Positions 1 to 64,000 of a stretch of DNA of 64,000 bases are shown here, one piece after another; positions within the stretch are counted from its first letter, which is position 1, and each line of letters begins with the position of its first letter. Source of the stretch: Fragum whitleyi. Taxonomy: Eukaryota; Mollusca; Bivalvia; Cardiida; Cardiidae. The notes under the pieces are model-generated. The model was not told the DNA's origin and made no database searches. It saw only the letters and a program-made list of their open reading frames with translations. Made by a program: the position numbers and the translations under genes. The stretch lies in the NCBI GenBank assembly GCA_948146395.1, contig OX411551.1, positions 62,744,346 through 62,808,345 of the forward strand, read 5' to 3'.

Positions 1-62
1 TTCACAGGAAGATAGATTAATCATTCTAGATTCAGAAAATTTGCAATGGGCAAAAAGTTTCA

Positions 63-103
63 ACCCTTGTCAGCCTGTGCAATCAGCGCAGTCTGACAAG
101 GGT
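63..103. repeat. Short hairpin with MITE-like ends (ACCCTTGTCAG)
   Basis: ACCCTTGTCAG at the left is inverted as CTGACAAGGGT at the right, with an 18-20 nt spacer. The ends match those of the larger TTAACCCTTGTC MITE family in this window, so this is probably a strongly shortened member. Confidence 0.5.
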
Positions 104-1469
104 AAAAACTTTACACACTTCCAAGATGGTCCCTTTTTGCCTGACTGGTCACACAATTATGTGAAATATTCTTTTACCATTTTCTAACATCATAACACTG
201 TGCCATTCAGGATCTTAAGTACCTAACATTTTATACTTGAAAAAATATTGAGAAAACGGTGGTAATTTGTCACAAAATTCACCTGTTACACTGCTTGATA
301 TCCAAGTATGAAAAAACAAGAAAGAGGGATAACTAAAAAATTAGGCTAGGTAGAGTTACCGTTCATATGCACTTCAATATGTTTTCAAGAGAGAAACATT
401 ACTGCCAAGTTTCATGTCAGTCATATATAAGATGACTGAGTTAAGCTCCGCACAAAAAAATTGATACCCACGGACTGAACCCTACAGTTGATCACATATT
501 ACATCAAGTCTTTTCACAGATTTTTAAAGAGAATAAGCAGTAGGTCATTGTTTCTAGGTGTATCGGGTTGAGTGTTTTTTTCACTGCGTAAATTAGAGCC
601 CTTATGATTAAGCATTTTTCTATTGCAAATTGCACTTTATACTCCAATAAAAGCAGTGAAAAAGACATAAGGCCCTTTAAATTGCAATCCTCTAGATCAA
701 AGAACCTTTTAAATACTCAGCTAAATATTAAATTTCAAAGTCTACTTTCTATGCATATAGATTACACAATCTATTTTAGATTGTGTATTTTTTTTATCTT
801 GCTATCATAGTTAAATGGCATAAAGTTAAACAAATGGCACACAAATAAATGAAAATTTTGACATTCTTAGAAATACTTATGATCAAAACATTACTTTTGA
901 CAAGTTATTCTGCATTTTAAAACGAAATCATGATCAGTCTAACTTGAGAGGGTTGCTTAATGTTCTACATCAACTCAATGTTAACATTGACCCAGAATCA
1001 GAACTGCCTGCTTTTAATCATAAATTTTTTTCTAAAATATTTTAATTTCTATTATATTGAATTGCAATGTTATGATGTGGAAGGGGAACACAGGTTTTTT
1101 CAAGTTCCTACAACACAGGACTTACAGATCGAAGGTAGGGGGTCATGAAAGACCTCTTGCATTTTATACAGAAATAAAGTGCAATGGATTACCTCATGTG
1201 ATGCAATTTAAACCAGTCAAAATTTTTTATTTCATTAGAATGCAGCTATTAGCTCTTATGGGACACCAGGAAGCTAATATTTTAACATCATGTGTAGAGG
1301 AACCATTTCTTGCTTTCAAATGAAAAATATTAAAGCTGTAGACCTCCTGGTTTTGTGTCAGAATTTTTTATATTTATTTATCTATTTATATTTTGCATGA
1401 GATTTTTTTTTATTCATTTATTTATATTTTTACTTTAAATTCATAGTGGTCCTTACTCACACTAGATCA

Positions 1470-1655
1470 TAACATGTACATAGGGAGAGAGGCAATGGCT
1501 TCCAACCACTGCTACTCACACTTACAGCTGGGTGGGCTGGGGCTCTATCTGTATAGCGTCCTGCCCAAATACACTACCTGCCTCCAGTGGGGCTTGAACT
1601 CGCAACCACCAGATTACATATCGAGCATGCTAACCACTTGGCCAACCAGCCAGAC
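1470..1655 (-). mobile_element. tRNA-related SINE
   Basis: On the minus strand, the stretch from 1650 to 1570 reads like a tRNA with box A (TTGGCCAAGTGGTTAGCATG) and box B (GTTGCGAGTTCAAGCCCC), the internal RNA polymerase III promoter of tRNA-derived SINEs. The body continues to about 1470. A TTTC/TTTA microsatellite follows at 1796-1850. Confidence 0.65.
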
Positions 1656-3099
1656 AAAATTAAGATTAGTTTTTAATGCTTTTTATTGTATCATTTTGTA
1701 AATTTGGATGCAAGATGGTCCCGTGTAAATTATTTTAATTTCATTCCTCCTACCGCTCTCCTTTCTTTCCTCCATTCATCCTTCATTTCTTCAATCCTTC
1801 ACTCTTTCCTTCCATTCTTTCTTTCTTTCTTCTTTATTTATTTATTTATTTGGGGTGAGCCAAGACAAAGTCTAAATGGGCGCATGAGGTATTATTTTAC
1901 TAACAAATAAAGAAGACCTTCATTTGATGAGCAAAGAATTTGTCATCAACTCAAAGGCTAATTGAGTAGAAAAGTATCATTTTGCATGGAGACATTCAGT
2001 TCTGTTTTTAAAGAAACAAAAAACCTCACGAAAACAAGATAAAAATAAGCAAGAGAGTCAGATTTTGGTTACAAATTAATTTGTCTGCTTGATTCTTGTA
2101 TCTATAAAAATTACAATAACAAGAGACCTATTATCTCCTAGTATTATGTTATAATGTCACCATATTTAAAAAGGATCTCAACAAGATGTGTTTTTATACA
2201 CCAATGCCTCCACCACTGCTATTTCTCAGAAACAGAAGTTTGATTAATTAAATTCTGTAATCTACACCAAACCTTAATTCTAGTTTTCCACATATTTGAC
2301 CTTGAAAAATGACCTTGACCTTGACAGATGAACATGACCTCTGTACCAATAAAAAGGTTTTGTCACACACAATACTCATGTGAGATTTGAAGGCTTTATC
2401 CTTTACAATCAAAAGTTATGGAAAATGTTAAAGGTTTTTTGGGGGACAAACAGATAAACATACAGATGGGTCAAATTCAATATGCCTACCATGTGGTGGC
2501 ATAAAACTAACTTAACAACAACATCATAACTTTTACTTACACCCAGGTATAACAAGTATACAACAAGGGTAACATGAAAAATAAACATGGTTGTTGCACC
2601 TTGTCCAAGACTGCCATGTTAAATTCAACAAATCATAAAATAACTTTGCCAAAAATCAGTATTAAGATCATCATTACATTCAAGCCAACAGTAACTCATC
2701 TTGCAAAAGCCTTCTACTTATCACTCAAAACTTTTTCATAAAACATTTTTATACATTATAATTCCATGGTTCAAATTGGTTTGAAAGTCAATTGTATGAC
2801 ATGACATTCAAGCACATTAAGATTGTTCTGACAACAATATTGACTCTTATCCTTCTGAATTAAATTAGCTTTTTAACATATTTCCAGTTTTGAGGATATT
2901 TCAATCAGTCCATCTCAAGATTTCTTCATAATAATTAAGTAGGAGCAGGCAGGGTAGGCTTAGATCAGACTGCATGTCAAAGCAGGAGAAAACATGGAGT
3001 AATCTGTAAATTCACTTGTCATTAACACCAGGCTTTTTTTTACTTTAATATCCTCGGTCTAAGCCTAAACACTGTAACATAAATATAGAGCATAAACTA
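1656..3099. other. Repeat-rich non-coding stretch
   Basis: No exon is seen here. It holds T-rich microsatellite (1740-1850), a decayed element with GACCTTGA repeats and a GGTGGCATAAAA end (about 2290-2510), and AT-rich sequence. It probably belongs to the CARS1 intron that follows the exon at 5435. Confidence 0.5.
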
Positions 3100-3104
3100 G
3101 AACT

Positions 3105-3797
3105 GTCGCAGAGCAGATTAATACCCCCACCAAGCACTTAGTCAGAATGCAAGTGCTATTAGTGCAGGATGTGTGTACAATATTGAGGTCATATGCAGCA
3201 TTTGCATGAAGTTTCATGATTCTAGGTAGCTTGGTTCTTGAGTTAGAGTCCAGAAATAAAAATTGAACATAAATTGACTGTGACCTTGACCTTTGACCTA
3301 TATGACCAAAAAACAATAGGGCACTCCCTTGGATCATAAGCAACATTTGTTTAAAATTTCATGCTTGTAGGTCACTTGATTCTCGAGTTAGAGTCCGGAA
3401 ACCAAACTTGAACAAATGCTGACTGTGACCTTGACCTTTGACCTATGTAACCCAAAATAAATAGGGCACTTCCTTGGGTCATAAGGAACATTTGTATAAA
3501 GTTTCATAATTGAAGGCCACTTGGTTCTTGAGTTAGAGTCCGGAAACGAAAATTGAACAAAGGCTGACTGTGACCTTGACCTTTGTCCTTTGTGACCCCA
3601 AAACAATAGGGGACTTCCTTGGGTCATAAGGAACATTTGTATAAAGTATCATGATTGTAGGTCATTTGGTTCTTGAGTTAAAGTCTGGACACAAAAAGGT
3701 CTACGGACGGACGGAAGGACGGACAGAAGGACAGACAACCAGACAGACATAGTGAAACCAATATACCCCCCTCTACTTCATAGGTGGGGGGTATGAT
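3105..3797. mobile_element. Tandem-core element with ACGG microsatellite (pearl/HINE-like)
   Basis: Four to five ~120-bp repeats share GACTGTGACCTTGACCTTTG and TTGAGTTAGAGTCCGGA, and are followed by (GGAC)n from 3701 to 3750. The ends are complementary: TACCCCCACC near 3123 and GGTGGGGGGTA near 3784. This build (tandem core, ACGG microsatellite, complementary ends) resembles the non-autonomous Helitron-type elements known from bivalves; the family name is inferred. Confidence 0.7.
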
Positions 3798-5434
3798 AAA
3801 AACATTGATACTATTCCAGCGTTAACTTTTATGACTTCATTACTTTACTAAGCAATGTCGGTATAAACAAAAGTGATGGCACAATGCATAAAGCAATTTT
3901 TCCGACACATTATTGGTTTTGCAGCTACTTTAAAAGCATTCCTATGAATTATTTTACAATTTCTGTTTGAAAAATTACTAAAGTCTCTCTTTTTATGCAA
4001 TAATAGCATCAGGCGTTTGCAGAGACCCTCAAATATGCTTTAACACCCTCCTGCTTTGCACTTGGGAGTTAAACCATTTTTCATGTCTCAGCAAATATTA
4101 ACGCCCTCAAAAATGTGAATTAATCCTATATTTAGAGCAGGACTGGCTTTAACAGAAAACATAAAACAACAACCCCAACCCTTCTGGGATCATTACTCAT
4201 ATTCTGTGCAAGATTAATGTAATGGTCTGTATTTTTATTGGTCTTTACAAATGGTTTTGCGCTTTTCCTTTGTATTGCAATAATTCAATTCCAAGAATTC
4301 ATTTTAATTTCTAATTTCAGAAGAAATGTACTCTTAGTATAAAAAATTCTTTTAATTTTCTACATTTGAAACTGAGACGCATCATCTCTCATATCAGTGC
4401 ATATTTTTTCAATAATTTAATAACTTTTTCCTTTTTGAAGAATCAAATTCCACCACATTTCAGTTTAATCATGTCATTTCCACCTCTCATTCTATCTGTT
4501 ATGAAATATTTTTTGATTATTTAATACATGCGTCTTATTTTCTGTTGAAAACAGGAAGCAAAAAAGGTTAAAGGATGATTTGGAGAACATGAGTGTATCA
4601 GCACTAGGTTAAACATGTGTCAAGCAGAGTCTAAGGGCATGTGTATCTGGCTGAAATTCAAGTGTACTCAAAGGCGTCAAATGCATCCTAAAAAAGCGCA
4701 TAGCATAAACGTGGGTAAGGTGCAAAAGAGTGTAAGAGGGTGCAAGAGAGTGTTACATACAGTTATGGACATTGTGAAATTGACTCTCATTTTGGTCAAA
4801 ACTCTTCTAAATCACTCACACAGTGCTCCATTCATTTCAAACACTCACCCAAACCATTCAAAATTGCTCCAAAATCACTTAAAAAAATAAGATCATCAAC
4901 TACATTCAAAATAAGAATAGCTAGAAAAATCATGTTAATTTCATTGACATACCGGTAGTTAAAATTGTAAGCTTCTGCTTGATTCTTAAAGAAATAGAAG
5001 CGATTATAGATTTTGCACGCATTTTATCAATGGAAGGTAATAAATATCACTAATTTTGTTCAACCTGAACAAAATGAGCAACATCGGATTACCTCCCTTA
5101 AATTTCACTCAAATCTCACTCAATGCACTCATTCAATTTCATTCCAAAATCATTCACCTTGTCAATTTCACAATGTTGCTAACTGTAGCAGCTATGACAT
5201 AGCCTTCTGAAAAGATGATGAAGAGCCACTCCAAGAGATTATTGGAGAGAGGGCTTTGCTTTTTCAATCTGAACATCACTCAGACTTTTCTGTAGACTGA
5301 AAACTATCTTGGATGTAAGTGTAATAATTTTGAGTCATTTCACTGTTAATTAATGCTATTTGTTATCAAATTGCCATATCAAGCAAAAAGGGCCTTCAAA
5401 GCATAAAGCTTTTAAATGCTTGCAAAGGATTTAC
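3798..5434. other. Unassigned intronic stretch with CACTCA/CCCTC bias
   Basis: No exon is recognised. From about 4010 to 5160 the plus strand is unusually rich in CACTCA, CACCCTC and TTCATTT words, with a counterpart rich in GAGTGT and GAGGGTG near 4700-4755, which suggests a decayed inverted-repeat element. The small reading frames here have no recognisable product. Confidence 0.4.
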
Positions 5435-5516
5435 CTTTCTTTTCTCTGGCAACTTTTCTGACATCATCTCTAAATGTTGCAAAAGCTGACAAATATGGCA
5501 TCACCTTTTCTTCAAG
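5435..5516 (-). CDS. CARS1: CARS1 exon ([27 protein letters not shown]); last one in window
   Basis: This exon has 27 codons plus one base. [23 protein letters not shown] aligns with human [24 protein letters not shown]. The acceptor is CGTTTTCAG|CTTGAA and the donor AAGAAAG|GTAAAT. The following exon (a LxALCDxLRDxxLPELGVRxED-like stretch) and the lysine-rich C-terminal tail were not found in 1-5434 and are expected further left. Confidence 0.9.
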
Positions 5517-8500
5517 CTGAAAACGATATGTTTGTTTAAATGAGATTAAGACAACTTTACACAGTTTTCAGATATATAGCTTGACTGAAGCATAGGCGTA
5601 TCTAGGGTTTTGAAATTTATATACACTCAGAAGGTGACCAGTGTAGAATATATAGCATAAAGGCGATATGTGGACTATGACAAATATATAATACGTACTT
5701 AGTGTTTTGTATGAGAAAAAATATCTACTGAGGTTGGGAGATTTGATCATTGTCGAGGCTCTGCCGAGACAATTATCAATTCTCACAACCGAGTTAGATA
5801 TTTTTTCATACAATACACTTAGTACCTATTATATTTATCTTGTAACCTCTTTTTGTCTTGTTTTCCTCGATGTTTCTAACAGAAATGCAAGTTTCTAAAA
5901 ATAACTGCATGATATTATTGTTCTAAAAATAACTATGTGATATAAAAAATATCATATGGGTTGTTATCACACAGATATTTTTATAGTTATAAGATAAATG
6001 ATGTGATGTGACAAGTGATGAATGTCCTCCGTCTGCTCCCCTATTCTATGATTTGAGCATTTGTGAATAATCAAAACATCATAACTACAGCTTAAATAAG
6101 CTGTAGTTTTGATGTTATGATCATTCATCAACGACATTTTTCGAAAGAGAATTTATCTCTATTACGCACTTGCATAATGTGTGTAATGGGAGCTACGCCC
6201 TTAAGAAGCATCCAACAATGGCTCCTAGTATTTTGCTCACCATTTCTACCATGACATCCATTCAGAAACCACCAGCTGTTCATCCCACATAGGTGTGTGA
6301 TAATTCACTAATTGGTTTGTAAATTGGAAGAAGTGTGTGTCACTCTCAGGGAGCAAGCATTGGACCTCACATGGATGGCTCAGTGCAAAACAGTTCTAAC
6401 TGCCGATATGTTTATAGGCAGTTACAACTGTTTTGCACTGAGCCATCCATGTGAGGGAGCCCCATGTGTTGCCAACTATAATTTAATGGCAGTTTTCAAG
6501 CTAAACAAGACATGTTTGTAGAAAAAACATGCCAAGTATGAAACAGCAGGGTTTTTCCTCAAAACCTGATCTTGATTATTGACCTCGACCTTGTCATATG
6601 ACCTTGATCTTGATCTCCAAAGTTAGGGATTTATGAAATTGAGCTTCATGCCAAAGATGAAGTTACAGGAAATATTAAGTTCACTGGTTTAGTTTTTGCA
6701 AAAATACTGACAGTTGGACAGACAAACAGAAGACAGACAGACAGAGAAAAAAATTAGAAGAAGAATCTAAAACAAAAGGAAATAGATTTTTGTACTGATA
6801 CACTATTTTGTTTTTCAAATATGTATGCTGAATTGAATGGTCAAACTTCAAACTTAATCAAAATTCAGAATTTGTCTGTCAGCATGGGAGTCAGTTCAAA
6901 TCTATTGTCACTACCTATATATTTATAGGCTCTGAAAATAGTTTTATGTCCATGTCTTGAATTGTACAGATAGTTAGTAATTTCAACTGAATATAATGAT
7001 TGATTAATTTTGGTTCCATTTATTTAAACACTGCAAAAGAAAATGAAACTCCTTATCAAAAGAATTTCTCTATAACTTGTCCTCTATTTACTCTTTGTTT
7101 TCATTCTTAATATTTTGACATCATTCAAATTCATCTTTAACTTGGAATGAAAACATACATTCATGACTGTTCCATCAGTAGTCCCTCCCTGAGATTGTAA
7201 CCAATCATCTCCTACAACAGTTCCAAACATCTGCAAATAGACCAATCAGATTACATGTTACAACAGTTTCATAATTTTTTAACATAATGAGGCTGTTCCA
7301 TCAGCTATCTTTCTTGAGACTTACTAGTCATAACATATCAATGCAAACAATTTCAAAACAAGAGCACTGCCTACAGGTGCAATTCTCTGCTGCAGGCGCT
7401 GGATAATGCAATAATTTAAAAAGTAAAAACAAGGGGCATAACACTTACAAAAATGCATCCAGAGTTATCTCCCTTGGTAGTCTGGGTAGCTCTTGTGATG
7501 GTGAAAACGCATGCCAAGTTTCATGAAGATAATTTCAATCTTCAATAATAACAGAGATATAACCAAGGTTAAAGTTTGTCATGTCAATACAAACATCAAC
7601 ACCAACACTGATGGAAACAACGCCCAGGTGATCATAATACCTCAGATTTTCTTTGAAAACAACTGAGATAAAAATTTACCAATAAGATTTTGAATTGCGA
7701 TGATCATGGAAGTCTGTCCTTGGAGATAAAACAGTTACAGTATAAGGGAAATAAGTGAGTACAACCAATTGGAGCGGGAATATATTATTAACTCTCTTTA
7801 AATGTAATATGCAAATACATCTTTGCTAAGACTTTTTACATTTTAGAACTACAGCATTGCTGAATCCGTTACACAACTAGAGCCATCTTTGATAAGACAA
7901 TTGTTCACATTTCAACATGTCTGGGCCATATCGAGGGGTCAATGCAACACCATTGTAAGTGCCTATATATTCATAGGCATTTACAATGTTGTTGCCTTAA
8001 CCCCTTGATTTGTTCTCAATGATTATTTGAACTATCATTGTTTCGCAGTTGTGCATTCTGATCTTAGTCTATACTGGCTGCCACAGCTTTGTTTACACCT
8101 TGAAAATGCCATGAACAGTATTAGAATGTCTAAAAGCATGTATATAGAGGATATTGAATGAGTGGTCATTGAATACAGAATTTATGAAATGAGTCATCTA
8201 TAAACAGATAAAAACAAGGCTACGCCGAGTTTTTATCTGTTTTAGATGACGAGTTTAAGAAATTCGGTATTTGACGAGCATACATTTGATATTTTATTTA
8301 TAATGTGACCTTCAATTTTGTGATAAAATGAAGAAATTCCAGATATTTATGGATTCCAATTATTCCGCGAAACACTATAACGCCTTTTGCGAAATGACAT
8401 CATTCAGTGCATTATATGAAGTCGTTTTCACAATGAAAATATAATGTTGCTTTTCAGTCTTAGCTCATCTGCATAGTTATTCCACTAGTGTAATAACACC

Positions 8501-8895
8501 CGTGTAATATCAAAATATTCAACGGGGTTATTTTACTCCCACGATGTAGGTCATATTATAAAAAAGCCTACCTTAAATATCTTGAAGATATAATCCCCAA
8601 CATTGACTAGTAACATTCTGTTTGGATGTTTATTTTTCCCTCTAGTTTCGGGTACATAAATATTGCACGCTTTAACAAGATCACGAATCAGATCCAAAGT
8701 CTTCTTTGTATCAACAGAATCTGAAAGGAGGTAAAAACTTATTGTCCAGGATTTAGAGTTTTAATGCCACTATTTCTAGAATGTCAAAATTTGGAATTTA
8801 GTAAACAGAGATATGTCATTCTTTATGCAACTTCTGAATGACTTCTATAGTAAACTATAACTGAGTAAGAGTCTTCTTCAGCTCAGTAGTTAGTA

Positions 8896-8979
<84 letters not shown>

Positions 8980-11900
8980 GGAGTTTAATGCAACTTTCAC
9001 TATTTTTCCAGTTATATCGGGGAGGGTGGAGCACCTATAAATAGATTCCTGGTATTTCTCTCAACAGTACAACCATCCCATCCTTTCCTAGCCTCCAGCT
9101 GCTTCCTCACACAAGTCTATGATTATCAACCCATTGGTGAAAGACAAATAGTCGGAAAAAATGAGTGCTGCCGTCGTAGGATTAAACCCGGGACCTCTAG
9201 ATTTAGAGTCCGAAGTTAGTATATTCAGGACTTCTATTAGTGTGGGTTCAAACCAAGTATTTGATTGTCTATTTTCAACTTTTGTCTTCTCTGTTTATTA
9301 ATACATCAAAGGGTCAGTGCAACACTATTGTTAAGGCCTATAAATACACTGTATTTCCCCTTACAATATCGCTCTCCTTAATAGAAGCACCCCCTTTTTT
9401 TGCTCAGAGAACCTTATTCAATGCCTAAATTTTAAGAACTTGTTGAGATTTCTTCTCTAATTTGATTAATGATTGTTTAGAGGAAATTTACCTCAAATCA
9501 AAGGGAAAAGGGCACAAAAAACATAATTTAGTGATTTTTTTAATCACAAAATGGATACTAAATAAAAGCTCCCTGACCATGTTATGTATAGCTCCCGAGA
9601 GCTTTCATTAGGAGAAATACGGTAGACACTTACATTTGTCTTATGCTAACCCCATATTATTGCCTTACTTTTTTAGAATTGATGAAGACTCAATATTATA
9701 AAAAAATCTGGCACTTAAATTGTTCTAGTTTTCTGGCTATGCTAGAATGGTAATTCTGACCAAGCAACACTATTAAGACAACTACTGAAACTCTTAACCT
9801 ATGGGCCTTTCCGAAAATATAGAAATGGAGTTATCGAACTTGAATACTCTCCGGTACATTGAAACAACGAACGGTCATAAATCTCCATTTCCGGGTAGCA
9901 AATTTCAGATCGACAATATGGCTGATATAGGAGCGTCTTTGAAATCAACGCGAAAAAACGAGTTATAATTTATTGTCCCTAGAAATTGAATTTGACTTTT
10001 GAATTTTTGATTGATGAAGAAAAAAAACGAAAAAGGCGACTTTTGATTTATAAGGTGAAATGTAATATGGTGGGTTTTTTTTTATATAAAGTGTCGATGT
10101 CCGTCCAAGAAACCTATATGACACGTCTTTTGAAAACATCTTTGATTTGATTGTTTGTGTAAATTTCTTTCATGATGACTATTCATTCTCATTATTTCAA
10201 TAAAAGCCCTGGCATAATCGTTTGTAACAAAACGAACGCCTTGATAAGCAATAAACCAGACGACAAAAATGAAAGGCGGCCAAATTTAATTCCATACAGA
10301 TATAAACTTAAAGTGGGAAAATAAAAGACAAATACAGTTAGGTGTAATTTCAAAAATGTAAAAATAAATCCACGCAGTTGGTATTTCATGTCTTAATGAT
10401 ACAAATTAATATATGTTCTTAAATCGAAATTGGCTTTTAAGTACATGTAAAATTGTACTCACAGACTTTTCTTCTTTTTTTTTTTTAAATCGCCAATAAT
10501 TATGCATATCATATTACATGCATTCATTTCCAGGGTTAAAAATAAATGTCAAGTTGAATAGTTAAATAAAGATTCTTTTGTGATCTGTTCAGATTTTAGT
10601 GTAACACTAACCTCACACGAATCCACAATATTATTCAAATTCTAGTATTATCGAAACGCAGTAATATCCCTTAAATAAAATTTTGTTTTATCTATCTCCT
10701 TGTTAATATTTGATTAAAAAAAAAATCAATTACGATTACGTAATGTCATATGCCACGTGCGCCGCTTCATTGTCAACAGTGCGATGTTTATTAAACACAC
10801 GTGTTGTAATTCATGTCTGCTACTGTCATGGTTTACCGCTGTTTGATCCCGATGGGGTCCTTTGCCCATCGAAAACCCTTTCTACAAAGTAACATACGAA
10901 AAAAGATATGATCATATTTTTTCTAAAATTATTATTTATTTTCGGTCACTACAGCCATATTTCATGAGTGTCTAATCATTTAAAATAAGCAGGGCATTGC
11001 ATTTGCATTCATTGCTAAGTGTATGCTTTTAGCTCAACCCTGTGCTATTCACACTTTAATTTAACAAGTATACAACAAAGGCAAAATGAAATTTTGAACA
11101 GTGCTGAAAGGGGCTGGTGCCGAATAAAACTGCTTGATTCTAAATGAATATTTCATGCATGACCCCTATACCGAAAACAACGTTAAACCAACTTTAACCT
11201 AGTCTGACGTATCTATGCAATTAACAGACTAACTTGACATGTTCCATACGCGGTGTGAACATTTATTGTGCCTAAACAAATCACTGCTGTAAAAATGAAC
11301 TTTGCACACAAAGAAATGAAAAATGTATGGTAAAAATATCGCAAACGCTAACATATCCATAAACATGCTTCATTAACTGAAAGATTGCCTATACGACTGT
11401 TTGAGTTTTCTTTTTGCCACGAAGTTTCAATATCGATATACCACCATTTCTTCAACGTATTTGTAAATTGCAATTAGATTAAGCGCCAAGTGATAAAATT
11501 ATTTTTTTCAAATTCTGTCTCAAGCATATATTTAACTTTTTGTTTTATTGAAAAAGAAACATCATAGTTATTATTATTTTGTGATAGGACAACTTTTAAA
11601 AATACAAAAATGGGTTAGTTTAACCGCGATTACGACGTTAGAAGCTACTCGAACAATGATTTATATAGATGAACAATAATTCACTATTGAGCCGGCTACA
11701 TATTGTATGATTTAAGATTATTTAATTACAATTGGATTTTTATTGAAAAATACTTAACGAAATAAATAAAGGATATAATAAAAGAAATGTACAAACAATA
11801 AACTATCTGTAAAATAACTTCAATGAAAACGAAAATTACAAAAATAAAACGCTTTTAAACAATTATTGGCGGCATTATCGTCTGCAAACGGACTTTCATC

Positions 11901-14900
11901 CGCAATCTTTCAATGCTTTCTGTAAAGATTTGCTACCCGAACAAGGGAAGTCACTCTAGCGGATTTTAGGGAAAAAGGGAGGTAAACCACTTTTTCGGAA
12001 AGGCCCATTACCTTACAATAAAATTTTTTAGCCTGATTAGAATAATGAGACTTATAGGTGAAAATATCAAAGTAATTGACTCTCTAGGTTGTAGAAAAAG
12101 AACAAACTTTTTTTCGCTTTCTACAATATTTGACAGTCATCTATCTGAGGGACATCATGTTACCATTTGCACTGTATAGATGGAGAGAAAATGGATTCTA
12201 ACCTCTTCTTCCCATATAATGTCATCTGACAAACAAGATAATCTGAACTCTGTTCAAGCTGAGTAGATTGGGGCTCTGTCGAGTTTTCTACAAAATTACA
12301 CAACAACCTCCAACTGAACAAAAACCTGGAACCATCTGATTACGAGTCAAGTTCATCAACCGGTCCATTTTACTAAATATATTCAAATATTAACTCACCA
12401 CATAATGCTTCATGAACTTTATCTCTAGTTTCACAGAATCTGAAATAGAAATAAACAAGTGTATGTCGTATTGCAATGCAATACAGGTGTCCCCCACCGG
12501 ATAACAAAAAATCCTTTCTTATAATATATCACCTACTTACTAGATCTATAACTGTATACAAAATTTGAAGTTGCTAGCACATTAGGTTTTGAACAAAATG
12601 TCCCAAACAAAAATATAAGAGTAAAAACAACCAATGGCAAAAACTCCAAAAGTGGACGGAGAAGAATGATTCTTGTACATGCCACTTGTCCTCAATGAGA
12701 TCTATAAATGTACCAAGTTTGAAGTTGCTAGCACTGATGACTCAGGAGATATGGTCCGGACAAAAATGTCAGGATAAAAAACAACAACTGACAATAACTA
12801 AAAAAGTGGATGTGGCAGAGTAACAGTTCTCATGCATTACACTTCTTCTCAATGAGATCTACCAGTGTACAAAGTTTGAAGTTTCTATGGCTTATGGTTT
12901 AGGAGATAAGTACAGGCAAAAATGTAAGGATACAAACAACAAAGGGCAATAACTCAAAAAGTGGACATGGCAGAGTGACAGTTCTTGTACATGACACTTG
13001 TCCTCAATGAGATCTATAAGTGTAGCAAGTTTGAAGTTTCTAGCACTTATGGTTTAGAAGATATGTTCCGGACAAAAATGTAAAGGTAAAAACAACAAAG
13101 GGCAATAACTCAAAAAGTGAGTGTGGCAGAGTAACAGTTCTTGTACACAACACTTGTCCTGGATAAGATCTATCAGCGACAAAGTTTAAAGTTGCTAGCA
13201 CTTATGGTTTAGGAGATATGATCTGGATAAGAATGTAAGGCTAAAAACAACAAAGGGCAATAACTCAAAAAGTGGGTGTGGCAGAGTTATGGATCTTGAA
13301 CATGACACTTCTCCTCAATGAGATCTATAAGTGTACAAAGTTTGAAGTTGCTAGCACACATAGTTTAGGAGATACGTTCCAGACAAGAATGTAGGGGTAA
13401 AAACAACAAAGGGTAATAACTCAAAAAGTGGGTGTGGCAGAGTTATGGTTCTTAAACATGACACTCGTCCTCAATGAGATCTATAAGTGTACAAAGTTTG
13501 AAGTTGCTAGCACACATAGTTTAGGAAATACATTCCAGACAAGAATGTAAGGGTAACAAGCAAATTCATTGAATTGATATCCCCCGCCAAACATATTTTC
13601 ATTGTCAATGGAGTTAATATTAAACTTAGGTACAGGTTATCTTTTATCTACATCAACCTTTACTTTTCAAGAAATAGCGCAGAAACCAATATCACTCTGT
13701 ATGTATATGGCTTAAAAAGTCAGTTCCAGTAACTCTAAATTCGACGGTCGAACCCGGTAACCCAGACGATATGCATGTCCTCTTTGTAGTGAAGCTATGT
13801 GCCAAGTTTCATTGAAATCCGGTCTATAGTTTTCAAGAAATAGCGCGGAAACGAATATCACTATGTATGTATATGGCTTAAACAGTCAGGGGGCAGTTAC
13901 TCTAAATTCGGCGGTCGAACCAGGTAACCCTGACAATATGCGCATGTCCTCTTTGTAGTGAAGCTGTGTGCCAAGTTTCATTAAAATCCGGTCTATAGTT
14001 TTCAAGAAATAGCGCGAAAACGAATATCACTATGTATGTATATGGCTTAAACAGTCAGGGTTAGTAACTCTAAATTTGACGGTCGAACCGGGTAACCCAG
14101 TCGATTTGCGCATGTCCTCTTTGTAGTGAAGCTGTGTGCCAAGTTTCATTGAAATCCGGTCTATAGTTTTCAAGAAATAGCGCAGAAAGGAATATCACTA
14201 TGTATGTATATGGCTTAAAAAGTCAGTTCCAGTAACTCTAAATTTGACAGTCGAACCGGGTAACCCCAACGATATGCACATGCACTCATTGTAGTGAAGC
14301 TGTGTGCCAAGTTTCATTGAAATCCGGTCTATAGTTTTCAAAAAATAGCGCGGAAACGAATATCACTATGTATATGGCTTAAACAGTCAGGGGCAGTAAC
14401 TCTAAATTTGACAGTCAAACTGGGTAACCCCAATGATATGCGCATGCACGCATAGTAGTGAAGCTGTGTGCCAAGTTTTATTGAAATCTGGTCTATAGTT
14501 TTCAAGAAATAGCGCGGAAACGAATGTCGGACGGGAGACAGACAGACATGGCAAAAACAATATCCCCCCCCCCCCCCCCCCCGCGGAGATTTCTTCAAAA
14601 AAAAAATGGACATGGCAGAGTATCAGTCAATGGTTCTTGAACATGACTTTTCTCCACAATGAGGTATATAAGTGTACCAAGTTTGAAGTTGCTAGCACAT
14701 ATGGTTTAGAAGATATAGCCCGGACAAAAGTAAGACGGACAGACGGACAGACAGACAGACAAACGGACGGACAGATGGTAACCGGTGGGGGACTATTAAT
14801 GGAAATCCTTTCCTATTATCACATTTATTACACTTTAAAATTAGGCAAAAACTTGGTTATGATTTTGAGACAATCAACCACCTACCTTACATTCAGGATG

Positions 14901-17900
14901 TAAAAACATTTTGAAATAGATTAAAAAGTGGAAACACATGCAAAGTAGAATACCATGTCAACCCTTCACAAACATCTTTATCTTGAATGCAAGGCTGGTT
15001 TCAACCCATGTCATTCCTAAATAAAAACATTGGCAAAAACCTATTAAAATCAAAGTGTTTTCAGTGCTCTTATCGATGATCAATATTTATTTTGAAAATA
15101 CAAGTGTTTAGACTTTTCTTGTTCCAAAATTTTACTTGCACATCTCTGCTTGATACTTTTTACATCTGTAGAGAAATGAGAGAAGATTAATTGAACTTGT
15201 TCTTTTAATAGAACGATTGTTCTACCTGACCAATAAATCGTATTTAGCAGCATATAGCCGCGATCTGGGTCTAGAGAAATCTAGGAAGAGATGTGAAATA
15301 AATGGCGCATCATCATGTAGAAGAGAACTCCATCTAGGTCTTCAACTTGGTGACATATCTGGGAAAAATCGTACTGTTGAGATTTTTGGTCTGAAAGTGC
15401 TCAAATGAACTAGATCTATATCGGATACGGAATAGTTGTCGGATGGGTTATTCGGAAAAAAATAGTTCCATGATAAACATAGCTAAATAACACAAAGGTA
15501 TTAATTTGGTGAAAATGAAACTAAAATCTCATTTTTTTAAGACAACGAAAGCGAATTTGTTAACTAGCAAGTACTACATTCATATCGAAACTCCAACCTT
15601 TGAATTTGTATGCGGATGAAAATGCTAGTTGTGTACACGTCACCTTGGCGTTCTGCAATTTAATGTTTATGAAATTGTGACTTCCAAAAAGCAAACTGGG
15701 ACAATTTCACTAAATGAGGTAGGATTTTATGATACATTACATTTTTGTATATCAAAAAAATGGTGTAGAAACGGCATATTGCCATTTCTGCGTGTATGAA
15801 GAAAGTTTATCCGGTGGTGGCCGAACAAAGCGAGCTTGCGAGCTTTGTTCGGTTTTCTCGGCCCCACCGGATAACCTTTCTCAGTGCATGCAAAACCCAG
15901 TTAATGAAGACCTTGAAGGACTCTGCATTATATAGTAGCATAGTAAAGTTACCAAAAAGTTCGCTTACGGCCCCTGTCTCAATCGTCCTCAAGATTTATC
16001 TGATTCTACTTAACAGAAACACTCATATTACAGAATCACCCGCTTTATCCTCTTTTCTCCTAGATTCGTGCATCTTAATAATAACACCAGTGCGTAAATT
16101 GATAAAAAGTTAAAATCCAAATAATTACTTGACTTTCTATTGCAAAGGTACATTATCAAATTAAACAATGAATAATTTAACAGTGTCAAATTTATTTAAA
16201 AATTTTATTCTAAAGTGCACTAGGGTGGCCAGTCAAATTATGACTACTGGTCGGAGACCAATTCTCGCCAAGTACCAGTTCTCGCCAACCGACCATTTTC
16301 ACAGGTAAAGATGCAATGGTCATTCACAATAAATTATTTTCTGCTAAGAAGAAATTCTTGTCAAAAAATAACCTGTAATTTAGAAGGATTTCCTTTCTGT
16401 CTTTGCCGTGAAAAAAGGGCTGTGGCGAGAACTGGTACTTGGCGAGAATTGGTCTCTAACCAGTAGAGTTTCTCATTGGATACCTGTATCTAATTGAGGG
16501 AGTTATTTGGGTTTATTACAAAGAATGTGTCTCATTCTTTTTCCTCTTCACAATCTTAAACATGAAGTTAGTCCACATGATAATTTTCAACGCTAAGATT
16601 TGCACAAGTTGCAGACACAGACATTATTTTCAAAGATGGTATGACAAAGTTAGTCAGCCAATTTAGGAAAGTCGGTAATTTCTTTATAACTGCTAACTAG
16701 TTGCTTATACTGGAAAAGAATAGCCAATACATATTTTTTAGTTTTTCTTCATTTTTCTTCATGATATTGGAGATTTGGCATGCATGAATCCAATGAGAAA
16801 GCACAAATTGATGAGAAACGGGGATTCTTGTCTCAGTTTGGAGTTAACCCAAGTCAAGTAAAAAGATAAAGAAAATTTGAATAATTGACCAAAACTACCA
16901 CAAAAAATGAGAGAAAATTGATTGACGATTCGTTCTATAGGTTGAAGGAATATTTTACATTGCTAAATCCTTATAGGATACCAAATCCCCACATAATTTA
17001 CAGAAATCAATTCCTGTGCCTGCAACAGCTATTTTTGCCATTTTTAAAACCCAAAACTCAAATAGAATAAAAAAGAAATGAATTTACTGTACAAGCAGGC
17101 AGGGGTTCGGGGGCGCCACCCCCGACATGCAGAAGAAAGTCTCAGTAACGGAGAACTGAAAGGAATTCTCTTAGTTAATAAGGTGGGACATTACAGAATC
17201 AAACATTTCTTTCAAAATCTGTTTCAAAAATAGATCTTTTTTTTTTAAATTGTTCCAAGAATGTTAATGAAACAGACAAGAGTATCAAAACTGTACAGGG
17301 ACGAATTGTGTACTTTCCAGGTAAGCATGATTACCTCCCTTGCAAAAAAATGCACCATTTACAATTTGCATGTTAAAGAGACAAGAAGTCATTAGTAAGA
17401 GTCTGAAAATTTGATGAAACTGCGTAACAAAAAGGATGATAGAGGTAAGTAAGACATCTTATTAATGGAAATACATATATCCTTTGCCAAAGGCTTTGGA
17501 TGTGTGTAATTTCTTGCGTTATGTGCATCTAGTTTGCGTTTGATCTTGAACTTCAATTGTAATGAATTTCATGTAATTAGGTCATTTTGTTTGACAAACA
17601 CCCAGTCTGTCATTAAAGTTTCTACAACAGGTTTGATAAGGACATTATTTTGAGCAGACTTCACGAAATACTGCCGGTCCCACTAACTTGTCTGGTAAAA
17701 ATCGTGCCGGTCCGATAAGTTGTGCATGATTACAGGACTGACTGACCGGCAAAATCTAGTCACTAACACAATGTGTTGTATTTTTCTATCTGATGAAATT
17801 CATTTCGGTCTGGTAAAAAATATGGGTATTTCGTGAAGTCTGATTTTGAGTGTATGAGTCTACAAGGGAAACTCGTCAAATATCAGCTAGATAAACCTCA

Positions 17901-20900
17901 AAACATACTTGTTAAAGAAAACATTGATCACTCAGTAGCTTGCGCCTCTTCTTTTTCCTTACAATTTCACTTCCCACTGTACAGTTCCCATCTGTGATTT
18001 GAAACAGGGGTGGGGGGGGGGGGGGGGGGGGGTAGGGCAACATGTATTACCATATTTATTCTTATAATCGCCCAGGCGTTTATTAGAATAGTCATGATTG
18101 ATGCAGTTGGGGGTGGGAAATAACTCAAACTTTCTATGTATAGGTCTACAATGTCCCTAAAAAGTTTCAATATGATATGTTTCTGGAAAATACAAAATAA
18201 ATTTCCATTCAAGGAACAAGGACACATAATAATGGCACTACTCAGACCTTGCCGCTTGTTCATTGTCACCGTTTTTGCAATAAATAGAGTGATATGCTGC
18301 TTTTCATAACATTGCTATGATACAAAGGAATTCTCTTGAATGCATTTATATTCTACTAAAAACAGTTTCTGAAATAAATTGAAAGTTAATTCATCATTAA
18401 ATAGCGAAACAATTCCTTTTCTGATACGGTGACTGACAACACTGTCGACTTCGGCAAGTAATAACACCGACGACCTTGGGATTTTGTTTAGATTTAGATT
18501 TCTATTCAATAAAGCAAGAAACTTATGTCGGACGATCATATTCATGTTCAATAAATAATTCTCGAGTTTCAGAAAATTGTATCACTCTAATGACTACAAA
18601 GGATCGTAACTACACCTGATTATAGCTGTTGCACGCATTTTAATATACGCTTCACATTTCAATTGTAACAGATTCTTTGCTTCTGGATATTTTCCGTGAA
18701 ACAACACGTAAAAATATTAAGCTGTAATAGGAAAATACGGCAGTTGTATTGCCTACCTGTTGCGAAAATAAAATTAAGTCCGTTTTCCTCAATTTAAAAT
18801 CCATAACAAAGCCACAAAGAGAGGACAAATAAATAATTTTAAAAGGGTTTGACATCACCAGGGAGAAGTGTTAGGCAAGTGCAAGCTCTGGAAACACTTC
18901 CGAAAATAGCTGTCGGCATCTTTGATCACCTGTTTACCCTCTGTGTGAAATAAACTGTTCTGCGTCCTTTACCTCGTTGCGAAACAAATATAACAATCGA
19001 GCAAATAGACAGACGTGATCCATTCACAGAAAAGGATCCTCAACCCTAAATGGGTGGACTCTGTCTATATAGGCTTCAATAAGCCATTTAACTAAGGACA
19101 GGTTTCTCTCATTTGCATATCCAATGCAAATTACCTCCCTTTAAACCGTTACATTACTCTCCACTCGGAGAAAACTCGTCCCAAATCTTGGCCTGGAGGA
19201 CCTATAAGGCAACTCCGGTCTGGCAGTTTTCCTTATCCCACCGCTGGCACCAATTGTAACGATCGAGCAAATAGACAGACGTGATCCTCAATCCTGAAAG
19301 GGTCGACTCTGTCTATATAGGCTTCAATTAGCCATTTAACTAAGGGCAGGTTTCTCTCATTTGCATATCAAATGCAAGTTACCTCCCTTTAAACCATTAC
19401 ACAAAAATATGAATTCAATTTGCCTTCTTTGACCAGATTACTACTCAGATTTAATTTCGAATAATTGAAACACAAACTATGAATGTCGGTAAATTCTTTC
19501 TATTCAATTGTTTCTTGAAAATGAGTTAATTTTAGATAAAAAGATAGTAACCAAGTTTCAAACATAAAATATTTACTTTTCTGTCAGTGGGAGCTGAAAA
19601 CGTTGTGACTACAACTAACCTGATATCTTGCATGCGATCTTTCTTTGAAATTCGATTAGAAAATAGTTTTGATAATCAGTGTTTAAGATAAAACAGAGAA
19701 GCTAACTTATTAAAATCTGAGCAAATTATGCAGTCGCGACTATTGCTAGCATAACTTGAAAAGGATAACAAGCATTTTTTACCAATCTTCAATAAATCTC
19801 GTATTTGAATCCAAGTTCATCAAATAATAATAATTTTTGGTATTTGTCGAAAGTGTTGCAAGAATTGTATACTATTTGTTGGAAAAACTCGGAAGTTTGC
19901 ATCAAAATTGTCTTGGAGTTTTTCTCAAATTTGGGGATGAACAATTATTAGAGTTGCCAACTTTTTCCGAAAATCGGTCTTAAAATGGCCGATTTTGGGT
20001 AGTATTTTTGGGGATGGTCGATTCTTCGATTATGAGCCATACGGTATTTTTAAACATATTAACCTATCAATGTTAAATATTTTAGAAATATACCTTGATT
20101 ATGAATGTCTTCTCATCTTGGTAGGTGTATTTCTAGAATGCTGTGGTACAGTACAGTATTCTCAATAATGGCCAAATTGGGGATTTTTTGTAATTCGAGG
20201 TTTGAATTTCAGGATTTTCTTTCCTAATGCTAGAAATGCTTTTTTTTTCAAACAATTTCTTCTTTTCAACCAGTTTCTCCCCCCAAATAATAATTTTCTG
20301 TCAAATACTAATAGTTGCAAGCTCATGTTATCTTCAATAACTCATGTAGTGAACAATCTACAGTTTTGACAAGAGATGTAAAGGAAACTGGTTATTAGCA
20401 GAAACAAGGAGTCACAGACCCCTGGAACCCTCTTAGTGTTAAAGCCTGTTAAAGCTCTAGTTATGTGTTATCCTTCGACAACCATAAGCTGTTTTTACTC
20501 TCTGTATATGTACATACAAAATGCAAGTTTGAAAATGTAATGATAAGATTACAGAAAATAAATGGATCTGTGCTCTCAATAAGTGGACCTCAACGTAATA
20601 TATGTCCAAGATTTCAGAAATAACGTCCAAAAATTGGACCCGGGTGTAAACAACCCTCAGAGATTCAAGGAAAACGTCCTGTAATTTAACCCCGGATGTT
20701 TGATGGATTTATCTATTAAACTAAAATAGTTTTAAAGTAAGTCCATGCTTGCAAAAGATATATATTAAACCTGAGCATATAGATTTAGCTGACCAAAACT
20801 AGTCACATGTAAAGTGCAGAGTAAAAGACAATATAACATCAGTCTATGATTGCAATCTTGGGGAAACCCCGATGGTGCCATTAAAATTGTCTGCAACAAC

Positions 20901-23900
20901 ATGGCTGAATTTTCTTGTCTTCGGTTATGCAGATAATTTTGGGTAAGAGAAAATAAGCTAACCCTTGTCAGGCTTAATAAATTCAAGCTATAATTTGCAT
21001 CAAAATCAAAGGGCTGAACAGCACTGCAAGTACTAACTGTTGGTCAATTTTCATTAGAAAAGCTCAATCTATTGACAATTCTGGTTTGAAAATGACAAAC
21101 AGGAAGTAAAGACAAAGATCAGACTGCACATATGTGCAGGCTGATGTTTGTCTATACTTCATGCCAAAGCAGGAAAAGTCCGGGTTCAGCATGACAAGGG
21201 TTAAGATACCCAATCCTCAAGATTAGCAAGAGTTGCATGATTGATAGTGGTTCTAAAATAATTTGCCCAAGTTGTCCGACTTTTCCATTAAGCTGCACAG
21301 ATGTGCAGATTATCATGGCTAGGTTGTTTGTAGACTATGGAAAAATCTCATAGAGAAAAATATTTTCTCTAAAAAGTTTGCTGTTTTCTGATATTTCATG
21401 TAATCCCATGTCAACAGTAAGTCTATTTCTAGGATACTTTTTGTTTTTTTAGCATAATCAATTTTGTTTTTAATATTTTGCATTCGCAGACTCTTCAAAA
21501 TTCAACAGACAGATGAAAAATATGTCTTTTATGGGTGGAGGTCATATCATTAAATGTTAAAAAATGGAAACTTTGAAAATCATTTTCTAAGAGTCTTATT
21601 GATGAATATCAACCAAATTACTCATGAGGGATTCTTGGGTGACCCTTTATCAGTCAAAAAAAACTCCAAAACAACTATTGTGATTAGATGAAAATATGTA
21701 TTTTATAGGTGGAGGTCATTTTCTCAAATGTTATATAGTCAAAACTTTGAAAATAATTTCTCATACTCATGCTGATAATCAATTTAAGTGATCCTTGGAT
21801 GACCCTTTATCAATTTACAAAAAAGATATTGTGATCAGATGAAAAAAATGTCTTTTATGGGCAGAGGTAGTTTCTCTCTCAGTCTGTTTCATGATGGAAA
21901 CTTTGGAAATCATTTCACAAAATTCAACTTAGGGATATCAACCAAATTTCACAGAAGCGATTCTTGTGTAAACCTTTAAAAGGCTACAAAAATTAATGTG
22001 GTCAGAATAACTAAAATATATTTTATGGATAGAGGTCAATTCTCTTCATGTTATATAGTGGAAACTTTGAAAATTACCTTCTCACAGTCTAGTAGATGGA
22101 TTTCAACCTAATTTCACTGTATGACATGCCAAGGTTAATTTTCTATCTGTTATTCATTAGTCATGAATTTTTCTTTGCAGAAATATTTCATCATGTGACA
22201 CTTAAAAACACTTTACTTGAAATAAATATTCATTCATTCTCTTAATTTTTCATTGAATCATATCAGTAGATCCGAGCAAGTGGAGCAAATCAGCTATTCA
22301 AGCAGCTCTAGTTAGTTTCATTCTTCTATGAAACCATTCTTCTATGAAACCATCAAAATATTCTTCTTATCTCTAAATTGAAAAAAATAAATAAATAATA
22401 TGAGTTAAACTGATTTGATTTGAAGCTTTGTGTTTTGACAAGATATCTAATCACCTAAAAAAAATGCTTTTATACCTCAAGGACATCAAATCTGATCATG
22501 CAGATATTTTTATGACCCAGTTCAAAATGAAACAAAAATAAAAACAAAATTCTCAAATTATTTGTAAAATATTTTAGATAAATTACAAATTTTTGATTTA
22601 TAAAAAAAGAAGATACATGTAATGTTTCTAAGTCTTGGAGGCATGAAACTAATATTTGATCACACTAAGTGAGTTTTGTATCAATCTGCTTGGAATTTTC
22701 AATATAGAGTGATAATGTTATGGTTTTCACATCTCCATGAACACCCGGTCATGGAGACTTTTCAATTCATAAAAAAAGATTCTTTCTGTTTGGCCTTATT
22801 TCACAATCATAGTCTTATTGCCGCAAATTAATCAAAATCATGTATGAAGGTTCGATTCCTTCCCCAGACTGTATAAAATGCTGGTGCACAAAGGGACAAA
22901 TTGTCTGGAGGTCCCACATGATTTTGATATGAAAACATAATTATATGATCATAGAAGAGAACAAAATAGCATCATGTGTTCAAAAAATACATGCTTCCTT
23001 CCTAGTGATTGGTTAATTGTTTCATTTAAGTTATTCATGGCAGTCATTATTATGACATTTTGATATTTATGTAGAGTGATTAGCTTTTTAGTTTCATGCC
23101 TCCATGAATTAAAAAGACCTACCCTTGCAGGGTATGGCATTTTTTCACTCGGAAATCTTTGAACAACATTTCCTCCTAAACCATAGGGCCAAATTTAATG
23201 AAACTTGGCCAAAATGTTTCCTTGGATATTCTTTCTTTAAATTCTAGTTGCCTCATAAGTATGGGAGTGGCAGGGCTTGGTATTATCCTTGATAGATCTC
23301 CTCCTAACGGCTGGGCTGACTTCAATGAAACTTTGCCAGAATGTTCCCTTGGTGAATATTTCCCAAAGATTGTTGTCAAACTTCATATTTTGATTAGCCT
23401 GGCAAATTTCCACTATGAAACCATGACAGACATCTAGCTCTCCTCAATCATAAGATCAATTTAAAAGTCACAGAATGATTTTTTCAATTTACATGAAAAT
23501 TATTCTGTTGTACGATTACGAAGTGTTTTTTCAACGATGTCAGAGCGTTTCAAATTGGTGGGGTTAATTGTTTGAAAAGAATGGTGCGCTGAGCTAGGGA
23601 TTTAGAATGTTTTGCTCGAAATCAGTGCCAATTTCAAGATGTTGTAAACTGTATCATATTGAAACGGGACCAAAGCGACCTACCCAGAGTCTTCACTACA
23701 GACACTCAGTACATAGATAGTATTATATACCTGAATATAATTTAGCAAATTTGCGCTTTCATACAGTGTGATTAGGTTTTAAGTTTCATATTTCACTGAA
23801 ACCAAAGAATACGCTTTTCAACTCTTAGATGTAGAATTTTCAGTCAAAACTAGAACAGCTGTTTTCACTATTTTTCAAGGTGTCTTCTTGTGTGCCAAGG

Positions 23901-26900
23901 TCATAACATACAGTTGATAATATCTGCCTCCTGTGATCAAGTCTCTTAACTTTGTGACCTTGGCCTTGACTTTTGAAACTTTAAAATATGGCTTTAAACT
24001 TGCATATATTTTCTGAATGCTTACAGCTTAGACTATTATACTTCATAAATGCACTGATTAAATTATCAACTTTATATTTGAGCCTGAGCGCCACATTTCC
24101 AACAATTTTAAATATGCGCATAGCAAAGACTTTGGTCAGCCTGTGCAGTTGCATAGTCTGACCAAATTCTTCACCATGCACTCGATAGATAGTTAAGGTC
24201 TTACTACATATTCTGGCTGTCAGCATATGTTGCTGCTGAATGTTTGTACCTCACGCAGTAATGAAATTGTTGGAAATATCACGCATAGGCTCATTTAATA
24301 CAATGAAATTCCATTAGTAACTTCATCAGGCTGTAGGTTTTCATTTTGCCTAACCTTGTACATGTACCTAAAACAAATCTGTTTTATAATTTTTTTTTTA
24401 CTTCTAAAACAGACTGTTATTAATTAGATTATTGACTTAAGAATATAAAAAAAAATGTTCTTGAACTTTTATCTTTAGTCAAGTGCTGTTTATGACAAGC
24501 AGCCGTTTGGACGAGCTATGTTGTCGACAGACAACTCTTGTAAACTTTCGGCTCCATCAAGCTCGCGGGAGAAATTTTAAAAATGGAAAATACAAAATGT
24601 ACTGTTCTATGAACACATTTTGTTTATTTCATGCTACCTAATGTCACCGTATGGTATCATCCCCAGCTGTCTGTGGATATATCTCCTGAGTCCCCATATC
24701 TTCCAACCTCCACCTTCCAACTCTGCGGATTGTTTTGAAAGGAAAAAAATATGAGTTTTATTATAATCAATCTTTCCCATGAAACCCTTCAGGTATCGCC
24801 ATTCTTGTATTTTAAAACAGACCCTAAATATACATATATTTAAGTATATTTAGAGTCCCTGATTTCATTGAGGAAAAATCTTTGCTCCATGATATCAAAT
24901 TATAAGGCATGAAGAGAACACATTTTTAATATCATGGGAGTATTAAATTAAAACCAAATTACATGTATATATGAATCCACTTTGGACCTGACCTATTCAT
25001 TAATTTCAATTAATCTTCTCTCATTTCTCTCCCGCGAAACCCTTCAGGTGTCGCCAATCTGGTAAAGTGTGAATGAAATCCTCCCATTAATTGCAAAGAA
25101 ATTGAGCTGACAGGAAAATGCTACAAACAAACCAACCAACAGACAGACCGACAAGCTGACTCCTATATATCCCCTAAACATAGTTGGGGGGGGGGTCATG
25201 ATTAAATGTCTAAAGGCTACTTAAAAGAGGAAATACGTAATCATTACTCACTTTTCATTTAGTGCTACTTCCTCCAACCCCCATTTATCAAAAGCTGCTA
25301 CACCCGTACCTGGACTATTCCGTTTTATATCCTTTAACATGAGGTAAAATTCCTGCAATATATAAACATTGGAATCAGTGTTATTGAAACATGGTTTCCA
25401 TCAGACTTCTTTTTGTTTATCCTTATGTAAAACACTTTAACACTTGTGATCTAAATATTGCTAATTTGCAGCATCTTTTAAATTAGAATTTTTAAGTAGA
25501 AATGTAGGAGACCCTCATTATTTGATAGATTAACTAAATAGAGCTTAACTATAATTAAAGATATATTCAGAGAAACAACCCAGATGTGATTTAAAGTTTT
25601 CTAAAATTTCTAAATCTTCTAAAGTTATGTGCTTGATATTTGACCATATTTACCATTTTTCATGTCAAACAAAGTTTTGTCAGCCAAATTGAATGTTCCT
25701 AATCAGAAAAGATTTTCTTCTATCTTTTCATTCTTATTCATGACAAAGTTCTGCAGTAATTTGTCCAATTCTATATTTAATATTTTCCAACAACCACTAG
25801 GTTTTTTTAATTTACAATAGTAATATTAAAGGGAAACTATTTAATGTCTAGTATTCAATAAGAAGTAATGAAATAGTTTCCCTTTCATTAGTTAAAATAT
25901 CTATTATGAAAATGGCCAGATTGTAGAAATGATACATGCAACATGTATTTTACAAACTATGAGAATCAAAGTTTCTGATGATATATCTCAAATAAATCTA
26001 ATGACAAGAGCACCACTTACGGGTGCAAGGCTTAGCTGCAGGTGCTGGATAGTGCCAAAATTCTAAGATGTAATAGGTGCATAACTTCCAGAGCTATCCC
26101 CATTGACAGGCTGGGTAGCTCTTGTGATGGTGAACACCTATGCCAAGTTTCATGAAGATATCTTCAATAACAATAGAGATAAGACCAAGGTTAAAATTTG
26201 TCATGCCGATATCAACAAAGACAGCAGAGATTATGTTACAGGGTACCATACAAAACATGCTCAGAGAGCTATTATATAGTACCTCTTTCTACAGAAAAAT
26301 ATCTTTCAATTTGATGTATTTTAGATTTTTTCCCATTAATATGAGGTTCATATCCTCTAAACAATAAGCTAAATGATTGTTTAGAGGAAGTTGACCTAAA
26401 AATTAGGGTAAAAGACTCATAAAGTTCTTAAGTTGAGGAATTAATTAAACCAACAAAAATGAAGTCTCCTAATTGAATAGTAAAGAGGAAGATACAATAA
26501 GGGAGGGTTCTCTTATTAGAAGATCTATGGTATACAAACTTACCGTTATTAATTTTTCATATTTTAACGCTCCTGTCATGCTCTCATCTCCATAATCTAG
26601 CGTATCTTTCCACGAATGTAGTAGAAACAACAATCGTAACTGTCTTGCTGTGTGTTTTTTCAACGCATCTTTGATTGATATGAAGTTTTTCAGTGACTTC
26701 GACATTTTACAGCCCTGTATCGTGAGATGACCAGAATGGAGAAAGTACCGGACCCAGTGGTCATTTTCATAACATGCCTGAAACAGAGGGAAAAGGATGT
26801 TAGAGATTCCAAACAATAATTCTTTTTACATAACGCGGTAAAGTCAAATCAGAGTAATTTCTACATTTCCTCAAAGTATTTGGCCTTGATAGGCAAAGAT

Positions 26901-29900
26901 TTCAAAAATTTGTTTAAATGTGTTTGGTCACTAGATGCATCTTCCAAATTGGACCAATCTAAAATATTGTTGTTTTGGTAATAGATTGAGTATTTCTTAA
27001 GGTTTTGTCATTTTGAAATTCCTAAGATGACACATATTGGTAAGAAACAGGCAATGGTATTAAACCAGTCTTGCTGGCAAATATAAGGGCTGTGGAAAAC
27101 ATTTGTGCCAGGTAAATTTGGAATATACACATAGAAGTGACCTAGACATCAGCTTAGTGCAAATTTCTTTAGAACTGTAAATCTTCTAATGCCGTATACA
27201 TATATTATTAATAATTTTGCAAATATAAGGGCTGTGGAAAACATTTGAGCCAGATAAATTTGGAATATACACATAGATGTAGAAAGTACATATCAGCTTA
27301 GTGCAAATTTCTTTAGAACTGCAAATCTTCTAATGCTATATACCAATTTATAATATGATCTATGTTGTCAAAGTGAAATAACCCCGTTGAATATTTTTGA
27401 TATTACACCGGTGTTATTACACTAGTGGAATAACTATGCAAATAAGGTCAGAGCGAATAGCAACCCTATTTTGTAACTGCGACAATGACGTCATAATGTA
27501 TATATTGTGATTTCAGTTTTAAACGGCGTTATAAGTTTTGCAGAAAATTGAAATGTTGAATTTCAAAAATATTGACGATTTTTCACAAAAAATTGGGTCA
27601 TATTATAAATAGGATATCAAATTTGCGCAGCCTCGTTTTTATCTGTTTATAGATGACGCATTTAATAAATTCGGTATTCAATGACCACTCAATCAATATC
27701 CTCTATATTATCAGTAATTTTGCAATCAATCAACAATTGTAAAGGCTATGTATGCTCAAGATAACATCAATTGAGCTATTTGACCTTGAGCGGTGACCAT
27801 GACCTTTGTGGGAACAGAAAATTCACATCAAGTGAAACATCTGATCATAAAGGGGAACATTTTGTGCAAAATTATATAGAGGATAAGCATTTGTTTCAGT
27901 GTAAGATCAATTTATATTAATTGAGTAAATAACAAAAGCTGTTTTTTCATGAGTGGTGGAGCCACTCGAAAAAAAAAAAAAAGATTATTCTATTTCTTTA
28001 TTTCAAAAATGAGACAAAATGTGAAATTTCTAGGACATATTTTTGTAAAGCACGTCATTTAACATGTGATTGCTATGCAACGTTCTTTATGACATCACTT
28101 ATTTCACCCAGCATAGATGACGTCAGATAGGATGAAATGCACAAAAATAGGCTTAAAGTTTTTGATAATTTTACTGCTTTTGCGTTGAGATTATCAAGTG
28201 ATAATCTACCGTTATTTCTCGATAAGCCACCAAAAAGCAATAAAGAATATGAAATCTGTCCAAAGTTGTAAACTTTGCAACATACAAGCCCTTTTTTAAC
28301 AGCTGCCTTAAGCTGTGACTTTGACTTTAGCTTACTGAAAATTTCTCCCAAATGGCACATGTTCTCATGATAAAGCCAATTAACTGTTTCAATTTATTTC
28401 AAAATCTAACTATATTTGAGCCAAATTTGAAAAGATGCACAAATATACCAACCCACATATCAATTGATAAGTTCAAAACAGTTTCACACTGAGCCATCCA
28501 TATACTAATATACCACAACGTGGTTCTTAAAAAATCACAGTGAAGAAAAATATATATATAATACATATTTAGTGTTTTGTATGAGAAAAAATATCTAACG
28601 AGGTTGGGAGAATTGATTATTGTCAAGGCTCTGCCGAGACAAATATCAATTCCCACAACCAAGTTAGATATTATTTCATAAAATACACCAAGTATGTATT
28701 ATATTTATCTTATAACCTCTATTTGCCTTATTTTCATCCATGTTTCTAACCAAAATGCAAGTTTCTAAAATAACCACATTATATCAATGTTCTAAAAATA
28801 ACTATGTGATATTATAAAAATATCATACGGGATGTTATCATACGGATATTTGTATAGTTATAAGACAAAACATGACAACTTGTAACAGGGTAATACCAAC
28901 CTCTGCCTGAGCCAGCTCATTGTCATGATGTGGAAATTTGAGATCAACTCCCCCTGTGTGTATATCTAAAGATTCTCCAAGTATACTACTGGCCATCACA
29001 GAACATTCTATATGCCACCCTGGTCTGCCCTATAAAGATATAAATAACATTGAATTTGAGATCAACTCCCCCTGTGTGTATGTCTAGAGATTCTCCAAGT
29101 ATACTACTGGCCATCACAGAACATTCTATGTGCCACCCTGGTCTGCCCTATAAAGATATAAATAACATTGAATTTGAGATCAACTCTTCTGTGTGTATAT
29201 CTAGAGATTCTCCTAGTATACTACTGGCCATAACAGAACATTCTATATGCCACCCTGGTCTGCCCTGAGAAAGAAATACTTTGCAAAGAATTAGTTTAAT
29301 CACATGGTCAATATAGCTTTTGATTGAAAGCAAAACAAGAGCTGTCACTGTAAGATGACAATGCCCCCGACACCGCTTTGATTTAGAAGTTATGGCCAAT
29401 GTTAAAGTTTTTGGACGGAATGACGGACGGACGGACAGACGGACGGACGGACAGACAGACGGACGGACGGACAAGTCAAATTTATGATGCCTCCCTATCG
29501 GGGGCATAAAAATTATCACAACATAAGGAATCATAAATCAACTAGACTGTGTCGCAAAGCTGACTTATATCCCCCTACAAGTGCTTGTCAATAATGAAAA
29601 GCCATTTTCCATCAAAGTACTATAACTCTGTCAAAAGCCTATGGATTGTAACCAAAATATCACTTGCACATCTTTATCTGATACTGATCACATCTGTAAA
29701 GTTTCAATGAAATCCACCTATTAGTTGCTGAGAAAACTTCCAGACCAAAAAAAAACTACAGATGGACTGATGGACCAACCGATAAGCTGATGTCTATGAA
29801 CATACCTTTCCCCAAGGAGAGTCCCAGGTTGGTTCTCCTGGTTTCCCAGCCTTCCAGAGAGCAAAATCATTGGGACTTCTTTTTTCACCCATTCTTTCTT

Positions 29901-32900
29901 CTGATACACTCAATTCACCTGAAACATGTGAAACAGAATTAAGTCAATTCATTCTTTAGACATGTGAACATTTTTGGATATCAACTGTTTGAGAATTTTT
30001 CTTCTTAACCCTTTGCTGTTTAATCCCTGCTTTTTACGTGTCTGTGATTTCAAGATGGAGAAAACATTGTGAAAAAAGAAAAAATTGCTTCTGACAAGCA
30101 ATTTCTTCTTTTTCCACACTATTTTCTACCCTGCTGAATGGTTATTTTTCAAATTAAATCCACTTTAAATTTTCATCTGCAAAACCTTTGAATTTGGACA
30201 GGTCCAAAATTTTGTAAAACATGAAAGGGTTAAATAAAGCAAGGCTGTAAATTGCAATGCAGATAACAGCAATTCACCGCTTGATTTGCCTCTAGTCTTG
30301 CAAAGACATATGAGCCTGTATGTGACATTTCCAACAATTTGAAACATTCGTGAGGTGCAAACATTGGGTAGCGTTGATATTCCACATACTGTAAATACAA
30401 AGTTACCTGATGGACTACAGATATTTTGAGATCTTACCTATCTACTGAACGCATAGTGAAGACTCTGGTCAGACTGTGCGGATGCACAGGCTGGTCAGAG
30501 TCTTTTTTTTGCGCATATTTGTAATTGTTGGAATTCTCACGAGTTGGCTCATATTATTTATAGCAAAGAAGTATTTTCTTTTTATTGCAAGAAACCTGTA
30601 GATCCATGATACTCAAAACTTAAATGAAAACAAATAAAACAAAAATAACTCTAACGCCAGTTAATACATTGACATGAGATTATGGAATAAGATTAACAGC
30701 TCTTTTAAAAGAATTCCAGTATTTCAAGGATTGGGTTTTGAATATTTTAGTGAGGTATTATTTTGGTGTAATAATGTTTTAGTGAGGTATGATTTTGTCG
30801 CATTATTGAATGAGTGATTCCATACTAACCTTCTCCTTCCTTTAAAGCCTTCATATCGCCATACGCTTCTGGTACAATTTTGGCGTAATAATGATTTGGT
30901 GAATCACTGAACTTTGTCACATCAAAATATACGGATCCATTTGACTCGTATCTGTGAATATAGAGTACCAGCAGTTAGTTTCATTCCCTTTATTTTTCTA
31001 TCCAATTTAAGCTAATTGGTTTTACAGCATGAAAGAGTTCAGACAGAATAGGCAATTTTGCATATCAAGGGAGATGACTCAATCACAAACATAGAATTCA
31101 ACAGTAATGTCTTCCCTCCCTTTCATGAAATATCAACGGTTTGGGTCCATACTTTCCTTCAGTTTCATTTTGATAATTTTTTGTTACTAAATCAGGAAAT
31201 TTACTCAATACACAAGATTGCTTTCTTAGGTTTGTAAAATCGGTGTTGGTGATTTAAGCTAGATTAAAATTATAAACCTATACCTGTTAAAAGATTAGTA
31301 AGCATCTTTGATGTTCAACATTTCATTTGAAAGGGAAACTGATAGAAACAAACTTTATCTTCCTTTCCTGTTTTTTCCTTTTTTTTATTTTTTGACTGGA
31401 TATGGACAACTTTCATTTAACTAAGTACTATAAAGAAGACAGGCAAGTATGAAAAATAGAAATTTGTTAAGGCAGTGACCCTATAATAGTTCCACATTTC
31501 AGAACTGGTTATCTTTAAAATTTTTGAATGTTTTCCAAATAAAATCCTTAGGGAAAACAGTGCAAACAGTTTGCCAATTATACCCCGCTTTGCAGCAAGT
31601 GCACATGCAAAGCAGGCTTAATTGGCAAACAGTTTGCACCGTTTTGTCATCCTGAACGCAGGGTAGGCCAGGTACAAACAAAAGCAAACTAATTTCCCTT
31701 ATTTGGTAAATCATTGAGCTAAGCCTTCATGCATCACAAAAACTAATAACTATTAAATTATACATATTGTTAAATGGGGTAATAAAGATAAATTACCCAT
31801 ATCCGTTGTTAATGATCTTCTGTACAAACTCTACAATTTCAGGAATATACTCGCTCACACGTGTCAACACATCGGCAGGAAGCACCTGGTGAAATAAACA
31901 GGAAATTAAATGCAACTGTCTGCAGTTATTCCTTTTAAGGTCGTATTTAAGGATTAGTTAGTTCCATTATGATTCAGGGCCCAAGGTTATAAAACTTTTT
32001 TTGTTCTCAACTGAGAACATTCTCAAATTTAAAGTTCAAATAAATGTATAAACATAGAAGATAATATAAATAAGTTGTTATTTATAACAACTTATTGATA
32101 TAATCTCTGTGTTCATACATTCAAAATAGTTTTACAACAGAATTATGGCTTGAATCTCAAGTTGAATTTTGAGAAATTTTTGAGTTTAGAATGAGAAAAG
32201 ATTTATAACCTTAGGCCTTAAAAAACTGAAATTGTTCAAGTCAGGTATCATATTTCTGAAATACTGAACTTGAAATGGCTTTCTCAAATTTTGAATATGT
32301 CTCATTTCCTCATATCTATGACACAGCGCGAAACAGTTGTAACTGCCTATAAACATATAGGCAGTTACAACTGTTTCGCGCTGAGCCATCAATATAATAG
32401 CTTCCTCCCTAATTCTGGCTTCCACGCACTATTTAATTAAAACATCCTTTTTCAGTTGATTGAAATCACTATAAATTTAAGATTTTTATGTCTTTTGCTC
32501 TAATTTGAGAAAAATTACTTTGGTTTGATTTATACATGTATATTGTTACTAAACCCCTCTTTCCTACATGCATTGCTTCCAGACAGCTTTGAATATCTAA
32601 ATGCCCGACACCTGCATTAGGGAAGATCTTTTTTGGCTCAGAGGTTAGCACATTTATTTAGTAAACCAATGATTTCCATATATCAACTGCGTTGGTTTGA
32701 CCCCCTGTCCCATGACAGGAACTCAAACCATTAAATATTGTGCCATTGTGACAGAGATTATAGGTCAAGTGCTTTTTAGAGTGTATTGAAGACTGATGAG
32801 ACTGTGCAAAAATCACAGGCTGATCTGAGTCTTACTACTGAAAATGAATGGGGTAAACACTGCTTTCAACAATCTTTCAGCTATATCATGGCGGGTGGAG

Positions 32901-35900
32901 CACCTAACTATTGATTCCTTGTAGTTCTCACACCACCACTACCATTACATCCTTTCCTAGCCTCCAGCTGCTATCTCACATAGGTCTACTTATATCAAGC
33001 CATTGTTGGGAGACCAATAATTGGAAGGGATGAATGCCCCTGCTGGGAATCAAACCCAGGAACTCTAGATTGACAGCCTGATGTGCTACCAACTGCACTA
33101 TGATGGAGGCTAATAATATTGAAAATAAGTCATGTGAAATGGTTAAAAATATCATGCACAGGTTCCTGTCTATGCAGCCTGATCTTAATCTTTACCATCT
33201 GTCTGCCCCTGTGATGTTTATGTGACCAGTCAAGTAAAAAGGGACCCTCTGGATTTGATACTTCGAGGGTAAGGGAGAAATTCCTTGTAACATTAGCAAC
33301 TTCTATTTTTTGCCAAAAATAAATGGACTGGGCCTTCTGTAATTGTTATATGATTCCCAGGTAATACAATATTTGTGACCCTTCATGCAAAAAGGGACAA
33401 TCATAGTTGTGTGTCAGATTAATTGATTGATTGATTGAATGGAATTTTATGCGGCTTTCAACATTTTTTCAAGTATATTGCGGTGGCTGGAGCACCTCAC
33501 AATAGATTCCTAGTATTTCTCTCACCAGTACTACCATTAGATTCTTTTCTAGCCTTCAGCTGCTATTTCACATAGGTATACGATTATCAACCCATTGGTG
33601 TGAGACAAATAGTTGGAAAGAAAGAGTTCCATTTCGGGCATCCAACCAGGGACCTCTAGATTGACAGTCCGATGTGCTACTAACTGTGCAGCAGCTTGAG
33701 TTGTTTGTAAGAATAGGCAGACTGACTAGTAGGTTGAGATTCTCACTTAAATGTTTTCTGAATCTAGTAATATCAATCTACTTTTCCATGATTTTTTTTT
33801 TTAAATGCAACCTCTGTTTGACCTATGCTGGAACCTTACTCTTTTTTAATTTATTTGTATTACAGGGTTCCCAGATGGCCCCTTCTTGCATGATGGGTCA
33901 CATATCAATAGCTCAGCGTGAAACAGTTGTAACTGCCTATATGTTTAAAGGCAGTTACAACTGTTTTGTGCTGAACCATCAATATCTTTAAGAATTTATC
34001 ATGACATGGAAATGGAAAAGAAATATTTTTCTGGTAGCTTTTTTTCTCATTTTACCTCGAAACTTTATCGGATTTAACTACTAAAAGAACACTTATTTTT
34101 GAAAACTACTTTTATGGAGGACAAATAAAAATTGTATCAAAATTCACACAATAATCTCGAAGACAGGGACTGCTGAGAAAGTACTGCCTTTATTGAAAAC
34201 GACAGATTTATTTTCAAAACCTGAGCATAAAATTGCCAGCATTTATCATAGGAGGTCTTCGTATCTGATACTTTATGAGGTTTTGAGGACCTCATAAAAC
34301 AATAGGGGGGATGCACGTTATTGGAGTTAAAGAGAAGAAAAACTATCTCGGGAATTTGAAGTGAAAATTTGTAAAATTTAAAACCCTTGCAAATTTTATT
34401 TTTGAATTGTTTATCTTTATTGAACAAGAGCTATGTCGGACATGGCCATCCCCCGCCGAGAAAGCTTGATAGTAAACTGAAACCTAATAGATTAAGGGTT
34501 CTACTTTAAGAAATTAAGCCCCTACAAAATCTAAGTCTTTAAAATAACAAAGGGCAATAACTCAAAAATTATGCAAGCCATAGTTATAGTTCTTGTGCAC
34601 TACACTCCTCTTCCATGAGATCTATCCACCTATAAAGTTTCAAGTTGATAGCTAAAATACTTTAGGAGATATGCTCCTGACAAAATCTAAGTCTTAAAAA
34701 TAACAAAGGGCAATAACTCCAAAATTGTACAAGCCAGAGTTATAGTTTTTGTGCACTGCACTTCTCTTCCATGAGATCCATCCTCCCATTTAGTTTCAAG
34801 TTGATAGCCTTAATACTTAAGAAGATATGCTCCGGACAAAATCTAAGTCTGAAAAATGACAATGGGCAATAACTCCAAAATTATGCAAGCAAGAGTTGTA
34901 GTTCTTGTGCACTGCACTTCTCTTCCATGAGATCTATCCACCAATTAAGTTTCAAGTTGAAAGCCTTAATACTTAAGAAGATATGCTGCGGACAAAATCT
35001 AAGTCTTAAAAATAACAAAGGGCAATTACTCCAAAATTATGCAAGCAAGAGTTAAAGTTCTTGTGCACTGCACTGCTCCTCCATGAGATCTATCCACCCA
35101 TAATGTTTCAAATTGATAGCTATTATACTATAGGCGATATGCTCCGGACAAGTTTAGTGACGGAACCTCAGAATGACGGAATGACAGAATGATGGACGGA
35201 GAGCATTACTATATCCCCTCGCCGAAAACGGCGGGGGATAATAATAAATCTATACTTATAACAAATCATACAAAATCTTTTGAAACCCATCTATAATTAA
35301 CATTGTGAATACCATGTCATGTCATTATGGTAGTCCTCTTCAAAACAAGAACGAGTTGCTTCCATTGAGCTATTTCTTTAATTTCTTAATTTAGTTTATT
35401 TGTTTGAATGGGTTTTACGCTGTTTTCAACGATTTCGCAGTTATATTGCAGCAGCCGGAGCACCTAACGATGGATTCCTGGTATTTCTTTCACCTGTACT
35501 ACCATTACACCCTTTTCTAGGCTCCAACTGCTATCTCACATAGGTTTACGATTATATACCCATTGGTGAGAGACAAACATGGGAAAGGATACTTGCCGCC
35601 TCCGGGGATCGAACCCACGACTTCCAGATTGGACATCTTATGCCTAACCAATGCACTATGGTGCCGGCATTTCCCAAGGAAGGAAGGAAAAAATCAATTC
35701 ATTAAATCTTACACTTTCATTTTAAAGAAGTAAAAAATTTTGTTGCAAACAGCCATATGAGATAAACACCGCCTATGGGTGCAACGCTTGGCTGCAGGTG
35801 CTGGATAATGCAAAAATAAGAAGTTGAAAAGGGGGCATAATTCTTACAAAAATGCTTCCAGTTATCTCCCTTGATAGTGTGGATAGCAATCATGATAGTA

Positions 35901-38900
35901 AACTCAAGTTTCATGAAGATATCTGAACCCTTTCCTGTTTTACAAAATTTTGGACCTGTCCAAATTCAAAGGTTTTGCAGACGAAAATTAAAAGTGGGTT
36001 TAATTTGAAAAATAACCATTAAGTAGGGTAGAAAATAGTGTGGAAAAAGAAGAAATTGCTTGTCAGAAGCAATTTCTTCTGTTTTCACAATGTTTTCTCA
36101 ATCATAAAATCACTGGCACATAAAAAGCAGGGATTAAAAAGCAAAGGATTAAACTACAACAGAACAAGGTTAAAATTTGTCATGCCAATGCCAAAATCAA
36201 AGCCAGCACAAACAACACCAAGGTGATCATAATACCTCAGGTTTTTCTCCAAAACAGCTGAGCTAAAAATAATAACTTGTCCCTTAGATAGTAAATAAAA
36301 GTAGTGTTTTTTTATATATATTTTATGACCAAACAGAAAATCTATTATTTTATCTAAATAGTTCTAGATTTTCTATAAGGTTGGTGTTTTATTGGTTTCT
36401 ATCTGGTTTAATCACTTCTTTTATGATCTACTTGTGTAAAAATGTCAGATTTGAAGAAAAATGTGAGGTATTCCTTTTTTTCACTAATTTCTTTAGATAT
36501 TTCTTCTCTGCTGATTTGAACCCAATTCTAACTGGAATTTAATACCAAGAGCATAGAGGGTGTCATCATTTGGATATGTGTGATGGATAGTGGAAAATTG
36601 TAAGTCGAAAAGGGGATGTTATTCTTAGTGAAACGCTTCTTGTGTTATTTCACCGTGATGATGTGAAGGTAACACACATACCAATTTTTGTGTAAAACAA
36701 GAGCACAGCATGTAAATGCCACCACTAGTCTGTAGACCATCCTGAATATTGACAAACTGTAAGCCAAAAAAGGAACGCAATTCTTACAACAAGAGCAATG
36801 CCCATTGATGCCTATGCTCATCTATGGATTGCCAGATGGTAAATGAAAAGCCAAGCCCAAAAATAGGCAAACATTGCACTAAATGTGTCTAAAGTTATCT
36901 CCCTTATTCACTCATGATGTATGCCAAGTTTCAAGTGAGAGCCTTGAGTATGAACCAGAGATATCTCAAAATGTTAAAGTTTTTCGCACAACGACAACAA
37001 CGACTACAACAATGTCAAGGCTATAGCAATACCTTGGGTTTTCTCTAAAAATGGTTGAGCTAAAAATGCTCCTATCAGTATCCCCCTTTAACCCTTTGCT
37101 GTTTAATCCCTGCATGTGATTTCATGATTGAGAAAACATTGTGGAATAAGAAGAAATTGCTTATGACAAGCAATTTCTTCTTTTCCCACACTATTTTCTT
37201 ACCTACTGAATGGTTATTTTTCAAATTAAATCCACTTTTAATTTTTGTCTGCAAAACCTTTGAATTTGGACAGGTCCAAAATTTTGTTAAACAGGAAGGG
37301 TTAAAGTCATGGTGAGCATGGCAAGTTTCAATTCAATATCCTCAAATGTAACTCAGTGATGATAAACGGTTATGTTTTGCATGCCAACAACAATACCAAT
37401 AACACAAAGGTGATGACAATACCTAAATGTTTTAAGTTTGCAATACAGCCGAGCAAAGAAATCAAGATCAAGTACCAACAATGCCTACCAGCCTCCCCAG
37501 CGGCAGCATATAGCCTTACTGATATTTGTCTCCAACCAATAGCTGGAAAATCATAAACCTAATGCTCCATTCAGGCTTCGACATTAAGGGGAGTCCGGGA
37601 GTCCTAGACTCCTTATTTACTAGTTGGGACGCCTTCCATCTGCAAGTAAGGCGTCTGATGGACTCTAAGGGTAATTTGAGAATATTTTGAAAAACAAATT
37701 CACAGAGCAATGTCGTTTCTTACACTTGCCAAAACTGTAGAACTTTTCACTACAAAAGTTGTCGAAGAAAATATATGCTTGCATCCTGTAGTGTTTTGAG
37801 AAGGAAAAAAACACTTTTCTTTGAAAGAACAACATGGAAAAGAAGAAATTACTTATAACAAGCAATTTCTTCTTCTTTTCCACAATGTTCTCCCATAATG
37901 AAAATTTGGACTCCTAACTGTGAGCTCGGACTCCTTGATTTCATGTGTAAGGAGTCCAATGAGGGGTATCGGTTGGTTATCTCCCTTAAAATACTCCAAA
38001 GGGAGGAAGGGTCCAAATCAGTGGTTTCCTTGGGTTTTATCCTTATTTCCTTTGCACTATAAGATTTTAAGATAAGCTCTAAATAAAATTTTGCGCAATT
38101 TTTAAGACACGTTTGTTGCAAAACAAATATTAATTTTCTACTTTACTATTCAAATTTTTAACATATATACAAATTGCATAAATAAGTATTTTGTATTTTC
38201 AAAAATAAAATTCGCAATTTCCCCATAGAAACCATGGATAAAATCCAAGGAGAATTTCGAAAAGGACCGCTAACGATTTTGGTGCACCTTTGATTTAATC
38301 CACCGAAAAACAAGGGAGATAACACACAAAAGTCTCCCATTGACTCCTTAATCTCAGGAGTTAGTGTCAAACCCGCCATTAAAAGTAGTGTCCCCCCCCC
38401 CCCCCCCCCCCCCCCCCTCAAACTAAGCAATGCCTACTTCAATAACGATGAAAACCCCTGCAAGGCCAAGATGATAAAAAGCTCTGGATTTGTTTTTGTT
38501 TTGTTTTCATATCAAAACAGCACAGGTAAAAACAGTTTTTTTGAATACATTTTTTTTAATTAAATTGATTTCAAGAAAATTTCAAGTTTAACTGCATTTT
38601 AATGGCCTTACTCTCAAATACAAATATGTCATGTATGACAGAGTAAAAGTATATCAAGGATTTTACAAAACAATCTGATCTCAAGTGCTTCTATGTTGTA
38701 TTAATCATAGTTTTGTTTAGCTCTATAAATTGTTCTTAAGATTGACAAAATTTAACTTGCTTATGTTTAATTTTCAATAGATTAGCACAAAACAATTTTA
38801 CCTATCTTTATGTTTACAGGCAGTTATAACTGTTATGTGCTAAGCCAACAAAATGACAAATATGGGACAAACAATATAAATTTTCATGGCATAAATTTTT

Positions 38901-41900
38901 GTTATTAGAAACTCTAAGCTTTTTTACTATAGTGATCTCCACAATCTCAGATTTTGATGTCCAAGTCTCTATTTAAGCAATATTCCTATTGGACCATGAG
39001 GGATTGATTGATGCCAAAATCTAATGTTAGATTTCAGGTTCACTTTTTTTCTAATTTGAAAGGGGACTTCTAGGGAACATATTTTTTGTTTGTTAGAACC
39101 AGACTGTGAAAAAGGGAGAGATTACTTAGATGTCATTTTAATAAATAAATGACAGACACCAAATGTCAGATGCTGGGCACTGTTTAATCACAATAGTTCA
39201 CCATCAAGTTAATCCTTGTCAGGCTAAATTTCATTAAAATTAAAGTGCTGAAAACGCTTGCTGCCCTTATGTTAGTCAGTTTTTGTTTTTAAAATTATAG
39301 TTTTCGGACAAAACTGATAAAAAAAGGGAATCCAGGTGGTAAAGACTCAGATCAGACTGCACATATGTGCAGGCTGGTCTTAGTCTATACCTCCTGCCAA
39401 AGTAGTAATATGCTGCGTTCAGCATAACAAGAGTTGGAAGTAAAACCTAATCATCAAGATTCCACAGCTAATCAGTTTATATCAGTACACTGTACTTACA
39501 TTTAAGCCATCCACAGCTAATCAGTTTATATCAGTACACTGTACTTACATTTAAGCCATCCACAGCTAATCAGTTTATATCAGTAAACTGTAATACTTAC
39601 ATTTAAGCCTTCCATGTCATTATGGTAGTCCTCTTCAAAATGTTGGGAGAGTTTGGAGAAAATAGACTTGTCTGTGACCTCTGCTCCATGGAGACCATCC
39701 AACCAATCAGCTACAATGTCTTTAGATGCAGTTAACAAATTCTGTAATAGTAAGGACAAAGACATTTGAGATTTCAGAGAAAATAGACTTGTCTGTGACC
39801 TCTTCACCATGGAGGCCATACAACCAAATAGCTACAATGTCTAATTAGTCAAAAAAATCTGTTACAGTCTAGACAAAGAAGTTAGAGAGTTTACATGAAA
39901 AAGACTTATCTGTGACCTCTACTCCATGGAGACTATCCAACAAATCAGCTACAATGTCTTTAGATGACATCAACAAATTTTGTAACAATATAGAAAAATT
40001 AATTTAAGAGTTAAAAGAAAATAAATTTGTCTGTGACCTCTGCTCCATGGAGACCGTCCAACCAATCAGCTACAATGTCTTTAGATGCAGTCAACAAATT
40101 CTGTAACAGTATGAGCAAGTTATTTGTGTGTTTAAAGAAAATAGACTTGTCTTTGACCACTGCTCCAGAGAGACCATCCAACCAATCTGCTACAATGTCT
40201 TTAGATGCAGTCAACAAAGTCTGTGATAGTAAGGTCAAAGTAATATGAGAGTTTAGAGATAATAGACTTGTCTGTGACCTCTGCCCCATGGAGACCATCC
40301 AACCAATCAGCTACAATGTCTTTAGATGAAGTCAACAAGTTCTGTAACAGTAAGGACAAAGTAATGTGAGAGTTTGGAGAAAATAGACTTGTCTGTGACC
40401 TCTGCTCCATGGAGACCATCCAACCAATAAGCAACAATGTCTATGTAGTCAACAAATTCTGTAACAGTATAGACAAAGAAGTTTGAGAGTTTGCAGAGAA
40501 GAAACTTGTCTGTGAGGTCTGCTCCATGGAGACCATCTAACCAATTATCTACAATGTCTTTAGATACAGTCAACAATTTGTGTAACAGTATGGACAAATT
40601 AATTTAAAGGTTTGGAGAAAATAGACTTGTCTGTGACCTCTGAACCATGGAAACCATACAACTAATCAGCTACAATATCTTAAGATGCAGTCAACAATTT
40701 CTGTAATAGTAAGGACAAAGTAATTTGAGATTTATGAGAAATTGACTTGTCTATAACCTCTACACCATGGAGGCCATCTAACCAATAACCTACAATAACT
40801 AAGTAATTAACAAATTCTGTAACAGTAAAAAGAAGTTAGAGAGTCCATGTAGACCATCTTACCAATCAGCTGCAATATCTTTAGATGCAGAAAACAAATT
40901 CTGTAACAGTATAGACAAAGTTATTTGAGAGTTTAGAGAAAATAGACTTGTCTGTGACTTCTGCTCCATGGAGACCATCTAACCAGTCAGCTACAATGTT
41001 TCTAGATGCAGTCAACAAATTCTGTAACAGTAAGGACAAAGTATTTTTGGTATTTAGAGAAAATTGACTTGTCTATAACCTCTACACCATAAAGGCCATC
41101 TAACCATTAACCTACAATGACTAAGTAATCAACAAATTCTGTAACAGTATAGAAAAAGAAGTTTGAGAGTTTACAGTTAAAAGACTTGTCTGTGACCTCT
41201 GCTCCATGGGGACCATCCAACCAATCAGCTACAATGTCTTGAGATGCAGTCAACAAATTCTGTAACAGTATGGACAAAGCAATGTGAGAGTTTAGAGAAA
41301 ATAGACTTGTCTGTGATCTCTGCACCATGGAGACCATCCAACCAGTCAGCTACAATGTTTTTAGATGCAGTCAACAAATTCTGTAACAGTAAAGACAAAG
41401 AAACTTGAGAGTTTGAGAAAATAGACTTGCACCATTGAGATTGTCCAACCAATCAGCTACAATGTCTGTAGTTAGTCTTTATTCTGCAACAGTATAGAGT
41501 TTTTTTAGGAAAGATCATGCTGAGACAATGCAGATACTTGAAACCTAGAAATGATTTTGTGTGATTAAATTCCACATGGTTTGCGGGAGGGATGAATACG
41601 CAAACTTTAAATGCCGTGAATAGCCCTCTCATCATGAAAATGCCAACTTTAATCGCATTTGCAAGTTTTCTTCAAAGACACTAACTAGTAGAAAAATTAT
41701 TTGCATCCCTGCATACTTTATATTTATAGGAAATAACGGAAATTAATTTATGTGTGGGAGTCAGTTTCTATAGTTAAGAGTTCTTCCATTATATAAAGTT
41801 CAATAGTCACAAAATTATTATTTGAAAGAATAGAAACTAGGAAACACAATAGATTGAAAATCTTTAAAAATTCAAGCCGAGAATAAGTTTTTACGACCAC

Positions 41901-44900
41901 TGACTGACATCTACAGGATTTTAATTGCAACAATACATGCGTAAAGGTGTTAATTTTAAAAGACTATGGTCACAAACTGCTGAAAGTTGAAAGTGTGAAT
42001 AATAGGTCAATTGAAATCGTTTGACTATATAAACTGATTAGTTGGCGACCACAAGATCATAACTACAGCTTCCATTAGCTGGAGTTAGGTTGTTTTGCTG
42101 ACAAAAAACCTTTTTACCTGTGATGAACAAATATTAAGAAAGCCTATATATGCAATTTTTCTGTAGCATGTTTTCTTTCATGGCATTTGTGAGTAGTAAC
42201 AAACCATTAACTTAAATCGCCGCGAAAAAGCCTTATATAATAAAACGCAAACATTTCTAGCCCCGAATTTTTCTAGGTTTACAGTATAATGCTTAGAGTT
42301 TACAGAAAAAGAAGTAACAAATAGCCATCATTTCATGCAAACTGCAAAACCAATCAGATGTATTTGTTTTTGGTGCTGCCTTCACGTTTTGAATCTTTAC
42401 AGAAATTTGCCAGTTAACACAATATCCTTAGATTATACTTCTTCAAAAAAAAAGGCAAAAAAATATGTATTGACCAATTTATGCTGTTTATCATCAGTTT
42501 GTATTTTTCCTTCAGTGAAAAGACTGAATATGTTGGAATGGTTAAAATAAATCACTAAACCTGTTTAGCTTGGTCCATATCTTGTCCAATATTCATGGCC
42601 GTCTCCATATTCTGTATAGCTTCAGTTATTCTAGTCTTCATTCTTTTATACATGGCAAGTTTATCAGGATCTGTCTCTGCTTGAAGTTTTCCATCAAATG
42701 GCTGAAGGAGAAATTAGACGTGGTTGTAAAACATAAATACATTGTATACAGTCCATCTTGCTAGAGCGACCACTTCTATCAAGCAGCCATTTTTATAAAG
42801 CGACCGTTTTCAAAATCCCCTTCTTAAAATCAAAACATCTTAAAAATAGTCATTATTAGTCATGAAATTATCATTAATGAGCCCTATTTTATTAAAACTC
42901 ATTAGAATTGTCTCAAAGAGATGATTCTATTGAGTTTTTGCAACTTTAGATAATTGTGAAATTTACAATAGCATACATATATAATCAAAATAATGTTTCT
43001 AATTCATTAACAAAACCTGTACTAAGCGGCCATTGTTAGGTACTCCAGCCGCCGCGATATAACTGCAAGATTGTTGAAAGCGGCGTTAAACCCGATCAAA
43101 CAAACAAACTAAGCGGCCATTCTCTTAAACGACTGCTTTTTGGTGGTAAAGTTAGTGGTCACTTAATACATGTTTTACTGCACATTAGAAGTTTCACTCA
43201 AATTAGTAATTTAGTAATCATATGATTCTGAAGCACATTTAATGTTCTTGGTTCTTCTTTGGAGTGGCAAATTCAAAGGCAGGATTGTTACATGATCTAC
43301 GTCACAAGTTTAAAAATATAAGTGTAATAACCATGCAAATGAGCTCAGAGTCAATAGCAACACTATTTGTTAACAATGAAAATGACATCATTTTGTGTAT
43401 ATGAAGTCATTTTTAAAGCAGACTTTTTGGGAAGCACAGCATAATGTTCCAATATTTTAAAAGAAACCTCTTAACTATTTACTTCAAAGATTTTTTTTAC
43501 TAGTGCAAAAAGTGTAACCATTCATGGAAGATACTTAATAATCCTCAATTTATTCCCTAAAAAAAAGTTTACATTTTAAACATAAACATTTCAAAACTCG
43601 AGAAAAATAAACTTATATCAATTAAGTTGGTCACTGGCGACCTTCGTTATTTAAAACAGCAAGTTACATTTTGACCTAATTGGGTAACAGAAATATTGCT
43701 AAGAGAATTCATTACAACACACAATATAATTTTGTCAATTTTTCTAGCAAGGTACTGGTATCTTCTCATTTAGCTTACGTAATTAGTTTGGAACTAGACT
43801 TAATTAGCAGTCTGCAATTTATGGACTGGTTTAATGCCAAGAGCGGTTTTCATTTAGCTTGGAGAAAATCAAGATTTATGCGCTTCAGTCTACAAATGCT
43901 GCAAGGCATGTGGATCTTGCAGGTTTTACCAATGTTTACAGTTCTCTTATGAAGGTAGATTAAGGAAGAAACCGATGGCTCAACGCTAAATAGTTGTATT
44001 GTTTCAGGCTGTGCCATGGAAATAACAAATCTAGATGTAGAGTGTTGGCATTTTATCCAAAGGTTCAAAGTTTGATTTCTGGGAGTACATGACTATCTTG
44101 GTTCTTTCTTTGGCCCACACATTCGGCGCAAGTACATGTACTGGTTCTTATCCAGAAAAATCAAGAGGGATGAATCTAAGTTGTAAGAACTTGTATTCCA
44201 ATCAATGTTAAATAAAAAAGGTTTAAACTGTTGAGAAATTATCCATATCTTGCAAAGAAATTTCATATCATAAAGGAATAGGTCTAATTGAAGAGTCATT
44301 GCAAAATACATGTAAATGCCAAAAATGTATAGGCACATAAAACAGTTTTGCATTTAGACTTCATCAACCCAATCTATTTTACTTCTTTAATTTAATTTTA
44401 GTAATGGTTCCTTAAAGATTTATTTTCTTATCAAGGCTCGTAAAACTTAGGACAGTGTTTAAAGTCAGAACTTGGACTGTGTAAAGCTTTGGCAAAAGAA
44501 ATGCCATTATGACCACTGGTCAAAGCAGGATACCAATTTATAACCTTAAACCCCTTCAGAAATCATAATTAATAAAGAGCCCACACATAACCAATGTTTC
44601 AGAAGTGTGACAATGTTGTATCAGACTTTGCTAGACACATATTGTACTTTTAACATCAAGTCATTTTTCACATGTACCTCTAACAGCCTTTCCAGTCTAT
44701 CAAGTCATTAATGTTCATTTGTCTGACATTTTTTCCTGCCAGATATATTTTATCTTAGATCTACAATGAATAAAACATTAGGGGCCAATAAAAGGGTCAT
44801 ATGGTCACTTGATGACTAGCCTTGGGGCTGAAATATGTGGTGGATGAGAAAATTGTTGTGTTTTGTAGTTAACCCTTGTCCTGCTGAATAAATTTTGGCT

Positions 44901-47900
44901 AAAAATTTTCATCAAAATCAAAGGGAAAAGAGCATTGAAAGTACCAACTGCAGGTCATTTTTTTTTTTTTTTGAAAAAATAAATCTATCGACAATTCTGG
45001 TTTGAAAGGAGACAAACAGGTGGTGTAGGCTAACATCAGACTGCACATATGTGCAGGCTGATGTTTGTCTATAGCTCCTGCAAAAGCAGGAATATTCCGG
45101 GTTCAGCATGACAAGGGTTAAATAGATGACATGACATTTAGGGCTTTTATACCAAACATTTTCAAGTTCTCATGAATTCTAAATTTCAAGGGGTCAGCCC
45201 AATACTGAGAAGTTGGCACAAAACCGTTGTTAGCATCTATAAATGTATAGGCACCTTTTATAGTTTTTTACTGAACCATTAAATTGATAAAATATTTCAA
45301 TTATTCAAAATAATTGAAATCTTTATGTATTTACTGTTTCAATGTGGCTAACAACGAAGATTTAGAAACAAAAAGTGTAGCCTTGATACATAAGAACACG
45401 ATATCTCTATAATATGAAGCTGTGAGTGAGATTTTCAACAATTACAAATATGTGCAAAGCAAAGAGACTGGACAGCTTGTGCACACACACAGTCTGACCA
45501 GAGTCTTCACTATGTACTTTGTAGTTACATAAGGTCTCTGAAGACCATCAGGTAACTTTATTTTAAGAGTTTTTGGTTGTTTATGCCTGTCAATTTTTGA
45601 ACCTCGCTAACATTTCAAATTGTTGGAAATGTCAGGCACAGGCTCATATTCAATAATTATGAGTATTGTTCTTAACCTTTTTTTTCCAGTCTTTTTAATA
45701 TAAAACTTGTAATGGTCTCTTTGTTATGAAAAGTCACAATAATACCAACCTAAATGGCTGTGGCTTTATCTTATTTCTTCCTGCTATATATATTCACCCA
45801 ATATACAAACCTAAATGAAGTGGCTTTATCTTGACTAATTTCTTTCCAAAGCTGTATTTTCTGCTGTATTTTGCTCCCATATACTAGCTGCAATGGCTGT
45901 GGCTAAAATTAACCTGACTCATTTCTTACAAAGATTTATTTTCTGCTGTATTTTGCTTCAACATACAAGCCCTATTATAAATGGCTGTGGCTTTATCTTG
46001 ACCCATCTCTTCCCCAGCTTTATTTTCTGCTGTATATTGCTTCAATATACAAGCTTTGTTTGTAGTGACTATATCTTGACTCATTTGTCACCTAGGTTTA
46101 TAACTGCTGTATATTCCTTCAAAATACAAACCTATTAATGGCTTTGGTAATATCTTTACTCATTTCTTCCAAAGATTTATTTTCTGCTGTATTTGCTCCA
46201 ATATACAAGCCCTATTATAAATGGCTGAGGGTTTATCTTGACCCATCTCTTCCCCAGCTTTCTTTTCTATATCAATCCCATGTACAAACCTTAATGGCAG
46301 TGGCTATATCCTGACTCATTTCTTCCCATGGTTTATTTTCAGCTGTATATTGCTCCCATAGATGGTTCTGCCTGGCTCTCTTAATTATCTGTTGAAATAG
46401 GAAATATACTTCGAATATTTTTTACAATTCTGACATTGATTTTACCCCTTAACACTGTCAGATATCTTTGAACAATAATGGTTTATTTCCACTTTGTTCC
46501 TTTAGGTCCAGTCCAATTGAATGACTCTTAAGGATGTTCGCTCGGCTTTTTCCTACTATTAAACTTTTCTTTAAACCTGATTTTTTAGAAAGATCTAAAT
46601 GTTTTATTTCAATTTTTGAAAAGAAAAAATGGGGTCACCGTGCTTATTTTTTTGTCAGAGCCGTTTGAAAATAGGTACCAAAAACATTTAGTGCACTTTA
46701 GTTCTTGCCTTTGAAGTTCTTTGAAAATTACATCCTTGATTTGAAGTTCTCCCTTTTGGACAAATAAATATTCTGAAAGCAAGTGATTTGTGTTTTATTT
46801 AAAAACGACATTCCATTCCACTAATTTATTAATGGAATATAAAATTTTAATGAAGCAAAAGAAAATTATGACATCTTTATCCGGTCCTTAATGGATGTAT
46901 TTTTCCTTTTAAATCAGAGCTTCTAATACATGCTTCACAGTAAAAAAAATATAGTTCTACTATTAAACTTTTTCTTATACTCTCAATATAAATTTGTGAC
47001 ATAATGAGGAATATTTTGACATGAAAAAAAGTTGGGGTCACAGTCTTACTTTTTTAGATATTTTGACTCATTTGTTAAAATAAAGGGAGGTAATTCACAA
47101 AAAATAATTAAATTTCAAACACATTTTTTCAATATTGGAAGTAACAAATTTGTTGTTATTTTGGTTCAGGGATATGAGGTATGGATTTTTTTTACCATTT
47201 TCATAAGTTTTATTTGCTTTCTAACCAAAAAATAGGCAAGGAGTAACATTGAATACTGGCTTGTCGTTTTCTCTGAATACTCTAAAATCGGGAAAATGCC
47301 CCGAAAAATTGGGTAAAAAAATAAAATTTTGAATACGTACAATTTTTTACATGTTTTGACAACCTTACATACAGCTCTAACCAAAAACATAGTTTGAATT
47401 TCGATTTATAGTTTCATAACGAGTACAGAAACGTTAATGTTTTTTTAATGGCGGAAAATCCAAAACCGGATGTGCGGACGTCCTTAAATTACGCATAAAT
47501 CATGCATAAAATTGTTTTTTGTGTGATTGTTAGTGGAGAAATTGGTCATTTTCTGGGAGGATGTACATGGTCAGAATCACCGATGAATCGCGTATCAACT
47601 GCGCATGTTTCACTTACAATCACTGACAAAGAACTAACATTAGATGCATAACAGCGCACAAGCCCAAACCCGATACAATTTCATACTTTATTTTTGAGCG
47701 TTGCGTGCGTTAATAATTTCTAGTGAGTGATTGCAAGTGGAACATACGTGGATTGTGCGTGTTTGTAAGTAATATGTGCATGTTCTGTAAATGATTTGTC
47801 AGTGATGTGCGTGTGAGAAGCCAGTTTCTGACGCCCAAGCACTGAGAGAACACTGACAGAACACGAACATATCACGCACCTTCCACATCCAAACTACTTA

Positions 47901-50639
47901 CAAACTGCGCATAAAATGCGTATAATCGAGCAATTTGTGCTTGGAAAAATTTTGAACTGTTTAAAACCGGCAATCACACTCAACCCGTATCCGCATACAA
48001 TCACTTACAAAAACTGATGCTACATGAGTGAAACCCGTGGTATTTTCGCACATCACTGGCGAATCACGGACAAAGAAAATTTTATGCGCAATTCATGCCA
48101 TCATCATCAGTAATTTGTATGCAAGTGCAATGGGACTGTGACTTTACACACATTTGTGACATACCGGCAGAGTAATAACCCTTGGCTTGAGTGTAGTCTA
48201 TGAGATTGCACACATTAGATGACAATCAACAATGGCAGCAGGGCTCATGACTACAAAACTATTTTCAAACTCAACTGAGAATTTACTCAAACTTTGAACT
48301 TTGAATCATATTTGTTTATTGTTGCTTACTATATTTTAAGAGTTTAATTGTAAATTGATCATTTATTGAAAGGTTTAGCTATTCTTCTATTCAGGATGCA
48401 CTCTTTTTTTAAAATATTGAGACCAAAAGGCTACAGTATGGAAAATATCTTTCTTTCTTCCAAAATCAATCAACCTGAAAATTTGAAATTTCTGTGAACC
48501 AGAGAATTTTGAGAAAATAAGAAAACAATCTTCTCAACCAAAATACAACGCAACAGGGTCACCTAACTATAAAGTTATTAAATTTCTATTATATTATCTA
48601 AATTTCTATTACATTATCTACCTCTAGTCTACCAATTCATCTCGAGAGATCGTAAATGTCAACATTTTAATACTGTGTCACAAACTAATTCCATTAATTC
48701 AATTGTCAATCAGTCCACGTAATCCAGCTCAAAGAGAAACATTTATGATGCAAGATTAATTGTCTGGGATGTATCCGGAATATACACACATTTTTTGTCT
48801 CTTTTTGAGGTTTTGCACTTGATATGTATTCCCAAGGTTTTCATAAATGATGTTTGATCGTAAGCTGTCAAAGTAATACCTTAAGTTTTCTGCTGAAAAG
48901 CCCAGCTTATACAGCCAGGAGCGTAAAACTTTTGTAAGAGCCTATAATTTAACAAAAAGGCCCAAGAGGGCCTCTATCGTTCCACTGGCTTAAACATCAA
49001 GATTTGAAAGATCTATATTGAAAATAGAAGGAAATGAAGATTACCATCATTCGGAAGGAATTCTGACTTTTTCCAAATTGATACTTATATACAAGCTTTC
49101 AGAATATACCCTACTCACCCATTCATTACTGAGGAGACTCAAAATAAAGCCCACCCTGGCGCACCCATATTTATGGGCCAATCACAATTTCACAAACAAT
49201 TTTTGAAGAGGGTCATCAAAGGAACATTCTTGTAATTTAAGATTCATTTAAATTGGCCCAGTGGTTCAGGAGGAGATGTCGTTCAAAGATTTCAGGCTCC
49301 AAATAAGCCCTGACCTGCCATGCCCATATTTATGGGCCAATCAAAATTTTCGCGAACAATTTTTCATTGAAATTGGCCAAATGGTTTCAGAGAAGATGTT
49401 TTAAGAAAAAGTTAACAGACGGACGCAAGGACGCAAGCACTCATGATGGACACCAGGTCAAGACAATAGCCCTGCTTGACTTTGTCCAGTTGAGCTAAAG
49501 ACACTTACAATAGTTCTGCCCTAACCCCTCCAAGTCAGTTTTTTTCAGAAAATTACTGTCATCAAAAGCACTTTTGCTAATGCCCAGGAATCGATACTGT
49601 CTAAACACTTATCCAAAATGCACTGTTGAAATTTGACCTTAATGGATGACCTTGAACCATTTTGCCCATATAGGAATCAAGACATGGTTACCCCCCTTCA
49701 CCTAGTTTTTACAAGGTTCATATAGTAAAAGCTGGAGCTTCTTATAATGATTTACTGGTATTTTTCTCACCAGTACTAGACTTAAATCATTTCTTAATCT
49801 TTAGCTACCATGCCAGTAAGGTTTACGTATAACCTGATTGGTGGAAGAATGATGTCAGAGAGCTTTTTTGAAGGGGTATGCTCAATACTATTATAAGTGC
49901 CTATAAATATATAGGCATTTATAAAAGTATTGTGCTGACCCCTAGATTTGCTGCTGCTTGAGATCAAACCTACACATACAAAATTGAGATTGGAAGTCAG
50001 GGGCATGTTTTACTAAGCTTCTTACAAAAAAAAAATATTGTAAGTAAGACTCACAATTTGTTTTCATTTGTTGTTAGATTCTGTCTTGCAATATCTCATT
50101 GGAATCGTCTTTAGAAGACGTTTCCAATGAGATGATGCATGACTGAATTCAATATTTAGTCACTACTTAATGGACAGAACTTAAATTTTTAACTGACGCA
50201 AAAAATAATCGTGAGATGTTTAGTAAAACAGGCCCCTGGTCGTCATTTTTTGTGTAAGGCAAAAATCAAAGTTACTTCTACAGTAGTAACTAAATGCGAA
50301 TTTATGCCATGTATCATCCCATTAGAATAATCTTCTAAAGACGATTCCAATGAGATATTACAAGGCAGAGTACAATTTGAGATTTTGACTTACAATTACT
50401 TCTTTTAAAAGAAGTTAAGTAAAATGGGCCCCTGATGTACTACCACCCTTTACCTTGTCATCCACATCCGTGATATTCATAGCATAGAAGACATCATAGT
50501 TGAAGTAATCGCTCAACACCCGCCGTAGAATATCGAATGAAATATACGAGCGAGCATGTCCCATATGAGATGAATCGTAGACAGTTGGACCACAGCTGTA
50601 CCATAATACCTGCTTGCCATTTTGTGGCAAGAACACTTC
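5435..50639 (-). CDS. CARS1: Cytosolic cysteinyl-tRNA synthetase gene, 14 exons in window (partial at both ends)
   Basis: This gene encodes the class I enzyme that joins cysteine to tRNA-Cys with ATP in the cytosol. Fourteen exons, each bounded by AG and GT and with matching phases, join into one open frame of 1699 nt. In window-encoded residue numbers, the HIGH motif (HMGH) is at 25-28 and KMSKS at 364-368. The expected zinc ligands are C16 (CGPTVYD), C306 (WHIEC), H331 and E335 (FPHHDNE). The order and wording follow animal CARS1 throughout. Animal proteins of this family are about 750 residues; roughly the first 45 or more and the last 180 or so are missing here and probably lie beyond the window edges. 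The span is the exon envelope and includes introns. Identity is close to certain; individual exon borders are inferred from splice consensus and frame. Confidence 0.95.
5690..6000. repeat. Palindromic MITE family (GAGGTTGGGAG), copy 1
   Basis: A near-perfect palindrome spans about 5690-5830, with arms reading TTGTATGAGAAAAAATATCT and its complement and a centre near GAGGCTCTGCCGAGAC. A tail with ATAACTATGTGATAT follows to about 6000. The same palindrome plus tail recurs at 28556-28870, so both parts move or copy as one unit. Confidence 0.8.
6063..6125. repeat. Imperfect hairpin
   Basis: AACTACAGCTTA and TAAGCTGTAGTT flank a four-base centre, with partial pairing of the CAAAACATCATA arms outside. 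A similar half-site occurs near 42055. Function unknown. Confidence 0.5.
6366..6455. repeat. Hairpin MITE of the GGCTCAGTG...AACTGCC family
   Basis: A 90-bp near-perfect palindrome starts CTCACATGGATGGCTCAGTG and ends with its complement, with a loop around GATATGTTTAT. Its arms are shared with copies at 32324, 33911 and 63491. It lies in the intron between CARS1 exons 5435 and 7159. Confidence 0.85.
7159..7230 (-). CDS. CARS1: CARS1 exon ([16 protein letters not shown]...)
   Basis: This exon has 24 codons, phase 0 at both ends, from [10 protein letters not shown] to GTVMN. It continues KIFK of the previous exon as KIFKMFG, matching the conserved KIFGAV... of animal CARS1 followed by its variable glycine-rich linker. 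The acceptor is TATTTGCAG|ATGTTT and the donor ATGAAT|GTATGT. Confidence 0.85.
7363..7680. mobile_element. ACAAGAGC-type element
   Basis: It starts ACAAGAGCACTGCCTACAGG, contains GCAGGCGCTGGATAATGC and TGCCAAGTTTCATGAAGATA, and ends near CAACTGAGATAAAAAT. Related copies occur at 26004-26240 and 35755-36270. It carries no coding potential. Confidence 0.65.
7930..8009. repeat. Hairpin MITE, GGGGTCA subfamily
   Basis: ATCGAGGGGTCAATGCAACA pairs imperfectly with the right arm ending CCCCTTGAT around the core GCCTATATATTCATAGGC. The central GCCTATA...TATAGGC motif is shared with the GGCTCAG subfamily. A further degenerate member lies at 9303-9380. Confidence 0.75.
8135..8571. mobile_element. Dispersed element (GAGGATATTGAAT...), copy 1
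   Basis: Shared blocks include GAGGATATTGAATGAGTGGT, TTTTATCTGTTTTAGATGAC, AATTCGGTATT and TTATTCCACTAGTGTAATAA. The same blocks appear in reverse order and strand at 27365-27715, and part of them near 43315. It ends within a few bases of the CARS1 donor at 8571. Confidence 0.65.
8572..8720 (-). CDS. CARS1: CARS1 exon ([16 protein letters not shown]...)
   Basis: This exon is 149 nt: two bases complete Asp, then 49 codons follow in frame to YIFKIFK, ending in phase 0. It matches the [24 protein letters not shown]...LTHMLKIFG segment of human CARS1, part of the helical anticodon-binding domain. The acceptor is CTTTCAG|ATTCTG and the donor TTTAAG|GTAGGC. Confidence 0.9.
8898..9225 (-). mobile_element. 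tRNA-derived SINE with expanded (TCAA)n tail
   Basis: Read on the minus strand, a tRNA-like head (box B-like GGGTTTAATCCTACG near 9180) leads through a body ending GCATTAAACTCCATTCAATC. The tail has grown into about 80 bp of (TCAA)n/(GATT)n at 8898-8977. The body matches copies at 32875, 33419 and 35396. Confidence 0.75.
9801..12008. mobile_element. 2.2-kb DNA transposon remnant with long inverted ends
   Basis: ATGGGCCTTTCCGAAAA at the left is matched by its complement at the right (TTTTTCGGAAAGGCCCAT). Inner blocks also pair (GGGTAGCAAATTT near 9894 with its complement near 11930), so the inverted ends span over 100 bp with gaps. The outer 8-bp flanks TTAACCTA and TTACCTTA agree at six positions, which would fit a decayed 8-bp target duplication. 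No transposase frame is visible, so it is non-autonomous or dead. Confidence 0.75.
12399..12439 (-). CDS. CARS1: CARS1 microexon-sized segment ([13 protein letters not shown])
   Basis: This exon is 41 nt: one base completing lysine, 13 codons ([13 protein letters not shown]), and one base of the next codon. It fits between LNE-K and DSVDT exactly as NFYDKKTAIHKALCDNVDT does in human CARS1. The acceptor is TATTTCAG|ATTCTG and the donor ATGTG|GTGAGT. It is supported by phase match on both sides and the HEALC similarity. Being so short, it is less certain than the other exons. Confidence 0.8.
12487..14793. mobile_element. Tandem-core element A (155-bp units), interrupted
   Basis: It starts GTCCCCCACCGG (12489) and ends CCGGTGGGGGAC (14782), which are complementary. 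Six units of about 155 bp (GGCAATAACTCAAAAAGTGG, GAGATCTATAAGTGTAC, TTTGAAGTTGCTAGCAC) run from 12640 to 13560. A last unit and the GACGGACAGACGG microsatellite follow at 14604-14780. The gap between is filled by a second element. Confidence 0.8.
13570..14595. mobile_element. Tandem-core element B (167-bp units), nested in element A
   Basis: It starts GATATCCCCCGCC and ends in a poly-C run (14566-14582) and CGCGG after a short GACAGACAG microsatellite. About six units of roughly 167 bp share AATAGCGCGGAAACGAATAT and GTGCCAAGTTTCATTGAAAT. Element A sequence resumes directly after it, so this insertion is the younger one. Confidence 0.8.
14800..16240. other. Intronic stretch, mostly unassigned, with a hairpin at 15801-15880
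   Basis: No exon is recognised. The hairpin pairs CCGAACAAAGC with GCTTTGTTCGG and, outside that, TATCCGGTGG with CCACCGGATA. The section 15217-15470 is richer in CG and free of known repeats but has no splice-bounded frame that is recognised. Confidence 0.5.
16243..16466. repeat. MITE with ~45-bp inverted ends (CTACTGGT...CTCGCCA)
   Basis: The left end reads CTACTGGTCGGAGACCAATT and then CTCGCCAAGTACCAGTTC. The right end is its complement with only a few changes. The inner 130 bp is AT-rich and non-coding. Confidence 0.8.
17655..17842. repeat. MITE with CAGACTTCACGAAATA ends
   Basis: CAGACTTCACGAAATA at 17655 is inverted as TATTTCGTGAAGTCTG at 17827. Internal CTGGTAAAAA and GCCGGTCC words are repeated in both halves. 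Confidence 0.75.
18989..19401 (-). mobile_element. TRIM-like miniature LTR retroelement
   Basis: Two direct repeats (18989-19153 and 19255-19401) run TGTAA...TTACA or close to it and are near-identical apart from an 18-bp extra piece in the first. On the minus strand the 5' repeat is followed after two bases by TGGTGCCAGCGGTGGGATA, which looks like a primer-binding site. Its complement ends CCCACCGCTGGCACCA, like a tRNA-Leu 3' end (recalled, one mismatch). A purine-rich GGAGAGTAA precedes the other repeat. CAAA abuts both outer ends as a likely 4-5 bp target duplication. The internal part is only about 100 bp with no genes, so it would depend on another element's enzymes. Confidence 0.8.
20959..21204. 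repeat. TTAA-flanked MITE (CCCTTGTC family), copy 1
   Basis: It starts TAACCCTTGTCAGGCT and ends TTCAGCATGACAAGGGTTAA. Inside is ATCAGACTGCACATATGTGC followed by GATGTTTGTCTATA. Other copies are at 39209, 44869 and 57217. TTAA borders with CCC-type ends are a piggyBac-like signature. Confidence 0.8.
21480..22150. repeat. Tandem repeats related to 55860-57056, opposite orientation
   Basis: Four units of about 150-170 bp share GATGAAAAATATGTCTTTTA, GGTGGAGGTCAT and GGAAACTTTGAAAATCATTT. These are complements of the unit in the element at 55856-57056, so the two are inverted copies of one family. Confidence 0.75.
22151..24078. other. Intronic stretch with decayed repeats
   Basis: No exon is recognised. 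The plus-strand frame at 23198-23437 ([11 protein letters not shown]...) comes from two imperfect ~125-bp repeats (CAATGAAACTTTGCCAGAAT and AATGAAACTTGGCCAAAATG), not from a known protein. Confidence 0.5.
24079..24293. repeat. MITE family with GAGCC...CCAACAATT ends, copy 1
   Basis: The left end TGAGCC...ACATTTCCAACAATTT pairs with the right end AAATTGTTGGAAAT...AGGCTCA. Both outer sides are TTA-rich. Copies 2 and 3 are at 30310-30552 and 45414-45647; all contain a GTCAG...CTGTGCA...AGTCTGACC inner hairpin. Confidence 0.8.
25252..25352 (-). CDS. CARS1: CARS1 exon ([12 protein letters not shown]...)
   Basis: This exon has 33 codons plus two bases, from [10 protein letters not shown] to EEVALNE and then AA of a split lysine codon. 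It aligns with human EFFLNVKDI...FEKWGEEEAELN, the start of the helical anticodon-side domain. The acceptor is TATTGCAG|GAATTT and the donor TGAAAA|GTGAGT. A 12.8-kb intron follows, the longest in the recognised gene. Confidence 0.9.
26004..26430. mobile_element. ACAAGAGC-type fragment and CTCTAAACAATCAT palindrome
   Basis: 26004-26240 matches the element at 7363 (GGTGCAAGGCTTAGCTGCAG, TGCCAAGTTTCATGAAGATA). Directly after it lies a piece with ATCCTCTAAACAAT and its complement ATTGTTTAGAGGA, shared with 9430-9610, 53930-54020 and 54600-54690. Confidence 0.6.
26544..26777 (-). CDS. CARS1: CARS1 exon with the KMSKS loop
   Basis: This exon has 78 codons, phase 0 at both ends, from [10 protein letters not shown] to LKYEKLIT. 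It contains [11 protein letters not shown], the mobile class I KMSKS loop that closes on ATP, and then [19 protein letters not shown], nearly identical to other animal CARS1 proteins. The acceptor is CTGTTTCAG|GCATGT and the donor ATAACG|GTAAGT. It is the longest exon in the window. Confidence 0.97.
27077..27346. repeat. 142-bp direct tandem duplication
   Basis: GCAAATATAAGGGCTGTGGA begins at 27077 and again at 27219. The two units are about 90% alike, through to AATCTTCTAATGC. It lies in a CARS1 intron and is not exon-derived as far as can be seen. Confidence 0.85.
27365..27715. mobile_element. Dispersed element (GAGGATATTGA...), inverted copy 2
   Basis: This is the reverse-strand counterpart of 8135-8571, sharing GAATAACCCCGTTGAATATT-type ends, TTATTACACTAGTGGAATAA, TTTTTATCTGTTTATAGATG and CAATATCCTCTATAT. 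Confidence 0.65.
28556..28870. repeat. Palindromic MITE family (GAGGTTGGGAG), copy 2
   Basis: It shares the palindrome and the ~170-bp tail of the copy at 5690 in the same orientation. It ends about 30 bp from the donor of the zinc-ligand exon. A half-copy of the GGCTCAG hairpin (CAGTTTCACACTGAGCCATC) lies just before it near 28480. Confidence 0.8.
28901..29029 (-). CDS. CARS1: CARS1 exon with zinc ligands ([16 protein letters not shown])
   Basis: This exon has 43 codons, phase 0 at both ends, from [10 protein letters not shown] to DNELAQAE. It carries three of the four residues that bind the active-site zinc recognising the cysteine thiol: Cys in WHIEC and His and Glu in FPHHDNE. The donor is GCAGAG|GTTGGT. 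Its acceptor (CTTTATAG|GGC) is weak in pyrimidines, and two upstream partial copies supply further GGCAGACC acceptors, one with a better tract. Only this copy continues into FPHHDNE. Confidence 0.95.
29030..29268 (-). repeat. Two ~118-bp partial copies of the zinc-ligand exon, upstream of it
   Basis: GGTCTGCCCT landmarks at 29022 (real exon), 29140 and 29257 give a period of 117-118 bp. Each copy holds the first ~90 nt of the exon ([20 protein letters not shown]...) joined to the intron tail TTATATCTTTATAG at the same point (after CTCAAATT). The most upstream copy has one base fewer in the HTGG stretch and ends at a stop soon after. Its acceptor differs (TTTCTTTCTCAG). Confidence 0.92.
29334..29511. 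mobile_element. Short ACAAGAGC element with ACGG microsatellite
   Basis: It starts ACAAGAGCTGTCACTGTAAG, has ATGCCCCCGA near 29370 complementary to TCGGGGGCAT near 29498, and holds (GGAC)n at 29410-29472. It is a small, single-core version of the tandem-core elements. Confidence 0.75.
29806..29918 (-). CDS. CARS1: CARS1 exon ([17 protein letters not shown]...)
   Basis: This exon is 113 nt: two bases finish a split glycine codon, then 37 codons end in phase 0. It encodes the strongly conserved [18 protein letters not shown] and WDSPWGK, part of the active-site region that leads into the GRPGWHIEC motif of the next exon. The acceptor is CATGTTTCAG|GTGAAT and the donor GGAAAG|GTATGT. Confidence 0.96.
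30005..30233. repeat. TTAA-flanked MITE (CCCTTTGCTGTTT family), copy 1
   Basis: TTAACCCTTTGCTGTTTAA at the left and ACATGAAAGGGTTAA at the right. An inner hairpin (AATTGCTTCTGACAAGCAATT) sits within AAGAAG/CTTCTT arms. Copies lie at 37088-37304 and, inverted, 35925-36152; a core fragment is at 37837-37890. Confidence 0.85.
30310..30552. repeat. MITE family with GAGCC...CCAACAATT ends, copy 2
   Basis: TGAGCCTGTATGTGACATTT and CCAACAATT at the left; AATTGTTGGAATTCTCACGA and GGCTCAT at the right. Inner GTCAGACTGTGCGGATGCAC resembles the other copies. Confidence 0.75.
30830..30951 (-). CDS. CARS1: CARS1 exon ([14 protein letters not shown]...)
   Basis: This exon is 122 nt. Its first base completes a split glycine codon, 40 codons follow, and one base of the next split glycine codon ends it. 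It covers [10 protein letters not shown] to ALKEGE, matching [14 protein letters not shown] and the EGEG turn of human CARS1. The acceptor is TATTCACAG|ATACGA and the donor GGAGAAG|GTTAGT. Confidence 0.95.
31555..31645. repeat. Long hairpin (GTGCAAACAGTTTGCCAATTA)
   Basis: TGCAAACAGTTTGCCAATTA is inverted as TAATTGGCAAACAGTTTGCA across a spacer that itself pairs (GCTTTGCA/TGCAAAGC). It lies 150 bp from the CARS1 exon at 31797, on its donor side. Confidence 0.8.
31797..31885 (-). CDS. CARS1: CARS1 exon ([20 protein letters not shown]...)
   Basis: This exon has 29 codons plus two bases, starting in phase 0. It reads [10 protein letters not shown] to INNGY and then the first two bases of a split glycine codon. 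It is almost identical in kind to the human [18 protein letters not shown] segment of the catalytic domain. The acceptor is TTCACCAG|GTGCTT and the donor ATATGG|GTAATT. No tandem copies flank it. Confidence 0.95.
32324..32383. repeat. Perfect 60-bp hairpin, GGCTCAG family
   Basis: Two fully complementary 27-base arms (starting CAGCGCGAAACAGTTG) flank the six-base loop AAACAT. It is the best preserved member of the family in the window. Confidence 0.9.
32875..33112 (-). mobile_element. tRNA-derived SINE
   Basis: The minus strand from about 33112 has box A-like TGCAGTTGGTAGCACATC and box B GGGTTTGATTCCC, then a body ending near the GCAGTGTTTACCCCATTC area. It lacks a clear tail repeat. Confidence 0.75.
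33419..33692 (-). mobile_element. tRNA-derived SINE with (TCAA)n tail
   Basis: It shares the body of the copies at 8975 and 32875. The tRNA-like head is at the right (AGTTAGTAGCACATCGGACT on the minus strand) and a short (TTGA)n tail lies at 33419-33437. A GGCTCAG hairpin lies 220 bp further right. Confidence 0.75.
33911..33978. repeat. GGCTCAG-family hairpin with possible ATCAATA target duplication
   Basis: GCTCAGCGTGAAACAGTTGT pairs with the right arm ending CTGAACC, around GCCTATATGTTTAAAGGC. ATCAATA occurs directly on the left and directly on the right. Confidence 0.8.
34422..35242. mobile_element. Tandem-core element C (~156-bp units)
   Basis: It starts AACAAGAGCTATGTCGGACA with CCCCCGCCG, and ends CGGCGGGGGATA. 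Four units share AACAAAGGGCAATAACTC and GATATGCTCCGGACAAA. A GACGGAATGACAGAATGATG tract replaces a clean ACGG run. Its units resemble those of element A at 12640. Confidence 0.8.
35396..35668 (-). mobile_element. tRNA-derived SINE
   Basis: The head on the minus strand includes GGGTTCGATCCCCGGAGG (box B) near 35615-35595. The body carries the same GGAGCACCTAACGATGGATT block as the other copies, and TTTGTTTGAATGGG forms the tail at the left. Confidence 0.75.
35755..36270. mobile_element. ACAAGAGC-type element split by a TTAA MITE
   Basis: 35755-35924 and 36153-36270 together match the element at 7363, including TTTCATGAAGATATCT and then AACAAGGTTAAAATTTGTCA. The 228 bp between (35925-36152) is an inverted copy of the CCCTTTGCTGTTT MITE, so the MITE inserted into this older element. 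Confidence 0.75.
36700..37060. other. Two decayed ACAAGAGC-type fragments
   Basis: ACAAGAGCACAGCATGTAAA at 36702 and AACAAGAGCAATGCCCATTG at 36789 each open a fragment; TGCCAAGTTTCAAGTGAGAG follows. Non-coding. Confidence 0.5.
37088..37304. repeat. TTAA-flanked MITE (CCCTTTGCTGTTT family), copy 2
   Basis: TTAACCCTTTGCTGTTTAAT at the left and AACAGGAAGGGTTAA at the right, with the same TTGCTTATGACAAGCAA inner hairpin as at 30005. Confidence 0.85.
37975..38323. repeat. Foldback element with GGTTATCTCCCTT ends
   Basis: GGTTATCTCCCTT at the left is inverted as AAGGGAGATAAC at the right. Inner TTGGGTTTTATCC pairs with GGATAAAATCCAA. A poly-C run follows at 38391-38417. Confidence 0.7.
38430..39208. 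other. AT-rich intron stretch
   Basis: Apart from a half-copy of the GGCTCAG hairpin at 38805-38850 (GGCAGTTATAACTGTTATGT), no structure or coding signal is seen. Confidence 0.5.
39209..39436. repeat. TTAA MITE (CCCTTGTC family), decayed copy 2
   Basis: TTAATCCTTGTCAGGCTAAA at the left, AGCATAACAAGAGTTGG at the right, with CAGACTGCACATATGTGC inside. It ends 25 bp before the 49-bp donor-edge repeats. Confidence 0.75.
39461..39600 (-). repeat. Three 49-bp tandem units containing the CARS1 exon donor edge
   Basis: Units starting at 39461, 39510 and 39559 share TCCACAGCTAATCAG and so on (plus strand). Each is preceded or followed by ACTTACATTTAAGCC, which on the minus strand is the exon's last bases plus its donor (GGCTTAAAT|GTAAGT). 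The donor of the real exon at 39601 is the first in gene direction, and two nearly identical donor copies follow inside the intron. Confidence 0.9.
39601..39741 (-). CDS. CARS1: CARS1 exon with tandem copies of both of its edges ([15 protein letters not shown]...)
   Basis: This exon has 47 codons, phase 0 at both ends, from [10 protein letters not shown] to NDMEGLN. It matches the human stretch around KDLLSDWLD...VTDNSIFSKL...DMEALN. The acceptor is TATTACAG|AATTTG and the donor TTAAAT|GTAAGT. It is the only full-length copy: upstream lie about 15 tandem copies of its first ~95 nt with the intron tail, and downstream lie two more copies of its donor edge. It is chosen as the real exon because it alone continues into [13 protein letters not shown] and a donor in the right phase. 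Confidence 0.94.
39742..41500 (-). repeat. Array of ~15 partial exon copies, 120-bp period, upstream of CARS1 exon 39601-39741
   Basis: Sixteen landmarks of the type CTCCATGGAGACCATCC (plus strand) lie about 120 bp apart, the first inside the real exon near 39687 and the others near 39808, 39925, 40045, 40165, 40285, 40406, 40526, 40646, 40766, 40853, 40966, 41088, 41206, 41327 and 41433. Each copy holds the last ~25 nt of the intron, including an acceptor-like TTACTGTTACAG, and the first ~95 nt of the exon (up to SIFSKLS). None has the exon's 3' part or a donor. Copies differ by scattered substitutions and small indels; the copy near 40853 is shortened. Read from the acceptor, a typical copy keeps the [20 protein letters not shown] frame and then stops within the next unit. 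Confidence 0.93.
41501..42560. other. Intron stretch without recognised content
   Basis: Nothing is recognised beyond a half hairpin near 42055 (AACTACAGCTTCCATTAGCT). It lies between the exon-edge array and exon 42561. Confidence 0.5.
42561..42701 (-). CDS. CARS1: CARS1 exon of the eukaryote-specific insertion ([14 protein letters not shown]...)
   Basis: This exon has 47 codons, phase 0 at both ends, from [10 protein letters not shown] to DMDQAKQ. It corresponds to the variable, charged helical insertion of eukaryotic CARS1 (human: PFSVKLNETTDPDK...). The acceptor is CTCCTTCAG|CCATTT and the donor AAACAG|GTTTAG. Conservation is weaker here than in the catalytic core, as is usual for this part, but the TDPDK landmark and the phases agree. 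Confidence 0.9.
42740..43182. mobile_element. Decayed inverted-repeat element with a SINE inserted
   Basis: AGAGCGACCAC and AAGCAGCCATT at the left have rough complements GTGGTCACTTAAT and GCGGCCATTCTC on the right. The SINE fragment at 43035-43107 sits inside it. Confidence 0.5.
43035..43107 (+). mobile_element. 5'-truncated SINE with 14-bp target duplication
   Basis: The fragment ends GCGTTAAACCCGATCAAACA with a (CAAA)n tail and is flanked on both sides by the identical ACTAAGCGGCCATT (43021-43034 and 43108-43121). It matches the 3' part of the SINEs at 33419 and 35396. This confirms their orientation and that the TTGA/CAAA runs are SINE tails. Confidence 0.85.
43190..44868. other. Intron stretch with minor repeat fragments
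   Basis: Part of the GAGGATATTGA-type element lies near 43315-43415, and degenerate GGCTCAG hairpin halves lie near 43975 and 44325. The plus-strand frame at 43680-43952 has no recognisable domain or clear splice borders. Confidence 0.45.
44869..45121. repeat. TTAA-flanked MITE (CCCTTGTC family), copy 3
   Basis: TTAACCCTTGTCCTGCTGAA at the left and TTCAGCATGACAAGGGTTAA at the right are complementary apart from one or two bases, with TTAA on both sides. This is the best preserved copy. Confidence 0.88.
45195..45285. repeat. GGGGTCA-subfamily hairpin, degenerate
   Basis: GGGGTCAGCCCAATACTG at the left and TACTGAACC at the right surround AGCATCTATAAATGTATAGG. The arms pair only in part. Confidence 0.6.
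45414..45647. repeat. MITE family with GAGCC...CCAACAATT ends, copy 3
   Basis: The left end is diverged (TGAAGCTGTGAGTGAG, TTCAACAATT); the right end CAAATTGTTGGAAATGTCAG and GGCTCAT is intact. It ends about 90 bp before the exon-derived array at 45735. Confidence 0.75.
45735..46289 (-). repeat. About seven ~80-bp partial exon copies downstream of CARS1 exon 46290-46388
   Basis: Repeated blocks read, on the minus strand, TTGTATATTG...AGCAATATACAGCAGAAAATAAA...GAAGAAATGAGTCAAGAT...GCCACAGCCATT. They correspond to the exon's 3' half ([22 protein letters not shown]) followed by its donor-like GTTTGTA. They contain frame breaks and stops and lack the exon's 5' part and acceptor. Spacing varies around 75-85 bp. 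The intact exon is the most upstream unit. Confidence 0.85.
46290..46388 (-). CDS. CARS1: CARS1 exon after the HIGH region ([14 protein letters not shown]...)
   Basis: This exon has 33 codons, phase 0 at both ends, from [10 protein letters not shown] to IATAIK, matching the helix that follows NITDxDDK in animal CARS1. The acceptor is TTCAACAG|ATAATT and the donor ATTAAG|GTTTGT. About seven decayed tandem copies of its 3' part lie directly downstream (45735-46289). Only this copy has both splice edges and an open frame in phase with its neighbours. Confidence 0.93.
46528..47487. mobile_element. 960-bp TTAA-flanked DNA element
   Basis: TTAAGGATGTTCGC at the left and GCGGACGTCCTTAA at the right are inverted, with TTAA as both border and likely target site. 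The inside is AT-rich with no transposase. It lies about 140 bp upstream of CARS1 exon 46290. Confidence 0.7.
47492..48099. repeat. CG-rich foldback element
   Basis: CATGCATAAAATTGTTTT near 47501 pairs with AAAATTTTATGCGCAATTCATG near 48077. The inside has many GTGCG, TGCGCA and CACTTACAAAC words on both strands that could pair across the centre. It follows the previous element after only four bases. Confidence 0.6.
48960..49500. mobile_element. Tandem-core element D
   Basis: It begins AAAGGCCCAAGAGGGCCTCT and ends CAGTTGAGCTAAAG after GACGGACGCAAGGACGCAAG. Two ~155-bp units share TTTATGGGCCAATCA and AATTGGCCCAGTGGTTCAGG-type words. Related to 55205-57056. Confidence 0.65.
49735..50000. mobile_element. 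Decayed SINE body with a hairpin MITE inside
   Basis: The flanking parts (TTTTCTCACCAGTACTAGAC; TTGCTGCTTGAGATCAAACC) match SINE sequence seen at 33419. The GGGGTCA-type hairpin at 49872-49943 (core GCCTATAAATATATAGGC) sits between them. Confidence 0.6.
49995..50435. repeat. Two copies of a TTTTACTAA-end MITE next to the HIGH exon
   Basis: CAGGGGCATGTTTTACTAAG opens the first; TTAGTAAAACAGGCCCCTGG at 50221 is its inverted end and also opens the second, which ends AAAATGGGCCCCTGA at 50435. Both contain CATTGGAATCGTCT/AGACG-type inner inverted repeats. A third, decayed copy lies at 50800-51010. Confidence 0.7.
50454..50639 (-). CDS. CARS1: CARS1 exon: nucleotide-binding HIGH motif and first zinc cysteine
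   Basis: This exon has 62 codons, phase 0 at both ends, from [10 protein letters not shown] to NITDVDDK. It contains CGPTVYD, whose Cys is the first zinc ligand, and [18 protein letters not shown], the class I HIGH signature that binds ATP. The acceptor reads ATTTTCAG|GAAG and the donor GACAAG|GTAAAG. It begins the Rossmann fold. It is the most 5' exon recognised; the preceding exon, which should encode a YNSLTR-like stretch, was not found to its right within the window. Confidence 0.95.
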
Positions 50640-51184
50640 CTGAAAATATATAAACATAAAATTGTTAATCAATATTAGAATAATTTGTCAATGTTCTTTT
50701 TTATGCTATCCAGTAGTTGCACTAAATATGATTTTGATGTTATTCCTTCATCAAAGTGGTGCCATTATACCAATGGTGACGAAGTCATGTACTAAATGAC
50801 CAGGGGACTGTTTTACAAAATATCTCACAATCATTTTTTGAGTAAGACAAAATGTAAAGTTGCTTTTTGCAGTAGCAACTTGATGTTGAATTCTGACATG
50901 CATCATCTCTTTGGAATTGTCTTCTAATGACCATTCAAACGAGATATTTCAAGGCAGAATCTAACAATGAATAAAAACACCAGGTATGATTTGTGATTTT
51001 GACTTACGATTAATTCCGGGCTGGTAAAAAGGATATCATCCGAGCTACAGGCCGGGGTCGAAATAATGTTTTACTGCCGGGAATGATTTCTCAATTACCC
51101 AGGCACTAAGAAACCATATTACGAATTAATTATACTTCAAAGTTTTAGACTAAGTATTTGTCCTTTGCCTATTTTAAGCCTTGG

Positions 51185-52099
51185 TATAGTCCGTTTGACT
51201 TCAATATGGACCAACATTTCACTGAAAATCTCAGAAATGAATCAATGAAACGTATTTTTTTCTTGTCATATCATATTTTCAAACTTATACCATGACGAAT
51301 TTTGTTTTTTAGAATTTTTGAATGTAAAGTAAAGATTTTGTCCATCCGTCTACATGTTAACTTTCACCTTTTCATACCTACATGTGTCTGTATTAAACGG
51401 AACAGCGAATCGTATAACCAATAATAGTACTGATTTGCATAGGGGCCGAGTCAAAGGTGTAAGATTTTAAGCGAGTTGTTTTGTGAAAAAAATAAACTAT
51501 TTTTATAAAATTAAGTTTGTCGAAGATTGTTACTACTTTTGGATATCAAATCTCAATACATTCTCTCTTATTCAGAAACCGTTTAACTAGATAATTGATA
51601 ATTGTTTTATCTATTTTGAGATGAACCCAATATTCACATGTTAAGACCAATCAAAAAGCATTATTTAACGAAGTCATTGGGAATTTCACGAGGAAAACTT
51701 GATAAGAAGGCGAGTTATAACGGTAAAAATAACGTGATATTAAAGTTTAAAATGACATGACTGTTGATATGCTAATTAGTATGTCCAAATAAGGAAAAAT
51801 GGCCATTTCATCTGTCAAATGTTTTGTATAAAGCCACGTGTTTTTACAATTATGTTTACATTTTTTACTACTAAACAGCCTCAATCACCCCTTGTGTTTA
51901 AGTGCGAAAAATGCGAAAATATTATCATTAACTAGATAGACAAAATCCTTATTTTGAAATCGTTTTGTTTTCAAAAAATATTTTTTTGGAATGGTATTAA
52001 GCTGAAATTAAGATTTTACCACATACAAATCCTTCATTCAAGCGCAATTTTATGTTATTGATGAAAAGGTTGGTCCATATAGAAGTCAAACAGACTATA
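51185..52099. mobile_element. 0.9-kb DNA element with ~32-bp inverted ends (TA borders)
   Basis: TATAGTCCGTTTGACTTCAA and then TATGGACCAAC at the left; GTTGGTCCATATAGAAGTCA and then AACAGACTATA at the right. TA at both borders would fit a Tc1/mariner-type target site. Non-coding inside. Confidence 0.8.
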
Positions 52100-52281
52100 T
52101 ACACCAAGTTCTTTGAAACTACCCATGTCCCCAAGCGCTCCCAAAATCAAAAGTAAACATTTAGTGACATCACAGATGGTAGTGACGTCAGAATGCTACA
52201 ATCCAGGATGTAGTTATGTTGTCTTCTAGAGTGTATTCTGTAATTTTTTTTCTGTTTGTTTGACTTGCTGTCTAAAAGATG

Positions 52282-52648
52282 TTAGACCACGCTTGAGGCA
52301 AATCGACCAATCAGAGAACAGTATTTCAAAAGTATATATCACTCATACAACTCCGAGCGTTGTAATTACAGATATACGGTTGAAGTGTGTCTTGCACGTG
52401 AATCTCGACAGGATTTGGGGCAGAGTCATTTCAAAAATATGACAAGCATTTTATACAGCACTTTTTTCCTAAAGACTTTTGACAGTTGCAAAAGTGCAAA
52501 AGATCGGAAAATGGTAACGGAAATAGATTCAAAAGTGATTTCAGCATATTCACACTTGATTAGAGTTTAAATCACAGCAATATTTACTCTTTTTCATTAA
52601 TTAGAGGTTCGGGTAAAAAATACAGAGTGTAAGAAAAGCGTGGTCTAA
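52282..52648. repeat. MITE with TTAGACCACGCTT ends
   Basis: TTAGACCACGCTTGAGG at 52282 is inverted as AAGCGTGGTCTAA at 52636. Inside is about 340 bp of non-coding DNA with a few short frames. Confidence 0.75.
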
Positions 52649-52655
52649 GTCAGGT

Positions 52656-52740
52656 AGAAAATCTCGTGCAGGGGTATATAGGAAATAGACACATGCTAAC
52701 GTTGGTGTCTATTTCCCATATACCACTGCTCTCGTTTTCT
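52656..52740. repeat. 85-bp hairpin (GGAAATAGACAC)
   Basis: TATATAGGAAATAGACAC pairs with GTGTCTATTTCCCATATA, and AGAAAATCTCGTGCAG pairs partly with CTGCTCTCGTTTTCT. It follows the previous MITE after only seven bases. Confidence 0.8.
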
Positions 52741-53474
52741 ATCCTTACTTTTTTCTTTCTAGTCGTTGTCAAAATGTTTACATTATGTTTGTATGTATTT
52801 AATATGTCTTCACTCTCCTGTAATGGAGGAAATAAAGGTATCTATAGGTAGATTTTGCGCGGTGAGCCGTGAAATTAACTTTTTACCGTACGATTCTCGT
52901 GCCATTTATCAATTTAGATAAAACATGTTTTAACACTTAAAAAGGTTACAATTAACCTTTCAAATTTAAGTTTTTGATTGTCTTATATAGTAGGGTTTAC
53001 TCATACGTGTACTTTCATAATTGAAGCCATAGGATTAGATTCAAATCCTATCACATGCTTTTAATAGATACCCGATATACCTATGGTAATGGACTCGGCA
53101 CCTCATCAGAGCTCAGTTTTGAAAGTATACCTATATCTATCTATATTTCATGTCAGCATGAACTTATATATTTTTAACTGACATGAGCTTTATACTGTAG
53201 CATACTGTGTATACTTGGGCCATGTTACTGATTAAGTGAGAGAATCGTGGCTGGGATTAACTGTTCAAATCTTTTTATATGTTCCCGGCGAGGTGCCTTA
53301 AGGGAATATTAGAAGTTATACCGGAGCAGCTGTAGATATCAATGTCTGTTAGGTCAGCATAAATAGCTAATAAATTTCCGTTGCATTTTTGTCAAGACAC
53401 ATGCATGACTATTGACATGAAAATAGCCCTCCTGGTTTTGGCCAAAGGAGCTGAAAAATCTCATTATTGTTACA

Positions 53475-55145
53475 GAATGACAATAACAAGAGGGACTTAG
53501 TAGAACAATGCTTCTAAGCCTAAGATTTCATTTTCTATGAAAATAGCAAGGCTGAAAATCAGGAGATATAGACTGACAATAATTTTGCTGATTTTTATGA
53601 GGCATAAAGAGGGTAAATTGATCAAAGACTGCATGACTACATTACAACTCTTACCCAAATCTGGTCAAAATTGACTACCAAGCCTTATTTCAGTTCTCTA
53701 AATACAGCCAAGCCAAAAAGATATATGTACATATAGAAGGACATTTATCTAATAATGGTATCCTAGAAAAGTATCACATCATTTTGCTTCACTTATAGTT
53801 TCTACCAAGTTTCGCAGACACTGTTTTACCAAGTACCGTATTTCCTATAACAAATGTTACCAGGAGCTATATAAAAAATGGACAGGGAGCTATCTTTTAG
53901 AACCTCTGAATCAAAATGTAAATCATACTGATTTTCATTAGCTTTCCCCTTTAATTTGAGGTTAATTTCCTCTAAACAATCATCATAAATGATTGTTTAG
54001 AGGAATTAATCTGAAATAAAATGGACAAAAGGCTAAAAAAAAAAATCTTAAATTTATGTCACATCAATCAACTGAAAAAGGGTTTTCTTAGTTAATAATG
54101 TACAAATAATTTTACTGATTTTTTTGTAAAGTGAAACAAGGGTCAATTGATCAGTAACTTCATGACTTACAGTAACAATTCAACTTTGGTCAAAATTGAC
54201 TTCCAAGCCTTAGGATTTCTTAGAAAGCTTAAAATTAGAAGATACATTTACAAGGACATCTATCTAATATATGTAAAACAGAAGTGATTTAGATGTTTTC
54301 ATCAAGACTAGAATTACAGGCATTAAATATTTACACATGGAAATCCAAAGAATAAATGGGTTCCACTGCTTATTTGGGATGTATCATTAATCATTGGATC
54401 TTTATAGACAGATAATGGTAGCCTGGAATAGTATCACATCCTTATGCTTCTCTTTTAGTTTCTACAAAGTCTGACAGTCTCTATTTTGGAAGTACCATAC
54501 TTTTTTATAACAAATGTTCCCAGGAGCTATGTAAAATATGGACAGCTAGCTATTTTTTAGAACCTCTTTTCTGAATCAAAATGTAAATCATACTGTTTTT
54601 CATTTGCTTTTCCCCTTTAATTTGAGGTTAATTTTCTCTAAACAATCATCATAAATGATTGTTTAGAGGAAATTAATCTAAACTTGAATGGACAAAAAAC
54701 TTAAAAATCTTCTTAAATTTAGGTCAATTCAATCAACCAAAAAAGTTTTGTTTTTTATTAAATAATGTACTAAAAATATTACTGAATTTTTATGTAAATC
54801 ATAACAAGGGTAGATTAATCACTGCATAACGTACAGTAATAACTCAAATTTGGTCAAAATTCTTACCAAGCCTCAAGATTTCTCCAAAAGCTAAAAAAAA
54901 AAGAGAAATGTGTACATATAGAAGGACATCTATCTTATATATGTAAAACAGAAGTGATTTAGATGTTTTCATCAAGGCTAGAATTACAGGCATTAAATAT
55001 TTACACATGGAAATCCAAAGAATAAATGGATTCCACTGCTTATTTAGGATGTATCATTTATCATTGGATCTTTATAGACAGATAATGGTTGCCTGGAATA
55101 GTATCACATCATTTTGCTTCACTTTTAGTTTCTACAAAGTTTTGC
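53475..55145. repeat. ~667-bp tandem repeat, about 2.5 units
   Basis: The landmark AGTATCACATC recurs near 53764, 54430 and 55098, and GGAAATCCAAAGAATAAATG at 54340 and 55006. Each full unit holds a palindrome with TCCTCTAAACAATCATCATA and its complement. The palindrome alone is found elsewhere in the window. Confidence 0.85.
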
Positions 55146-55204
55146 AGACTTGCCATTCTTCTCTTTATAAAGAGGACAACAGTAGTATTTTCCTTCATTA
55201 AGCA

Positions 55205-55845
55205 ACACCAAGAGGCCTAGGAGAGATTGTATTGCTCTACTGGCTTTCAAATATATAGATGAGAAACCCATAGATATGGAAGTTTACAGGTAATTTGTAA
55301 AGAGGCCAAAAGATGTGAACATATAAGCCACACCAGGCAACTCCCATAATTGGCCAAACAAAATTCTGCTAGAAGGAGAATTACCCAAGGAATATTATCC
55401 TGCAACATTTGGTTGAAATTGGTCCAATGGTTTGAAAGGAGGAGATTTGATGGTGAAAATAAGCCCAAACAATGCCATATATATACTAATGTTTGGGGGT
55501 CAATCAAAATTTCCAAAAACAACTTGAGAAAAGGATCAACCAATATATACACTGTTTTATTCCATGTTTCATTCATATTGGTTAAATGGTTTGGGAGAGG
55601 ATTTTTTAAGATTTTATAGTGAAAACAAGCCCTTTCCTACCACACCAACCTTTGACGGTCAATCCAAATTTCTTGAACAACTTTAGAAGAGGGTCACACA
55701 AGGATCATTTGTACAAAGTTTCGTTGAAATTTGGCCAATGGTTTGGGAGGAGAATTTTTTTGAGGATTTTTAGTGAAAATAAGCACCATCCTACCATTAC
55801 AATAGAGTACTGGCCCTCAGTCAAAGGAGCTAAAAAGTGATGTCA
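55205..55845. mobile_element. Tandem-core element E
   Basis: It runs from AAGAGGCCTAGGAGAGATTG to CAGTCAAAGGAGCTAAAAAG. Three ~165-bp units contain GGTTTGGGAGGAGAA and GTCAATCCAAATTTCTTGAA. Open frames on both strands here are by-products of the repeats. Confidence 0.7.
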
Positions 55846-55855
55846 TAATGATACT

Positions 55856-57056
55856 AAACTAGAAAGCTATGAATGGCTTGAGTCGCTCCACAGTATTGAA
55901 ATTCTTGTAATAGCAAATCTAAGTTTTGACTAGATTTTTTAGATAATTTGGGTTCTACTGATGTTAAAATGATTTTCAAAGTTTCCACTATTATAACATA
56001 TAGAAAAATGACCTCCGCCCATATAAGACATATTTTTCATCTGATCACAATAATTATTGGCTGCATGATAATGGATCACCCAAGGATCATACTAATGAAT
56101 TTTGATTGATATCCATCAATTACATTCTGAGAAAATGATTTTCAAAGTTTCCACTATAGAAAAGATAGAGAAATGACCTCCGCCCATAAAACACATATTT
56201 TTCATCCGGTCACAAAATTTTTTAAAAGACTGATAAAGAATCACTCAAGGATCATTCCAGTGAAATTTGGTTGATATTCATCACTGACATTCTGAGAAAA
56301 TGATTTTCAAAGTTTCCACTAAATAACATATTGAGAAATGACCTCCGCCCATAAAATACATATTGTTCATTCGATCACAATAATTTTTGGTAGACTGACG
56401 AAGGGTTACCCAAGGATCATTCATGTAACATTTAGTTGATATCTATCAGTCTATTAGTTAGTGTCTGAGAAAATGATTTTCAATGTTTCCACTATATAAC
56501 ATATAGAGAAATGACCTCCGCCCATAAAATACATATTTTTCATTCGATCAAAATGATTTTTTGGTAGACTGATTAAGGGTCACTCAAAGATCATTCGTGT
56601 AAAATTTGGTTGATATCTTTCAATTTGTTTCTTAGAAAATGATTTTCAGTTTCCACAATATAACATATAGAGAAATGATCTTGGCCCATAAAATAAATAT
56701 TTTTCATCTGATCAAAATAATTTTTTGTAAACTGATAACGGGTCACCCAAGGATCAGTCATGAAAAATTTAATTGGTATCCATTGATTAGAACCTGAGAA
56801 AAGTCACTTTTTAATATATATATGGAAATTAGCCACGCCCATTTAATCCATGTTTTCCATTGGATCAAAATTTCTTGAACAACTTTGAAAGAGGGTCACC
56901 CAAGGATTATTCCTGTGAAGTTTGGTTGAAATTTATCCAGTAGTCTCTGAGGAGAAGATTTTTAAAGAAAAAGTTTACGACCGGACGCACATACGGACGC
57001 ACGACGGACACAACGCCATGACAATAGCCCCAGTGGCTTTCAGCCAGTGGAGCTAA
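55856..57056. mobile_element. Tandem-core element F with GGACGCAC tail
   Basis: It begins TAGAAAGCTATGAATGGCTT and GAGTCGCTCCAC, then five units of about 165 bp sharing AAAATGATTTTCAAAGTTTC and GACCTCCGCCCATA. CCGGACGCACATACGGACGC follows and GCCAGTGGAGCTAAAA ends it. The unit family also occurs inverted at 21480-22150. Confidence 0.8.
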
Positions 57057-57216
57057 AAATATATTTGTATTTTTTATTTCCTTTTTCTGAAATTTCATCT
57101 ATAGAAAAAGACTTTGCAAGATGACTGAATTTGTACAGTACAAGGATAACTAGAGATACTCCCTTCCGTAGTTTTAGTTATGCTGTTCTTTTGAATTAAT
57201 GGACATTTATTTTAGA

Positions 57217-57460
57217 GTAACCCTTGCCATGCTGAATTAATTTTGGCTAAAATTTTTCATCAAAATCAAAGGGCAAAAAGCACTGAAAGTACCAACTGTA
57301 TGTCAATTTTTGTTTGGAAAACAAAATCTATTGACACGTGTTTTGAAAGTGAGAAACAGCTGGTGTAGACTAACATCAGACTGCACATATGTGCAGACTG
57401 ATGTTTGTCTATAGATCCTGCCAAAGCAAGTAATTCCAGGTTCAGAATGACAAGGGTTAA
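57217..57460. repeat. TTAA MITE (CCCTTGTC family), copy 4
   Basis: GTAACCCTTGCCATGCTGAA at the left and TTCAGAATGACAAGGGTTAA at the right, with CAGACTGCACATATGTGC inside. Confidence 0.8.
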
Positions 57461-57970
57461 TAATAATAATCATAAGCAATAACACAAATTGTCAGTTTTA
57501 ACACGACTGGATGCTCTAGTAATACACCAGGGGTACGCGTCTTGCATTACTTTTCCACTGCTGAACCAATTCAATGCATAATGAGTACAGATCTATTCAG
57601 GCCCCACTTCAACAGAATATCAAAGTATTAGCAATCCATTTTCACCTGTGTTCATTGATTATGAACAGTAATCAGTTAATGTGGGCCATTAGATAATTGT
57701 TTTCTTGACTTTTCCATATCTAATACCTAAATCTGTTGTTTGTCTAAAATGGTATTAACTGGCCTTTAAATCTTCAAGTGCATTTGTTTGGTTTTGTTCT
57801 AGAACCTTGACTTATAATCGTGAATATATGGCTTGTGAGAAACTATCTATAGCCTGATCTTAGACTATACACGCTGATTTTCATTTCAAATTCATATAAG
57901 TATAGTATCTTCATTTTCAAATAAATACCGACTCAATATTAGTACATCCTAAGTTTTCAGATCTTTGATT

Positions 57971-60216
57971 TTAAGGTGGGACGTTACAGTTTTGGGGAGA
58001 CAACTCGCCTAGAAAAAAAATTGTGAGGGGGCCTTGTTTAAATCAACTTTATATGAAGTTGCGCGTGCACAGTGGAAGGCTTTTTTTTCGAATAATCGTA
58101 ATTTTGTCAACCTACACGCAGGATTGTCCTGAATTCAAAATAAAAACGTTCTCGAAACATTTCAGAAACATACGACTGCTAAGAAAGGTTCACTTTCTAA
58201 ATGTTTGCAAATGTTTTTGCATCCTGAACTGCAGGGTTTGGCAATTATTACGAGGGACAAAATGAAATCCTGTCATGCGTTCAGAATAACGAATCACAAA
58301 CGATCATCCGAAAAATGGTAGTCGGCATTACCGTGTAAAGTATATCTAATGAGAGTTTCACACTTGTGCTTCGTTATTCCAACGAAGTACGGGCGACGTT
58401 GATAGACCTATCACAAGCCATGCATTCAGGTTGACAAAACGGAGCAACATTTTATTTCTATTTATACCCTGCATTGCTCGCATGTGCATGAGCTAAACGT
58501 TTACTTCGCTTTGTTGTCCTGAACGCAGGGCTGTCATGTTCTCTTCATCACCGAAAGGGAATGTTTGAGTTCGGGTCATATCGTTGTAAGTATAAAACTA
58601 TTATATAATGGATGCTTATAAAAGGTAGTCATCTCACAGTTATTTGAACATTGTTTGAAAAAGGAGAAAAAATATGTTTTTTTTATTTACAACTTCGGTA
58701 AAAACTGATAAGGGATGACGAATCATATCTCAAAATAATAAGATTTTTCCACTTGGATGTGAGTTTAGTTTTCTGCACTGTTAACTGTCTGTTCGTTTTT
58801 CACTATTCTTTTTATAAATTTTCAAAATGATAGGTTACTTTTGCCCATTCATTACGTATGTAACACGTCGTAAAAACGGAAAAGGAGGCAACGTAGAAAA
58901 AGGACAATTTCAACCTTTAAAAAATTCATTTCTTCTCTCTAAATTTCCATCTTTATTTGATTCCGTTTATGTGTGTTTGTAAGAGTGAAAACGATAATTT
59001 GATAACAATTATTAATATTCCATCAATAGCTTTTTCAACATTGAATATTTCAATAAGCAATGATTTCAAAAAGCTTTCGAATTATTCGAAGAGCGTATGT
59101 ATTCGAGAGTAACTGTGTCTGCTCCTTGACCAAGAATTCCCGAGATCGCGGATAAATACCGGCGATTGTACTTTTTCCTTTATTTGGCCTTGAGACTGTT
59201 GAACTCTTCTGTAATCCACAGAATCAAGAGGGATCAATGTAAAATTTAGGAAATTGTTTCCAAACCATTGTAAAATAAATTATCAACATAATCACAGAAT
59301 TCTAAAATCTTGAAAATCAATCGAAAGGCATGTTTTCTTTCATTTTTGTTTCAATCGAGTAATAAACCATCTTATCTTCCGTGGCAATTGAAATGACATA
59401 TTATTTCTATATGTAATTGCCTCATATAGAAAATAAGTTCATGGAGGAAAACCTCGTCTTTTGATCAGGATAATGGCTGTGCATGTTGCGGATGGGGTGT
59501 TCAGTCTTTCACTGGGTAATTCGGCAAAACTTTGGTAATGATGTGAAATGACTACCCTCCCCCCTTAATTGTAGTTTAAACCCCGTTACAGAAATTCTAC
59601 AACTGCCATAGGCGTTACCAAGTGTATCAAAATTACAAATGGTTTTTATTGTTGATTGGGAAATCACGGGACGTAACAATGCCTGGACAAAATCAAATTA
59701 GAGTAGTAAATTATGGGGGGTACTGTACTTCAAACTTATGAAATTGACTAAAAGTGCCTGGATACATGTGCTTTTCTTAATTAATTTCAGTTGAACGATA
59801 GTTGGGCTAATTTTCTATTGACATATTTCGAGTTTATTTAATATAAGTGTATGTTTTTTTTGCCTTCAAAAAAATATTCATTTCTTATCTTTGAGGAGCA
59901 TTTAAAGCAAAATGTCCACTTGTCACTTATTTATGCCCTTACTAGAAAGTTTATTATATTTTCATGTTTTTCATATCTATGGCTATGGATAAATGTTATT
60001 TTAGTACACCAGCATTGTGATTGGTCGGTGTAATAAACAGTTTTCTTTGATATTTTCGAAAACATGGCCACCTTAAGAAAAATGCAAATATTTTCAAAAT
60101 ATGCGTGGAAAGCTATGTTGATATTTTCAATATATCTGTGCATACGAATGCTCTAAAACATACATCTGTCTCGCGGATATCTGGAAATCCCCCGAAACTG
60201 TAACGGCCCTCCTTAA
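57971..60216. mobile_element. 2.25-kb TTAA-flanked DNA transposon remnant
   Basis: TTAA borders at 57971-57974 and 60213-60216. Inside them the first 23 bases match the complement of the last 23 at 20 positions (GTTACAGTTT shared). The inside is richer in CG than its surroundings (58000-58560) but has only short frames, with no transposase motif seen. A single similar end, TAAGGTGGGACATTACAG, lies at 17179. Confidence 0.7.
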
Positions 60217-62690
60217 TGTCATTTTACCAAGTTTTTAAAATCACTGTTAAAGGGTTATATTATGCTTTTAGCGTCTATATGAATGTACATTAAAAAGATT
60301 CCAGAAAAATAATCCTTCCCAAAACAGGTAGTTCAACTCTTTTCATTGTGTTCATGGTATAAACACAAACTGGCCCTGCCAGACAGTATAGACTAAGGTC
60401 AGCCTTCATAAGCATGCACTCTGATCCTAGACTTCACTGCATGCTTTCCACTTGATTTCTTGGGCCAAACTTGAGTTAGTCTTGTTGAAATATCCAAAAA
60501 TTTAGCAATTTGATCTAGACAAAAATTTCAATTCAGCAAGTTAACGGTTGATTTGTATAGCTTTATATTATAATTGTGATCAGAAGAGAAAATATTTTTT
60601 CACAATATCCAATTGCTACAAAATGAAATAAAAGAATTGTGTGATATAGTTTAATGAATTAATCAATGATAGTAGGGAAATTCTTATGGAGAGTTTTAAA
60701 TCAAAATCCAAACCAAGGGAGACCACTCCTGAGGGCATGTTTCAGTGATTCCCCAGCCTCCATTTGGATACAGCAGCAAGGTTGTCTGTGATTGGCTGTT
60801 TTGTGTTGACAGTGCCTACACAGAGCTATAATTATCACAAGCACATGGTTCACTGTCAGTTATTTCTCTCTGTATCTGAAACAGGCACACTTCAACCGAT
60901 TTTCCACTATTTAGTTTTCACAGTGAATTGTTTCAATTGTGTTCATAAGGATTGAGTTACGTGATTCTTCAATTTTTCATTGATTTTAATGGATATTAAG
61001 CCGGGAAATTACACATATTACTGGATTATACATGTGTGTTTTGTTTACATTGTGGTGTTGTCGTTCTCAAAATAACCCGGGTGATGCAATGTGGACTCAA
61101 TGTTTAACCAACCAAGACCAAAATTCTTTTGATGCTCTATTTAATTTTCCATGGATTTTGGGATAGAATGCAATTTCAAAGGGAGGAACTATTTCAAAAA
61201 TGTCACACACTGAATGAATTCCATTCTTATTTAATTTTCTTCTCAGACAATTTGATCTAGTTATGATTCAGACATCAAATTGAAAACTCAAACTGAGCAT
61301 CTAAAACTAGATTACCTTGTTAATATTTCACTACCCTGGGACAGTAGATGCTAACTTATCATAAAATGTACTTAAAATTACCAAATTTGGATCTTACATT
61401 TTTCAGCGTAATAATGTTCCTGAATTTTGTGGACGAAAGTTTACAAAATCGTCACCACGACAGATGGGAGCACATCTCGTGTAAGTTATCAATCATTCTA
61501 TCATCGCTCCTGCAACGTCCCTCATTGTGCAATGCTGACGGACAAAACGGAGTGAAATTCCTGCTGATTTAATTTACACATTCACTCTTTTTTCATTTGC
61601 CCCTAAAACATTGTTCACAATTGCAATTGCTTTATTCATGGTGTTGTCAACTCCCGAAAATATGGTTGAGCATCATCCAGTTCCCTTGTCATTTATAGTA
61701 TGACTACAAGTTCATGCTTATTGTTAAAACCTTGAGTTATGGGTTAAAATTTCATGCCTTGCGTATTCAAATTTTATTAGACAGAAATGAGTAAATTTAA
61801 GGGTTTTAAAACTTTTAGTTTAAGGTCTCAATGTACAATTTTATAAATTTGATATTGGTATAAAAAAAATAACCCCTTGTGTATACATTATTTCAGAGTC
61901 ATCAGAAAGGACTTAACATAAAATTGCATATGCATGGCTCAAAAATCAGGAGAAAATGATGACACAAATTTATATTTTCAAAGAATATGTATTTTATAAC
62001 AGTAGAAATTTAACAATATATGAATGTTTAATAGGATATAATAATAATTAGAGAATAGAGCATGTTTATCATTGATTGGAAGATATTTTAAGAAAATTTT
62101 GCATAACCCCAGTTAAAATTTCCCCTGGAGTTATTTCAAAGGTAAAAAACTATTTTTCTCAGAAAGCCATCCTATAATTCTCGATCATGGAAAATATGTT
62201 AACTGTCCACATTATTTTTTTCCAAAAAGCCTCAAAACCACGGAGATAAATGATTTTTAAAGCTAGACAAATTTAAAATGAAATGAGGGGAAGATTTTTA
62301 TAAAACCTTCTGTCTGCTCCGAAATTGATTTTATACATCACTTAATGGGCAAAAATAGATTGCCTCCTTTTTTCATGCTAGAATAGCCTGCAATTAACCC
62401 CCATTATTCTGATAAAAAATAGCTATTAGTCTTTCGATCTTTACAACTTATAATTTAATGCCTTTTAAGAACAACAATCAGTTATCAATAAGGCTAGGGA
62501 TTGCACATCAGTCAGTCCTAATAAAGAAGTTTCTATATAAAAGGCATTTTCGGGGGTTTAGCACAAAAATATTGTATGGTCACTTACCCAAACATATTTA
62601 ATTGAGTCAATTTAGTGGGATTTAGTCTTTAAATTTTAGATTAAGACTATCTTTAGATGCCAAATTTATTGTAGATAATTTAACTGTAGC
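60217..62690. other. Stretch without a recognised gene; one possible exon-like patch
   Basis: Mostly AT-rich. Around 61387-61481 on the plus strand an acceptor-like CATTTTTCAG is followed by 94 open bases and a donor GTAAGT, with more CG than the flanks. The encoded words are not recognised, so it is not called as a gene. Confidence 0.35.
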
Positions 62691-62695
62691 TTGAG

Positions 62696-62760
62696 GTCAG
62701 TGAAAAACTATTATAAATGCCTATATAAAGACACTTATAATAGTTTTTGCAATGACCACT
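62696..62760. repeat. GGGGTCA-subfamily hairpin
   Basis: AAAAACTATTATAAATGCCT pairs with the right arm CTTATAATAGTTTTTGC, with GGTCA/TGACC just outside. Confidence 0.75.
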
Positions 62761-63439
62761 TGAGATGGAAAGCTAAATTCTGAGTACCAGTAGACAATAG
62801 ATCAGACAGTACAGAAATTCATTATTGGAAAAATTTGAAAAATGGGAATGAAAATGAGGTCAGGATTTCACTTGAATACCCAGTCTATTGCAGGATCCCT
62901 TCCCCAAAATTGACGCGAATCGACACATTGATATTCAGGACGGCATGACTATCTTTGTGTTGAGAATTCCATAGAGAAACATCGCAGCTTGTAAAGGATG
63001 TCATAACATTTGAAATTTCTTTTAGATCTCCCGATTACAATTCAACAGAAAATGTCATAAATGTTTTCATCTCAGTTTTAACTTAAAGGTCATCTGAAAA
63101 ATTCATAAAAATGCAGTTATTCTAAATGAATGACTGAGACAAGAATTAGGGAGCATGCACAAAAAGTTTGTACACTATCTGAGTAAAAGATAGGACAGTT
63201 TGACATAATTTGGAAACCCATATTTTCGCTGAGCTTAACTCTCTTATTATTGCATTTGTCCTTTCTAAAGCAATTTCTAATTACAATCATATTTCCAAAA
63301 TTCAACTGTTATGTAATACTAATGATTAGTTATATATATGGAAATATAGAAAATTATTGAATCTCTCAAGGTCTTAAACACATAATATTTTCAACTTTAA
63401 CTTTAAAATCAATTTTATTAACAATTATCTTTCACTTGA

Positions 63440-63630
63440 AGCCTGGGACAAATCTAGGGTGCAGACTAATATCAGACTGCACAGATGTATATCAATGGCC
63501 TAGGGCAAACCAGTTGAAACTGCCTATAAACATATAGGCAGTTACAACTGTTTCACACTGAGCCATTGATGCTGGTCTTCGATATATCCTAAAGTTCTAT
63601 CAGGAAAAGTTTGGGTTCAGCATGTAACAC
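63440..63630. repeat. CCCTTGTC-type MITE fragment split by a GGCTCAG hairpin
   Basis: ATATCAGACTGCACAGATGT on the left and GCTGGTCTTCGATAT...GTTCAGCATG on the right belong to the CCCTTGTC family. At 63491-63570 a hairpin (ATCAATGGCC...AGCCATTGAT, core GCCTATAAACATATAGGC) interrupts it, so the hairpin moved after the MITE. Confidence 0.8.
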
Positions 63631-64000
63631 TATAGACAGTGGTAACAAGGAAGACACGGTAGTTCACACATTAACAACAAACTATAAAGATATAATGACT
63701 TGGCAGCCTCACAAAAGACTGTCCAACAGTCTGACTAAACATGAGGGTAAACACTGGTGAATAATTACAGCAGTTTGAACACAAAGGCCTGAATCACGTT
63801 TTGTTGAAATTTGTAAATCTATAATTTCACGCTAGACCAGTGTATGTAAAAGATTTTAATTGCTATGGTAAATCTAGCAACTCGATTGTCATATATACTG
63901 TTTCTAGATTTGAATGGTTGATTATTTGTATGTAGCTAAAAGCCTAAATGAACATTACTTTTGTCATAAATCTGCATTTTAAGACAAAATTCCTAACAAA

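What the first reader, a model, noticed from the sequence alone, without database searches (positions are those of the whole stretch)
28901..50639. Exon-edge tandem arrays recur at three exons of one gene
Four arrays (at 28901, twice at 39601, and at 46290) all have a breakpoint inside an exon and include the adjacent splice site. Two expand the acceptor edge and two the donor edge. The remaining eleven recognised exons lack this. Four independent exon-border expansions in one gene point to a shared cause, for example recombination at exon borders or a locus-specific instability, rather than chance. I know of no named description of such a pattern.
Basis: partly seen in the sequence, partly recalled or inferred. 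Interest (0 to 1): 0.85.

Follow-up and report, generated by a model that had tools for sequence, protein, structure and literature searches.

The report
Exon-edge tandem repeats in clam gene
A clam-like animal's cysteine-tRNA ligase gene carries tandem copies of exon edges, probably neutral, beside three exons; this kind of repeat is known from lancelets, and a second gene of the same genome has it too.

Summary
The four arrays are real. In a bivalve CARS1 gene (minus strand, 13 exons located), exon E8 has 3 acceptor-edge units of 118 nt, E4 has 3 donor-edge units of about 50 nt and 16 acceptor-edge units of 117-121 nt, and E2 has 8 donor-edge units of about 80 nt (true exon's unit included). 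In the two large arrays the intronic copies decay without third-position bias; E4 itself matches the copy consensus except at two third positions. Reading on from any of the 26 copied splice positions gives a stop codon. They look like neutral duplications, tolerated because the splice site beside the intact exon still gives the normal message.

The pattern has a name, 'mirages', from amphioxus. It is not confined to CARS1: in 50 kb of a Calx-beta gene of the same genome, 7 of 34 exons have local copies, three spanning the border. By one uniform score, 4 of 13 CARS1 exons and 6 of 34 there have local copies, against 24% and 18% of intron tiles. An event-based null gives P = 0.005 for an excess at edges in this window, but it was set after the fact. 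Locus-specific instability is not supported, though a weak excess cannot be excluded.

The parts
28901..29029 (-). CARS1 exon E8 (43 codons), source of an acceptor-edge array
28935..29278 (-). E8 acceptor-edge array: 3 units of 118 nt (95 nt exon + 23 nt intron); intronic copies 29053-29170 and 29171-29278
39601..39741 (-). CARS1 exon E4 (47 codons), source of two arrays
39461..39614 (-). E4 donor-edge array: 3 units of about 50 nt including 14 nt of exon; both copied donors keep GTAAGT
39647..41494 (-). E4 acceptor-edge array: 16 units of 117-121 nt (95 nt exon + 26 nt intron); 13 of 15 intronic copies keep the acceptor AG
46290..46388 (-). CARS1 exon E2 (33 codons), source of a donor-edge array
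45743..46360 (-). E2 donor-edge array: 8 units of about 80 nt; 3 of 7 intronic copies keep the donor GT
30754..30803 (-). Degraded copy of the interior of exon E6 (30871-30922) just beyond its donor, offset 117 nt; does not include the border
35318..35345 (-). 28-nt perfect copy of E4 interior (39613-39640) in the downstream intron

Best explanation
They are 'mirage' minisatellites: neutral tandem duplications of short stretches that happen to span an exon-intron border, in a genome where local tandem duplication is frequent. Shown: in the E4 and E2 arrays the copies show no third-position bias; the E4 exon is conserved relative to its copies; similar copies occur in a second gene. Inferred: a break in the exon and a break in the intron (two of the four founding borders share 4-6 nt: TGGA at the E4 donor edge, ATGGGA at E2) create a tandem duplication. 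The splice site next to the uninterrupted exon still gives the normal mRNA, so selection does not remove it, whereas duplications inside an exon without a splice site would change the protein. Unequal crossing-over or slippage then grows the array inside the intron. Exon definition probably keeps the copied sites silent.
For: Anatomy and unit limits. In the E4 acceptor array the intronic copies differ from their own consensus by 10.0, 11.5 and 12.9% at codon positions 1, 2 and 3 and by 15.6% in the intron part; the exon differs from the copy consensus at 0 of 32, 0 of 32 and 2 of 31 positions. Of 26 copied splice positions (20 of which still read AG or GT), 26 would give an in-frame stop if used, and 21 shift the frame. 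The reading frame of E1-E10 joins without stops and the draft protein is 80% identical to Mya arenaria CARS1. Second gene: L011 exon 8968-9155 acceptor array of 142-nt units; L023 exon 3335-3493 donor duplication of 37 nt; L025 exon 1224-1359 donor-border copy, 74%; L025 exon 9590-9769 acceptor-side copy, 88%; three decayed exon copies. Rates at score 40 or more: exons 4 of 13 and 6 of 34, intron tiles 184 of 779 and 88 of 489 (P = 0.52 and 1.0). Published amphioxus mirages have the same form.
Against: Random placement of the window's 18 arrays predicts 0.73 exon-edge events, not 4 (P = 0.005; with the 9 arrays I took as local, P = 0.00015), so edges may be favoured. With dispersed repeats, microsatellites and the exon-edge arrays themselves removed, only 33 of 348 intron tiles of the window have local copies, fewer than 4 of 13 exons (P = 0.034). 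Border-spanning arrays: 4 of 26 CARS1 borders against 3 of 68 (P = 0.089), or 2 of 67 without the border that drew me to the second gene (P = 0.049). The few differences of the two E8 copies do lean to third positions (2 of 3 and 3 of 5 substitutions against the exon). No RNA data show which splice sites are used.
Confidence: 0.82

Rival explanations
1. Locus-specific instability or a recombination process aimed at exon borders made CARS1 unusually rich in such arrays.
For: Four events in one gene; event-based P = 0.005 (18 arrays) or 0.00015 (9 arrays); 4 of 13 exons against 33 of 348 filtered intron tiles, P = 0.034; 4 of 26 borders against 3 of 68 in the second gene, P = 0.089, or 2 of 67, P = 0.049.
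Against: Exons have local copies about as often as unfiltered introns (4 of 13 v 184 of 779; 6 of 34 v 88 of 489); the second gene has 7 of 34 exons with local copies, P = 0.47 against CARS1. The tests were chosen after seeing the pattern.
Confidence: 0.12
2. The copied splice sites are functional: decoys or alternative exons that regulate CARS1 splicing.
For: 13 of 15 E4 acceptor copies, both E8 copies and both E4 donor copies keep AG or GT; the outermost E8 copy has a longer pyrimidine tract and CAG where the used site has TAG; the few E8 differences lean to third positions.
Against: No third-position bias in the E4 and E2 copies; 26 of 26 uses give stops and 21 of 26 shift the frame; E2 copies have lost GT in 4 of 7; keeping 13 of 15 AGs is unremarkable at 14% divergence per base (P = 0.21).
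Confidence: 0.04
3. Assembly artefact: the copies are wrongly duplicated reads.
For: No raw reads were available; the two intronic E4 donor units are identical to each other.
Against: The other copies differ by 2-35% with private substitutions and indels; the same kind of array occurs elsewhere in the assembly (contig C1; the window's own place is not known).
Confidence: 0.02

Closest known systems
[quoted passage not shown] PMC3087553 abstract and passages, PMC3902484 section 17)
   Same: Head-to-tail units spanning a splice site, at acceptor or donor; units of 10-72 bp (Adh3) to 150-160 bp (BflGb6); 81-100% identity in BflGb6; many but not all copies keep AG or GT; copies lie beside an intact exon.
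   Different: Here in a bivalve mollusc, at three exons of one gene and in a second gene; more diverged copies (65-93% among E4 units); no haplotype, somatic or RNA data.
Internal tandem repeats at exon-intron boundaries of human segmentally duplicated genes (PMC2812944; part 1 of the Results and section 10 read)
   Same: Minisatellite expansions that reach exon-intron boundaries.
   Different: There they change exons or introns of paralogues and half lie in coding sequence; here the coding sequence appears unchanged.
Intron gain by tandem genomic duplication (potato RdRp, PMC4974935, search listing only; Rogers 1989 and Gao and Lynch 2009 as cited in PMC3087553)
   Same: Tandem duplication that copies splice signals within a gene.
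   Different: No new intron inside coding sequence is seen here; the copies lie inside existing introns.
Tandem exon duplication with mutually exclusive exons (recalled)
   Same: Tandem copies of exon sequence.
   Different: Here only part of an exon and one splice site are copied, and the copies are not kept open.

Membership tests
Mirage minisatellites | Tandem units that span an exon-intron boundary | tested here: met
   Four arrays at E8, E4 (two) and E2
Mirage minisatellites | Both 5' and 3' exon boundaries can be affected | tested here: met
   Two acceptor and two donor arrays
Mirage minisatellites | Many but not all copies keep AG or GT | tested here: met
   E4 acceptor 13 of 15, E8 2 of 2, E4 donor 2 of 2, E2 3 of 7
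Mirage minisatellites | Outermost unit excluded from homogenisation | tested here: inconclusive
   The outermost E4 unit is the most diverged, 65-71% to all 15 others; no haplotypes to compare
Mirage minisatellites | Normal mRNA splicing is not disturbed | not testable with these tools
   No RNA data; the conserved exons and open frame suggest it
Mirage minisatellites | Length polymorphism between haplotypes or somatic cells | not testable with these tools
   One assembly only
Tandem exon duplication (mutually exclusive exons) | Whole exon with both splice sites and an open frame | tested here: not met
   Units hold one splice site and part of the exon; stops in 26 of 26 uses
Intron gain by internal duplication | A new intron within formerly continuous coding sequence | tested here: not met
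   Arrays lie in introns flanking the exons; the draft protein of E1-E10 aligns over its full length with other bivalve proteins

The most novel reading that the evidence does not exclude
Mirages are pervasive in this bivalve: roughly one exon in five carries recognisable local copies of itself, some with a duplicated splice site, so the genome holds a standing supply of spare splice sites from which new introns and alternative exons could arise; exon borders may even start such arrays more often than intron sequence does.
Probability: 0.35. Interest if true: 0.6.

Novelty: new member of a known kind. Interest (0 to 1): 0.42.

Why it matters
In the papers I saw, mirages are reported only from amphioxus. 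Finding them at three CARS1 exons and in a second gene of a bivalve suggests that they are a general result of frequent local tandem duplication. Such arrays give a natural test of how spliceosomes choose among near-identical splice sites, have been proposed as a source of new introns, and could mislead gene prediction in molluscan genomes.

Tried and rejected
Alternative exons: rejected, since uses of 26 of 26 copied splice positions meet a stop and the large arrays show no third-position bias. Assembly duplication: thought unlikely, as copies are diverged except two identical E4 donor units. Insertion of a spliced exon copy at E8, because the intron part of the outermost copy looked unrelated: dropped after aligning it by hand with three small gaps; no call tests this. 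A concentration in CARS1: weak and dependent on the test. Genome-wide count: not possible, since genome search did not complete. Rfam gave one tRNA-like hit and ARAGORN none. Papers: ten searches used; none of the listed titles or abstracts tells of mirage-like repeats in a mollusc, but only open-licence papers are held, several searches list only part of their matches (12 of 3,044, 20 of 74) and others were very narrow (0, 2, 2, 2 and 1 papers). The original Adh3 report (by a recalled DOI) and Gao and Lynch 2009 are not held. An abalone intron minisatellite (PMC6905558, passages) is not described there as spanning an exon; the zebra mussel genome paper (PMC9210306, passages) has nothing on this in the passages seen.

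Full report
The window is one large gene. A recalled CARS1 query places exons across the minus strand. The joined draft of exons E1-E10 (451 codons) has no stops and is 80% identical to Mya arenaria CARS1, 77% to Mercenaria mercenaria and 74% to Dreissena polymorpha over its whole length (NCBIfam cysS E = 4e-127). The animal is therefore taken to be a bivalve near these; its name is not given. With the Mya and Mercenaria proteins a small further exon was placed near 12402-12441 on weak similarity, making 13. The ends of the gene, and an exon expected between 8572 and 5516, were not found.

The four arrays are confirmed. E8 28901-29029 carries three acceptor-edge units of 118 nt. E4 39601-39741 carries three donor-edge units of about 50 nt and sixteen acceptor-edge units of 117-121 nt. 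E2 46290-46388 carries eight donor-edge units of about 80 nt. At E8 and E4 the acceptor unit is 95 nt of exon plus 23 or 26 nt of intron. At two of the four founding borders the exon and intron breakpoints share a short word: ATGGGA at E2 and TGGA at the E4 donor edge (read by eye from the sequences). That fits microhomology-mediated duplication but was not tested against chance; at the other two borders I saw no clear shared word.

What the copies do. In the E4 acceptor array the 15 intronic copies differ from their own consensus about equally at codon positions 1, 2 and 3 (46 of 458, 52 of 451, 57 of 443) and a little more in the intron part (60 of 384). The exon itself differs from the copy consensus at 0 of 32, 0 of 32 and 2 of 31 positions. 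The exon is therefore conserved while its copies decay. E2 copies also lack third-position bias (32 of 149, 22 of 158, 19 of 159). The two E8 copies are too few to judge: they differ from the exon by 3 and 5 substitutions, of which 2 and 3 are at third positions, plus one deleted base in the outer copy; some of these may be silent changes of the exon itself. If a copied splice position were used and read on to the real border, 26 of 26 intronic copies would meet a stop: 15 at the E4 acceptor, 2 at E8, 7 at E2, 2 at the E4 donor; 21 of the 26 shift the frame, and 20 of the 26 still read AG or GT. The outermost E4 unit is the most diverged, 65-71% to the others, as expected if array ends escape homogenisation.

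Is it concentrated at exon edges? The tests disagree. (a) Tiles: 146 of 570 intron tiles of exon-like size have a local same-strand copy, against 4 of 12 exons (P = 0.37); among tiles without far copies in the window, 89 of 570 (P = 0.10). (b) Events: placing the 18 arrays I listed at random gives 0.73 exon-edge events on average and 4 or more with P = 0.005; with the 9 arrays I took as local, P = 0.00015. That list was made by hand after the pattern was known, and two of the four events sit at one exon. (c) A uniform score against the flanking 1 kb: 4 of 13 CARS1 exons against 184 of 779 intron tiles (P = 0.52), or 65 of 381 after removing dispersed repeats and microsatellites (P = 0.26), or 33 of 348 after also removing tiles inside the exon-edge arrays (P = 0.034).

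Control from the same genome. The DNA service gave 21 stretches of 10 kb at set places, 20 from contig C1 and 1 from C2 (10,000 of 210,000 bases are N). They share repeat families with the window. By TRF (period 30 or more, score 120 or more) 10 of the 31 rows there have no dispersed copies, about eight arrays after joining neighbours. One, in L011, is another exon-edge array: 142-nt units of about 102 nt of exon plus 40 nt of intron at the acceptor of exon 8968-9155. Its neighbours look like a Calx-beta gene: PF03160 was found in 3 of 9 peptides given, one above the cut-off at E = 5.6e-15; the array's own exon had no hit. The likeness to ADGRV1 is recalled. Another array, in L017, ends a few bases short of the acceptor of an ankyrin exon (PF00023 E = 1.3e-4) and holds no exon sequence. 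The others whose sequence I read (two in L007, one each in L013 and L019) show no exon that I could recognise; those in L001 and L009 I did not read.

Four adjoining stretches give 50 kb of the Calx-beta gene with 34 exons, assigned by splice sites and codon score and not by RNA; a few may be wrong. Seven of the 34 have local copies: border-spanning at L011 8968-9155, L023 3335-3493 (37-nt unit, 11 nt of exon) and L025 1224-1359 (49 nt exon and 74 nt intron, 74%); acceptor-side at L025 9590-9769 (112 nt exon, 88%); and decayed copies at L023 9177-9339, L024 7719-7821 and L024 2542-2805, the last two about 70-72% identical and possibly remnants of related exons. One weak case (L022 7050-7179, 2 of 200 shuffles in 68 tests) is not counted. 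The L011 exon drew me to this gene; without it the count is 6 of 33. By the uniform score it is 6 of 34 exons against 88 of 489 intron tiles (P = 1.0) or 39 of 254 filtered tiles (P = 0.80). CARS1 and this gene do not differ in exons with local copies (4 of 13 v 7 of 34, P = 0.47); for border-spanning arrays it is 4 of 26 borders v 3 of 68, P = 0.089, or v 2 of 67, P = 0.049. The Fisher tests printed used lower counts for this gene.

Interpretation. Local tandem duplication is common in this genome, and exons take part about as often as introns. A duplication with one break inside an exon is tolerated only if it brings along enough intron to rebuild the splice site, because then the site next to the uninterrupted exon gives the normal message. 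This selective filter would explain why every array includes the adjacent splice site, without any recombination aimed at borders. A modest preference for borders cannot be excluded.

Known kind. The same structures are called mirages in amphioxus (PMC3087553: abstract and section 16 passages; PMC3902484: section 17). There too units copy the 3' end of an intron with the 5' part of an exon, or a 3' exon boundary; many but not all copies keep AG or GT; Adh3 data and globin RT-PCR suggested that normal splicing is not disturbed; and the authors proposed them as a source of new introns. I file the present arrays as new members of that kind on tested anatomy; splicing and polymorphism could not be tested. 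My ten searches listed no such report for a mollusc, in an open-licence library and with partly capped lists.

Noticed in passing
35318-35345: A 28-nt perfect copy of the interior of E4 lies in the downstream intron, 4.3 kb away, next to a repeat-rich stretch; perhaps a templated insertion.
   Followed up: partly
29171-29278: The outermost E8 copy has a stronger-looking acceptor (TATTTCTTTCTCAG) than the site next to the exon (TATATCTTTATAG).
   Followed up: partly
12542-13556, 34524-35151, 55966-56802: 156- and 165-nt tandem arrays that recur in 7-8 of the other stretches sampled; they look like internal repeats of dispersed mobile elements.
   Followed up: partly
33043-33100: tRNA-like Rfam hit (34.6 bits) inside a repeat pair at 32862-33095 and 33454-33686; perhaps a tRNA-derived SINE. 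ARAGORN found no tRNA.
   Followed up: no
L017:5696-5928: A 47-nt array with five copies fills the end of an intron and stops a few bases before the acceptor of an ankyrin exon.
   Followed up: partly
L011:9054-10000 and L022:1-252: The 142-nt exon-edge array of the Calx-beta gene extends over about 1.2 kb; one copy holds an insert with inverted ends that recurs further on.
   Followed up: partly
8897-8977: A perfect (ATTG)20 microsatellite lies about 180 nt upstream of exon 8572-8720.
   Followed up: no
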